A stretch of 64,000 nucleotides of DNA from Anadara kagoshimensis (taxonomy: Eukaryota; Mollusca; Bivalvia; Arcoida; Arcidae), in the NCBI GenBank assembly GCA_021292105.1, contig CM037869.1, positions 41,185,530 through 41,249,529 of the forward strand, written 5' to 3'. This document shows, in pieces, positions 1 through 64,000 of this stretch. The notes beneath the pieces were generated by a model. That model was given only the letters and a program-made list of their open reading frames with translations. It was not told the origin of the DNA and made no database searches. Every line of letters starts with the position of its first letter. The stretch's first letter is position 1. The translations under genes were made by a program, and so were the position numbers.

Positions 1-40
1 TAAGTTCAATATAGTTGGAATTAAAACATGGCTTGGTGTA

Positions 41-202
41 TAGTCAAACCTGTCTATAAAGGCCACCAAAAGGAACCAGAAAAAGTGGCATTTATAGGCA
101 GGTGACCTTCATATACAAGTTCAAATAATATGAATAAAGAACAATTGGGATACAATTCTGCTGGCCTTTATAAGCAGGTGGCCCTTAAGGCAGGTTGGGC
201 TA
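41..202 (+). mobile_element. TIR-A element (MITE-like), copy 1
   Basis: First of several copies of a roughly 165-185 bp non-coding element. The left end reads TAGTCAAACCTGTCTATAAA. The right end reads AAGGCAGGTTGGGCTATA, roughly its inverted complement, so the ends are imperfect terminal inverted repeats of about 25 bp flanked by TA. The interior repeats the motif GGCCTTTATA and carries GAACAATTGGGATACAATTC. Ends beginning CAGT with a TA flank fit non-autonomous Tc1/mariner or pogo-type elements; that class assignment is an inference. No protein is encoded. Confidence 0.75.
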
Positions 203-321
203 TATAATTATGTATTGTAACATGAGTGTTTATGGCTTTATCGTCTCACTAAAAGAAACCTTATAGAGTGAAAGAAAAACATAAGCAAATAAAAAACTTG
301 ATAAACTTAATGTAGTTTTTC

Positions 322-572
322 TTTGTATCCCACAAAGAAAGGCACTAGAGAACAGTACCCTAACAATAAGCTGAAATAAGATACTAGTTATACCGTCACA
401 TTTTCCTGCAAGATATTGCAATGTGGATTTCATCCAATTAAAACTGAATTGTTTGTATCCCACAAAGAAAGGCACCAGAGAAGGCAACAGTGCCTGAACA
501 ATAAGCTTAAAAAACATAAATAATACTGTCATATTTTCCTGCAAGATATTGCAATGTGGATTTCATCCAATT
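322..572. repeat. Two-copy tandem duplication, 130-bp period
   Basis: Positions 322-439 and 452-572 are two copies of the same sequence. Each starts TTTGTATCCCACAAAGAAAG and ends with the same stretch before CATCCAATT. The minus strand stays open through most of it (230-544), but the apparent peptide is only the repeat read through and resembles nothing I know. It lies just downstream (3') of the aldo-keto reductase gene and may be part of its 3' region. Confidence 0.75.
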
Positions 573-585
573 CAAACATTGAAAA

Positions 586-1542
586 TCAAAACTGTTCCCC
601 TTCATGAAATTCTGGATGATCTTTAAAAGGCTCGAAATGGAAATATTTTATACCTCTATCAAGTCCTTGTATTTTTCTGATATCAGAGGATGATATATTG
701 AAATCAAACAAGTCTATATTTTCTTTCATTCTATTGTAATTTTGGGATTTAGGTAACACTGCAAATCCTTTTTGTACGAGCCACCGTAAAAGTATTTGAG
801 CTGGAGTTTTTCTGTAATCACTTGCTATATGTGTAATAACTTGGTCCTCGAGTAAAACGGTGTGGTGTTCCAGACGATGATGTTCCGGTCTTTCTGGCGA
901 CCCTAAAGGACTGTATGCCGATAAAGTAATGCTTTCAGAATCACAAAACTGTTTGATTTTAGCTTGTTGGTAATAAGCATGGCATTCTAGTTGTGCATTG
1001 GATGGTTTTATTTTACAATTTAGCAAAATTCTCTGAATTTGTGGAACATTGAAGTTTGATAATCCTATAGATCTTATTGAACCAGATTTGACCAAACTTT
1101 CCAAAGCTTTCCACGTCTCAACCAGGTCATAATGAACAAAGTCTAGTTGCCCATCATCATTAACAGGTTTAAAATTTCCATCACCTCTATTCCTTAATCC
1201 CCAGGGATTATGGATTAACACTAAATCTAAATACGTCACTTTTAAGTTATCCAAAGATTCTTTGACACAATACTGCACATCTTGGGGTGATAAATATATA
1301 GATGGGGTTTTGGTTGTTATGAAAACGTCTTTTCTTTGTATTCTGTCCTGTTTCTGTGCTATACAAAGTGTTTCGCCTATATCCTTTTCATTCTTGTATG
1401 AGAGTGCCGTATCAAAATGTCTATATCCTAAACTAAGGGCTTCATCGACTGCCCTTTTACAGGAATCCCCATTTAGTCCGTATGTGCCCAGCCCCACACT
1501 TGGCATCCGAAATCCGTTTAAAAACTTCAAATATTTAGCCAT
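586..1542 (-). CDS. Aldo-keto reductase family protein
   Basis: Predicted NAD(P)H-dependent oxidoreductase of the aldo-keto reductase superfamily, a cytosolic TIM barrel that reduces aldehydes and ketones; the substrate cannot be told from sequence. Counting from the ATG at 1542 the protein has 318 residues, the normal family size. The catalytic tetrad is complete: Asp44 and Tyr49 (in FDTALSYKNE), Lys78 (in TTKTP) and His111 (in LIHNPW). The family signatures LGYRHFDTA, IGLSNF and LPKSQNYNR (cofactor side) are present in order. The frame is open eight codons further upstream, but only to a TTG, so I chose the ATG. A weak splice acceptor (TTACAG, exon base 1572) keeps the frame open, so an upstream exon could add residues. 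The coding region has no introns, which is unusual for an animal member and could mean a retrocopy. There is no signal peptide. Confidence 0.93.
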   Translation of the reverse strand: MAKYLKFLNGFRMPSVGLGTYGLNGDSCKRAVDEALSLGYRHFDTALSYKNEKDIGETLCIAQKQDRIQRKDVFITTKTPSIYLSPQDVQYCVKESLDNLKVTYLDLVLIHNPWGLRNRGDGNFKPVNDDGQLDFVHYDLVETWKALESLVKSGSIRSIGLSNFNVPQIQRILLNCKIKPSNAQLECHAYYQQAKIKQFCDSESITLSAYSPLGSPERPEHHRLEHHTVLLEDQVITHIASDYRKTPAQILLRWLVQKGFAVLPKSQNYNRMKENIDLFDFNISSSDIRKIQGLDRGIKYFHFEPFKDHPEFHEGEQF

Positions 1543-1856
1543 TCGTATTCCTACGGGTTTTTTCAATGTGCCCTGTAACTGATGATCAATAATTTATACA
1601 TATATCTGGGTAGTTTGACGAGAATACAATGTTGCAAGTGTGATAGCATCCGACATAGAACATGTGTCAAAAACCCCTTTGTTGATTTTTTTTTCAATGA
1701 TCATGATCACTAAAGCACTTGATTTGATCTTGTTCTTTTCTGTAGTGCCTACCGATGGTGTGAACTACCATAGTGTAAATGTTTATATGCGTTAGGAGAT
1801 AGAGACTGCCGACTATTTTGGGTTTTAAGTCTTTGTCTTACCAATCACTGGAAATG
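1543..1856. other. Intergenic, no feature seen
   Basis: 5' flank of the aldo-keto reductase gene. Apart from the possible splice acceptor ending at 1573 (minus strand), I see no gene, tRNA or recognisable element. It may hold the promoter, but no clear core motif supports this. Confidence 0.5.
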
Positions 1857-2500
1857 TGGTTAAATACGTGTTTTATATTAAAATCGCCAACTTGACCACG
1901 TCCTGTATTGTGTAATACCTTCCTACAATGGTATGTATAGAGGTGACGTGTCGATATAAGTGAAATTTTCTGGCACATAAAATTCTAATGAAATTGCTCT
2001 TCTGCTGCTGGTGAAGTGGTTAAATGCGTGTTTTATATTAAAATCACAGGAAACTGGTTAATATAAGAGTTTTACTCTTGTTCCAGGATCCTGATTTGTT
2101 AAATTGTTTCATTATGTTATTGATTTGATTTTCAAATAAATATTGTTTAAACTAAAATCACCAGCTTGACCACCGTAAAGTCCTGTATTGTGTAATGGCT
2201 TCCTACAATGGTATGTATAAAGGTGACGTGTCGATATAAGTGAAATATTCTAGCACACAAAATCCCAATGAAATTGCTCTTCTGTCGCCATATATACTAG
2301 TGACGTGTCGATATAAGTGGAATATTCTTGACTGGGACGTAAAATCCCAATCATCTACAGTTTCATATGTATATACCGGTGACGTCTCGGTATAAGTGAT
2401 AAAACCACCATGTCATTTTGGCCTAAAAAGGCCCTTGTATACACCATACACACCTTTCTGCAATTTTTTGTATATCCTGATGTGTCATGTCGATATAAGC
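1857..2500 (+). repeat. Amplified SINE-tail fragments
   Basis: Five copies of the SINE 3'-tail motif (variants of TCGATATAAGTGAAAT) occur near 1951, 2230, 2307, 2390 and 2490 without any tRNA-like head. Blocks 1857-2003 and 2140-2290 are copies of each other, sharing CCTACAATGGTATGTATA and GAAATTGCTCTTCTG. So the tail has been multiplied by local duplication as well as by retroposition. Confidence 0.65.
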
Positions 2501-2626
2501 TAAATTATCTTTAATGAAATTTATTCTCTCACTGTGGGAAACATTAAAAAAGAAAAGAAACCAACTTCATTTTCTTTAATTTTTTTAATTAAAATTCTAA
2601 TGTAACAGAAAAAAGTATCACAGTAT

Positions 2627-2667
<41 letters not shown>

Positions 2668-2813
2668 TGAAAGGCCATATTATAGAAAAATATATAATAA
2701 TCTACTTAAGATTTTTGTTTGAAAATTTAATAATAAAATGCTCTATAATATACAATAATAATTATTTATTTACTAAACTATATCAAATGTTAAGAGAAAC
2801 CATGGCGATTTGA
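2501..2813. repeat. AT-rich stretch with (AAT)n microsatellite
   Basis: Non-coding AT-rich DNA. A run of about 13 AAT triplets lies at roughly 2628-2668. Nothing else is recognisable. Confidence 0.7.
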
Positions 2814-3025
2814 TACAGTACAGTCCTGTCGAAAGTTTAACAATACGCAAACGAATTCGTGCAGATTTGCCACCTCGCTTTGGCGCTCGGTACTTATATT
2901 GCGACAGCTACATGCAATCTGTCTCTTGGGTTAATGGCCATCTAAATCTCTGTTACTTGACAGCGGCGGTTTTGTCACTTCTTTTCGTTTCCTTTGTGTT
3001 AAACTTTCGACAAGTCTGTACTGTA
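2814..3025. mobile_element. TIR-B element (MITE-like), complete copy
   Basis: Family B reference copy, 212 bp. The left end is TACAGTACAGTCCTGTCGAA followed by AGTTTAACA. The right end is TGTTAAACTTTCGACAAG followed by TCTGTACTGTA, its inverted complement, giving TIRs of about 30 bp flanked by TA. The interior carries TTGGGTTAATGGCC and similar non-coding sequence with no transposase. The 76-residue reading frame across it (2810-3040) is simply the element read through. TIR and flank fit a non-autonomous Tc1/mariner or pogo-type transposon (inference). Confidence 0.8.
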
Positions 3026-3072
3026 CACTGTATATTATGAACGGCATTACTTCAATTTTAACTCGTTCACTG

Positions 3073-3254
3073 TACAGTCCAATCTGCCTTAAAGGTCACA
3101 TCTATATAAGGGCCATCTGCTTATAAAAGCCAGTAGAATTGTATCCCAATGGTTCTTATTTCATATTATTTGAACCTGTATATAAAGGCCACCTGCCCAT
3201 AAAGGCAACTTTTATTGGTTCCCTTGGGTGGCCTTTATAGACAGGTTTGACTAC
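3073..3254 (-). mobile_element. TIR-A element, copy 2
   Basis: Full-length family A copy in reverse orientation. It begins TACAGTCCAATCTGCCTTAA and ends ATAGACAGGTTTGACTA. It includes the reverse complement of the conserved GAACAATTGGGATAC core with one change. Confidence 0.78.
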
Positions 3255-3375
3255 CTTAATTTCGACGATTGGTTATAAAGTTGACTGTACCACACCTGTT
3301 TATACAGACCAGACCGATTCTACACTGATTCGTTGGCTTTGTGTTAAACTTTCGACAGACCTGTATGCTGTAGGA
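3255..3375. mobile_element. TIR-B fragment (right half)
   Basis: Ends TTTGTGTTAAACTTTCGACA then GACCTGTATGCTGTA, the right end of family B. The left half is short and degenerate. Probably a truncated copy beside copy 2 of TIR-A. Confidence 0.55.
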
Positions 3376-3867
3376 CGGAACGGAATAATCAACAAAATGA
3401 CTGATTTAATTAATATATCACATAATTTATGAAATGAATAACTAGTAAATGTTATTTTTTTCACAATGAAAAATGAATCAATGGAAAGAAGGAACATCAA
3501 TGTATTACTAATCAAAAACAAACATACTAATCCATGTCCGGATCACAATCCAGAAGCAAAGTAAAAATTTTGGAAATGACAAGTTAGGGTAGACACATGA
3601 ACTTCCACAAGGGAAGTGAGGTCGGGTGCTCCAGAAGGGTAAACACTCCTGTTTAGCTAGCTACATCCGCCACGTGTGTAATCAAAATTGTGTGAAAGGA
3701 ACATGGAACTATGGGACGTCAAATATATCCAGGGCAATCCTGGACACAGAGATGATCAAACTTATCAACAATACTGTGATGACGGCCATAAAACTTTTTG
3801 AGGGACTAAACATGTTGTAATTTTACATCATTAGACGGCCGTTTCGGAATAAAATTCATCATTAGTA
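3376..3867. other. Unclassified non-coding stretch
   Basis: No gene is supported. A 64-codon plus-strand frame (3626-3820) resembles no family I know. The block around 3541-3800 looks like part of a dispersed repeat (GTGCTCCAGAAGGGTAAACA), but no second copy is in the window to confirm this. Confidence 0.35.
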
Positions 3868-3945
3868 GTGCTCGGATTTGAACCAAGGTAAAGGAGGCGA
3901 TGTGATCCAAAAGCCAACATTCACGGTAGACCACTCGGCCGCCAT
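3868..3945 (-). mobile_element. tRNA-like SINE head, minus strand
   Basis: Read on the minus strand this contains GGCCGAGTGGTCTACCG (A-box-like, as in Ser/Leu tRNAs) and, about 45 bp on, CTTGGTTCAAATCC (B-box-like). The stems are not convincing for a working tRNA, so I call it the head of a tRNA-derived retroposon different from the main SINE here. The body is not recognised. Confidence 0.5.
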
Positions 3946-5097
3946 GGTTCGGATTTAATCTAAGTTGGAAAAGAAAAATAATCATTTTTTGACATATAAC
4001 AAAGTGTTCCGGTGAATTTTCAAAAATTAATTAAAAAAATATCTCTTGAATTAAAAGGCACAATTTATCCTAAAAAAATCCTACTTTTACCAGAAAATTA
4101 AATACATATGTGAATGCGCTGCCATACTTTAAGTAAAATTTTAGGACGAAACAAAATTGAACAAAATGGGGTTCGCCAGCATACCCAGTGATATCCATAA
4201 CGTTTGTGCGAAAAAAATTATTTTCATTGAATATGGGATCGCATATAAATCCAAGTTTTCCCGCCAAAACGACATTATTCCTAGAATTCGCAACATAAGC
4301 GTTGCCAAAACGTCCAGCACAAACGTTAAGAGGTGATGATCACGTGGAACAGCGGAGAACCCAATTACGACAACATATTTGTAGCAAGAGGCAATTATTT
4401 TCTAAATAGAAGCACCATATAAAAATGAAAAAAAAATCATGAATTCTATGTACATATACAACAAACATTATAATTACATTAAAACAGGCACAAAAATAGT
4501 ACTTGGTCAAAATTCATTCTTCATACAAAAAATATTATACACAATCCATATTAAACTGACTATACAAAATCCCTGTGTCATTCAAATGAACGGTCTGTAA
4601 GTTTCATTTGATATCCCGGATATGAAAGCATTACCGCAATATGACGTCAGAGAACACGTGTTGCCGGTTGCTATGCCGGTTGCTGCGTGAAATGGACAAT
4701 CAGTATGCGTTTTACTTAAGAATAAATTATACAAGTCTTTAGCATAAAAAACAGCATAACAGCATACTACATTGTATATAATATATAAATGTGTAATGAG
4801 AAATGTCAACTCGTGTATAAATTAATTTTTGGCACGAAATATTAAAAAAAAGCTAATTGAAATATATAGAAAATACATAAGGCATTTTAATTTTCACGTA
4901 CATGCGGGGTGGTGGGGGTTATAAAGAGGGAAAGGGGTCTATACTAATCCTGAATTAAAGGAAGATGTAAGGTAAAGTACTGCATGTACTTTTCATGATA
5001 TATGACCAAAAAGCCCCATTAGCATAACTATTTGGTTTGCTCTTATTTGCATTTTCTACATTAGGCAATATGCTAAAAAAAACTCTTGTGCATATAC
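3946..5097. other. Intergenic AT-rich DNA
   Basis: No gene seen. It contains one half of a duplicated 57-bp segment (about 4650-4706, see the entry at 5371) and a TGACGTCA palindrome at 4642-4649. Short open frames at 4070-4267 and 4582-4809 have no features of real proteins. Confidence 0.5.
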
Positions 5098-5100
5098 ATG

Positions 5101-5283
5101 CACAGTTAAACCTGCCTTAAAGGCCATCTCTGTATAAGGGCCACATGTTTATAAAGGCCAGTAGATTTGTATCCAAATTGTTCTTTATTCATGCTACTTG
5201 AACCTGTGTATAAAGGTCACCTGCCTATTAAGGTCACTTTTACTGGTTTCCTTAGGTGACCTTTATAGACAGGTTTGACTGTA
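5101..5283 (-). mobile_element. TIR-A element, copy 3
   Basis: Reverse-oriented family A copy. It runs from ACAGTTAAACCTGCCTTAAA to ATAGACAGGTTTGACTGTA and keeps the conserved core. Confidence 0.78.
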
Positions 5284-5370
5284 CATGTAATTGCTATTAT
5301 CAATAGATGCGACTAAATTCAAAACTGTATGTTTATACCACATTGGTTAATCTACCGGTGGTTTGGCGCC

Positions 5371-5428
5371 AAAGAATACGTGTTGCCGGTTGCTATGCCG
5401 GTTGCTACGTGAAACGGACAACCGGTAC
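5371..5428 (+). repeat. Dispersed duplicate of 4650-4706
   Basis: The segment around ACGTGTTGCCGGTTGCTATG continuing to CCGGTTGCT and CGTGAAA(T/C)GGACAA is repeated almost unchanged about 720 bp upstream (4650-4706). It contains an internal doublet of GCCGGTTGCT. Both copies are GC-richer than their surroundings. Origin unknown. Confidence 0.7.
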
Positions 5429-5658
5429 AGTTCCTTTCAAAATAATAAGATTTATCTTAAAATTTCCAAATCTTTTTTGGAAATAAGGATAAACATTTTT
5501 AACAAAATTAAATACAATATCAAAAAAAGTATAATTTGGTCTTCAAAATGACATCTTAAATTATGAATATCTTAAAAATTAACTTAGTTATTAAGGTTTT
5601 AAACTTTCAAGTTAAGTTAAGGAAAAACTTAATTATGGAATGTTTGTGAAACCGTGGG
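5424..5658. mobile_element. Possible diverged TIR-I element
   Basis: The right end (TTAAGGAAAAACTTAATTAT, then GGAATGTTTGTGAAACC) matches the end of the clearer TIR-I copy at 47494-47740. The left end is only loosely similar. AT-rich and non-coding inside. Confidence 0.35.
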
Positions 5659-6170
5659 GTGGCCCTCTATCACAGTCAATATCATCTGGATATTACCCAA
5701 TGTCAGCCATCTACTACAATCGTCATTTACTTCCTGTTTGTCTTGTAATGCTGCTTAATTGAAAACTTCTCCGTTTTCTTAGAATCTTTAATGCTAAAAG
5801 CTACTATTCAGTCCGTTGTCAGTTTTCTTCATTTTATAATATCACAGTTATTAAATCACACTTTACTATCATAGCACTTTTCAAAAGCAGAAGTTTAAAA
5901 CACTCAAGAATTTTGAAATGGGTAATATCATGATGCATTTGATACCCGTTATGCTTGACTTCTGACGAGAGGTAACAAAATATCATTCGGCAAACTTCGA
6001 CCAAACTCGTAATTCTGACGTCACGGAAGAGCAAATCGCCAGTTCAGAAATATACATAGATGATGAACGTCTGTCACTATCTATTGCACTGCTACCTAAA
6101 CTAATATCTAAGTGAAGTTAAAGAAATCACCTTGCTTAAACCTGGTCCACGGCACAAAAATTTAAGACCT
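5659..6170. other. 3' flank of the LRR gene
   Basis: Downstream of the leucine-rich repeat gene on its strand. No perfect minus-strand AATAAA stands out close to the stop, so the 3' end is not placed. A TGACGTCA palindrome is at 6016-6023. No other gene. Confidence 0.45.
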
Positions 6171-8594
6171 TTAACTACTTCGAGGTGGTGCTGATTTCGG
6201 TCCTCCATTTTTAACTGTGGCAGGTGGTGTAGCCACTGGGGCTACCCCTTTCTTTCTACCGACCGCCTTTTTACCTGCTTTGGGACTAACCTGAGTTTGG
6301 GACTCTTTGACAGGACGATCACGTGGTTCTCGTTTCTTTGACGACGATTGCTCCGCAGCACGGACGGTTGCTTTTTGGCGGAGATTTTCCCAAGCTTTTG
6401 GAAAGCCTAACATTATTTTGTTGTTAGACACATCGAGTTCTTTTAATGTTGGAATTTTACAAATCTTCTCTGGTAACGATTCTATGATGTTGTCAGACAA
6501 ATCTAAAACCTCTATTGATTTCAGCTTATCTACGTCACCTGGTAGAGATTTCAGATCATTTCCCGCCGCTCGGAGAACTCGCAGACGATACAGGTACGGG
6601 AAGTCAATGGGCATGGCATCAATATGGTTCTGATTCAGATTAAGCGTCAGTAGAGACGCCAAAACATCTATCCGATCTGTTGGAAAAGTAAGTAACGCGT
6701 TGTTCGACAAGTCCATGAAAATAAGTTTGTTCAAATCGCCGAAATTCTCGGGCAGTAAACTCATTTTATTAAAGGACATATCCAGCGTCTCGAGGGAAAT
6801 AAGTTTGATAAGCCCTGCTGTAAATTTTTCTATACCATTGTTTGCTACTTTTAGCTTCTGGAGTCGTTTTAACCCGCCGATTTTTTCCGGTAAGTCCGTA
6901 AGCTCATTATTACTGGCGTCAACTGATTCCAAACTTTTCAATTTGCATACATTGTCACTTAAAGATTTGAGCGAATTTTTGGAAACATCCAAATGTTTTA
7001 AGCACCTTAAGTTGAACACAGGCGACGGAATTTCATCTAAAGAGAGGCTGCATAGAGTCAATGACGTTAGGTTACGTAAATGGTCCTTGTCGCCCATAAC
7101 AACGATGGCTGACCGATGGTCATTCACGTTGATCGATAACGGATTATCGGAAAGGTTTAGTGCCGTAAGCGTCTTTGGTATGTTGAGTTCTGTTAATCCA
7201 TTACTAGCGACATCTAACGACCGTAATTGGTAGAGCCAATCTATAGATTTTGGCATTGCAGCGATCTCGTTATGACTAATGTGAAACAGTTCTAGATTTC
7301 TAAGTTTTCTCAGGTCGCTAGGTAGCGCTGTTAGCTTGTTGTGCGAAATATCCAATGACGTCAGCACCTGTTCTTGCCCTAGACTATCCGGAAGTGTTGT
7401 CAATTTATTCTCTGCCACATTGAAGCTTTTCAGGGTTTTCACGTTCCCGATTTTGCTTGGTAGTTCTTTTATCTTATTTCCGGAAATATCCAAAGTCACG
7501 AGAGATTTCATATGATCGATCTCGTCAGGCACAACCTCGACTTGATTTTTAGCTAAAAATAAATGCTCCAGTCCTTTCATATAAACTGCAAATTTCATAG
7601 ACATAAGTTTGTTATTGGACACTGCCAGTCTCTGCAGACTCAGAATTTCTCGTATCCCTTCTGGAAGGTACTCGATCTGATTGTCGGAAGCTTCCAACAC
7701 ACGAAGTTTTTTCAGTCGATGGATTTCTTCCGGTAAAAGGGGAATTTCGTTTCCGGAGAGGAGCAAGGTGTCAAGCGCATGCCCAAGATAACACAGTTCT
7801 TCCGGGACGGATTTCAAATGGTTGTTGCTTACATTTAAATAATGGAGGTATTTAACCTGACCGATTTGAGCTGGTAGCTCGTCCAAAGAATTTCCGGAAA
7901 GATCTAGCCATGTTAGACGAGATAGTTTATCGATGTTTTCTGGGATATAGACAATTCCGTTTCTTGATAAATTCATTTTTTGTATATTTGGCTTTTTAAC
8001 TGTAGCAGGTGGCATTTCTGTCAGTCTGTTTCCCGACAAATTAATTTCCGAGGACATTTCGTAAACTCCTTTTTTGAATGACTTTATGAGGTTGTCGGAA
8101 ACGTCGACATATGCTAGCGAGGTAGATTTCCCGATATTTTTCGGTAAACCTCGGATCTTATTATTCCTTGCATATAATTTGACCAATCCAGTCGCCTTGT
8201 GGATAGCCGGAGGCAGTTTTTTGATGGCGTTGTTTTCAATATCCAGAGTCTCCAACCTCTTCATTTTCGATACCGATCCCGGAAACGCCGATAGCGTGTT
8301 GTTTTTAACATTGATATGTTGTAAATTATCCAAAGCCGCAATACCTTTCGGTAGCCTTTTCAGTCGGTTATTTTCTGCGTTGAATTTCACCGCTAACAAA
8401 CTCAGTTCTTCATTGTCATAAATTTCTACCGGTAAGGATTTGAAGTTTGATGTACTGAAGTTCAAGAACTTGTATTTGCTGTCCGGAATCGGTTTTATGT
8501 ATTTCTTTACCGGATCCGGTAAGGAAATTATTTTGCTCCCCGGACCCGTTGCGGGAGGGGGCTTTTCATCCTTCTTCCGGCGTCGAGCACTCAT
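6171..8594 (-). CDS. Leucine-rich repeat protein, ~30 LRRs
   Basis: An 807-residue intracellular leucine-rich repeat protein with its whole coding region in one exon. It starts at the ATG at 8594 and stops with TAA at 6173-6171. About 30 consecutive repeats, mostly 23 residues long, run from about residue 43 to 740 with the pattern LxxLdvSxNxLxxLPxxIxxL. This is the SHOC2/Ras-suppressor type expected to form a curved protein-binding solenoid. The array is interrupted once, between repeats 20 and 21, by about 10 extra residues (around NVNDHRSAIVVMGDKD). The N-terminal 20 residues and C-terminal 60 are Lys/Arg/Pro-rich and probably disordered. There is no signal peptide, membrane segment, kinase, death or GTPase domain. 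Binding partner and function are unknown; SHOC-2-like and LRRD1-like are the nearest styles, not identifications. Confidence 0.92.
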   Translation of the reverse strand: MSARRRKKDEKPPPATGPGSKIISLPDPVKKYIKPIPDSKYKFLNFSTSNFKSLPVEIYDNEELSLLAVKFNAENNRLKRLPKGIAALDNLQHINVKNNTLSAFPGSVSKMKRLETLDIENNAIKKLPPAIHKATGLVKLYARNNKIRGLPKNIGKSTSLAYVDVSDNLIKSFKKGVYEMSSEINLSGNRLTEMPPATVKKPNIQKMNLSRNGIVYIPENIDKLSRLTWLDLSGNSLDELPAQIGQVKYLHYLNVSNNHLKSVPEELCYLGHALDTLLLSGNEIPLLPEEIHRLKKLRVLEASDNQIEYLPEGIREILSLQRLAVSNNKLMSMKFAVYMKGLEHLFLAKNQVEVVPDEIDHMKSLVTLDISGNKIKELPSKIGNVKTLKSFNVAENKLTTLPDSLGQEQVLTSLDISHNKLTALPSDLRKLRNLELFHISHNEIAAMPKSIDWLYQLRSLDVASNGLTELNIPKTLTALNLSDNPLSINVNDHRSAIVVMGDKDHLRNLTSLTLCSLSLDEIPSPVFNLRCLKHLDVSKNSLKSLSDNVCKLKSLESVDASNNELTDLPEKIGGLKRLQKLKVANNGIEKFTAGLIKLISLETLDMSFNKMSLLPENFGDLNKLIFMDLSNNALLTFPTDRIDVLASLLTLNLNQNHIDAMPIDFPYLYRLRVLRAAGNDLKSLPGDVDKLKSIEVLDLSDNIIESLPEKICKIPTLKELDVSNNKIMLGFPKAWENLRQKATVRAAEQSSSKKREPRDRPVKESQTQVSPKAGKKAVGRKKGVAPVATPPATVKNGGPKSAPPRSS

Positions 8595-8653
8595 GGTTTA
8601 GTCGATTCCGAAGACAATTCGTCAAATTTCTTTATTTCATTCCATAGCTGGAC
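8595..8653 (-). other. 5' UTR of LRR gene with splice acceptor
   Basis: On the minus strand a pyrimidine-rich tract (TTTTGTTTTTGTCTACTT) ends in CAG with the first exon base at 8653, a strong 3' splice site 59 bp before the ATG. At least one non-coding exon therefore lies further upstream. The leader contains a minimal upstream frame, ATG GAA TGA, which might reduce translation. Confidence 0.65.
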
Positions 8654-9269
8654 CTGAAAGTAGACAAAAACAAAATATCAATATAAGTTAATGGCTAGAT
8701 TTGAAGATTCATCTATAACTTGTGTCGTCTCGATATAAGTTAAATTAACACGGCTGTGATGTAAAACCATATTACAAGGACCCACTCGTGTACTAGGGAG
8801 TGACATCACGATATAAATGAAATTCTCTTTACTATTTTAAATCGGAAAAAATCTTTCTTTTATTTTTGCGTAAATTCTCGAGTGTAACAAGACACGGAAA
8901 TAACCCTTCTACTTTACTTTGATTTGTTTGCAAGACCCGAAATAAACCACTATTATTCCACTACACTTTTTCTAAGAGTTTATATATGATATTCAAGTAT
9001 GTGTGCATAAATGATCACTGTCTTTGGCGTCCCGTTTTAAATCTTAAATTTAAATGAAGTTTTATTGTAAATTAAGATATCTTGACTCTCTAAGTCAATT
9101 TTTTTTCTTCAAAATTATAATTTTTCATTTTCTAGATGGTGTCACATTTTAAAAGTAGTTTGACTGTAAAAAAAAACACTCTCTAAGCCAATATTATATG
9201 ATTTTCTAGTTAACTTTCTATTCTCACATCGTTTACCAATTGTATTTATACATAATTATGACATGTCAT
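8654..9269. repeat. Intron or 5' flank of LRR gene with SINE-tail remnants
   Basis: Contains two degenerate SINE-tail motifs (GTCTCGATATAAGTTAAATT near 8726 and CACGATATAAATGAAAT near 8805). Otherwise AT-rich. From about 9080 a loose repeat around CTCTCTAAGTCAATTT begins, with further diverged copies near 9178, 9350, 9428, 9917 and 10409. The upstream exon of the LRR gene should lie here or beyond but I cannot place it. Confidence 0.45.
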
Positions 9270-9328
9270 TGTCATGTGCTACTTTTGAATGTGTTATTAC
9301 ATAAAAAAATCAAAAGTAGCACATGACA
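9270..9328. repeat. Perfect 19-bp hairpin
   Basis: TGTCATGTGCTACTTTTGA at 9270-9288 is followed after 21 bases by its exact inverted complement, TCAAAAGTAGCACATGACA, at 9310-9328. A related, less perfect hairpin lies at 46273-46300, so this is probably a short fold-back repeat rather than a terminator. Confidence 0.8.
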
Positions 9329-9526
9329 CATATTTGGCAGTGAAAACTATCTATAATCAATTTTATATAATTTTCAAGTTAACTATTTAACCTCACGTTG
9401 GTGAGCTATTTTAAAATTTTTACATAAAACTCTCTGCTCTCTATTAAGTCAATTTTACATGATATTCTAGTGTGTACGATTGCTAACTGTTCATTCTTAT
9501 GTTGGTGGTCTATTTTAAAATTTATA

Positions 9527-9902
9527 TACAGTCCAGATTTGTTGAAAGATTAACACTTAGCATGGGTCTAAGCCGAGATATATAGAAATCTTATGGTCAA
9601 AAAGCTGCCGAGAATAGCAACTGACGTAAAGCTATGACAATACAGTCAAACCTTCTATAAAGGCCACCTAAGGGAACCAGTAAAAGTGGTCCTTATATAC
9701 AGGTTCAAATATTATATGAATGAAGAACAATTGGGGGAAAATCCTATTGGCCTTTATAAGCAAATGGCCTTTATATAGAGGTGACCTTTAAGGCAGGTTG
9801 GACTGTACATGCATAGCTGCCGGGAGGCTGTGATGAGTTGCCGATTCGACACTATATATATTCGTTATCCTAGAATTAAACTTGCGACAGGTCTGCACTG
9901 TA
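9527..9902. mobile_element. TIR-B element split by a TIR-A insertion
   Basis: The left end TACAGTCCAGATTTGTTGAA and the right end TTAAACTTGCGACAGGTCTG then CACTGTA bound a family B copy. A whole TIR-A element (9641-9807) sits inside it. Both ends are diverged, so the B copy is the older insertion. Confidence 0.7.
9641..9807 (+). mobile_element. TIR-A element, copy 4 (nested)
   Basis: Family A copy from TACAGTCAAACCTTCTATAA to AAGGCAGGTTGGACTGTA, inserted in an older TIR-B element. The TA at each end fits TA target use. Confidence 0.8.
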
Positions 9903-10263
9903 CGTACATGCTTGACTGTAAAAAGAAAACTCTCTTAGTCAATTTTATATGGTTTTCAAGTTAACTTTCCATTCTCACGTTGGTGACCCATTTAATGCAC
10001 ACCTTGCATTTTTCTCTTTGATAGATGTTCAATAATTTATAATTTATGGTTTATAAAAAATAATTCTCTTGAGGAAGTCCACTGAAAAATCCAAAATAAC
10101 GAAATGCATAAATCCCACACCTAAAACGCAAGTGACAGCATTCATCAAATGTCAGGAGAAGTTGGCAACATTAATGCCACAGAGTATCAAAACATTAATT
10201 CCACAAATATTATAATTCACAGGCGTTTCAGTGAATTTCCTCAGGAGAATTATTTTTATGTCT
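9903..10263. repeat. Diverged CTCTCTAAGTCAATTT-type repeats
   Basis: Further copies of the loose repeat (with TTTTCAAGTTAACTTTC and CTCACGTTGGTGA) occur at 9917-9995. The remainder is AT-rich and non-coding. A 63-codon minus-strand frame at 10152-10343 overlaps the palindrome and is not a gene. Confidence 0.4.
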
Positions 10264-10382
10264 AATATATTATATAACAGATCGAGTGTATCACAATTAA
10301 TTTTGAGGGGTGGTAACGAGTCGCGACGAGTACCACCCTTCAAAAATTAATTGTAATACACTCGATCTGTTGTACAATATAT
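10264..10382. repeat. Long near-perfect palindrome, ~50-bp arms
   Basis: Arms 10264-10315 and 10331-10382 are inverted complements with only a few mismatches (AACAGATCGAGTGTAT and TACACTCGATCTGTTG face each other). The 15-base centre is itself symmetric around GTCGCGAC. It is flanked on both sides by AATATATT. It should extrude as a cruciform or fold as a hairpin. It could be a very short fold-back transposon. Confidence 0.85.
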
Positions 10383-10830
10383 TCGACTTTTAAGTTTGGC
10401 TATAAATGGAAACGATCTCTAAGTCAATTTTTATGATATTTCAGTGTGTACATCGATGTTGACTTTTCAATCTAACTCCCTTTTATTGTATACTCAGTTA
10501 CCTAGCAACAGCAAACAGTTTATATACAACAGGTGTATGTCAAATTAATATATGTATATACATTTAAATGTGTATTGCCTCACCTCGACCTACGGTACCT
10601 TAGCTCACATAAGTTATTTTTAAATTATCCATAAAAAGAGGCATACCAATGTAACGTTGTAAATTATAAATCACTGTAAACTCTTGGGTGACGTATTTTT
10701 TTAAAAAAAACCTTCTTTTCTTTCTTTCATTCTTTCTTTTTTTTTAAAAAAAAATCAATCAAAGTATTTATTTTAATTTTTTTTATTTAACGCACAGTCG
10801 AACAATGTATTTCAATTCAAAACGTATACA
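10383..10830. other. AT-rich DNA, no gene
   Basis: One more diverged copy of the CTCTAAGTCAATTT repeat near 10409, pyrimidine and poly-T/A tracts at 10700-10790, and nothing else recognisable. Confidence 0.5.
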
Positions 10831-10924
10831 GGCAGTACAGACCTGTCGAAAGTTTAACACTTAAATAATGAATTTGTGCCGAATCAGCAGGTCAACTCGG
10901 CCCCTCGTTAGCTATATATATTGA

Positions 10925-11781
10925 TACAGTCTTACCTGTCTATAAAGGCCATCTAAGGGAACCAGTAACAGTGGCCTTAATATACAGGTTAAAATAATAT
11001 GAATAAAGAACAATTGGGATACAATTCTACTGGCCTTAATAAGCAGGTGACCTTTTATATACAGGTTCAAATAATATGAATAAAGAACAATTGGGATATA
11101 ATTCTACTGGCCTTTAACTAGCAGGTGGCCTTTATATACAGGTTCAAACAATATGAATGAAGAACAATTGGGATACAATTCTACTGGCCTTTAATAAGCA
11201 GGTCGCCTTTATATACAGGTTCAAATAATATGAATAAAGAACAATTGGGATACAATTCTACTGGCCTTAATAAGCAGGTGACCTTTTATATACAGGTTCA
11301 AATAATATGAATAAAGAACAATTGGGATACAATTCTACTGGCCTTTAATAAGCAGGTCGCCTTTATATACAGGTTCAAATAATATGAATAAAGAACAATT
11401 GGGATACAATTCTACTGGCCTTTATAAGCAGGTGACCTTTTATGTACAGGTTCAAATAATATGGATAAAGAACAATTGGGATACAATTCTACTGGCCTTT
11501 ATAAGCAGGTCGCCTTTATGTACAGGTTCAAATAATATGGATAAAGAACAACTAGGATACAATTCTACTGGTCTTAATAAGCAGGTCGCCTTTATGTACA
11601 GGTTCAAATAATATGAATATAGAACAATTAGGATACATTTCTACTGGCCTTTAATAAGCAGGTCGCCTTTATATACAGGTTCAAATAATATGAATAAAGA
11701 ACAATTGGGATACAATTCTACTGATCTTTATAAGCAGGTGGCCCTTATATAGAGGTGACATTTAAGACAGGTTCCACTGTA
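10925..11781 (+). mobile_element. TIR-A element with ten 77-bp internal tandem repeats
   Basis: The ends are normal for family A (TACAGTCTTACCTGTCTATA and TTTAAGACAGGTTCCACTGTA). The interior is a minisatellite of ten units of 76-77 bp; the motif CAGGTT recurs at 10985, 11062, 11139, 11216, 11293, 11370, 11447, 11523, 11599 and 11676. Each unit is the element's own core (ATGAATAAAGAACAATTGGG, ACAATTCTACTGGCCTTTA, AAGCAGGT). The 75-residue frame at 11384-11611 is the array read through. Confidence 0.88.
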
Positions 11782-11829
11782 TATGTCTTGGCAGGTTTTT
11801 CGCAAACTATCCATACTTCGGTCGCTAAA

Positions 11830-12093
11830 CACTAGAAGGGGGTTTTACCGGAATAATTGCGAAATTCTGGAATAGTTTGACACTTTCCTTAATCTTAACG
11901 AAAATCCGGAATGTTTAGACCAAATCCGGAATTTTTAGACCAAATCCGAAATAATCAAACTCCGAAAAAATCGGTCAAAATCCGGAATAAGTAGAATATT
12001 TTTACGGTAAATTTTACGGAGTCTAATTATTCCGGTAAAATTCTAATTATTCCGGCAAATGTCCAATTATTCTGGTAAAATCCCCTTCTAGTG
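11830..12093. mobile_element. TIR-D element (MITE-like), 264 bp
   Basis: The left end CACTAGAAGGGGGTTTTACC then GGAATAATT is mirrored by the right end, AATTATTCTGGTAAAATCCC then CTTCTAGTG. The interior repeats AAATCCGGAAT and TCTAATTATTCCGG. Non-coding. A core piece recurs in reverse at 12548-12715. Confidence 0.8.
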
Positions 12094-12121
12094 AAATATA
12101 GTAACTTCTGACCCTTTTCGT

Positions 12122-12283
12122 TACAGTCCAACCTGCTTTAAAGGCCACCTCTATATAAGAGTCACCAGTAGAATTGTATCCCAATTGTTCTTTACTTATG
12201 TTATATGAACCTGTATATAAAGGCTACCTGCCCATAAAGACCATTTTCACTGGTTCCCTTGGGTGACCTTTATAGACAGGTTG
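12122..12283 (-). mobile_element. TIR-A element, copy 6
   Basis: Reverse copy from TACAGTCCAACCTGCTTTAA to CTTTATAGACAGGTTGGTA. The right end is slightly eroded. Confidence 0.72.
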
Positions 12284-12499
12284 GTATTTCAGTACTAGTG
12301 TTACACCTTCGGCAGATCTGTATTATGTGTTCGATATATATTCTATGTTGCATTGTGATTTTGACAATTAAAAATTGTATGTCATCTTTTTTAATTTAAA
12401 ACTCATTTTTAAAAATACTGTATATATAAATAAAAGATTACACACCAGTTCAATCAATATTGTCTTTTTATATTTTTTTCTTTTTCATATTATACAAAC

Positions 12500-12778
12500 C
12501 ATGCTACGAAAGCTTGTTCGTGCCACTTTGTAATCTGATTTTTTTTAATTTGTAGGTACGTAAAATTTACCGTAAAAATATTCTAATTATTCCTGATTTT
12601 GACCGATTTTTTTCGGAGTTTGATTATTTCGGATTTGGTCTAAAAATTCCTGATTTAGTCTAAACATTTCGAATTTTCGTTAAGATTACGGAAAGTGTCT
12701 AACTATTTTTTTATTCGTATATACGATTTGAAAAAAAAATCAGTTTACAAAGTGGCACGAACAAGCTTTCGTACCATG
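12500..12778. mobile_element. TIR-K fold-back element, 279 bp
   Basis: The ends are about 46-bp inverted repeats: CATGCTACGAAAGCTTGTTC at the left is mirrored by GAACAAGCTTTCGTACCATG at the right. Between them (12548-12715) lies sequence that is the inverted complement of the TIR-D core, so this element either captured a TIR-D fragment or the two families share an ancestor. No coding capacity. It ends 41 bp before the assembly gap. Confidence 0.75.
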
Positions 12779-12819
12779 CATTATTTTAAAAACCTGTGTA
12801 ATTTTTAAGTCTTTCTTCC

Positions 12820-13819
12820 NNNNNNNNNNNNNNNNNNNNNNNNNNNNNNNNNNNNNNNNNNNNNNNNNNNNNNNNNNNNNNNNNNNNNNNNNNNNNNNNN
12901 NNNNNNNNNNNNNNNNNNNNNNNNNNNNNNNNNNNNNNNNNNNNNNNNNNNNNNNNNNNNNNNNNNNNNNNNNNNNNNNNNNNNNNNNNNNNNNNNNNNN
13001 NNNNNNNNNNNNNNNNNNNNNNNNNNNNNNNNNNNNNNNNNNNNNNNNNNNNNNNNNNNNNNNNNNNNNNNNNNNNNNNNNNNNNNNNNNNNNNNNNNNN
13101 NNNNNNNNNNNNNNNNNNNNNNNNNNNNNNNNNNNNNNNNNNNNNNNNNNNNNNNNNNNNNNNNNNNNNNNNNNNNNNNNNNNNNNNNNNNNNNNNNNNN
13201 NNNNNNNNNNNNNNNNNNNNNNNNNNNNNNNNNNNNNNNNNNNNNNNNNNNNNNNNNNNNNNNNNNNNNNNNNNNNNNNNNNNNNNNNNNNNNNNNNNNN
13301 NNNNNNNNNNNNNNNNNNNNNNNNNNNNNNNNNNNNNNNNNNNNNNNNNNNNNNNNNNNNNNNNNNNNNNNNNNNNNNNNNNNNNNNNNNNNNNNNNNNN
13401 NNNNNNNNNNNNNNNNNNNNNNNNNNNNNNNNNNNNNNNNNNNNNNNNNNNNNNNNNNNNNNNNNNNNNNNNNNNNNNNNNNNNNNNNNNNNNNNNNNNN
13501 NNNNNNNNNNNNNNNNNNNNNNNNNNNNNNNNNNNNNNNNNNNNNNNNNNNNNNNNNNNNNNNNNNNNNNNNNNNNNNNNNNNNNNNNNNNNNNNNNNNN
13601 NNNNNNNNNNNNNNNNNNNNNNNNNNNNNNNNNNNNNNNNNNNNNNNNNNNNNNNNNNNNNNNNNNNNNNNNNNNNNNNNNNNNNNNNNNNNNNNNNNNN
13701 NNNNNNNNNNNNNNNNNNNNNNNNNNNNNNNNNNNNNNNNNNNNNNNNNNNNNNNNNNNNNNNNNNNNNNNNNNNNNNNNNNNNNNNNNNNNNNNNNNNN
13801 NNNNNNNNNNNNNNNNNNN
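12820..13819. other. Assembly gap, exactly 1000 N
   Basis: One thousand N, a conventional placeholder for a gap of unknown size. Because the next base is already inside the satellite, the gap almost certainly hides further satellite units. Reading frames that cross it are artefacts. Confidence 0.99.
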
Positions 13820-16800
13820 CGTTTGAAGTAGCGTACACAGAGAAAATGCGTTTCCCCATCTAGGCCTTTTAACACGGGTAGATCTATCCAATTGCAACAT
13901 TTGGTGAAAATTTCAAGAACCCTAGAGGGTAGAACGGGTCTTACGAGAGCTCAGAAGGACCATGACCCCCCTTTTGATATGTGATTTCGTAAGGACCTGC
14001 TACGTTTGAAGTAGCGTACACAGAGAAAATGCGTTTCCCATCTAGGCCTTTTAACCAGGGTAGATCTATCCAATTGCAACATTTGGTGAAAATTTCAAGA
14101 ACCCTAGAGGGGTAGAACGGGTCTTACGAGAGCTCAGAAGGACCATACCCCCCTTTTGATATGTGATTTCGTAAGGACCTGCTACGTTTGAAGTAGCGTA
14201 CACAGAGAAAATGCGTTTCCCCATCTAGGCCTTTTAACCACGGGTAGATCTTCCAATTGCAACATTTGGTGAAAATTTCAAGAACCCTAGAGGGGTAGAA
14301 CGGGTCTTACGAGAGCTCAGAAGGACCATACCCCCCTTTTGATATGTGATTTCGTAAGGACTGCTACGTTTGAAGTAGCGTACACAGAGAAAATGCGTTT
14401 CCCATCTAGGCCTTTTAACCACGGGTAGATCTATCCAATTGCAACATTTGGTGAAAATTTCAGAACCCTAGAGGGGTAGAACGGGTCTTACGAGAGCTCA
14501 GAAGGACCATACCCCCCTTTTGATATGTGATTTCGTAAGGACCTGCTACGTTTGAAGTAGCGTACACAGAGAAAATGCGTTTCCCCATCTAGGCCTTTTA
14601 ACCACGGGTAGATCTATCCAATTGCAACATTTGGTGAAAATTTCAAGAACCCTAGAGGGGTAGAACGGGTCTTACGAGAGCTCAGAAGGACCATACCCCC
14701 CTTTTGATATGTGATTTCGTAAGGACCTGCTACGTTTGAAGTAGCGTACACAGAGAAAATGCGTTTCCCCATCTAGGCCTTTTAACCACGGGTAGATCTA
14801 TCCAATTGCAACATTTGGTGAAAATTTCAAGAACCCTAGAGGGGTAGAACGGGTCTTACGAGAGCTCAGAAGGACCATACCCCCTTTTGATATGTGATTT
14901 CGTAAGGACCTGCTACGTTTGAAGTAGCGTACACAGAGAAAATGCGTTTCCCCATCTAGGCCTTTTAACCACGGGTAGATCTATCCAATTGCAACATTTG
15001 GTGAAAATTTCAAGAACCCTAGAGGGGTAGAACGGGTCTTACGAGAGCTCAGAAGGACCATACCCCCCTTTTGATATGTGATTTCGTAAGGACCTGCTAC
15101 GTTTGAAGTAGCGTACACAGAGAAAATGCGTTTCCCCATCTAGGCCTTTTAACCACGGGTAGATCTATCCAATTGCAACATTTGGTGAAAATTTCAAGAA
15201 CCCTAGAGGGGTAGAACGGGTCTTACGAGAGCTCAGAAGGACCATACCCCCCTTTTGATATGTGATTTCGTAAGGACCTGCTACGTTTGAAGTAGCGTAC
15301 ACAGAGAAAATGCGTTTCCCCATCTAGGCCTTTTAACCACGGGTAGATCTATCCAATTGCAACATTTGGTGAAAATTTCAAGAACCCTAGAGGGTAGAAC
15401 GGGTCTTACGAGAGCTCAGAAGGACCATACCCCCCTTTTGATATGTGATTTCGTAAGGACCTGCTACGTTTGAAGTAGCGTACACAGAGAAAATGCGTTT
15501 CCCCATCTAGGCCTTTTAACCACGGGTAGATCTATCCAATTGCAACATTTGGTGAAAATTTCAAGAACCCTAGAGGGGTAGAACGGGTCTTACGAGAGCT
15601 CAGAAGGACCATACCCCCCTTTTGATATGTGATTTCGTAAGGACCTGCTACGTTTGAAGTAGCGTACACAGAGAAAATGCGTTTCCCCATCTAGGCCTTT
15701 TAACCACGGGTAGATCTATCCAATTGCAACATTTGGTGAAAATTTCAAGAACCCTAGAGGGGTAGAACGGGTCTTACGAGAGCTCAGAAGGACCATACCC
15801 CCCTTTTGATATGTGATTTCGTAAGGACCTGCTACGTTTGAAGTAGCGTACACAGAGAAAATGCGTTTCCCCATCTAGGCCTTTTAACCACGGGTAGATC
15901 TATCCAATTGCAACATTTGGTGAAAATTTCAAGAACCCTAGAGGGGTAGAACGGGTCTTACGAGAGCTCAGAAGGACCATACCCCCCTTTTGATATGTGA
16001 TTTCGTAAGGACCTGCTACGTTTGAAGTAGCGTACACAGAGAAAATGCGTTTCCCCATCTAGGCCTTTTAACCACGGGTAGATCTATCCAATTGCAACAT
16101 TTGGTGAAAATTTCAAGAACCCTAGAGGGGTAGAACGGGTCTTACGAGAGCTCAGAAGGACCATACCCCCCTTTTGATATGTGATTTCGTAAGGACCTGC
16201 TACGTTTGAAGTAGCGTACACAGAGAAAATGCGTTTCCCCATCTAGGCCTTTTAACCACGGGTAGATCTATCCAATTGCAACATTTGGTGAAAATTTCAA
16301 GAACCCTAGAGGGGTAGAACGGGTCTTACGAGAGCTCAGAAGGACCATACCCCCCTTTTGATATGTGATTTCGTAAGGACCTGCTACGTTTGAAGTAGCG
16401 TACACAGAGAAAATGCGTTTCCCCATCTAGGCCTTTTAACCACGGGTAGATCTATCCAATTGCAACATTTGGTGAAAATTTCAAGAACCCTAGAGGGGTA
16501 GAACGGGTCTTACGAGAGCTCAGAAGGACCATACCCCCCTTTTGATATGTGATTTCGTAAGGACCTGCTACGTTTGAAGTAGCGTACACAGAGAAAATGC
16601 GTTTCCCCATCTAGGCCTTTTAACCACGGGTAGATCTATCCAATTGCAACATTTGGTGAAAATTTCAAGAACCCTAGAGGGGTAGAACGGGTCTTACGAG
16701 AGCTCAGAAGGACCATACCCCCCTTTTGATATGTGATTTCGTAAGGACCTGCTACGTTTGAAGTAGCGTACACAGAGAAAATGCGTTTCCCCATCTAGGC

Positions 16801-19800
16801 CTTTTAACCACGGGTAGATCTATCCAATTGCAACATTTGGTGAAAATTTCAAGAACCCTAGAGGGGTAGAACGGGTCTTACGAGAGCTCAGAAGGACCAT
16901 ACCCCCCTTTTGATATGTGATTTCGTAAGGACCTGCTACGTTTGAAGTAGCGTACACAGAGAAAATGCGTTTCCCCATCTAGGCCTTTTAACCACGGGTA
17001 GATCTATCCAATTGCAACATTTGGTGAAAATTTCAAGAACCCTAGAGGGGTAGAACGGGTCTTACGAGAGCTCAGAAGGACCATACCCCCCTTTTGATAT
17101 GTGATTTCGTAAGGACCTGCTACGTTTGAAGTAGCGTACACAGAGAAAATGCGTTTCCCCATCTAGGCCTTTTAACCACGGGTAGATCTATCCAATTGCA
17201 ACATTTGGTGAAAATTTCAAGAACCCTAGAGGGGTAGAACGGGTCTTACGAGAGCTCAGAAGGACCATACCCCCCTTTTGATATGTGATTTCGTAAGGAC
17301 CTGCTACGTTTGAAGTAGCGTACACAGAGAAAATGCGTTTCCCCATCTAGGCCTTTTAACCACGGGTAGATCTATCCAATTGCAACATTTGGTGAAAATT
17401 TCAAGAACCCTAGAGGGGTAGAACGGGTCTTACGAGAGCTCAGAAGGACCATACCCCCCTTTTGATATGTGATTTCGTAAGGACCTGCTACGTTTGAAGT
17501 AGCGTACACAGAGAAAATGCGTTTCCCCATCTAGGCCTTTTAACCACGGGTAGATCTATCCAATTGCAACATTTGGTGAAAATTTCAAGAACCCTAGAGG
17601 GGTAGAACGGGTCTTACGAGAGCTCAGAAGGACCATACCCCCCTTTTGATATGTGATTTCGTAAGGACCTGCTACGTTTGAAGTAGCGTACACAGAGAAA
17701 ATGCGTTTCCCCATCTAGGCCTTTTAACCACGGGTAGATCTATCCAATTGCAACATTTGGTGAAAATTTCAAGAACCCTAGAGGGGTAGAACGGGTCTTA
17801 CGAGAGCTCAGAAGGACCATACCCCCCTTTTGATATGTGATTTCGTAAGGACCTGCTACGTTTGAAGTAGCGTACACAGAGAAAATGCGTTTCCCCATCT
17901 AGGCCTTTTAACCACGGGTAGATCTATCCAATTGCAACATTTGGTGAAAATTTCAAGAACCCTAGAGGGGTAGAACGGGTCTTACGAGAGCTCAGAAGGA
18001 CCATACCCCCCTTTTGATATGTGATTTCGTAAGGACCTGCTACGTTTGAAGTAGCGTACACAGAGAAAATGCGTTTCCCCATCTAGGCCTTTTAACCACG
18101 GGTAGATCTATCCAATTGCAACATTTGGTGAAAATTTCAAGAACCCTAGAGGGGTAGAACGGGTCTTACGAGAGCTCAGAAGGACCATACCCCCCTTTTG
18201 ATATGTGATTTCGTAAGGACCTGCTACGTTTGAAGTAGCGTACACAGAGAAAATGCGTTTCCCCATCTAGGCCTTTTAACCACGGGTAGATCTATCCAAT
18301 TGCAACATTTGGTGAAAATTTCAAGAACCCTAGAGGGGTAGAACGGGTCTTACGAGAGCTCAGAAGGACCATACCCCCCTTTTGATATGTGATTTCGTAA
18401 GGACCTGCTACGTTTGAAGTAGCGTACACAGAGAAAATGCGTTTCCCCATCTAGGCCTTTTAACCACGGGTAGATCTATCCAATTGCAACATTTGGTGAA
18501 AATTTCAAGAACCCTAGAGGGGTAGAACGGGTCTTACGAGAGCTCAGAAGGACCATACCCCCCTTTTGATATGTGATTTCGTAAGGACCTGCTACGTTTG
18601 AAGTAGCGTACACAGAGAAAATGCGTTTCCCCATCTAGGCCTTTTAACCACGGGTAGATCTATCCAATTGCAACATTTGGTGAAAATTTCAAGAACCCTA
18701 GAGGGGTAGAACGGGTCTTACGAGAGCTCAGAAGGACCATACCCCCCTTTTGATATGTGATTTCGTAAGGACCTGCTACGTTTGAAGTAGCGTACACAGA
18801 GAAAATGCGTTTCCCCATCTAGGCCTTTTAACCACGGGTAGATCTATCCAATTGCAACATTTGGTGAAAATTTCAAGAACCCTAGAGGGGTAGAACGGGT
18901 CTTACGAGAGCTCAGAAGGACCATACCCCCCTTTTGATATGTGATTTCGTAAGGACCTGCTACGTTTGAAGTAGCGTACACAGAGAAAATGCGTTTCCCC
19001 ATCTAGGCCTTTTAACCACGGGTAGATCTATCCAATTGCAACATTTGGTGAAAATTTCAAGAACCCTAGAGGGGTAGAACGGGTCTTACGAGAGCTCAGA
19101 AGGACCATACCCCCCTTTTGATATGTGATTTCGTAAGGACCTGCTACGTTTGAAGTAGCGTACACAGAGAAAATGCGTTTCCCCATCTAGGCCTTTTAAC
19201 CACGGGTAGATCTATCCAATTGCAACATTTGGTGAAAATTTCAAGAACCCTAGAGGGTAGAACGGGTCTTACGAGAGCTCAGAAGGACCATACCCCCCTT
19301 TTGATATGTGATTTCGTAAGGACCTGCTACGTTTGAAGTAGCGTACACAGAGAAAATGCGTTTCCCCATCTAGGCCTTTTAACCACGGGTAGATCTATCC
19401 AATTGCAACATTTGGTGAAAATTTCAAGAACCCTAGAGGGGTAGAACGGGTCTTACGAGAGCTCAGAAGGACCATACCCCCCTTTTGATATGTGATTTCG
19501 TAAGGACCTGCTACGTTTGAAGTAGCGTACACAGAGAAAATGCGTTTCCCCATCTAGGCCTTTTAACCACGGGTAGATCTATCCAATTGCAACATTTGGT
19601 GAAAATTTCAAGAACCCTAGAGGGGTAGAACGGGTCTTACGAGAGCTCAGAAGGACCATACCCCCCTTTTGATATGTGATTTCGTAAGGACCTGCTACGT
19701 TTGAAGTAGCGTACACAGAGAAAATGCGTTTCCCCATCTAGGCCTTTTAACCACGGGTAGATCTATCCAATTGCAACATTTGGTGAAAATTTCAAGAACC

Positions 19801-22800
19801 CTAGAGGGGTAGAACGGGTCTTACGAGAGCTCAGAAGGACCATACCCCCCTTTTGATATGTGATTTCGTAAGGACCTGCTACGTTTGAAGTAGCGTACAC
19901 AGAGAAAATGCGTTTCCCCATCTAGGCCTTTTAACCACGGGTAGATCTATCCAATTGCAACATTTGGTGAAAATTTCAAGAACCCTAGAGGGGTAGAACG
20001 GGTCTTACGAGAGCTCAGAAGGACCATACCCCCCTTTTGATATGTGATTTCGTAAGGACCTGCTACGTTTGAAGTAGCGTACACAGAGAAAATGCGTTTC
20101 CCCATCTAGGCCTTTTAACCACGGGTAGATCTATCCAATTGCAACATTTGGTGAAAATTTCAAGAACCCTAGAGGGGTAGAACGGGTCTTACGAGAGCTC
20201 AGAAGGACCATACCCCCCTTTTGATATGTGATTTCGTAAGGACCTGCTACGTTTGAAGTAGCGTACACAGAGAAAATGCGTTTCCCCATCTAGGCCTTTT
20301 AACCACGGGTAGATCTATCCAATTGCAACATTTGGTGAAAATTTCAAGAACCCTAGAGGGGTAGAACGGGTCTTACGAGAGCTCAGAAGGACCATACCCC
20401 CCTTTTGATATGTGATTTCGTAAGGACCTGCTACGTTTGAAGTAGCGTACACAGAGAAAATGCGTTTCCCCATCTAGGCCTTTTAACCACGGGTAGATCT
20501 ATCCAATTGCAACATTTGGTGAAAATTTCAAGAACCCTAGAGGGGTAGAACGGGTCTTACGAGAGCTCAGAAGGACCATACCCCCCTTTTGATATGTGAT
20601 TTCGTAAGGACCTGCTACGTTTGAAGTAGCGTACACAGAGAAAATGCGTTTCCCCATCTAGGCCTTTTAACCACGGGTAGATCTATCCAATTGCAACATT
20701 TGGTGAAAATTTCAAGAACCCTAGAGGGGTAGAACGGGTCTTACGAGAGCTCAGAAGGACCATACCCCCCTTTTGATATGTGATTTCGTAAGGACCTGCT
20801 ACGTTTGAAGTAGCGTACACAGAGAAAATGCGTTTCCCCATCTAGGCCTTTTAACCACGGGTAGATCTATCCAATTGCAACATTTGGTGAAAATTTCAAG
20901 AACCCTAGAGGGGTAGAACGGGTCTTACGAGAGCTCAGAAGGACCATACCCCCCTTTTGATATGTGATTTCGTAAGGACCTGCTACGTTTGAAGTAGCGT
21001 ACACAGAGAAAATGCGTTTCCCCATCTAGGCCTTTTAACCACGGGTAGATCTATCCAATTGCAACATTTGGTGAAAATTTCAAGAACCCTAGAGGGGTAG
21101 AACGGGTCTTACGAGAGCTCAGAAGGACCATACCCCCCTTTTGATATGTGATTTCGTAAGGACCTGCTACGTTTGAAGTAGCGTACACAGAGAAAATGCG
21201 TTTCCCCATCTAGGCCTTTTAACCACGGGTAGATCTATCCAATTGCAACATTTGGTGAAAATTTCAAGAACCCTAGAGGGGTAGAACGGGTCTTACGAGA
21301 GCTCAGAAGGACCATACCCCCCTTTTGATATGTGATTTCGTAAGGACCTGCTACGTTTGAAGTAGCGTACACAGAGAAAATGCGTTTCCCCATCTAGGCC
21401 TTTTAACCACGGGTAGATCTATCCAATTGCAACATTTGGTGAAAATTTCAAGAACCCTAGAGGGGTAGAACGGGTCTTACGAGAGCTCAGAAGGACCATA
21501 CCCCCCTTTTGATATGTGATTTCGTAAGGACCTGCTACGTTTGAAGTAGCGTACACAGAGAAAATGCGTTTCCCCATCTAGGCCTTTTAACCACGGGTAG
21601 ATCTATCCAATTGCAACATTTGGTGAAAATTTCAAGAACCCTAGAGGGGTAGAACGGGTCTTACGAGAGCTCAGAAGGACCATACCCCCCTTTTGATATG
21701 TGATTTCGTAAGGACCTGCTACGTTTGAAGTAGCGTACACAGAGAAAATGCGTTTCCCCATCTAGGCCTTTTAACCACGGGTAGATCTATCCAATTGCAA
21801 CATTTGGTGAAAATTTCAAGAACCCTAGAGGGGTAGAACGGGTCTTACGAGAGCTCAGAAGGACCATACCCCCCTTTTGATATGTGATTTCGTAAGGACC
21901 TGCTACGTTTGAAGTAGCGTACACAGAGAAAATGCGTTTCCCCATCTAGGCCTTTTAACCACGGGTAGATCTATCCAATTGCAACATTTGGTGAAAATTT
22001 CAAGAACCCTAGAGGGGTAGAACGGGTCTTACGAGAGCTCAGAAGGACCATACCCCCCTTTTGATATGTGATTTCGTAAGGACCTGCTACGTTTGAAGTA
22101 GCGTACACAGAGAAAATGCGTTTCCCCATCTAGGCCTTTTAACCACGGGTAGATCTATCCAATTGCAACATTTGGTGAAAATTTCAAGAACCCTAGAGGG
22201 GTAGAACGGGTCTTACGAGAGCTCAGAAGGACCATACCCCCCTTTTGATATGTGATTTCGTAAGGACCTGCTACGTTTGAAGTAGCGTACACAGAGAAAA
22301 TGCGTTTCCCCATCTAGGCCTTTTAACCACGGGTAGATCTATCCAATTGCAACATTTGGTGAAAATTTCAAGAACCCTAGAGGGGTAGAACGGGTCTTAC
22401 GAGAGCTCAGAAGGACCATACCCCCCTTTTGATATGTGATTTCGTAAGGACCTGCTACGTTTGAAGTAGCGTACACAGAGAAAATGCGTTTCCCCATCTA
22501 GGCCTTTTAACCACGGGTAGATCTATCCAATTGCAACATTTGGTGAAAATTTCAAGAACCCTAGAGGGGTAGAACGGGTCTTACGAGAGCTCAGAAGGAC
22601 CATACCCCCCTTTTGATATGTGATTTCGTAAGGACCTGCTACGTTTGAAGTAGCGTACACAGAGAAAATGCGTTTCCCCATCTAGGCCTTTTAACCACGG
22701 GTAGATCTATCCAATTGCAACATTTGGTGAAAATTTCAAGAACCCTAGAGGGGTAGAACGGGTCTTACGAGAGCTCAGAAGGACCATACCCCCCTTTTGA

Positions 22801-25800
22801 TATGTGATTTCGTAAGGACCTGCTACGTTTGAAGTAGCGTACACAGAGAAAATGCGTTTCCCCATCTAGGCCTTTTAACCACGGGTAGATCTATCCAATT
22901 GCAACATTTGGTGAAAATTTCAAGAACCCTAGAGGGGTAGAACGGGTCTTACGAGAGCTCAGAAGGACCATACCCCCCTTTTGATATGTGATTTCGTAAG
23001 GACCTGCTACGTTTGAAGTAGCGTACACAGAGAAAATGCGTTTCCCCATCTAGGCCTTTTAACCACGGGTAGATCTATCCAATTGCAACATTTGGTGAAA
23101 ATTTCAAGAACCCTAGAGGGGTAGAACGGGTCTTACGAGAGCTCAGAAGGACCATACCCCCCTTTTGATATGTGATTTCGTAAGGACCTGCTACGTTTGA
23201 AGTAGCGTACACAGAGAAAATGCGTTTCCCCATCTAGGCCTTTTAACCACGGGTAGATCTATCCAATTGCAACATTTGGTGAAAATTTCAAGAACCCTAG
23301 AGGGGTAGAACGGGTCTTACGAGAGCTCAGAAGGACCATACCCCCCTTTTGATATGTGATTTCGTAAGGACCTGCTACGTTTGAAGTAGCGTACACAGAG
23401 AAAATGCGTTTCCCCATCTAGGCCTTTTAACCACGGGTAGATCTATCCAATTGCAACATTTGGTGAAAATTTCAAGAACCCTAGAGGGGTAGAACGGGTC
23501 TTACGAGAGCTCAGAAGGACCATACCCCCCTTTTGATATGTGATTTCGTAAGGACCTGCTACGTTTGAAGTAGCGTACACAGAGAAAATGCGTTTCCCCA
23601 TCTAGGCCTTTTAACCACGGGTAGATCTATCCAATTGCAACATTTGGTGAAAATTTCAAGAACCCTAGAGGGGTAGAACGGGTCTTACGAGAGCTCAGAA
23701 GGACCATACCCCCCTTTTGATATGTGATTTCGTAAGGACCTGCTACGTTTGAAGTAGCGTACACAGAGAAAATGCGTTTCCCCATCTAGGCCTTTTAACC
23801 ACGGGTAGATCTATCCAATTGCAACATTTGGTGAAAATTTCAAGAACCCTAGAGGGGTAGAACGGGTCTTACGAGAGCTCAGAAGGACCATACCCCCCTT
23901 TTGATATGTGATTTCGTAAGGACCTGCTACGTTTGAAGTAGCGTACACAGAGAAAATGCGTTTCCCCATCTAGGCCTTTTAACCACGGGTAGATCTATCC
24001 AATTGCAACATTTGGTGAAAATTTCAAGAACCCTAGAGGGGTAGAACGGGTCTTACGAGAGCTCAGAAGGACCATACCCCCCTTTTGATATGTGATTTCG
24101 TAAGGACCTGCTACGTTTGAAGTAGCGTACACAGAGAAAATGCGTTTCCCCATCTAGGCCTTTTAACCACGGGTAGATCTATCCAATTGCAACATTTGGT
24201 GAAAATTTCAAGAACCCTAGAGGGGTAGAACGGGTCTTACGAGAGCTCAGAAGGACCATACCCCCCTTTTGATATGTGATTTCGTAAGGACCTGCTACGT
24301 TTGAAGTAGCGTACACAGAGAAAATGCGTTTCCCCATCTAGGCCTTTTAACCACGGGTAGATCTATCCAATTGCAACATTTGGTGAAAATTTCAAGAACC
24401 CTAGAGGGGTAGAACGGGTCTTACGAGAGCTCAGAAGGACCATACCCCCCTTTTGATATGTGATTTCGTAAGGACCTGCTACGTTTGAAGTAGCGTACAC
24501 AGAGAAAATGCGTTTCCCCATCTAGGCCTTTTAACCACGGGTAGATCTATCCAATTGCAACATTTGGTGAAAATTTCAAGAACCCTAGAGGGGTAGAACG
24601 GGTCTTACGAGAGCTCAGAAGGACCATACCCCCCTTTTGATATGTGATTTCGTAAGGACCTGCTACGTTTGAAGTAGCGTACACAGAGAAAATGCGTTTC
24701 CCCATCTAGGCCTTTTAACCACGGGTAGATCTATCCAATTGCAACATTTGGTGAAAATTTCAAGAACCCTAGAGGGGTAGAACGGGTCTTACGAGAGCTC
24801 AGAAGGACCATACCCCCCTTTTGATATGTGATTTCGTAAGGACCTGCTACGTTTGAAGTAGCGTACACAGAGAAAATGCGTTTCCCCATCTAGGCCTTTT
24901 AACCACGGGTAGATCTATCCAATTGCAACATTTGGTGAAAATTTCAAGAACCCTAGAGGGGTAGAACGGGTCTTACGAGAGCTCAGAAGGACCATACCCC
25001 CCTTTTGATATGTGATTTCGTAAGGACCTGCTACGTTTGAAGTAGCGTACACAGAGAAAATGCGTTTCCCCATCTAGGCCTTTTAACCACGGGTAGATCT
25101 ATCCAATTGCAACATTTGGTGAAAATTTCAAGAACCCTAGAGGGGTAGAACGGGTCTTACGAGAGCTCAGAAGGACCATACCCCCCTTTTGATATGTGAT
25201 TTCGTAAGGACCTGCTACGTTTGAAGTAGCGTACACAGAGAAAATGCGTTTCCCCATCTAGGCCTTTTAACCACGGGTAGATCTATCCAATTGCAACATT
25301 TGGTGAAAATTTCAAGAACCCTAGAGGGGTAGAACGGGTCTTACGAGAGCTCAGAAGGACCATACCCCCCTTTTGATATGTGATTTCGTAAGGACCTGCT
25401 ACGTTTGAAGTAGCGTACACAGAGAAAATGCGTTTCCCCATCTAGGCCTTTTAACCACGGGTAGATCTATCCAATTGCAACATTTGGTGAAAATTTCAAG
25501 AACCCTAGAGGGGTAGAACGGGTCTTACGAGAGCTCAGAAGGACCATACCCCCCTTTTGATATGTGATTTCGTAAGGACCTGCTACGTTTGAAGTAGCGT
25601 ACACAGAGAAAATGCGTTTCCCCATCTAGGCCTTTTAACCACGGGTAGATCTATCCAATTGCAACATTTGGTGAAAATTTCAAGAACCCTAGAGGGGTAG
25701 AACGGGTCTTACGAGAGCTCAGAAGGACCATACCCCCCTTTTGATATGTGATTTCGTAAGGACCTGCTACGTTTGAAGTAGCGTACACAGAGAAAATGCG

Positions 25801-28800
25801 TTTCCCCATCTAGGCCTTTTAACCACGGGTAGATCTATCCAATTGCAACATTTGGTGAAAATTTCAAGAACCCTAGAGGGGTAGAACGGGTCTTACGAGA
25901 GCTCAGAAGGACCATACCCCCCTTTTGATATGTGATTTCGTAAGGACCTGCTACGTTTGAAGTAGCGTACACAGAGAAAATGCGTTTCCCCATCTAGGCC
26001 TTTTAACCACGGGTAGATCTATCCAATTGCAACATTTGGTGAAAATTTCAAGAACCCTAGAGGGGTAGAACGGGTCTTACGAGAGCTCAGAAGGACCATA
26101 CCCCCCTTTTGATATGTGATTTCGTAAGGACCTGCTACGTTTGAAGTAGCGTACACAGAGAAAATGCGTTTCCCCATCTAGGCCTTTTAACCACGGGTAG
26201 ATCTATCCAATTGCAACATTTGGTGAAAATTTCAAGAACCCTAGAGGGGTAGAACGGGTCTTACGAGAGCTCAGAAGGACCATACCCCCTTTTGATATGT
26301 GATTTCGTAAGGACCTGCTACGTTTGAAGTAGCGTACACAGAGAAAATGCGTTTCCCCATCTAGGCCTTTTAACCACGGGTAGATCTATCCAATTGCAAC
26401 ATTTGGTGAAAATTTCAAGAACCCTAGAGGGGTAGAACGGGTCTTACGAGAGCTCAGAAGGACCATACCCCCCTTTTGATATGTGATTTCGTAAGGACCT
26501 GCTACGTTTGAAGTAGCGTACACAGAGAAAATGCGTTTCCCCATCTAGGCCTTTTAACCACGGGTAGATCTATCCAATTGCAACATTTGGTGAAAATTTC
26601 AAGAACCCTAGAGGGGTAGAACGGGTCTTACGAGAGCTCAGAAGGACCATACCCCCCTTTTGATATGTGATTTCGTAAGGACCTGCTACGTTTGAAGTAG
26701 CGTACACAGAGAAAATGCGTTTCCCCATCTAGGCCTTTTAACCACGGGTAGATCTATCCAATTGCAACATTTGGTGAAAATTTCAAGAACCCTAGAGGGG
26801 TAGAACGGGTCTTACGAGAGCTCAGAAGGACCATACCCCCCTTTTGATATGTGATTTCGTAAGGACCTGCTACGTTTGAAGTAGCGTACACAGAGAAAAT
26901 GCGTTTCCCCATCTAGGCCTTTTAACCACGGGTAGATCTATCCAATTGCAACATTTGGTGAAAATTTCAAGAACCCTAGAGGGGTAGAACGGGTCTTACG
27001 AGAGCTCAGAAGGACCATACCCCCCTTTTGATATGTGATTTCGTAAGGACCTGCTACGTTTGAAGTAGCGTACACAGAGAAAATGCGTTTCCCCATCTAG
27101 GCCTTTTAACCACGGGTAGATCTATCCAATTGCAACATTTGGTGAAAATTTCAAGAACCCTAGAGGGGTAGAACGGGTCTTACGAGAGCTCAGAAGGACC
27201 ATACCCCCCTTTTGATATGTGATTTCGTAAGGACCTGCTACGTTTGAAGTAGCGTACACAGAGAAAATGCGTTTCCCCATCTAGGCCTTTTAACCACGGG
27301 TAGATCTATCCAATTGCAACATTTGGTGAAAATTTCAAGAACCCTAGAGGGGTAGAACGGGTCTTACGAGAGCTCAGAAGGACCATACCCCCCTTTTGAT
27401 ATGTGATTTCGTAAGGACCTGCTACGTTTGAAGTAGCGTACACAGAGAAAATGCGTTTCCCCATCTAGGCCTTTTAACCACGGGTAGATCTATCCAATTG
27501 CAACATTTGGTGAAAATTTCAAGAACCCTAGAGGGGTAGAACGGGTCTTACGAGAGCTCAGAAGGACCATACCCCCCTTTTGATATGTGATTTCGTAAGG
27601 ACCTGCTACGTTTGAAGTAGCGTACACAGAGAAAATGCGTTTCCCCATCTAGGCCTTTTAACCACGGGTAGATCTATCCAATTGCAACATTTGGTGAAAA
27701 TTTCAAGAACCCTAGAGGGGTAGAACGGGTCTTACGAGAGCTCAGAAGGACCATACCCCCCTTTTGATATGTGATTTCGTAAGGACCTGCTACGTTTGAA
27801 GTAGCGTACACAGAGAAAATGCGTTTCCCCATCTAGGCCTTTTAACCACGGGTAGATCTATCCAATTGCAACATTTGGTGAAAATTTCAAGAACCCTAGA
27901 GGGGTAGAACGGGTCTTACGAGAGCTCAGAAGGACCATACCCCCCTTTTGATATGTGATTTCGTAAGGACCTGCTACGTTTGAAGTAGCGTACACAGAGA
28001 AAATGCGTTTCCCCATCTAGGCCTTTTAACCACGGGTAGATCTATCCAATTGCAACATTTGGTGAAAATTTCAAGAACCCTAGAGGGGTAGAACGGGTCT
28101 TACGAGAGCTCAGAAGGACCATACCCCCCTTTTGATATGTGATTTCGTAAGGACCTGCTACGTTTGAAGTAGCGTACACAGAGAAAATGCGTTTCCCCAT
28201 CTAGGCCTTTTAACCACGGGTAGATCTATCCAATTGCAACATTTGGTGAAAATTTCAAGAACCCTAGAGGGGTAGAACGGGTCTTACGAGAGCTCAGAAG
28301 GACCATACCCCCCTTTTGATATGTGATTTCGTAAGGACCTGCTACGTTTGAAGTAGCGTACACAGAGAAAATGCGTTTCCCCATCTAGGCCTTTTAACCA
28401 CGGGTAGATCTATCCAATTGCAACATTTGGTGAAAATTTCAAGAACCCTAGAGGGGTAGAACGGGTCTTACGAGAGCTCAGAAGGACCATACCCCCCTTT
28501 TGATATGTGATTTCGTAAGGACCTGCTACGTTTGAAGTAGCGTACACAGAGAAAATGCGTTTCCCCATCTAGGCCTTTTAACCACGGGTAGATCTATCCA
28601 ATTGCAACATTTGGTGAAAATTTCAAGAACCCTAGAGGGGTAGAACGGGTCTTACGAGAGCTCAGAAGGACCATACCCCCCTTTTGATATGTGATTTCGT
28701 AAGGACCTGCTACGTTTGAAGTAGCGTACACAGAGAAAATGCGTTTCCCCATCTAGGCCTTTTAACCACGGGTAGATCTATCCAATTGCAACATTTGGTG

Positions 28801-29448
28801 AAAATTTCAAGAACCCTAGAGGGGTAGAACGGGTCTTACGAGAGCTCAGAAGGACCATACCCCCCTTTTGATATGTGATTTCGTAAGGACCTGCTACGTT
28901 TGAAGTAGCGTACACAGAGAAAATGCGTTTCCCCATCTAGGCCTTTTAACCACGGGTAGATCTATCCAATTGCAACATTTGGTGAAAATTTCAAGAACCC
29001 TAGAGGGGTAGAACGGGTCTTACGAGAGCTCAGAAGGACCATACCCCCCTTTTGATATGTGATTTCGTAAGGACCTGCTACGTTTGAAGTAGCGTACACA
29101 GAGAAAATGCGTTTCCCCATCTAGGCCTTTTAACCACGGGTAGATCTATCCAATTGCAACATTTGGTGAAAATTTCAAGAACCCTAGAGGGGTAGAACGG
29201 GTCTTACGAGAGCTCAGAAGGACCATACCCCCCTTTTGATATGTGATTTCGTAAGGACCTGCTACGTTTGAAGTAGCGTACACAGAGAAAATGCGTTTCC
29301 CCATCTAGGCCTTTTAACCACGGGTAGATCTATCCAATTGCAACATTTGGTGAAAATTTCAAGAACCCTAGAGGGGTAGAACGGGTCTTACGAGAGCTCA
29401 GAAGGACCATACCCCCCTTTTGATATGTGATTTCGTAAGGACCTGCTA
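13820..29448 (+). repeat. 184-bp satellite array 1, about 85 units
   Basis: Head-to-tail units of 184 bp, counted between successive CGTTTGAAGTAGCGTACACA starts (for example 16387, 16571, 16755, 16939). After the first four or five units, the rest are almost identical over 14 kb. The differences I can see are single-base losses in homopolymers, such as G4 to G3 at 15391 and 19253 and C6 to C5 near 14880 and 26285. The unit contains the small hairpin GCTAC-GTTTGAA-GTAGC. 184 is not a multiple of three and no long frame exists. The array begins at the gap and ends cleanly in unrelated sequence at 29448. Confidence 0.98.
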
Positions 29449-30963
29449 TATTTTGGAACCCTACATATAAATAAGGTCCATTTTTGGTGTTTAAAAAGCT
29501 CGTTTAAAATACTACAAAATATGGGGAAAAATAAACCCTTAACAGATCGTTTTCGAGATAAATGACGTTCCGTCAAAGGTACAAAATAGCACTATTAACA
29601 TGTCGCATGAGACCATCATGAGCTGGCCGTAGATTCGTACACACACAACACAATTTACCGCTAGTTATATGTTCAAGTACGTTTCGCTGCATCTTCCTTT
29701 CTAATGTTTTTGATTTAATCATCATTTTCCGGTTGTTAGGGCAACAAGTCGTTGCTATGGCAATTTTCTTGATTATTTTTGAAGTTTAGACCGTGGACGA
29801 AAATACGAAACTCTTGTATGATACCTGAAGTGGCGTACATGGAGTAAAATAAGCCCTCGGTCTTTAGGCTTGTTAGGTAATCATATTACTACGCGAATAT
29901 CATATCACCGTATTCCAAACGTAATTGCCTTTCTAAATGAAAATATCATGGCTCTGTTTCCATACATTTGTAATTTATTTTTTTTATTAAAAAATCTTTG
30001 AACGAAGCACATGGCCGCATATTGTGTTACGCACTATTTGGGTCCCTTGCACGGAATTACCTAAAACTGGAGCGCACGGAAATATAATCATATTAAAAAC
30101 CCAACGTTGGTTTGCCAATATTCTTAGCCTACACTTTTTGAGGACTCTCTATGGAGTCTTTGTATGGAGTAAATTTCAAAGCTATTCATGAGAAATAAGC
30201 AACTTATGTAAAGAATGTATTAGTGAAATATTCCCTTAAAATAGTATTCCAAGGAATACTAATTCACTGAATTTTCTTGTTACGTTTCTTTTTCATCTTT
30301 TTTCACAAAAAATCATATGACCTTTGGTCATTCAGATGATGCGATATTTGACGTTTTAAGGATCTGAAACTTGTAATTTGTTCAGAGTGAAGGGTCAAGA
30401 TCATGACTTAATTCATTTATTTCGTGTTTTGTTTGATTTTACATATTTGATATACATTTGTCTATAACTTTTTTATGTTTAGAAGCAATGATTTTTAACA
30501 CGAAGACAAAGTCGAACTCGACAATAAAAACTGTATTGTTGATAAACTTTTAAAACTTTATGTGAGCTTAGGCCATTTTTAGTTTTCATGTTTTCATAGC
30601 ATGGCATTCAAAACGGAGTAAATGTTAAAGCTCTGAATTAGTTTTGAAATTGTGAGCTTTTTCCTCTATATTTGTTACATTTCAATTTTGAGTTTTTACT
30701 TACACTGCTCTTTTACCATTGATCAAGTTTAAAAGCCAAGGTACTGACCTCATTTGAAAATTAATCCTGAAAATGCTAAATCTGGACTATATTTGTTGCA
30801 ATGGTCTTCATAATCATAATAGAGTTTTATATCTTTATGAGTTATAATTATGAATATATTTGAAGCCGATTTTAATTTAGATTTTAATTTTTGTAATTTT
30901 AAATAGACATTTTTGGTCATGTGTAATTCCATGACTAAGATATTGATTTCGTTTGTATAGTAT

Positions 30964-30998
<35 letters not shown>

Positions 30999-33009
30999 TT
31001 ATTTATTTAATTATTTATTTATTTTGGAAAAGCCGAGACTTCGAAGCTTTTTGGTAAATTCAAAAGAAGTAAGCTAATGGAATTTAGTCGAGTTTGCAAA
31101 TAAGCATATGATAGACGCCAGGGTGGATGACGCATTGCAAAAAATGAGGTCAAAGGTCACTGAATGGAAAAAAAATTAATTATATCCTGGACATAATGTG
31201 CCCTTATCTTGCAAAAAACATATAACTTTTATTTGCAATAATTTTGAGATAAATAGAACATATTGTATAGTGATGATTGTTTTTAAAACTGCATGACGTT
31301 AAATAAACAAAATTTTAAGATAAATATTGCCAAAATCTTGTCCAAATACATGTAGAATAATTAATTTTTGAAACATAAATTTGTGAAGATGTAAGAAAAG
31401 ATCATATCCACCAAGTTTACTATGCCAGTCTGCAAAACATTATATACATGTATATAGAAATTAATCAAAGTACTGAGAGTACTCTAGGTAGAGATTTAGC
31501 TTTTAGCTATATATAAAATATTAATATATGTTATGTTCTGAATGTTACAATAAAACAGAAGTAAAATAAATATTTTCATCAGATAATAATATTACTAAGG
31601 ACATATGTTTAATCGATATGAATGTGATGTTTTCAATGGCGTTTAAGTAATATTTAGTGCTAAGATGCTGTTGATTTTGTGACAATTGGATTACTCTGAT
31701 TATCAAAATGGACATAGCGAACACTTATACACTTTTTAACGTAGTAATATAAAGGAGAAAAATTTGCAATTGAAAACATTTTTAATATCCTATGCAAATA
31801 AGAATGTAAAACAATAAATGATTCAACAGACAAACAAGACCAGATAAATACATATCGGCACCACTGAGTATAAAATCCCGAGATTTGGACGGGAATCACC
31901 AGTAGTTTAAAGCAAAATCCGCTTTTTTATTAAAAAGTATATAGATGATAGGACAAAAACGAGGAATAAATAAATAAGGAACTATTATACCTTCTTTTGA
32001 TGTTAGTTTCCTTAATGGCTGCCATTCATGTTTAAATAATTTTTGAAATGTGTAGATCATCACTAGGGTTTGGTACTGAAGATCATAAAAAGGTCAAAGG
32101 TCAAATGAGTGAATTATATCATGAAATATACATATAAACTTTCTAATACTAGAAAATTCGGCATATTTATGAGTAATTACCTCAAAATAATATAAAACTA
32201 AGTTTTAGAAGTATATATATGTATCAAACGAAATCGACCAGAATTTGCACTTGAGGTAGACCAAAGTATAGTGGATGAGTTAAATATTTTATTTTCAGTG
32301 TTGATGGCATATATTGTTTAACAATCTTGATGATATTAAAATATATATTAGTAATATTTGTTTTTATAATGCTTTGGGATTTTGGTTTAGACATGGATTG
32401 GTATGTTTGTTATGATAACTTCATATTTATGATATGATGCAATGCTGAAAGCTATTATTCTTTTTCACTTTTTCTCGATTCTTGGAGGTTTTGACAGTTC
32501 TAAAGCAACTTTTTCCTTACTACTTTCCAAAAGAAAGTTTATGTTTGAAATTGAAATTGTTGGAATTGTTCATTTTCTTACAGACATGACAATATCATTA
32601 TGATCATGTACTTGTGTTTTGACAAATATATTAACATTGATAATGATATGTAATGATTCCTTAAACTGTCTCAGTTTTTCAGCACTAGAAATCAGCCAAA
32701 ATAGGCGCTTAGTAAGACCACTCGTGCATTTTGTATGTACTAATCTGTAAAAATTGGTGTAATGATGTTTTGGTGTTTATCTCAAAATGTGGTTGATAAC
32801 TTTTCGTGTCAATAACTTTAAGGCAGGAAGATATAACTTTTTCGCCTAAAAAAGAAAACCAAAACATTTTCTACAACATTAGGGCCCTATATCTTTTTAA
32901 ATGTAGACTATAAAATTGCATCAACTGTGTTTGCTAAACGAATTAAAACAGTCCTGTATGGTTTCGGTGATTCAATAAATAAATTGTTTTAAAGCATTAA
33001 ATTGAGTAG
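29449..33009. other. Spacer between satellite arrays, left part
   Basis: AT-rich, non-coding. I see none of the TIR-A, TIR-B or SINE copies that fill the outer flanks. It contains an (ATTT)n microsatellite (30959-31024) and perfect AGGTCAAAGGTCA direct repeats at 31147-31159 and 32091-32103 in loosely similar surroundings, possibly two old copies of one repeat. Short frames at 30750-30932 and 31660-31899 are not convincing genes. Confidence 0.55.
30959..31024. repeat. (ATTT)n microsatellite
   Basis: About sixteen tetranucleotide repeats with two interruptions near 31000-31012. Confidence 0.95.
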
Positions 33010-34340
33010 ATTACTTCTCTGTCTGTTCCGGTTTAAAAGCTATTTTCGATAAAAACAAGTTATTTAGATGGGGTAAACGGGGTTGTGGTGATAAACTTAG
33101 AACTGACAGAAAAATAGAATGGAATTGAAAAGGAAATTTCAAACTTTTGGGTATAAAATATAAATTGGGAGATTAATTTGAGTCCTTTAAGAAGCTTCTG
33201 TTCTGAATGATTTGTCATTCTTAAGTGCCAGATCTTCCAAACGACATAATAAATGAAATAGATTGATGTTCTCTTTCATATGGAACATCAAATTGAATAA
33301 AATAAAACGAGGTGTATTGGTTTTTTGAATTATGATGAAGGTAGTTTAAAGGTATCCCATATCAAGTTCTTTTGTCAAAAGATTTCATGGGTGCAGAAAA
33401 TCCGCTCTGCCATTTTACCATGGGAATGTCTGCTTCTGGATGATTTCGAAGAGTTCGAGGGTGCTAATGTTTTTAAAGATGGGTTTGCTTCAATCACACC
33501 GTTGATTAATAAATTCTGGTGATCGGTGATCACTGCATGGGCCAATTTACCAAATAATTACATCACAAACACAAATAACGTTATGTCACAATGTCTCTGG
33601 TAAAATCCTAACATTAAAACAAATAAAACTTTTGGAAAATGTGGGCAAAAGAAAATATTAATTTTATAAAGGTTTTAACAAATGATGAAGGAAATATTAT
33701 GTCTTATAATGAGTTTACAGCTAAGTTTGATTTTAATATTAATAATCTAAATTATTACACCTTGATTGATACAATTCCGGAAATCTGGAAAAGTGCAATC
33801 CAGCTACAAGAAAATCCGCTTAGAGAAGTCAGAAATAGTTTTATAACTAAATTGAAATAAAGGAAAATAGTTTCCAAAATGTTTTACATATATATCTAAA
33901 AGAAATTAGAAATTTTGCACAAAAATAAGAGATTGGATGTGTTGATTAATTATGTTTTCTTGTCACCGATGAAACAAAAAATCAAGATTTCCAGTATAAA
34001 ATTAAACACAATATTAATTTTATAAGCAGCCGAACAATGAAATGCAAGCTTCTTGAAACTGAACTATGCAGTTTTTGTTGGAAAGTTAAAGAAACTGAAC
34101 AACATTTATTTTTAGAATGTCAGTATGTAAAAAATATTTAAACATATTTTTCGATCAAGATAAAAATCAAATCCCACGTGATTATAGAAAATGAAGTAAA
34201 TAATGTTTATTTGGAAAGAAGCACAAAGTAATCATTTTTGGCATTTTCATTTATGCATTTTAATAATTAAATAGTATATCCATATATGTAGAATGTCCAA
34301 TACATTTCCCCAATACAATATTGCAATAGAAAAGATGTGT
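33010..34340 (+). pseudogene. Decayed LINE, C-terminal part of reverse-transcriptase ORF
   Basis: Pieces in changing plus-strand frames read like the C-terminal part of a non-LTR retrotransposon polyprotein. They include FIWNIKLNKIKRGVL (about 33274), then NYDEGSLKVSHIKFF (33325 on), then a thumb-like segment with FTAKFDFNINNLNYY (33639-33860). Near 34070-34130 a Cys/His motif follows, C-x2-C spaced to H-x4-C, as in the terminal zinc knuckle of many LINEs. Frameshifts and stops (for example TGA in VLVF*IMM near 33328) make it non-functional. The catalytic FADD-type motif and the endonuclease are not seen, consistent with 5' truncation. The clade is undetermined. Confidence 0.72.
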
Positions 34341-37300
34341 CTCTACAAACAGATCGAAATGTATTCCATATATCAGTATTCCACGACAAGGGCACACAAA
34401 ATTAGAATAAACTGGGAACATGTTGAGGTAGGCCCATACATTGAAAACATATTTTGAAATTTTAATATGTTGTACATGGGCATTAACCACTCAACATGCC
34501 AAAATTTCAAGGTAGGTATTCAGAATACTTAAGAAAATTCTAAAGCGCCATCTGGTGGACATTTTCACGACATAAATGGTCAAAAATAATAAGCTTTAAT
34601 ACTTTTTGCCATGCTTAGAATCCAAAAGAGTCTTGCATTTAAATTTAACATTATGTCATAAAGATAATTTGGACTAATTGATTTTACTTCCGGACATGCG
34701 GTATTTTTCTACTGCGCCGCCTATCAAGAAAGAACATTAAAATTTCGGAAAACTAAAAGTAACACCCTTTCGTTATTTTGATGTTTTATAAAAAATACGA
34801 TCGCTGATTTTAACATGTGTTGCGCATGAATATATAAGTTTAGAAAAAATAGGGGTAGTCAAGCTACTTTTTTCATAAAATTGCATTAAAATCAAAACCA
34901 AGATTAGAAACCTTATTCCTTACATTAGAACTCACCATTAATGTCCTAGGATACAATTTTAAACTCAATGTTTTTCGTTTGGTGTTAACAAATAAGCAAA
35001 AACAGTGATAATGAGCTATTTGGCTTTGCAAAACAAAACGAATTTGAAATACCATATTATCTGTACCCCTAGCAACCCTTACCAATACCAACGAATTAAA
35101 TTGGAAAGAGGAGTCGTATACATTGATGAAGGGTTCTTGATTCTAGGCCGCTGAAATGAAAAGCAAATACAAGAGCATAGTCAAAATTTGACACTGAGAA
35201 AAATTATTATGAAGTATGTTTATTGAACAACCGTGCGTTTGCGTCGTACTATTTTTATTTGAATAACCCTTCTCCCAAAAAAGTCACATAAAGCAGCGAT
35301 ATAAAACACAGTACCTCAAATTTTAAACGACGTTCTCAAATCTTTCAAATATTTAGATTTGCGCTCTCAAAAGTGTAGATCTTCCTTATTTCCGTTAAAT
35401 TATACATTTTGTTCTTTAAAAATAATACACAACATTGGTGTTGTGAATTATAAGCTTTTGTGAATGCAGATAATTATTCTAAATGATACGCATTAGAGCG
35501 TCCCGCCATAATTCGGTAGGTGCCGAACACCATTTATTCGTGACGTCATAGGTAGAAAGACGTAAAATCGGAGAGTTTGTCCTTACGCACAAAACGACGA
35601 CGTCACCATGGTATGGATATACCTTAAAAGATTGTGGGATTTATAAGTTGTTATAATAATAGATGTGTGTATAAATTGTTTTTGTTAATGCCTTTTAATT
35701 CTGTTCTGTAACATATACAGAGAAATAAAAATATTTAGAGCACTGTATAAGGGTTTTTACACTCGCTAGTGTGTTTTTATTTTGTCAATTTCTGAATACG
35801 GTGTTTTTATACTCACTGAATAAGGTGTTTGATTTTGATACTCGCTAAATAATGTTTTTTAGTTTTGATACTAACTGAACAAGGTGTCTTATTATAAAAC
35901 GGAATACAAAAGTAAGTCATCCGGTTTCATTGAAATAACGATATTCCTTATACAATCTGAAATCATTTTAATTATCTTTATTAATTAAACACTAGATATT
36001 TAACATTTTTATTACATTTATTCTGATGATCACATTACTAGTAAGTGAAACTCAAGTCAAGCATTAGCTAGAACAAAATGTCGCCTTAGTAATTTAGCTA
36101 TAAAAATATGTAGTGTAATTAATGTGCGATTACTTTCCGAGTTTGTTCAGTGGAATATGACATTCAATTATTTATCTTACAAAAACTCGTCTGTAGTTTA
36201 CGTTACATAATAAACATCAATAGTGATGTATTGTAATTCGTCAGTCAGTTATTTAGTTATTTTAAGGTGTACCCAGTAATTCAAACAAGTGCGCGTCTAG
36301 TTGTTTGCAGAACAATTACACTAGGATTAAGATTTATTTATTTGAAATGTTTTGCAACTTTTACCCAATTGAGATTTAATGTTAAATCTGTTCTTTCTCT
36401 GAATTATAATTAGACTCTAATGGTTGTGAAAAAGTGTCATTGAGAAATTAGGATATACGTTAGACAAAAGCATTGTATTCAAGACATCAGTATTCAGTTA
36501 CATGTACACGTTAACGCTTAATATTGACAGTTCTTTTTCAAATATATGTGATTTTGGCACTTTCAAAGCGGGTGTTATATAAACAAAATGTTAAACTACA
36601 ACCACAATTTCCTTATTTCCGGTACTCATATTGCTTGTTTTATATAAGCATTCGAATGAAATGATCGTTAGAATTACACTTATTTGAACCTTTGACACCA
36701 AAATGACTTAACATCGTAACATCTGGATTGGAATCCACTCTAAAACCACTATATGTATCCCAAGCAAAAATTTCAGAATGAATTGTCAGTTATTGACCAT
36801 TGACAAAAATATCATCAAATGTAAATTTAAGCATAAAAATAGAGTTGTCAGCCAGACTATTACATATTATTGTTTTGCAATGACTGTTTTAAAGATACAG
36901 TGCCAAAATGAGAAAATGCATTCGTCACTCGGTTTAGTTTTGAAATATTAATACATTGAGAATTTAACATTACATCACATACTTTTAATAATGTGTTTCC
37001 TCATACGGTGTGGCTGAATGATTTAGGGGTAAAAAACAATTATATCTTCTCAATGAATTTATTTGAAATTTGTCATACATCATTAAATAACATAGTTGTA
37101 TATAGTAACCCACTATAGGTATAGTTCATATGTGTAATATTGTTGTGAAAATAATCCTGGAGTCGTTTGTGTACATCCAACACCCAGATTTAACCTATCA
37201 TTGACGTCATTGTCCTAACATCTTGACAGAATAGACACTTATCAATGAAATTTAAAACATCAGATTTTGCATATAAATTACGGTTTTAGAATTTACTCTC

Positions 37301-37814
37301 ATATTAATTATTTACCAAATAAATTTAACTTACAAAATTAAATTAATTCCATAAAACCACATTTAAAATAACGGACAACATTTCTACACTTAAAATTGTT
37401 TAAACGTACTTGGAAACGTTAAATTCATATCATTTAAACAGACGATTATGAGTATATGTATCTATCGCTTAAATAAACATGTTTTATATTAGTTGTTTTA
37501 TTATAATTATGGTTACAGAATAAGTAAATGGTGATGTTGTATTTGCCGTTTAGAACTCATAGTCAACCTAATACATAGAGCACTTTCAGTACTTTGATTA
37601 ATTCTGTAAACTTTTTATATGTGCCATAATGCGTTTGAAAAGGTACACCTGATGCATAATTATGCATTTTATGGTTAAAATAAATAAACATTGTATTTAG
37701 TTTTCAACTTGTTACATTTTGTAATAAATGTTGGGAATATGATTTCCAACATTCCATGTAATTAAAAACAGAAAACTAGTTATCATAGTAATTCCGAGCT
37801 CTTGTTATGTTATG
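34341..37814. other. Spacer between satellite arrays, right part
   Basis: AT-rich non-coding DNA. A GC-richer patch at 35500-35610 carries TGACGTCA (35541-35548) and GACGTCAC (35599-35606) and looks promoter-like, but no gene follows. At 35750-35890 a loose repeat of about 40 bp (ACTCGCTAAATAA and GGTGTTT) occurs four times. Another TGACGTCA is at 37202-37209. Small frames at 34260-34490 and 34873-35091 have no recognisable features. Confidence 0.5.
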
Positions 37815-40800
37815 CAAATGTTGCAATTGGATAGATCTACCCGTGGTTAAAAGCCCTAGATGGGGAAACGCATTTTCTCTGTGTACGCTACTTCAAACGT
37901 AGCAGGTCCTTACGAAATCACATATCAAAAGGGGGGTATGGTCCTTCTGAGCTCTCGTAAGACCCGTTCTACCCCTCTAGGGTTCTTGAAATTTTCACCA
38001 AATGTTGCAATTGGATAGATCTACCCGTGGTTAAAAGGCCTAGATGGGGAAACGCATTTCTCTGTGTACGCTACTTCAAACGTAGCAGGTCCTTACGAAA
38101 TCACATATCAAAAGGGGGTATGGTCCTTCTGAGCTCTCGTAAGACCCGTTCTACCCCTCTAGGGTTCTTGAAATTTTCACCAAATGTTGCAATTGGATAG
38201 ATCTACCCGTGGTTAAAAGGCCTAGATGGGGAAACGCATTTTCTCTGTGTACGCTACTTCAAACGTAGCAGGTCCTTACGAAATCACATATCAAAAGGGG
38301 GGTATGGTCCTTCTGAGCTCTCGTAAGACCCGTTCTACCCCTCTAGGGTTCTTGAAATTTTCACCAAATGTTGCAATTGGATAGATCTACCCGTGGTTAA
38401 AAGGCCTAGATGGGGAAACGCATTTTCTCTGTGTACGCTACTTCAAACGTAGCAGGTCCTTACGAAATCACATATCAAAAGGGGGGTATGGTCCTTCTGA
38501 GCTCTCGTAAGACCCGTTCTACCCCTCTAGGGTTCTTGAAATTTTCACCAAATGTTGCAATTGGATAGATCTACCCGTGGTTAAAAGGCCTAGATGGGGA
38601 AACGCATTTTCTCTGTGTACGCTACTTCAAACGTAGCAGGTCCTTACGAAATCACATATCAAAAGGGGGGTATGGTCCTTCTGAGCTCTCGTAAGACCCG
38701 TTCTACCCCTCTAGGGTTCTTGAAATTTTCACCAAATGTTGCAATTGGATAGATCTACCCGTGGTTAAAAGGCCTAGATGGGGAAACGCATTTTCTCTGT
38801 GTACGCTACTTCAAACGTAGCAGGTCCTTACGAAATCATATATCAAAAGGGGGGTATGGTCCTTCTGAGCTCTCGTAAGACCCGTTCTACCCCTCTAGGG
38901 TTCTTGAAATTTTCACCAAATGTTGCAATTGGATAGATCTACCCGTGGTTAAAAGGCCTAGATGGGGAAACGCATTTCTCTGTGTACGCTACTTCAAACG
39001 TAGCAGGTCCTTACGAAATCACATATCAAAAGGGGGGTATGGTCCTTCTGAGCTCTCGTAAGACCCGTTCTACCCCTCTAGGGTTCTTGAAATTTTCACC
39101 AAATGTTGCAATTGGATAGATCTACCCGTGGTTAAAAGGCCTAGATGGGGAAACGCATTTCTCTGTGTACGCTACTTCAAACGTAGCAGGTCCTTACGAA
39201 ATCACATATCAAAAGGGGGGTATGGTCCTTCTGAGCTCTCGTAAGACCCGTTCTACCCCTCTAGGGTTCTTGAAATTTTCACCAAATGTTGCAATTGGAT
39301 AGATCTACCCGTGGTTAAAAGGCCTAGATGGGGAAACGCATTTCTCTGTGTACGCTACTTCAAACGTAGCAGGTCCTTACGAAATCACATATCAAAAGGG
39401 GGGTATGGTCCTTCTGAGCTCTCGTAAGACCCGTTCTACCCCTCTAGGGTTCTTGAAATTTTCACCAAATGTTGCAATTGGATAGATCTACCCGTGGTTA
39501 AAAGGCCTAGATGGGGAAACGCATTTTCTCTGTGTACGCTACTTCAAACGTAGCAGGTCCTTACGAAATCACATATCAAAAGGGGGTATGGTCCTTCTGA
39601 GCTCTCGTAAGACCCGTTCTACCCCTCTAGGGTTCTTGAAATTTTCACCAAATGTTGCAATTGGATAGATCTACCCGTGGTTAAAAGGCCTAGATGGGGA
39701 AACGCATTTTCTCTGTGTACGCTACTTCAAACGTAGCAGGTCCTTACGAAATCACATATCAAAAGGGGGGTATGGTCCTTCTGAGCTCTCGTAAGACCCG
39801 TTCTACCCCTCTAGGGTTCTTGAAATTTTCACAAATGTTGCAATTGGATAGATCTACCCGTGGTTAAAAGGCCTAGATGGGGAAACGCATTTTCTCTGTG
39901 TACGCTACTTCAAACGTAGCAGGTCCTTACGAAATCACATATCAAAAGGGGGGTATGGTCCTTCTGAGCTCTCGTAAGACCCGTTCTACCCCTCTAGGGT
40001 TCTTGAAATTTTCACCAAATGTTGCAATTGGATAGATCTACCCGTGGTTAAAAGGCCTAGATGGGGAAACGCATTTTCTCTGTGTACGCTACTTCAAACG
40101 TAGCAGGTCCTTACGAAATCACATATCAAAGGGGGGTATGGTCCTTCTGAGCTCTCGTAAGACCCGTTCTACCCCTCTAGGGTTCTTGAAATTTTCACCA
40201 AATGTTGCAATTGGATAGATCTACCCGTGGTTAAAAGGCCTAGATGGGGAAACGCATTTTCTCTGTGTACGCCACTTCAAACGTAGCAGGTCCTTACGAA
40301 ATCACATATCAAAAGGGGGGTATGGTCCTTCTGAGCTCTCGTAAGACCCGTTCTACCCCTCTAGGTTCTTGAAATTTTCACCAAATGTTGCAATTGGATA
40401 GATCTACCCGTGGTTAAAAGGCCTAGATGGGGAAACGCATTTTCTCTGTGTACGCACTTCAAACGTAGCAGGTCCTTACGAAATCACATATCAAAAGGGG
40501 GGTATGGTCCTTCTGAGCTCTCGTAAGACCCGTTCTACCCCTCTAGGGTTCTTGAAATTTTCACCAAATGTTGCAATTGGATAGATCTACCCGTGGTTAA
40601 AAGGCCTAGATGGGGAAACGCATTTTCTCTGTGTACGCTACTTCAAACGTAGCAGGTCCTTACGAAATCACATATCAAAAGGGGGGTATGGTCCTTCTGA
40701 GCTCTCGTAAGACCCGTTCTACCCCTCTAGGGTTCTTGAAATTTTCACCAAATGTTGCAATTGGATAGATCTACCCGTGGTTAAAAGGCCTAGATGGGGA

Positions 40801-43800
40801 AACGCATTTTCTCTGTGTACGCTACTTCAAACGTAGCAGGTCCTTACGAAATCACATATCAAAAGGGGGTATGGTCCTTCTGAGCTCTCGTAAGACCCGT
40901 TCTACCCCTCTAGGGTTCTTGAAATTTTCACCAAATGTTGCAATTGGATAGATCTACCCGTGGTTAAAAGGCCTAGATGGGGAAACGCATTTTCTCTGTG
41001 TACGCTACTTCAAACGTAGCAGGTCCTTACGAAATCACATATCAAAAGGGGGGTATGGTCCTTCTGAGCTCTCGTAAGACCCGTTCTACCCCTCTAGGGT
41101 TCTTGAAATTTTCACCAAATGTTGCAATTGGATAGATCTACCCGTGGTTAAAAGGCCTAGATGGGGAAACGCATTTTCTCTGTGTACGCTACTTAACGTA
41201 GCAGGTCCTTACGAAATCATATCAAAAGGGGGGTATGGTCCTTCTGAGCTCTCGTAAGACCCGTTCTACCCCTCTAGGGTTCTTGAAATTTTCACCAAAT
41301 GTTGCAATTGGATAGATCTACCGTGGTTAAAAGGCCTAGATGGGGAAACGCATTTTCTCTGTGTACGCCACTTCAAACGTAGCAGGTCCTTACGAAATCA
41401 CATATCAAAAGGGGGGTATGGTCCTTCTGAGCTCTCGTAAGACCCGTTCTACCCCTCTAGGGTTCTTGAAATTTTACCAAATGTTGCAATTGGATAGATC
41501 TACCCGTGGTTAAAAGGCCTAGATGGGGAAACGCATATCTCTGTGTACGCCACTTTGAACGTAGCAGGTCCTTACGAAATCACATATCAAAAGGGGGGTA
41601 TGGTCCTTCTGAGCTCTCGTAAGACCCGTTCTACCCCTCTAGGGTTCTTGAAATTTTCACCAAATGTTGCAATTGGATAGTCTACCTGTGGTTAAAAGGC
41701 CTAGATGGGGAAACGCATTTTCTCTGTGTACGCTACTTCAAACGTAGCAGGTCCTTACGAAATCATATATCAAAAGGGGGGTATGGTCCTTCTGAGCTCT
41801 CGTAAGACCCGTTCTACCCCTCTAGGGTTCTTGAAATTTTCACCAAATGTTGCAATTGGATAGATCTACCCGTGGTTAAAAGGCCTAGATGGGGAAACGC
41901 ATTTTCTCTGTGTACGCTACTTCAAACGTAGCAGGTCCTTACGAAATCAATATCAAAAGGGGGGTATGGTCCTTCTGAGCTCTCGTAAGACCCGTTCTAC
42001 CCCTCTAGGGTTCTTAAATTTTCACCAAATGTTGCAATTGATAGATCTACCGTGGTTAAAAGGCCTAGATGGGGAAACGCATTTCTCTGTGTACGCCACT
42101 TTGAACGTAGCAGGTCCTTACGAAATCACATATCAAAAGGGGGTATGGTCCTTCTGAGCTCTGTAAGACCCGTTCTACCCCTCTATGGTTCTTGAAATTT
42201 TCACCAAATGTTGCAATTGATAGATCTACCGTGGTTAAAAGGCCTAGATGGGGAAACGCATTTTCTCTGTGTACGCTACTTCAAACGTAGCAGGTCCTTA
42301 CGAAATCATATCAAAAGGGGGGTATGGTCCTTCTGAGCTCTCGTAAGACCCGTTCTACCCCTCTAGGGTTCTTGAAATTTTCACAAATGTTGCAATTGGA
42401 TAGATCTACCTGTGGTTAAAAGGCTAGATGGGGAAACGCATATTCTCTGTGTACGCCACTTTGAACGTAGCAGGTCTTACGAAATCACATATCAAAAGGG
42501 GGGTATGGTCCTTCTGAGCTCTCGTAAGACCCGTTCTACCCCTCTAGGGTTCTTGAAATTTTCACCAAATGTTGCAATTGATAGATCTACCTGTGGTTGA
42601 AAGGCCTAGATGGGGAAACGCATTTCTCTGTGTACGCCACTTTGAACGTAGCAGGTCTTACGAAATCACATATCAAAAGGGGGGTATGGTCCTTCTGAGC
42701 TCTCGTAAGACCCGTTCTACCCCTCTAGGGTTCTTGAAATTTTCACCAAATGTTGCAATTGGATAGGTCTACCTGTGGTTAAAAGGCCTAGATGGGGAAA
42801 CGCATTTTCTCTGTGTACGCTACTTTGAACGTAGCAGGTCCTTACGAAATCATATATCAAAAGGGGGGTATGGTCCTTCTGAGCTCTCGTAAGACCCGTT
42901 CTACCCCTCTAGGGTTCTTGAAATTTTCACCAAATGTTGCAATTGGATAGGTCTACCCGTGGTTAAAAGGCCTAGATGGGGAAACGCATTTTCTCTGTGT
43001 ACGCTACTTCAAACGTAGCAGGTCCTTACGAAATCATATATCAAAAGGGGGGTATGGTCCTTCTGAGCTCTCGTAAGACCCGTTCTACCCCTCTAGGGTT
43101 CTTAAAATTTTTACCAAATGTTGCAATTGGATCGATCTACCTGTGGTTAAAAGGCCTAGATGGGGAAACGCATTTCTCTGTGTACGCCACTTTGAACGTA
43201 GCAGGTCTTACGAAATCACATATCAAAAGGGGGTATGGTCCTTCTGAGCTCTCGTAAGACCCGTTCTACCCCTCTAGGGTTCTTGAAATTTTCACCAAAT
43301 GTTGCAATTGGATAGGTCTACCCGTGGTTAAAAGGCCTAGATGGGGAAACGCATTTTCTCTGTGTACGCTACTTCAAACGTAGCAGGTCCTTACGAAATC
43401 ATATATCAAAAGGGGGGTATGGTCCTTCTGAGCTCTTGTAAGACCCGTTCTACCCCTCTAGGGTTCTTAAAATTTTCACCAAATGTTGCAATTTGATAGA
43501 TCTACCTGTGGTTAAAAGGCCTAGATGGGGAAACGCATATTCTCTGTGTACGCCACTTTGAACGTAGCAGGTCTTACGAAATCACATATCAAAAGAGGGG
43601 GTATGGTCCTTCTGAGCTCTCGTAAGACCCGTTCTACCCCTCTAGGGTTCTTGAAATTTTTACCAAATGTTGCAATTGGATAGATCTACCTGTGGTTAAA
43701 AGCCCTAGATGGGGAAACGCATATTCTCTGTGTACGCCACTTTGAACGTAGCAGGTCCTTACGAAATCACATATCAAAAGGGGGGTATGGTCCTTCTGAG

Positions 43801-44461
43801 CTCTCGTAAGACCCGTTCTACCCCTCTAGGGTTCTTGAAATTTTCACCAAATGTTGCAATTGGATAGGTCTACCCGTGGTTAAAAGGCCTAGATGGGGAA
43901 ACGCATTTTCTCTGTGTACGCTACTTCAAACGTAGCAGGTCCTTACGAAATCATATATCAAAAGGGGGGTATGGTCCTTCTGAGCTCTCGTAAGACCCGT
44001 TCTACCCCTCTAGGGTTCTTAAAATTTTTACCAAATGTTGCAATTGGATAGATCTACCTGTGGTTAAAAGGCCTAGATGGGGAAACGCATTTTCTCTGTG
44101 TACGCCACTTTGAACGTAGCAGGTCTTTACGAAATCACATATCAAAAGGGGGGTATGGTCCTTCTGAGCTCTCGTAAGACCCGTTCTACCCCTCTAGGGT
44201 TCTTGAAATTTTCACCAAATGTTGCAATTGGATAGATCTACCTGTGGTTAAAAGGCCTAGATGGGGAAACGCATTTTCTCTGTGTACGCCACTTTGAACG
44301 TAGCAGGTCTTTACGAAATCACATATCAAAAGGGGGGTATGGTCCTTCTGAGCTCTCGTAAGACCCGTTCTACCCCTCTAGGGTTCTTGAAATTTTCACC
44401 AAATGTTGCAATTGGATAGATCTACCCGTGGTTAAAAGGCCTAGATGGGGAAACTCATTTT
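37815..44461 (-). repeat. 184-bp satellite array 2, inverted, about 36 units
   Basis: Same unit as array 1 but in the opposite orientation (CGCTACTTCAAACGTAGCAG on the plus strand). The left third is near the common type. From about 41.3 kb rightward the units carry more changes (CGCCACTTTGAACG, CTACCTGTGG, AATCATATATC, one-base losses), and two subtypes alternate at 42.7-44.4 kb. The array starts at CAAATGTTGCAATTGG and ends inside a unit at AAACTCATTTT. The short open frames along it (for example 42976-43257) come from indels and are not genes. Confidence 0.97.
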
Positions 44462-44712
44462 ACGCCCTATGCGTAATTTCGTAATCACACTTAGAATCAC
44501 GGTTCCTGTGGTCTTAATATACAGGTGGTCTTTATAAAAAGTTCTGTGCAATACCAGGTCGCCCTAAATATCAAATTTTAATAAATCGAATGATATTAGG
44601 ACTATCCGTATTTAAATAAAATTGAATTGCCCGCTTGATGATATATAAAAAAATTGCGGGCTAGAATTGCGGGCTAGCTTCACACCAGTAATATTAACTT
44701 GTATTTTAGAAT
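44462..44712. mobile_element. Satellite flank with possible TIR-A fragment
   Basis: Near 44506-44556 the phrases GGTCTTAATATACAGGTGG and TCTTTATAAAAAG resemble the TIR-A interior; no ends are present. The remainder has no feature apart from a small direct repeat of ATTGCGGGCTAG at 44653-44676. Confidence 0.35.
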
Positions 44713-44945
44713 ATACAGTACAGACTCGTCAAAAAGTTTAACACTGAGCTAACGACGGCAGAGAACCCTATACCTTCGCTAGCTATATAGTAACTCAACA
44801 GCTTTTCAATAGTTATAGCTATATATATATCTCTCGACAGCTTTTCTGCCGTAACTAGCTGTCCATAGGCAACTCGGCAAGCCATCATCGATCGCGAATT
44901 CATTTCGCTAGATGAGTGTTTAATTTTCGACACGTCTGTACTGTA
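44713..44945. mobile_element. TIR-B element, complete copy
   Basis: From TACAGTACAGACTCGTCAAA to TTTCGACACGTCTGTACTGTA, 233 bp, with the typical interior word GCTAACGA. The 75-codon minus-strand frame here is the element read through. Confidence 0.8.
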
Positions 44946-45086
44946 AACGTTCTAACTTTCGACTTCTTATTATATCCTATTTAACCAATAGTTCATTAAC
45001 TTAACTAAGAGATTTGAAGGAATGACAAAATCAGCTGCATGTAATGTCGTCATCATGAGATGACCGCAGTTACGGGCATAAGCTTA

Positions 45087-45814
45087 TAGTCAGGGGGCAG
45101 ATCCCAAAAATATGACACCCCTAAACTTTTTTGTTAAAAGCAGGAAACATGGTGGATCATATTTCCCTATATGTACTTAGTTAGGCTAGGTATGTTTCCA
45201 CCTTGACTTTTTCCGTTTATTAAAAATATGGCTGCCAATCCAAGATGGCTGCCAAAAAAGATAATTAAAGTATAAAAACTCAATATTAAATCAACTACTT
45301 AACCTTTTAACTTGAAATTTGGTATTTGATTAATTAAATATTTATACTAAATTTCCATGAATAAACATTGGTGGTAAAATTCAATATGGCTGCCATTTTT
45401 ATGATGGCCGATGTATAATCATCGTGCTGCATTTTAAATCAAATACAACTATTTTAAGACATAAAACCAATGCGTTGTATTTAATATATATATACTTAGT
45501 TAGGCTGGATATGTTTCCACCTTGACTTTTTCCGTTTAATGAAAATATGGCTGCCAAATCCAAGATGGCCACCATAAAAAATAATTTTATAATCAAAATT
45601 CAATATCAAATCAACCGCTTAACCTTTTGAGTTGAAATTAAGTATTTGATCAATTAAGTATTTATACTAATTTTTCATTTACAGACTGTGGTTGTAAAAT
45701 TCAATATGGCCGGCATTTTCAAGATGGTCGATTTATAAATAACATACAGCTCTTTAACAGAAAAGTTTAGGGGGTCAACAAAGAGGCTACTTTTTTAGAT
45801 CTGCCCCCTGACTA
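45087..45814. mobile_element. TIR-F element with internal 319-bp duplication
   Basis: The ends TAGTCAGGGGGCAGATC and GATCTGCCCCCTGACTA are exact 17-bp inverted repeats. The second end is preceded by a run of T that mirrors the A run inside the first end. The interior is two direct copies 319 bp apart (ACTTAGTTAGGCT at 45175 and 45494), each carrying several words of the type AATATGGCTGCCA and CCAAGATGGC. Non-coding. Confidence 0.82.
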
Positions 45815-46310
45815 TTACCCTATGTGACATTTATCATACCTTTTCAAGAGGTCAATGTTTTACATTAAAAAAACAAAGGCAATCGGAACCATATATTTAA
45901 ACTTTACTGATCTTTAAAGATTAACATTACTTCTTCTAAGATTTTGATATATAGATTTTAAATAACTGCACATCTCTCTCTTGACTATCACATTGCTCAA
46001 AATTACTTTGGTTATATTTGTCACAGTTATACATACATCAGTGTGGTAGTAATTTGCACGCATACTCTATTTTTGCTCTTCATGTTTTTGCGTCATTCTC
46101 ATCCTCTCTATATCTGTCGGATTCTGTTTCTCACTGGTAGGTTTTTTGTAAGTTTTTTGCTCAAATGCTAGATTTTTATCTAGAATGGCATGTCAACATA
46201 TGTTTATCAGACTTGTTCTAGTTAGAGCTACACATATACACGTATCTATGCATATTATAAGTTAAGTAGTATCATGTGCTTCTTTTTAAAAGTAGCACAT
46301 AGCAGATTCA
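45815..46310. other. AT-rich DNA with small hairpin
   Basis: No gene. An imperfect hairpin at 46273-46300 (CATGTGCTTCTTTTT and AAAAGTAGCACAT) is related to the perfect one at 9270-9328. Confidence 0.5.
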
Positions 46311-46622
46311 ATGACCTGTCGAAACACTAAGCTAAAGACTAAATGTAGCTAATTTCGGCTCCTCGATATCTATTTCTGCACCTTCGCCTATAGCTGGTAA
46401 CGTCTCGATATAAGTGAAGTAGTCTTGTCTGGAAAGTTAAACACCATTACTCAACTCTCGTTTTCTATATCTTGACCGCTTTTCAACAGCTACTGTCTAT
46501 CTTTTGGCTGTCTGTTGACTAACATAATAATTATTATATATAAGTATTTCTGTCACAGTGCAGCAGAGCTATGGCTCTTTTTCGTTAGCCCAGTTTTAAA
46601 CTTTTGACAGGTCTGTATTGTA
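46311..46622. mobile_element. TIR-B element, left end eroded, with SINE tail inside
   Basis: Starts near ACCTGTCGAAACACTAAGC and ends TTTTGACAGGTCTGTATTGTA. At 46385-46458 it contains a SINE tail (GTCTCGATATAAGTGAAGTA, then GTTAAACACCATTACTCAAC), so a SINE inserted and later lost its head, or the tail was copied in. Confidence 0.6.
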
Positions 46623-46628
46623 TGCTAG

Positions 46629-46915
46629 ATAGAGGGACCACTCCGGTAATTCAGTAAGTAGAGTGTTCGCCCAGTTTGTAAAATGTCGGGGTTCGAACCT
46701 TGGAAATAGATAGTGACTAGTCTTCCGTCAAGGACTCGGCATTTAGAAGCAAAGTCATTGGCCCTTTGAAGAAACCTTAAACCGTTGTGTGTGTCAGGTG
46801 ACACGCTTTGCACATTGCCCTGAATACAATGCGAAGGTAAAAATTGGTGTCAATCCAGGAATGACTGGTGAAATCTCGATATAAGTGAAATATTCTCAAT
46901 GGTACGTAGCAAAAT
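46629..46915 (+). mobile_element. tRNA-derived SINE, degenerate
   Basis: The head has an A-box-like CAGTAAGTAGAGTGTTCG and a B-box GGGGTTCGAACCTTGG. The body word GATAGTGACTAGTCTTCCGT and GGACTCGGCATTTAGAA match the body of the clearer copy at 47.8 kb. The tail is ATCTCGATATAAGTGAAATA. Not a functional tRNA. Confidence 0.72.
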
Positions 46916-47082
46916 AGTAAATTGCTCTTGGCCTTTGGATATTTTAAAAATCAAAGGGGTTACTAAAATTGTAAAATATATCACTTGATTCAAGAATTTG
47001 AGAAAACGCAAAACTACATGTAAATTTTAATGTGCCAAACATGTTCAAATGTACTTGATAAACTGTCATGCTGTTATGAAAA
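46916..47082. other. Short intergenic stretch
   Basis: No feature recognised between the SINE and the next TIR-B copy. Confidence 0.5.
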
Positions 47083-47301
47083 TACAATACAGGCGTGTCG
47101 AAAGTTTAACGGAAAGGAGTCGAAGCTCAGCTGTTGGGCGGCCAAAATTTTGGTATCCAGTGACCCCAAAAGCACCCGAGACATAGATAGCAACTGGCTG
47201 AAGTTGTCGAGATAATAAAGGTAACGATGAGCCTTAATGAACCGCCGATTTGGTATTTATTTGTTTCCCTTTTGTTAAATTTTGGACAGGTCTGTTCTGT
47301 A
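47083..47301. mobile_element. TIR-B element, complete copy
   Basis: From TACAATACAGGCGTGTCGAA to TTTTGGACAGGTCTGTTCTG then TA, 219 bp. Diverged TIRs; non-coding. Confidence 0.72.
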
Positions 47302-47493
47302 TATAAGTTATTTATGGGCATTTTACAACATAGACATTTTTAATTATCACGAACCATCCTATCTATCTACCCATAAATATTTACTGAAAATCGATAGCAA
47401 AAAAAACCTTTAAATAAAATACCCCGTTATAACATACAGTACAGGCTTGTCGAAAAGGTTAATACTAAATTAACAAAGTCAGTACCAGGCCAC

Positions 47494-47740
47494 GGTTTCA
47501 CACTCATTCCTTAGCTAAGATTTTCCTTAAATTAAATTGATCAAATTTTGGTAATGTCTTTTTGGAACTACTAATGATTATTTTTTGTCAAAACTAAATG
47601 GAAATGTTTCAATCTAGAAGTGATCTTATACATGACGCCTTAAATTCCTACATATTTTTAAAATTAAGAAATTTATCAAGATTTGAAATTTGGCAAGATT
47701 TAAATTAAGGAAAATCTTAGCTAAGGAATGATTGTGAAAC
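47494..47740. mobile_element. TIR-I element, 247 bp
   Basis: The left end GGTTTCACACTCATTCCTTA then GCTAAGATTTTCCTTAA is mirrored by the right end (TTAAGGAAAATCTTAGCTAA then GGAATGATTGTGAAAC), giving TIRs of about 37 bp. AT-rich, non-coding interior. Confidence 0.8.
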
Positions 47741-47798
47741 TTGTTCCAAATCGGAAGATTATCTCGACCCATCGTTAGGTCTATTTTTTCAGGAGCCA

Positions 47799-48090
47799 CT
47801 GCAGTTGCAGTAGCTCAGTTGGCAAAGTGCTTGCTCCGTACGTGTGATGTCGTGGATTCGAATCCCGATCGGGTCTTACCCAAGACTTGAAAGTGAATAA
47901 TGACTGTTCTTTTGTCAAGCACTCGGCATTAAGAAATCCAAGTCAGGGTTGTTACAATGTTGTAAAATGTCATAAGAGCAATTGCAACGCACAGGCAAAA
48001 TCTCTGCACTCTTGCCTATAGCTGGCGACGTCTCGATATAAGTGAAATATTCTTGACTGGGACGTTAAACACCATTACTCAACTCAAATC
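47799..48090 (+). mobile_element. tRNA-derived SINE, best-preserved copy
   Basis: The tRNA-like head has TAGCTCAGTTGGCAAAGTGC (A box) and GGATTCGAATCCCGATCG (B box). The body includes GGGTCTTACCCAAGACTTG, AATGACTGTTCTTTTGTCAA and GCACTCGGCATTAAGAAA. The tail is GACGTCTCGATATAAGTGAA then ATATTCTTGACTGGGACGTT and ACACCATTACTCAACTC. The anticodon arm is not clover-leaf compatible, so it is not a tRNA gene. It resembles molluscan tRNA-SINEs; assignment to a named family such as RUDI needs alignment. Confidence 0.82.
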
Positions 48091-48161
48091 AACCACACGA
48101 CAGTGGAACTTCTGCATTTTTCATTACCTTAGTGTTTAACTTTCGACAGGTCTGTACTGTA

Positions 48162-48436
48162 AATATTTACTTAAAATCGATATTGCAAAACCTTAAATAA
48201 CATACGCCGTTATAAAATACCTTCATCAAAATGTTGTTGTGTAATATTATTCTTTTGTAATACAAAATATCTGATGAATAAAAAAACAACTTTTTTACAT
48301 GAAGTGATTGATTTTCAGATTAAAATTAACATTAAATATTTACAAGAGCCGTTGGGCTAATTCAAGCGTGTTTGTCACATGAAGGATGAATAATATAGTG
48401 AAAAAATAAAATTCTGTCAAGTTGTCTTTGCAATCC
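48162..48436. other. AT-rich DNA, no feature
   Basis: Nothing recognised. Confidence 0.5.
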
Positions 48437-49315
48437 TTTAATTCCATTCAGTTTCATACAATCCACTGCACAGGCATTTCAAGAGTTTAACACTAAGCTT
48501 ACAAATAAGGACCGAATCGGCATCTCATATCGGACCCTAATCTTTATCGCGACAACGTTTCGGCACCTGCGCGCTTTCTATATTTCTGCAGAGTATATAC
48601 GCGTACCCGCCACTAGCTATCCAGTTCTCGGCCAATCGGAAGCCTATTTTCGGCTTCTTTTGTAAGCCCAGTCAAACGTTCGACAGGCCGGCTGTAGATG
48701 TTGGCTTAAATTCACAACGCACACAAGCATTACTAATATACATTTTTTGAAATAATTGAATTCCATTCAGTTCCATACAATCCACAGCGCAGGCTTGTCG
48801 AAAGTGTAACACTAATAAGCTATAGAACGAATACCGAATCGGCAGCTCATCTCGGCCCCATTTCTCGACAGTTTTCCCACAGCTGTTTTTCTATATTTCT
48901 GCAGCCTTTGTATATCGCAACCATTCGGCACCAGAGCTTTTACTTCTTTTTGTAAGCCCAGTGTTAAACTTTCGACAAGCCTATATTGTAGATGTTGGCT
49001 TAAAATCGCAACGCACAAAAGCATAAATAATATACAGATTTTTCAAGTTGTCTCTGAAATATTTGAATTCCATTCAGTTCCATACAATCCACTACACATG
49101 GCTGTCAAGAATTTAACAATAAGCTAACTAATTTATGCCGAATCGGCAGCTCATCTCGACCCAATGTTACCCATATCTCGACATCTTTTCCACATCTACT
49201 TTCTACATTTTTGCAGCGTAACAAGCTATCCATTTCGAGGCCTATCGACAGTCGAGTTTTCGGCTCCCTTTTTAAGTTCAGAGTTAAACTTTCGACAGGC
49301 CTGTACTGTAATCGC
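48437..49315. repeat. Three tandem TIR-B elements with shared spacers
   Basis: TIR-B copies at about 48468-48697, 48783-48993 and 49090-49311 repeat with a period near 310 bp. Each is preceded by the same spacer (AATTCCATTCAGTTCCATAC then AATCCAC), so element and spacer were duplicated together instead of inserting independently. TIRs are diverged (GCACAGGCATTTCAAGAGTT; GCGCAGGCTTGTCGAAAGTG; ACACATGGCTGTCAAGAATT). Confidence 0.8.
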
Positions 49316-49554
49316 GACGCACAAAAGCATAACTAATATATAGATACGGGATCGATAGGATGTAGGCTGACAAGATTTTCCCGTTGGTTTGACTCGTATT
49401 TGAATTTAATAAACTTGGGTTGGTTTTGGAACCCTGAATCTTTTGATCCACGTCACTGGACAGTAATCCAAGTGAATACGTTGAATTGTTTGGGGCCCTA
49501 AAAGAATTGAACCACACCACTTGGTTATAACCTTCAGTGTTCTAAAAGATTTAT

Positions 49555-49830
49555 AATATTGTGTCACCATTTGTGCCTTTTTTGTTATGCCATGTTATGT
49601 TCTTTGACATGTTCCTTATTTCGGTGGTTGTTGACAAATACATATTTTCCTTCTAATGTTCTATTTACTTTCAGTGTCCGTCATATTTTTATAATATTGT
49701 GTCATCATTTGTATCTTTTCTTGTTTTGCCTCATTTTATTGTCTGTTTGTCATTAAATTGTATTGTGACATGTTTTTGTTTCGTTGGTTGTTATTAAGTG
49801 CATGTTTTCTTTCTAATTTTCTAGTTTGAA
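49555..49830. repeat. Two-copy tandem duplication, 138-bp period
   Basis: AATATTGTGTCACCATTTGT at 49555 recurs as AATATTGTGTCATCATTTGT at 49693, and the following text (TTTCGGTGGTTGTTGACAAA and TTTCGTTGGTTGTTATTAAG) is parallel. The word TTGAACCACACCACT stands on both sides (about 49507 and 49830). T-rich; non-coding. Confidence 0.7.
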
Positions 49831-49953
49831 CCACACCACTAGATATAATTTTATTATTTTTTTTATTAATACATGTTCAAAGTGGAGCATTTAATAATAA
49901 TCACTTCTATCAGTATGTTGTTTAAGCTTGTTCTTGGTATTTCTGAAAAATGC

Positions 49954-50195
49954 TACTGTAGATCACTTTTATTTCGCGAGATTTTTATTTTGGCGTAAAT
50001 TCGCGACTCATCCCATTCGCGACTTCAATTATCTCGCGATTATTTCGATTATTTTCAACACACAGATATTTCTATGTTGACATACATATGTTGTATTCAA
50101 TAATATTCCAAACGCGAATTCAAATATTCGCGAATAAGGCGAAGATGGTCTCGACGCGAAATTTTCTACTCGCGAAAAATAAGTGATCTACAGTA
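49954..50195. mobile_element. TIR-C element, 242 bp
   Basis: TACTGTAGATCACTTTTATT then TCGCGAG at the left is mirrored by CTCGCGAAAAATAAGTGATC then TACAGTA at the right. The interior is unusually rich in TCGCGA words. TA-flanked MITE-like; a diverged copy lies at 56541-56757. Confidence 0.85.
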
Positions 50196-50204
50196 TATTC
50201 TAGC

Positions 50205-50420
50205 TACCATAGAAGGATATGTTGATTAATTTGGTTAAAATCGTTTCCGTTTGTCCGTCCACCCGTCCGAAATTCTTGTCTGCGCAAATTCTCCAAAACT
50301 ATGAAACTTGGTGAAAAACATTATAACATCAATAGGAGATGCGCATAGCGTTAACCCGAGTTGGTTTGCTCATTAACCTTGGAATCATAAGTGCAAGAAC
50401 AGATTTTCTGCTACCGAAAT
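50205..50420 (+). repeat. Dispersed repeat, copy 1
   Basis: GTTTGTCCGTCCACCCGTCC, AAATTCTCCAAAACTATGAA, ACATCAATAGGAGATGCGCA and GAGTTGGTTTGCTCATTAAC recur in diverged form at 53660-53830. Unclassified; ends not defined. Confidence 0.5.
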
Positions 50421-51085
50421 GAACTTTGGATAAGCTTCTTAGTTTTCATGGTATTCATGCATTGAGAATATTAGTTTGAAGATAATTGAAGTTTGTGGAA
50501 TCTTTACTCCAGTTTACGAAAAATTGGGTTTATTTGAAGGAAAATGTGTGTGTTAATGAATAATTATAATGAAATTGAGCATTGTGCGCAGATGTTTATT
50601 TATTTATTTAATTAATTTATTCATTGTTCTCCCTACGTGAATGCATGTCCACCGCTTCAACAGTGCATTAAAACAGCACTTGTATGGCTATTTTAAACAC
50701 GCCATTTTATTTAAAAATTTAAGATAAGTACACCATTCTATACAGTGTGTAATGTATATAATACATATTTATAAGGTTTAATTCACTGACAAATATATAA
50801 AATGCATGTATGTATGTACATTTATATGCAAATGCAATATACCGAAGTTTTACGGTAGTACGAAAAGTTTTTTTTTTTAAATCAAACGTGTGTTCAATTG
50901 GTATGTATATTACATAGATCTTAGAGGCAGATTTTAATCGATTTTGGTGAGAATAAAAGTAAGATATAAAGACGGGTTAGGATTGTAATACATTTATATG
51001 AAGGCGTAATGGGATATATAAAAATAAAACGTATGAGATGAAATAATCTGGTCGGTGAAAAACGGCGCAGTGTTACAACTGCTAA
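50421..51085. other. AT-rich DNA, no gene
   Basis: Only T and A tracts and a short TTTATTTATTTA run near 50591. No features supported. Confidence 0.5.
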
Positions 51086-51091
51086 CAAAGT

Positions 51092-51290
51092 CCAACGCCG
51101 GATGAGTTCCAGTCTTCATTAGGCGTTGGCGACTTCATTAGGCGCTGGACTTCATTAGGCGTTGTCGACTTCATTAGGCGCCGGACTTCATTAGGCGTTG
51201 TCGACTTCATTAGGCACCGGACTTCATTAGGCGTTGGCGACTTCATTAGGCGCTGGACTTCATTAGGCGTTGTCGACGTCATTAGGCGCC
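51092..51290 (-). repeat. 36-bp minisatellite able to encode a 12-residue repeat
   Basis: GACTTCATTAGGCG recurs at 51131, 51148, 51167, 51184, 51203, 51220, 51239 and 51256, with edge copies near 51113 and 51275. Spacings alternate 17 and 19 bp, making a 36-bp unit. On the minus strand the array is open for 66 codons from an ATG at 51282 to 51082 and gives a 12-residue repeat, TTPNEVQRLMKS. No neighbouring exon, signal or homologue supports a real gene. Confidence 0.85.
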
Positions 51291-51361
51291 GGACATGATT
51301 TAGAGTTGCTATTACGCGGAACCATTCGTCGGTATATTTGACCAGAGTGATTAATTGTTTA

Positions 51362-51668
51362 TTTGAGTGGGGTTTTACATCCTGGTCAAGAGTATTTCAC
51401 TTATATCGAGACGCCACCAGCTATAACTGAAGGAACAGAAATTTTGACTATGTGCAGGGCGTGCTATGTCTGCCATGACACAAGACATCAGTTTTAAGTT
51501 CTCTTCCGAAGAACCCCGTTTTCATAATTTTATTTCATAATGCCGAGTGCTTAACGAAAGAACAGTAACAACATTCTTTCATGTCTTAGCCACATCCGAC
51601 CGAGGTTCGAAACCTAACCTTTCACATAAGAAGCTGCGAAGCGAACATTCTACCAGTTGAGCTACCGT
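51362..51668 (-). mobile_element. tRNA-derived SINE, reverse orientation
   Basis: The tail (TATTTCACTTATATCGAGAC) is at the left. The B box (AGGTTCGAAACCTAACC reversed) and A box (TACCAGTTGAGCTACC reversed) are at the right. The body matches GCACTCGGCATT. Diverged but close to full length. Confidence 0.75.
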
Positions 51669-51746
51669 TGATCGATTAGATATTGTTCATTGAGCTGGAG
51701 TGAACTTTATTAGATTATTAGCAACGGTTTCAGCTTAAGCTTTTAG

Positions 51747-51750
<4 letters not shown>

Positions 51751-51793
<43 letters not shown>

Positions 51794-51894
51794 ATGCCTT
51801 ACAATTGTTGCAACTAAGTAAAAAAATTAATACTGTCCTTACTAATTTAGTTAGTTTCAGCATGCAGTAATATCGAGCCCATATGAGAGAGAGA

Positions 51895-51959
<65 letters not shown>
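51751..51959. repeat. Duplicated (GA)n microsatellite
   Basis: (GA)20 at 51751-51790 and an interrupted (GA)n at 51885-51950 ending in a run of G. The sequences after each run are parallel (TTAGTTAGTTTCAG and TCAGTTAGTTTTAG), so a block of about 134 bp including the microsatellite was duplicated. Confidence 0.85.
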
Positions 51960-52310
51960 TTATAATTTATACTTGTTACTGATATTGTTGACAATTAAGC
52001 AACAGTGTCCTTCAGTAATTCAGTTAGTTTTAGCTATAGACTTGTCAATGAACTGATTTCTATCTTATAGATAATAGTTAGAATTCGCTCAATTAAAGAT
52101 GACGACAATAACGAGCTCGTTCGAGTATTGTATTTAAGGGCGGTTTATTTGGAATCACTATTTTTGATTGAATTAAGATACAAGATCTAGGCCGTTAACG
52201 CCAAAGAAATGACACCAAAAAAGTCATTACCGTCCATTTTTATCACACTAGATAATTGAATTCTAAAGAGAAATTGCCGCCCCATATATCTTGCTGGTCG
52301 ATATTCTAAC
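51960..52310. other. Intergenic, no gene
   Basis: Second half of the GA-associated duplication to about 52040, then unremarkable AT-rich sequence. Confidence 0.45.
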
Positions 52311-52529
52311 TACTGTACTGACCTGTCGAGAGTTAAGTATCGACCTAAGGAAAAGGAGTCAAAGCCCGGCTGTCGAGTAGCCATATATATATAGTCTAAG
52401 ACCGAAAAGTTGTCGAGAGATAGATAACAAGACGCCGAAAAGATGGCGCAAACGGCGGACCGATATAAGCTGTCAATTTGGCATGTGTCCGCGAGCTAAG
52501 TGTTAAACTTTCGACAGGCCTGTATTGTA
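52311..52529. mobile_element. TIR-B element, complete copy
   Basis: From TACTGTACTGACCTGTCGAG to AACTTTCGACAGGCCTGTAT then TGTA; 219 bp. Confidence 0.75.
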
Positions 52530-52562
52530 GCCATGGCGGTAATGAAAAGAGGACTTTACATG

Positions 52563-52762
52563 TACGTTACAGACCTGTTAAAATTAACCCCTTCGTTAAC
52601 GAATCTGCAGGTCATCTCGACCCGTCTTTAGCTAGAAACCAAAACATTTCGGTAGCTGATATCTTATCTATCAGCAGCTTTTCTGTCCCTAGCTATCAAT
52701 CAGGCGAGCTTCGACTTCTTTGCGTTGGTTCAGTGTTAAAATTTCGACAGGTCTGTACTGTA
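52563..52762. mobile_element. TIR-B element, complete copy
   Basis: From TACGTTACAGACCTGTTAAA to ATTTCGACAGGTCTGTACTG then TA; it lies 33 bp from the preceding copy in the same orientation of its interior words. The 124-codon frame at 52478-52852 runs through both copies and is not a gene. Confidence 0.72.
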
Positions 52763-53049
52763 TCATTGACTAGAGTAAGTACTTTTGGCAATCGTCTTCC
52801 ATATGCTATTCGTGGCTTAAATCGCACAGAAACTCACAGTGCTTTTCATTGACTTGTTTTCGAATATTACCCTTGCAGATGCTATTGTTAGATAGTTTGT
52901 TTGCTGAAGCTCTGTGGTTTTCTATGGACACTCCGGTTTGCCCCATCATCAAAGGATTGATTGCCTCAATATTAGTGAGAGTATCTTAAATGGTGCATAA
53001 AATACTATTACCAATCTCTACTTCCGTCAATGCATTTACACTGATTGTA
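52763..53049. other. Intergenic, no feature
   Basis: Nothing recognised. Confidence 0.45.
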
Positions 53050-53365
53050 AAGTTGAGTTGAGTAATGATGTTTAACGACCCAGTCAAGAATATTTCACTT
53101 ATATCGAGACGTCGCTAGCTATAGGCAAAAGTGCAGAAATTTTGCTTTTACATTGCGTTGATGGCATTATACAGCAGGGTTCTTTATAGTGTCACGCCTT
53201 CCGTGACACAGGACCTTGTTTATTTTAAGTTCCCATTCGAAAGAACCGTGACTTTTATTTCGTAATGCTGAGTTCTTAGCAAAAGAATACTTTCAGGTAT
53301 TGGGTCAGACCCAACCGGGGTTCGAATCCACGACCTTCACTTACGGAGCGAGCACTCTAGAGACA
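53050..53365 (-). mobile_element. tRNA-derived SINE, reverse orientation
   Basis: The tail GTTTAACGACCCAGTCAAGA and TTTCACTTATATCGAGACGT is at the left. The body and B box (GGGGTTCGAATCCACGACC) and part of the A-box region (ACGGAGCGAGCACTCTAG) are at the right. Nearly full length. Confidence 0.8.
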
Positions 53366-53539
53366 ATGCTAGAAGCATGAATCAGTTGAGGCTGACCAAG
53401 ATGGATTTAATAATTGTATTGATGGTAGCGAGTTTTTCCAAGGTTATCATCATGCACTATTTTTTAAACGCGCAATCGGAAAAATATCAATACCATGGTT
53501 TGACTTGTTTCAATTCCCTGTGCAAAGCTTTGCATTGAT

Positions 53540-53835
53540 TGGAAATAAATCGTTATCGTATTATATGGGGTCGAGGTGTAAACATGCACAGTTGCCGCCC
53601 TGACGGTCGCCCACACAGCTGATGAGAGATTTCTGTCCCCCCCCCCCCCCCCGCCTTCGGGTGCGATTTTTCTTCCGTTTGTATCTTTCGTCCATATCCG
53701 TTCAGAATTCTCAAAACTATGAAGCACTTTTTCACGAAAATTGGTGCAAAGCATCAACATTGATAAGAGATTCACATATGGTTAAGCCTAGTTCGTTTGC
53801 TAATTTTCCGGGGAGTTATTGCCCTAAAACATAAG
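53540..53835 (+). repeat. Dispersed repeat copy 2 with poly-C tract
   Basis: A run of about 15 C (53638-53652) precedes a diverged copy of the repeat at 50205-50420 (AATTCTCAAAACTATGAAGC, GCATCAACATTGATAAGAGA, GTTCGTTTGCTAATTTTCCG). Small frames here are artefacts of the C run. Confidence 0.5.
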
Positions 53836-53841
53836 TGGTAA

Positions 53842-53869
53842 TAAAAAATAAATAAGTAAATAAATAAAA

Positions 53870-53904
<35 letters not shown>

Positions 53905-53906
53905 AT
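53842..53906. repeat. (AAAT)n microsatellite
   Basis: About fifteen tetranucleotide repeats with minor interruptions. Confidence 0.93.
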
Positions 53907-54183
53907 GATAATAATTTTTTTTTTAAAAAATGCTGACGGGGGATCCCAATTCACTCAATTCATTTATTTGATTGTTTAGGAAACCGGGGTATCCGGAGAA
54001 AAGTAAAAGTTATTTAATTCCAAGCTTGGATTCACATGAAGGTTTTGTACAGAGAGGGACATTAACATACAACACCAAGACTTTCCTATCCCTTTTTAAC
54101 ACCTCATTTAAGGCTATCGATTTTTCAAGAAGAATTGCCACCTCAAAAATGTACATCAACGTATTTTACGAGCTACAGCATAA
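53907..54183. other. Intergenic, no gene supported
   Basis: An 83-codon frame (53972-54223) starts here but runs into the TIR-B element and has no recognisable domain. Confidence 0.4.
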
Positions 54184-55032
54184 TACAGTAGTGCAGACCC
54201 GTCGAAAGTTTAACACCGAATAACGCGAAGTCCTGGGTCGAAGCTCGGTGTCCTAGTGGCCAACATATAGATACAGATACATTTGTAGCTTTTGACAAAA
54301 GAAACTATCAAGAGATGGGTAGCATCTGTCGAATTATACAATAAATACCTGCCGATTGTTAATGACCCAGTCACACATTCACGGATCACTTTGCCGGTAC
54401 CACTACAGATTAAATTTTACGAATGACCCCGGAAAAGCCAATTTCTAAAGCCCGGCACGGATTCGATATTGACGCACTAGTACGTAGTTAACCGTAACTA
54501 ACCGTATAAAACCTTGACGAGTTCGGGCTTACTGTTAAGCACGGGTTAATACGGTTTTGATGGGGACTAGAACGGATCAGTACGTTCTAATACGGTTTAG
54601 TAAGGATATACTTCGGCTGTTTGATCCGTGGTCAAATTTTGAACATGTTCAAAAATTGTCACGGATATAGAAATACTACGACGAATGACTACGTATGACT
54701 ACGTATGACTACGGCTACTACGGCTACTACATGTATACGGAAAGCTACGGACCACTACAGATTACCACGAATGATGCCGGATCGTATCCGTACATGTAGC
54801 TAATCCTGCGAGGTGATCCGTGAATGTGTGACTGGGGCATAATACTAAGATAATGAATCCACTTAAAATTGGCAACTCATTTTGGTCCCATGTTAACTAT
54901 ACCTCAATAGCAGATTTAAGGTAACTGCTTTCTATATCTCTCCAGTCTTTTGGCCTCTATATACCCATATCTCGGTCAGCTCAGACGAGCGCCGTTAGCT
55001 TACTGTAAAACGTTCAACAGGTCTGTACTGTA
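54184..55032. mobile_element. TIR-B element split by TIR-E
   Basis: Left end TACAGTAGTGCAGACCCGTC then GAAAGTTTAACACCG; right end AACGTTCAACAGGTCTGTAC then TGTA. A complete TIR-E element (54363-54840) occupies the middle. Confidence 0.75.
54363..54840. mobile_element. TIR-E element, 478 bp, near-perfect inverted ends
   Basis: The end CCAGTCACACATTCACGGAT continuing CAC is an exact inverted complement of the other end (GTGATCCGTGAATGTGTGAC then TGG), at least 23 bp without mismatch. The interior has short tandem words such as GACTACGTAT and GGCTACTAC and no transposase. The matched ends suggest a recent insertion. Confidence 0.85.
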
Positions 55033-55119
55033 GGTATCGCCGGAGAAATCGAGATGAGCTACCAATACGGCACTTCTTCAATACCTTAGTGTTAAGATTT
55101 CGACAGGTCTGTACAGTAG
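55033..55119. mobile_element. TIR-B fragment (right half)
   Basis: Carries GATGAGCTACCAATACGGCA and the right end TAAGATTTCGACAGGTCTGT then ACAGTA, directly after the complete copy. Probably a partial tandem duplicate. Confidence 0.6.
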
Positions 55120-55383
55120 ATTCCATTTGATATCATTGAAACGATGAAGACATTTGTGGCAACATGATTCTGTCCATATGTTTTTATCCGCATTATTGCT
55201 TTTTATACTAATTTTATAAATAATTTAGAGAAAATGCCTGAAGCTTGTTTCATTTTCAGACAGTTTTTTGTGTGTGGAAATAGCTGCTAATACTATTAAT
55301 AAATATTTTAATCATGATAAAGTTATGAAGATGCTTTGGAGTAAAAAATAAATGGAATAGTCAATTATAAGTAATTTGATGTG

Positions 55384-55663
55384 CAGGCCCGTAGCAGCAA
55401 TTTTAAAAGTGGAGGGGCCAAAATTAAAAGGAGAGAGGCCAAAATAGGCCTACAGTGTTGTAAATAGGAAGAAAAAAAAAACCGAATAAAAAATCATTTT
55501 CCGGAAACATAAAATGTATAATTTATATTAAATTATACTGTGTTTACAGACATATCTACTGACTTTTAATTAATAACATGTCTTAGAAAATGAATGAAAT
55601 TTTAGCAAAAAAGTGGTGGGGCCAGCCCCCCCCCCCCCGGCCCCTCCTTTTCCTACGGGCCTG
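55384..55663. mobile_element. TIR-G element, 280 bp
   Basis: CAGGCCCGTAGCAGCAATTT at the left is mirrored at the right by CCTACGGGCCTG. Next to each end lie the complementary words GGAGGGGCC and GGCCCCTCC. A C run lies near the right end. Non-coding. Ends of this style are common in animal MITEs. Confidence 0.75.
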
Positions 55664-56457
55664 GTGTGACCTATTTTAACCTTTATCTTAGTGAAGTGGA
55701 ACAATTGAGTTTTATGCCATAATCAAGATTTTTTTCACTAATACCGAGCCTGTCACTTCATGGATGATAGGGAAACCGGAGTGGTCGAAATCACTGACCT
55801 TTGACAAGCAAACTAATATCATGACTTTATGACACTAGGATCTACCCGAGTAAGATTCGAACCTAAGCGGTTAGAGTTACTTTGATCCATAAACCGGTGC
55901 TTAAGACCGACCATCTTCCCCCATCCCCAACTGATAAGGGACTATTTTTGTCTTCATGTGTCCAGAATACAAGTACATCCTGGCACTAAGAGTTAAACTC
56001 ACGTGATCAAATGTCATAGATATTCGATATTCGTTGAAATAAAACGAACCAATTTATTAATATAATGACGCCATTGTTCGTTGGATCACAGTCACTCAGT
56101 TGTTTCATCCGGGTACTCAGGTTATCTCCACTATTCCATAACTGAAGTCCTGGATATGCGTGAAATAATTTTGACTTTAGACGTTAATTTTTTATTACCT
56201 TCTATTATCTGCTGTCTCTTTATCTTTACGGAACTTATAGAATCGATAGAATTGAAATAATCTTGATTTGGGTGTAAAATATCATTCATTATTCTTTTCC
56301 GGTCCGCTCTTTCTTTTGAACTATATATAATGAATTCCAAGCAATTTATAGTTCTAAAATATTCCAAGAGTACTCATTGAAATATTACAGCACAAACTAA
56401 ATTGAACAATCTAATATGCAAATATAACAAGGCGCATCATTCATACGAACAACCATA
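55664..56457. other. Intergenic with possible old SINE
   Basis: A B-box-like GTAAGATTCGAACCTAAGCG (55848-55870, reverse sense) with CCGAGCCTGTCACTTCATGG upstream could be a decayed reverse SINE. A similar remnant is near 59930-60000. A 78-codon minus-strand frame (56131-56367) is unsupported. Confidence 0.35.
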
Positions 56458-56893
56458 TACCGTACAGATCTGTCGAAAGTTTAACACTAAGATATGAATA
56501 CGTATCTAAATCGGTAGCTCATTCCGGCCCCTCATAAGCGAATGCAAACCAACTTTTATTTCGCGGCTATTATTTTTTGCGATGTCACAATCGAAAACAA
56601 TTCGTGACTTTAAATTTTCGCGATTTAATTAGATAAATCAAAGAAATCATTAGAACATCTGTATTATTTAAGGTTCGCGTAGATATACTATCGCGATTTA
56701 ATATCCTTGCGAAATACGCGAAAATACATAGCAGGCGAATAAAGCTTAGTTACAGTATATTTTCAACGGCAGCTGCTGCCTTCATTCCGACATCTTTTCG
56801 GTCAACAGATACCAATATCTCAGTTACTTGGCAGCAGAGTGTTGTCTTCTTTTCGTTAGCACAGCATTAAACTTTCGACAGATCTGTACTGTA
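56458..56893. mobile_element. TIR-B element split by TIR-C
   Basis: Ends ACCGTACAGATCTGTCGAAA and ACTTTCGACAGATCTGTACT then GTA enclose a diverged TIR-C element at 56541-56757 (AACTTTTATTTCGCGG to GCGAATAAAGCTTAGTTACA then GTA). Confidence 0.75.
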
Positions 56894-57051
56894 ACAGTCT
56901 TTTAAAACGACCAAACAACATCTCCATGGAAACTGAATTACATAAATAATTGCAAACACTCAACAATATAATTTGATTATTTCCCCTTGGATTACCAATA
57001 CATAACTACAAAGGAACCAATATTTGATAAACTTATAGACCTTGTATTCAA

Positions 57052-57837
57052 TACAGTCCTGTCGAAAAGTAAACAATTTATATAATCACGTATTGGTTTC
57101 AAATCGACAGTTCATTCCAAACCCTCGTTAGCTATATCTAGCGTTTTGATATTAACCAGAGCTCCGGATACGAATTTGACATGAAGGGTCATTACCCCTA
57201 CTTTTTTCTACAGGATATCCTGTAAAATCTAAAGAGTATCCACACTGATCCATAAAATGTAAAGAATATTTTCAATTTTTAAAGCCATTTATTCAAATAA
57301 GTATAACTTCTAACAATAATACAGTAACATCATCTTCATTATGACAATGGTAGACTATGGCATTTCATAGGTACTTGGGTCATGAGTTCATCCTCCATAG
57401 CAGGCTCTACTGTACATGTTATAAGAATTGTAAAGGGTAAAGATGAGTTTCAAAGGGTTTTGATACCCTTACATTTACAATTTAAAGAGTATTTAAAGAG
57501 TATTTTCTGAAAATTAAAAGGTATTTACACAGATACTCCTCTTATCTGGAGCTCTGATTAACTGTTGCTATCCTAATTCGGCATGTTTTTGGTCACTAAT
57601 TTTTCACCCGACACCCAAGTTTGGACTATTTTTAAAGTTTAACAAATTGATAACGAAGTCGTTTCAAATGGACAGCTCATCTCGACCCCTTGTAAGCTGT
57701 GTCTCGGCAGATTTTTGGCAGCTGTTAAATACCTCTCGGAGGTTTTTTGGCCACAGGCTATCTACCCGGCAGTCGCGATCGACTTTTGACTACTTCACGT
57801 TACTACAATGTTTATCTTTCGACAGGACTGTACTGTA
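57052..57837. mobile_element. TIR-B element split by TIR-H
   Basis: Left end TACAGTCCTGTCGAAAAGTA; right end ATCTTTCGACAGGACTGTAC then TGTA. TIR-H (57157-57556) sits inside. Confidence 0.7.
57157..57556. mobile_element. TIR-H element, 400 bp
   Basis: CAGAGCTCCGGATA at the left is mirrored by TATCTGGAGCTCTG at the right. The interior has repeated words AAAGAGTATTT and GGGTTTTGATACCC. Non-coding. Confidence 0.65.
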
Positions 57838-59760
57838 GGACGGTATAAGGACAATATATGATAAATTGGTTTTTATTGTATTGCTTTGCACTAAATGTTA
57901 AGTACAATCGGGCACACTAAATGCTAAGTACAGTCGGGCACACTAAATGTTAAGCATAACCAGCACAACTGATGTTCCTCAAATTATATACAGTACAGAC
58001 CTGTCGAAAATTTAACATTAAGATAACCAACCTCTTGGCAATTTTTCATCTTCAAGCTTTCGAATAGGCAGTCGATTTCTTCTATTTGCCGTTATCACGA
58101 TGTTAAACTTTCGACAGGATTGTACTGCAGATTGGTATAAAGACAATAAATGATAAGTTGCTTTTTATTGTATTGCTTTGCACTAAATGTTAAGTACAGT
58201 TGGGCACACTTCATGTTCCTTATCTCATATACAGTACAGACCTGTCGAAAGTTTAACACTAATAAACTAACTTCTCGGCAGGTTTTTATAAAGAAGCTTT
58301 CCAATAAGCAGTAGATGTTCGCTTGCCGTTATCACGATGTTAAACTTTCGACAGGCCTGTACTGAAGAATGATATAAGGACAATGAATGATAAATTGATT
58401 TACATTGTATTGCTTTGCACTAAATATCAACACAGTCGGGCACACTTGATGTTCCTTAACTTCCATACAGTATAGACCTGTCGAAAGTTTAACACTAAGA
58501 TAACTAACCTCTCGGCAGGTTTTCATCTACAAGCTTTCCACTAGGTAGTCGACTTGGGACTACTTCCCATTACCACAATGTTAAACTTTCGACAGGACTG
58601 TACTGCAGATTGGTATAAAGACAATGAATGATAAATTGATTTACATTGTATTGCTTTGCACTGAATGTTAAGCACAGTCAGCACACTTGATGTTCCTTAT
58701 TGTTGATATACATGTAAAGTACAAACCTCTCGGAAGTTTAACACTAAGCTAACTAACCTCTCGGCAGGTTTTCGTCCACAAGCTTTCTAATAGGTAGTCG
58801 ACTTTCTACTATTTGCTGTAACTACAATGTTAAACTTTCGACAGGACTGTACTGCAGATTGGTATAAAGACAATGAATGATAAATTGCCTTTCATTGTAT
58901 TGCTTTGCACTAAATGTTAAGTACAGTCAGGACACACTCGATGTTCCTTATTTTGATATGCATGTACAGTACAAACCTCTCGAAAGTTTAACACTAAGCT
59001 AACTAACCTCTCGGCAAGATTTTGTCTACAAGCTTTCCACTAAGCAGTCGACATTGGACTACGTTTCGTTTCCACAATGTTAAACTTTCGACAGGACTGT
59101 ACTGCAGATTGGTATAAAGACGTTTTTATTGTATTGCTTTGCACTAAATGTTTAGCACAGTCACCTGTCGAAAGTTTAACACTAATAAGCTAACTAACGT
59201 CTCGGCAGGTTTTCATAAAGAAGCTTTCCAATAGGCAGTCGATTTTCGACTATTTGCCGTTTCCAAAAAGTTAAACTTTCGACAAGCCTGTACTGCAGAA
59301 TGGTATAAGGACAATAAACGATGAATTGGTTTTTATTGTATTTTTAGGTACAGTCGGGCACAACTTATACTCAGTATACAGTACTGAGCTGTCGTAAGGT
59401 TTACACTGGGCTAACGAAAATGAGTCGAAGCTCGGCAACTGAAAGGCCGAGAAATGGATGGCTTTTCGTCGAAAAACCTGCCGAGAGATACATGTATACA
59501 GCACTGAGCTGTCGAAAGTTTAACACTAAGATAACTAACATCTCGGCAGGTTTCCGTCTATAAGCATTCTACTAGACAGCCGACTTGGGACTACTTCCTG
59601 TTACCACAATGTTAAACTTCAGACAAGCCTGTAATGAATATTGATATAAGAACAATAGATGATAAATTGGGTTTTATTGTAAATTTTAAGCACAGTCGAG
59701 CACATTTGATGTTCCTTAACTCGTATACAGTACAGATATGTCGAAAGTTTAACACTAAGA
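57838..59760. repeat. Tandem array of TIR-B elements, 7-8 units
   Basis: The right-end motif (G)TTAAACTTTCGACAGG or a variant recurs near 58101, 58338, 58579, 58828, 59078, 59269 and 59610. Spacings are mostly 237-250 bp, with one of 191 and one of 341. Each B element (about 140 bp, shorter than elsewhere) is followed by the same spacer (TTTATTGTATTGCTTTGCAC, AAATGTTAAG, GGGCACACT, GATGTTCCTTA). So a unit of shortened element plus spacer was multiplied in tandem. Reading frames on the minus strand are repeat artefacts. Confidence 0.85.
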
Positions 59761-61014
59761 TAACGAAAAATGGTCGTAGCGTGACTGTAAAGTGGTCGAG
59801 ATTTGAATAGCTACTGACCGGTTAGCTGCACTTATATTTATGCCTTTTTTGATGGAGAAGTGGGGTGGGGTGAAAACCACAGATATTCGGTAAACGAACA
59901 AACAAACTTTTAATTACTAGAATTTGTCTTAGTGGGATTGAAGCCTAGGCGGTGACATGCGCCGTGATCCGTAATCCCTCGTTTAAGACTAAAAAGCACC
60001 AGACAATCAGAGAGAGAATTGAAATAACGTAAACACTCCATTCATTACCGCCACGAGTTCAATCAAATTTGACGTCACAAAGGGGTTTATCGACAAAGCG
60101 AGGGAGGCTTATCAAGAATAAAAAAGTAGAAATCGGTTTTGGGAATTCAAAATAGTTGATAATTAAGGTAGAAAAGTTATCAAGGGACTTTTAAAACGAG
60201 ATTTTAATGTTATTTTAAATAGTTTGCATGTAACTTTGCAATTTAAGATAATTGGAGTAAAAACAACGCATTCTGCTTCATTGTAAACAAGTGATAAATT
60301 CTCATTTTACAAAATTGTACAAAACATTGCTATGGACAACTTAGTGATAGACATGCATCTCTCACGGAAACAGAGATAACTAATTATAGTGCGTAAATTT
60401 TGACCTGGTCGATTGACCTTTAATTTGAATAATAGATATGGCTAATAATCTGTGTGATTTAGGTAAAACAGTACGTTTCATTACCATAAACACTCGGAAC
60501 CCAGTATAACTATGAGCTATCCTTATATAGAATTTTATATAGCCCCGAAATTACCCAAATGAATATGTATGAACGAAAGGTCAAACGGCCAGGTCAAACT
60601 CGACGCACTATGAAGACTTTAAGCTTTCAGCTTGTTTGTCTTATAATAAATGGCTTTCCTGATTCCATTAATTCGCTAAATAGATTGTGTTTTTGTTTTT
60701 TCTATATTTTATTGTCGTTAAGCATGTTGTCCCTATTAATTTGTCTTTCACTTTTTCAATGTGATAGTTGTTTATGATTTTTCTACATGCCATCTAGACA
60801 ATGTTATTTTAAAACTCGTTGCTCTACTATTGCTCGGAGAGGGGGGGGCGGCGGTAGGGACTCTATGGGACTCTAGTGTAAGAGACTTTGTAAGTTTATT
60901 TGCTGAAGGTCAAAGGTTTCAAGTTTTTTTCCGGAGACGACTCCGTTTTTCTAGATCATCCCAAATCTGACCGCCTCATTATATTTGCAAGTGCAGGAAT
61001 TTTGAGTAGAGTTG
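59761..61014. other. Intergenic, upstream of transporter exons
   Basis: Contains a TGACGTCA at 60070-60077, a possible old reverse SINE remnant (GGGATTGAAGCCTAGGCGG near 59936) and a G run at 60839-60848. The first coding exon of the transporter, which should encode the conserved Asp-Gly-Gly-Trp-Gly-Trp type motif, was not found here. The small frames at 60559-60777 and 60761-60970 are unsupported. Confidence 0.45.
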
Positions 61015-61345
61015 ATTAATAATGCTTAACGTTCTAGGCAAGAATATTTCACTTATATCGAGACGTCGACAGCTATAAGTGAAGAAGTGCAGATTTTGTC
61101 TGTGCGTTGCGCTGAAGGAATTATACAGCAGACTCTTTTTCGTGCCACGTCTGTCGTGACAAAGGACTTTGTTTATTTCCCACCCGAAAGAACCTTTAAT
61201 TTCATGGTAAAAGAACAGCCACTACCCACTTTTAAGTCTTGGGTCAGACCTTTTTAGGATTCGAACCCACGACCGTCCTCTTAAAGAGCTACAGGAATCT
61301 TGACAGGGGCGTAAAACACAATTACTCCACTCAGCGCCACCCACT
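61015..61345 (-). mobile_element. tRNA-derived SINE, reverse orientation
   Basis: Tail at the left (ATATTTCACTTATATCGAGA), body (AAAAGAACAGCCACTACCCA, TTTAAGTCTTGGGTCAGACC) and B box (GGATTCGAACCCACGACCG). The A-box end is damaged, and a second short tail-like piece (GGGGCGTAAAACACAATTAC) follows. Confidence 0.72.
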
Positions 61346-61561
61346 CAACTCCACTCTACTATCACGAACTGTGAAACTGAAAGCTATATTAGCGATCTTG
61401 CGTTGCTTATTTCTCAGCTGACAATTTCTGTCCTCTTCTCTATTCACATATATACATCTATCGTTTAAAATTAGTATAGTATGTAATTTAATTCACTGAG
61501 CCGGTATCTCTGTTGATGGATGGTTCCCAGAGGATATCATTAAATCAGTAGGCAATAATTG
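61346..61561. other. Short intergenic stretch
   Basis: No feature recognised between the SINE and TIR-J. Confidence 0.45.
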
Positions 61562-61943
61562 TATGTGATTGTATCAAGTAGAAATCGGTCAAAATCTCCA
61601 CGTCAACATTTTCAGTATTGTGACGTAACAGTTGGAATAACGACATCATCATTATACCGCGATCATTGCCGTGAAAACAGGTACCTGTGCGCCTTTATCA
61701 ACAACACAGTGCTCAACATGGAGACAGATATTTTATACAACAAGCAAATGAATACTACATTTATACTGCATGTGACTGAAAATTTGTACTTGACTTAAAG
61801 TCCCTATATTGTTAGAATTTCCGATAATTTTTGCAAATTCAAGTAGTTTTGTGCGCATTCACAATTGGGTGATACGTAAATAGCAAAAATATTTTTGTGA
61901 CAATTTGAGATTTCAACCAATTTCTACTTGATACAATCACATA
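61562..61943. mobile_element. TIR-J element, 382 bp
   Basis: TATGTGATTGTATCAAGTAG then AAAT at the left is mirrored at the right by ATTTCTACTTGATACAATCA then CATA, with matching continuing to about 37 bp (GGTCAAAATCTC and GAGATTTCAACC). The 79-codon frame at 61559-61798 is inside it and is not a gene. Confidence 0.78.
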
Positions 61944-62277
61944 TATTATTGTCAGAAATATACTATTGTCTAAATCTGCTGCTAGTTAAAATCTGAAATT
62001 CCTCGAAAACTAAGTTATACTTCCTCATGCAATGTATTTCCTTATATTATTTTATTTCTTAATTTGGTAAAATATATTTTGGTCCTATGGGTATTTTATC
62101 AACGTCTTGAAAAAAAATTAAAGAAAACATCTGTTTCGCAATTGTGGTCAAAGCACTACTGGTGAGGAATTGTAATCCGAAACGACCGTCCAGTGCTGTA
62201 AAATAAAAACTGGTATAATATGTAATTATGTTTAACGAATTTGTAAATTTCAATGCATGTTTATTTTTTATTTTCAG
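61944..62277. other. Intron or 5' flank of the transporter gene
   Basis: AT-rich sequence leading to the splice acceptor TTTATTTTTTATTTTCAG at 62260-62277. No other feature. Confidence 0.5.
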
Positions 62278-62421
62278 CCAGTGTATTGAACGAGTTCCTT
62301 GTCATTGGGATAATGAAGTCATTCGGCGTTTTGATGGTGGAATTTCAGGATGTTTATCAACAAAGTGCCACAGTGACCTCTATCTTAGTGGGTCTTTTGT
62401 ACGGATCATACAGTCTAATGT
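62278..62421 (+). CDS. SLC16-like monocarboxylate transporter, internal exon a
   Basis: A 144-bp internal exon bounded by a good acceptor (TATTTTCAG) and a GTATGT donor, open throughout in a phase that leaves one base to the next exon. It reads SVLNEFLVIGIMKSFGVLMV and continues EFQDVYQQSATVTSILVGLL then YGSYSLM. This matches the major-facilitator SLC16 pattern around the end of TM1 and TM2: FxxxG, FGVxxVEF, then a Ser-rich loop before the next helix. Members move lactate, pyruvate, ketone bodies or related solutes, usually with protons, at the plasma membrane; the substrate is unknown here. The upstream exon that should carry the start and the first half of TM1 was not found. Confidence 0.75.
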
Positions 62422-62475
62422 GTATGTAAGAAGTTATATTACTATTTTACAGTACATCCACCTGTCGGTTGATTG

Positions 62476-62600
62476 ATTGATTGGTTAACTTCCCAGTCAA
62501 GAATATTTCACTCATATCGAGACGTCACCAGCTATAGGTGAAGTGACAGAAAGTTTACCTTTACAGTGCGCTCAGTACCTGCTTTTTCTGCTTATGATGT
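62476..62600 (-). mobile_element. SINE tail fragment in transporter intron
   Basis: GGTTAACTTCCCAGTCAAGA, ATATTTCACTCATATCGAGA and CGTCACCAGCTATAGGTGAA are the reverse SINE tail. No head is present. Confidence 0.7.
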
Positions 62601-63033
62601 ATCTGTTTCAAGTAAACACGCTATGATAAAGCTTGTTTCCTTTACGTGAGATTATTTTTTTTTTAAAAAAAACTCTTGACTACGAGATATTGCAAGCGCG
62701 GGCTTATGAAAGCTATCAAAAAGTTAATGGCAATATTGTTTATAAAATGAAGTCTCTGTATCCGAAGCTATCTTGGATATATATATGACTTCCTATAAGT
62801 TCCTTTTACCTGTCATTCTTGATTTTGATTACAAGTTCGGCGGTGGGTGTAGCTAGCTCGCTTCCCCGGAGGAAACACGTGTTAAACTGACTTTGCCAGT
62901 TTTTTTATTGTTATTGTAATTTGAACATGGACTGATATATTTGTTTTTATTTATCATTTATTCATCTTGATTGTAATTCAAATGCTTATATTTTTGTTAA
63001 AAACGTTTAAATTATATATTATATTATTTTCAG
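62601..63033. other. Transporter intron, remainder
   Basis: AT-rich intron sequence ending in the acceptor ATTATATTATTTTCAG. No other feature. Confidence 0.6.
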
Positions 63034-63177
63034 CGTTGGTAATATTAACCCGAGTTGAGTTCCTAAGTAGCCGACAATGCGTCATTATTGGAGGACTGGT
63101 GTCAACATTGAGCTTCGTAATCAGTAGCTTCGCCAAAGACATTTATTTCCTTGTTTTTACATTAAGTATAGTTCTTG
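63034..63177 (+). CDS. SLC16-like monocarboxylate transporter, internal exon b
   Basis: A second 144-bp exon, spliced in phase with the first, between TTATTTTCAG and the donor GTAAGT. It continues LVILTRVEFLSSRQCVIIGG then LVSTLSFVISSFAKDIYFLV and FTLSIVLG. This fits SLC16 from TM2 to TM4: a basic residue in the TM2-TM3 loop (SSRQC), a Gly-Gly helix start (IIGGLVS), and the helix break SSFAKDIYFL followed by a Gly-ending helix. The next exons lie outside the window, so the gene is partial at both ends. A TIR-A element begins 21 bp after the exon. Confidence 0.78.
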
Positions 63178-63197
63178 GTAAGTTTATAAGATTAATA

Positions 63198-63375
63198 TAC
63201 AGTCCAACCTGTCTTATAGACCACCTCTTTGTAAGGACCATCTGCTTATAAAGGCCAGTAGAATTGTATCCCAATTGTTCCTCATTCATATTATTGAACC
63301 TGTATATAAAGGCCACTTGTCCATAAAGGCCACATTTACTGGTTCCCTTGGGTGGCCTTTATAGACAGGTTTGAC
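63198..63375 (-). mobile_element. TIR-A element, copy 7, in transporter intron
   Basis: Reverse copy from TACAGTCCAACCTGTCTTAT to CTTTATAGACAGGTTTGACTA. It lies just inside the intron after exon b. It is close to the family consensus, so it probably inserted recently. Confidence 0.8.
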
Positions 63376-63714
63376 TATTGCAAACTTTCTACTAATCATT
63401 CCGTCACATAGCTCCTTACCTTCTCTTTTTTGATTACACACGTGAATGGTTTAGCTCGATAAACATGAGTGCTTACCCTCCCAACCTCAATTTCCCAATG
63501 GCGATAATTTTATTTTTTCCGTTTTCAAAGTCTTTACTTTACTTTTTGATTGTGCTTTAGACATTTCTTTTGCACAAGGGAAGTTTTGATGTCCGACTGG
63601 TCTAAAGCTTAAACTTACCGGTCACATCACCTCTTGAAGCAAGCTCCGAAACAGCGTCTAGCTCCTTATGTCGCGACACGAATGTTGGCCGTTGTTCGGA
63701 GCTTGCTCTTGAAG
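63376..63714. other. Transporter intron sequence
   Basis: No exon recognised. A small inverted pair is present: GAAGCAAGCTCCGAA near 63636 against TTCGGAGCTTGCTCTTGAAG near 63694. Confidence 0.45.
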
Positions 63715-63900
63715 TCCTTTGGAGGTGATGGCACCATAAGCGGGAGGTCGTAGGTTCGAACCCTGACCGGGTTTGACCCAAGACTCGAAAGTGGGTAGTA
63801 ACTGTTCTCCGCTCTTGCTTGCTCTTTGTTGGTAGTATTTGCTGTTTTTGATCGGGAGTTTATTTTTTTCAATGTGTGTTCGACATTAAGAAATTAAATT
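63715..63900 (+). mobile_element. SINE head and body, tail not seen
   Basis: B-box GTAGGTTCGAACCCTGACC, followed by GGGTTTGACCCAAGACTCG and AAAGTGGGTAGTAACTGTTC, the SINE body. The A-box side is altered (GATGGCACCATAAGCGGGAG). Sequence after about 63850 differs from the other copies. Confidence 0.65.
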
Positions 63901-64000
63901 GATGTTGGAGGATCGGTCGGATCGTGCCGAAAACCCCGAAGCCTGGAGCCACTTAAGTCTTGGCATGAAAAAAAGAGAACTTCCATTGACCATGATCATA

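Follow-up and report, generated by a model that had tools for sequence, protein, structure and literature searches.

Arrays built of two opposed subarrays predominate in the satellites TmSat1 and TmSat2 of Tribolium madens, according to the account in PMC13081366, and inversions across alpha-satellite arrays have been reported in orangutan and macaque (PMC11062924). Tandem units can also reside on the inverted ends of an element, as described for Tetris of Drosophila virilis, whose ends hold repeats of ~220 bp that also grow into arrays of up to 66 copies (PMC4079207). Among bivalves the oysters are the best studied, and most descriptions of their satellites are of short arrays in scattered positions; in the Pacific oyster such arrays are reported to be scattered over the genome, with many of them carried by mobile elements (PMC8268682, PMC7492417). 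In a 64-kb window of the genome of Anadara kagoshimensis (the whole stretch of DNA analysed here), a preliminary description recorded two arrays of one 184-bp satellite that face each other across a spacer, and it called such an arrangement unusual for a tandem family. In view of the opposed subarrays published in T. madens and in primates (PMC13081366, PMC11062924), this statement was too strong. A literature search returned no published 184-bp satellite monomer in bivalves by title, nor did any ark-clam nuclear satellite appear by title among the literature matches listed, and neither result is proof of absence.

Tandem Repeats Finder places the plus-strand array, which unit cutting resolves into 85 units of 184 bp, at 13820-29448 (period 184, 85.0 copies, 99% matches) and the minus-strand array at 37815-44461 (period 184, 36.3 copies, 97% matches), in agreement to the base with the positions first given. 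Unit-by-unit cutting further confirms that the two are one satellite in opposite orientation, the minus array being the reverse complement of the plus unit. With this many head-to-tail monomer copies (85.0 and 36.3) both arrays have the structure of satellite DNA, and they stand as opposed subarrays within one locus in the manner of a macro-dyad, subject to the doubt over the minus array discussed below. The spacer edges were said to fall at different points of the unit, and this is the case, with unit phases of 184/1 at the left edge (29448) and 85/86 at the right (37815); the outer edge of the minus array (44461) has phase 23/24, and all three assembled array edges differ.

Outside the arrays the unit has no match at E 1 when compared by BLAST with the array-masked window. 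The best unit match within the spacer is at chance level, being reached by 10 of 40 dinucleotide shuffles under strict scoring and by 12 of 40 under lax scoring, and a look-alike of the unit at 29826-29850, roughly twice the unit length away from the array edge, was rejected on the same ground (10 of 40 spacer shuffles). A minus-strand match to the unit within 5101-5400 has a score of 29, and strict shuffles of 5001-12819 reach at most 28 (0 of 40); under lax scoring 27 of 40 shuffles of this region reach its best unit score, which leaves the match unsupported, and it is taken as chance among many stretches. The shuffle controls for unit matches covered the spacer, 5001-12819 and 44462-50000.

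The sole run of N in the window is a scaffold gap of exactly 1000 N at 12820-13819. The plus array begins at the base directly after this gap, and no satellite stands at the end of the sequence that precedes it. On its left the plus array therefore stops at a contig end and at no observed array border, and its length of 15.6 kb is a minimum. For the same reason the left neighbour of the plus array, which contains an LRR gene (6171-8594) with distant protein matches only and an aldo-keto reductase gene (586-1566), is joined to it by scaffolding only. The best named matches of the aldo-keto reductase are from bivalves and other molluscs, the closest seen by identity being a protein of Tegillarca granosa (124 of 157 aligned residues). 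From 13820 to 64000 the sequence is free of gaps, so that both arrays and the spacer lie within one contig.

Several other repeats occur on either side of the arrays. Just before the gap is an inverted pair at 11871-12018 and 12559-12707, with arms of ~149 bp that are 94% alike and 540 bp apart, and a second, shorter inverted pair lies at 12500-12546 and 12732-12778; a hairpin from the pre-gap inverted pair may have helped to end the contig. A 77-bp tandem array at 10971-11756 shares sequence with a dispersed repeat of ~180 bp, copies of which are found at ~37-187, 3071-3252, 5099-5280, 9641-9815, 12122-12282 and 63195-63378. Just right of the minus array, at 44707-44945, there is a short stretch with inverted ends, recognised by eye, like ATATACAGTACAGAC..GTCGAAAGTTTAACACT, and a 249-bp tandem array at 57941-59121 contains a motif similar to this stretch and is possibly a mobile element turned tandem. 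A further short dispersed repeat is present in both orientations (46372-46457, 47984-48092, 53051-53258, 61002-61205 and 62468-62570), and near these copies, at ~47.8 kb, inspection by eye suggests a tRNA-derived SINE head; the order Arcida has been described as SINE-rich (PMC10294476). ARAGORN identifies a tRNA-Leu (TAA) of 100 bases at 55842-55941, and five copies of a 36-bp repeat at 51114-51294 are open in one minus-strand frame, inside a frame of 104 codons.

The two arrays differ in how their units vary. Of the 85 plus-array units, 77 are letter-for-letter consensus, and there are 0 substitutions; the remaining eight units account for 12 one-base deletions and 1 insertion. The four units adjacent to the gap hold 9 of these 13 changes, as would be expected of a thinly covered contig end, and the nine units adjoining the spacer are all identical to the consensus. 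The minus array, cut into 37 pieces of which two are incomplete, contains 70 substitutions, 40 deletions and 1 insertion, counts that leave out the missing parts of the two end units. Measured against the consensus, mean substitution is 2.7% in units 1-8 at the outer end (42832-44300) and 1.5% in units 9-17, and it falls to 0.06% in units 18-35 on the spacer side, corresponding to 2 substitutions in 18 units, where 13 one-base deletions are found as well. By position, the inner part of the minus array (37815-40283) consists of ~13.5 near-plus-consensus units with 3 substitutions and several one-base deletions, the middle part (40284-43748; units 4-22) mixes variant and consensus bases, and the outer part (43749-44461; units 0-3) is without deletions. 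Among the array ends seen, only the far right one (44461) is diverged, and neither spacer edge is. The units at the spacer edges are thus more alike than those of the outer end, a comparison open to polishing bias, since polishing could have pulled the plus-array units towards the majority and so produced part of their uniformity. A higher-order repeat in minus units 1-17 was considered and is not claimed: variants are shared most often at lags 3 (28/68) and 6 (24/53), with a chance of 0.21 over all seven lags.

The spacer (29449-37814; 8,366 bp, GC 0.294) stands out from its surroundings in composition and in repeat cover. Its two halves have GC contents of 0.297 and 0.290, compared with 0.327-0.385 in 18 equally sized, overlapping windows of the flanks, and matches elsewhere in the window cover 1.4% of it, compared with 12.4-24.5% in 11 overlapping flank windows of spacer length; its CpG ratio of 0.87 is like that of the flanks (0.88 and 0.99). 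Low GC together with low repeat cover would suit a segment of outside origin. Stop-to-stop frames in the spacer reach 89 codons at most. Of the 34 spacer pieces with at least 50 codons, 6 were searched against Pfam, and 4 of the 6 were without match. A piece at 33950-34138 on the plus strand resembles zf-RVT, the zinc-binding domain of reverse transcriptases (E 1.4e-4; 22.9 bits, under the Pfam cut-off of 27.5), and is probably the relic of a non-LTR retrotransposon; a Sina_TRAF match of the piece at 34876-35142 (E 0.018; 15.9 bits against a cut-off of 24.8) was taken as chance. A 32-bp inverted pair (31459-31490 and 37572-37603) is 91% alike, with its members 6.1 kb apart and away from the spacer ends, and scores 45.5 bits compared with at most 37.4 in 100 shuffles; it may be what is left of the termini of an old element, or a short repeat that is present twice. 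Altogether the spacer looks like unremarkable, decayed intergenic DNA, AT-rich and compositionally unlike the local flanks.

How did two arrays of one satellite come to face each other across such a segment? The strand change rules out that a mobile element merely inserted itself into an array: an inserted spacer would have kept one array orientation, and the facing arrays call either for an inversion or for a second array. Of the four readings put forward in the preliminary description, the near-identity of the units on the spacer side together with the diverged outer end of the minus array favours inversion within a once-continuous array, and this reading comes out best. In its simple one-breakpoint form, however, it predicts that one spacer edge should be an old, diverged array border, and neither edge is diverged; the simplest single inversion therefore needs an added second event or the capture of filler DNA. 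The explanation we favour, tentatively and with a confidence that falls somewhat short of even, is breakage with inversion in a single satellite locus, a segment having stayed where the break occurred. The locus would have been broken within its uniform core, and the plus array (at least 15.6 kb) would have been flipped relative to the remainder, which would now form the minus array. The 8.4-kb AT-rich spacer at the break would be captured filler, or else a neighbouring stretch carried along by the inversion. Both spacer edges would then be rearrangement points, and the right end of the minus array at 44461 would be an old natural array border; alternatively, an original border may since have been made uniform. 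An origin elsewhere would agree with the capture of filler but conflict with the simplest inversion, which makes the spacer a local neighbour. Against breakage and inversion it counts that the left edge of the plus array falls in the gap and that the ancestral order has to be deduced from this one copy; we infer from it the former unity of both arrays, the breakage and the order in which breakage took place.

A serious rival, which we nevertheless consider unlikely, is that two arrays of the same family were seeded separately 8.4 kb apart and face each other by chance, if scattering of the oyster type also holds here. What makes it serious is the combination of that scattering, short scattered arrays being the pattern described in the Pacific oyster (PMC8268682, PMC7492417), with the fact that the other arrays in the window (77-bp and 249-bp) share sequence with dispersed elements. 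Separate seeding would also account for three array edges of unrelated phase with no common flank found, and any pair of arrays has a one-in-two chance of opposite orientation. However, the minus array is graded, passing from diverged units to plus-type ones towards the spacer, and is not uniform like a fresh insertion, so that recent exchange between the arrays would be needed in addition. Moreover, the 85 units of the plus array exceed the 9 to 48 monomers given in PMC8268682 for the longest arrays of "the rest" of the inspected oyster satellites, exceptions aside.

A second kind of doubt concerns the assembly itself. Of the 40 one-base deletions in the minus array, 16 fall on the 11 sites with recurrent variants (binomial p 4e-10, a value that ignores homopolymer context); by a hand count of the same list, 8 of the 11 deletions outside homopolymer runs do so, and of the 12 deletions in the plus array none (0/12) falls on those sites. 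The deletions on variant sites span minus units 4 to 22 (~40.3-43.7 kb), where plus-type and diverged units meet. Because the deletions are concentrated on variant sites we read this part of the minus array as a blended consensus, in which reads of unlike units were averaged, and the uniformity of the plus array may likewise be in part a product of polishing. The blend may come either from the averaging of a natural gradient or from the false overlap of two different arrays. The latter would make the locus in part an assembly artefact: the spacer and two plus-type arms would be real, and the diverged outer array with the right flank would have been falsely joined to them through near-identical units. 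Such a false join, which we regard as rather unlikely, would explain why the deletions lie in the meeting zone of the two unit types as if two kinds of reads had been averaged, and the gap beside the plus array indicates that the assembly had already failed once at this repeat. On the other hand, ordinary long reads can span an array of 6.6 kb, the same blending would follow if the unit types formed a natural gradient and reads were misplaced by a few units, and the inverted pair around the spacer would remain in any case. The misjoin envisaged in the preliminary description may be present, but the suspect place is inside the minus array at ~40.3-43.7 kb and not at the spacer junctions, which are sharp and border non-repeated DNA; the weakest link is the one across the minus array. 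A palindrome made by read-through of a hairpin adapter was rejected, as the spacer is not mirrored. In practice, anyone who uses the assembly should trust neither the array lengths nor the link across the minus array.

Very improbable, and the least likely of these readings because its inner-domain feature was looked for and not found, is a giant foldback-type element whose long inverted terminal repeats of tandem units would be the arrays and whose middle domain would be the spacer: its outline is that of Tetris in D. virilis (PMC4079207), with inverted tandem-repeat arms around a middle, and the 32-bp inverted pair in the spacer is stronger than in 100 of 100 shuffles, but that pair lies away from the spacer ends, the spacer is without a long open frame, the outer minus units are diverged and unmatched to the plus array, the two spacer edges show no inner-domain repeat or other mutual similarity beyond the arrays (among the 25 longest of 86 inverted pairs and in an array-masked self-BLAST at E 1e-3), and no inverted outer flanking domains emerge at E 1e-5 when the final kb ahead of the gap is compared with the first kb beyond 44461, the left array edge being unassembled. 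The initial suggestion of a transposon with satellite at both ends is likewise not supported, no inverted pair being found at the spacer edges beyond the arrays or at the outer flanks, of which the true left one is missing. It would be just as much of a long shot to propose that the locus exemplifies a recurring module ~10 times the size of Tetris, with many spacers between facing 184-bp arms that are homogenised by exchange across the spacer and with spacers that flip or move as units.

If breakage and inversion is the right explanation, a satellite locus has here been broken within its uniform core, with clean boundaries, and the sequence gradient would identify the outer end as predating the break. 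Facing repeat arms are substrates for inversion of the DNA that they enclose, and they can fold back. Here the two arms might pair as a hairpin, and recombination between them might turn the spacer round. We found no function for the arrays or the spacer and claim none. Rfam gave no match in the 64-kb window at curated cut-offs, and three plus units likewise had no match up to E 5. As to the centromere-proximal structure that the preliminary description had also suggested, neither array contains a site like the CENP-B box at up to 2 mismatches, and the 55 such sites in the window are fewer than in every shuffle. Viral contigs scanned with the start of the unit gave no match.

Set beside the systems described in bivalves, the locus resembles the Cg_HINE Helentrons of the Pacific oyster in that a tandem array of short monomers lies between unique flanks (PMC7492417). 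In Cg_HINE, however, the arrays of one cluster share left and right flanks according to that report. For the two arrays here, comparison of their right flanks gave no match, and a shared right flank of ~60 bp with a palindrome was not seen. A 12-bp stem lies 62-88 bp past the minus array and none of at least 8 bp lies within 152 bp past the plus array, against a spacer background of 1.55 stems of at least 10 bp per kb. With Tetris and its TIR-220 repeats the locus shares, in outline, a unique middle between inverted arms that consist of tandem units of ~200 bp (PMC4079207); Tetris as described there differs in having flanking and inner domains and target-site duplications of 8-9 bp, and its inner domain has no counterpart here.

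The primate alpha-satellite cases likewise show a change of strand within a satellite locus, which is there taken as an inversion polymorphism; they differ in being centromeric, with one example of 3.2 Mb, and in having been checked with ultra-long reads (PMC11062924). The macro-dyads of T. madens consist, as here, of two multi-kb opposed subarrays of one satellite, but they are described as meeting at conserved inversion sites that are composed of subunits of the satellite itself (PMC13081366), whereas the subarrays of the present locus are separated by 8,366 bp in which the satellite unit is matched at chance level only. They are also reported in thousands of copies that are likely (peri)centromeric (PMC13081366), compared with the one instance known here. 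An unrelated spacer of 8.4 kb and its standing, so far, as an isolated case are what distinguish this locus from the known opposed satellites.
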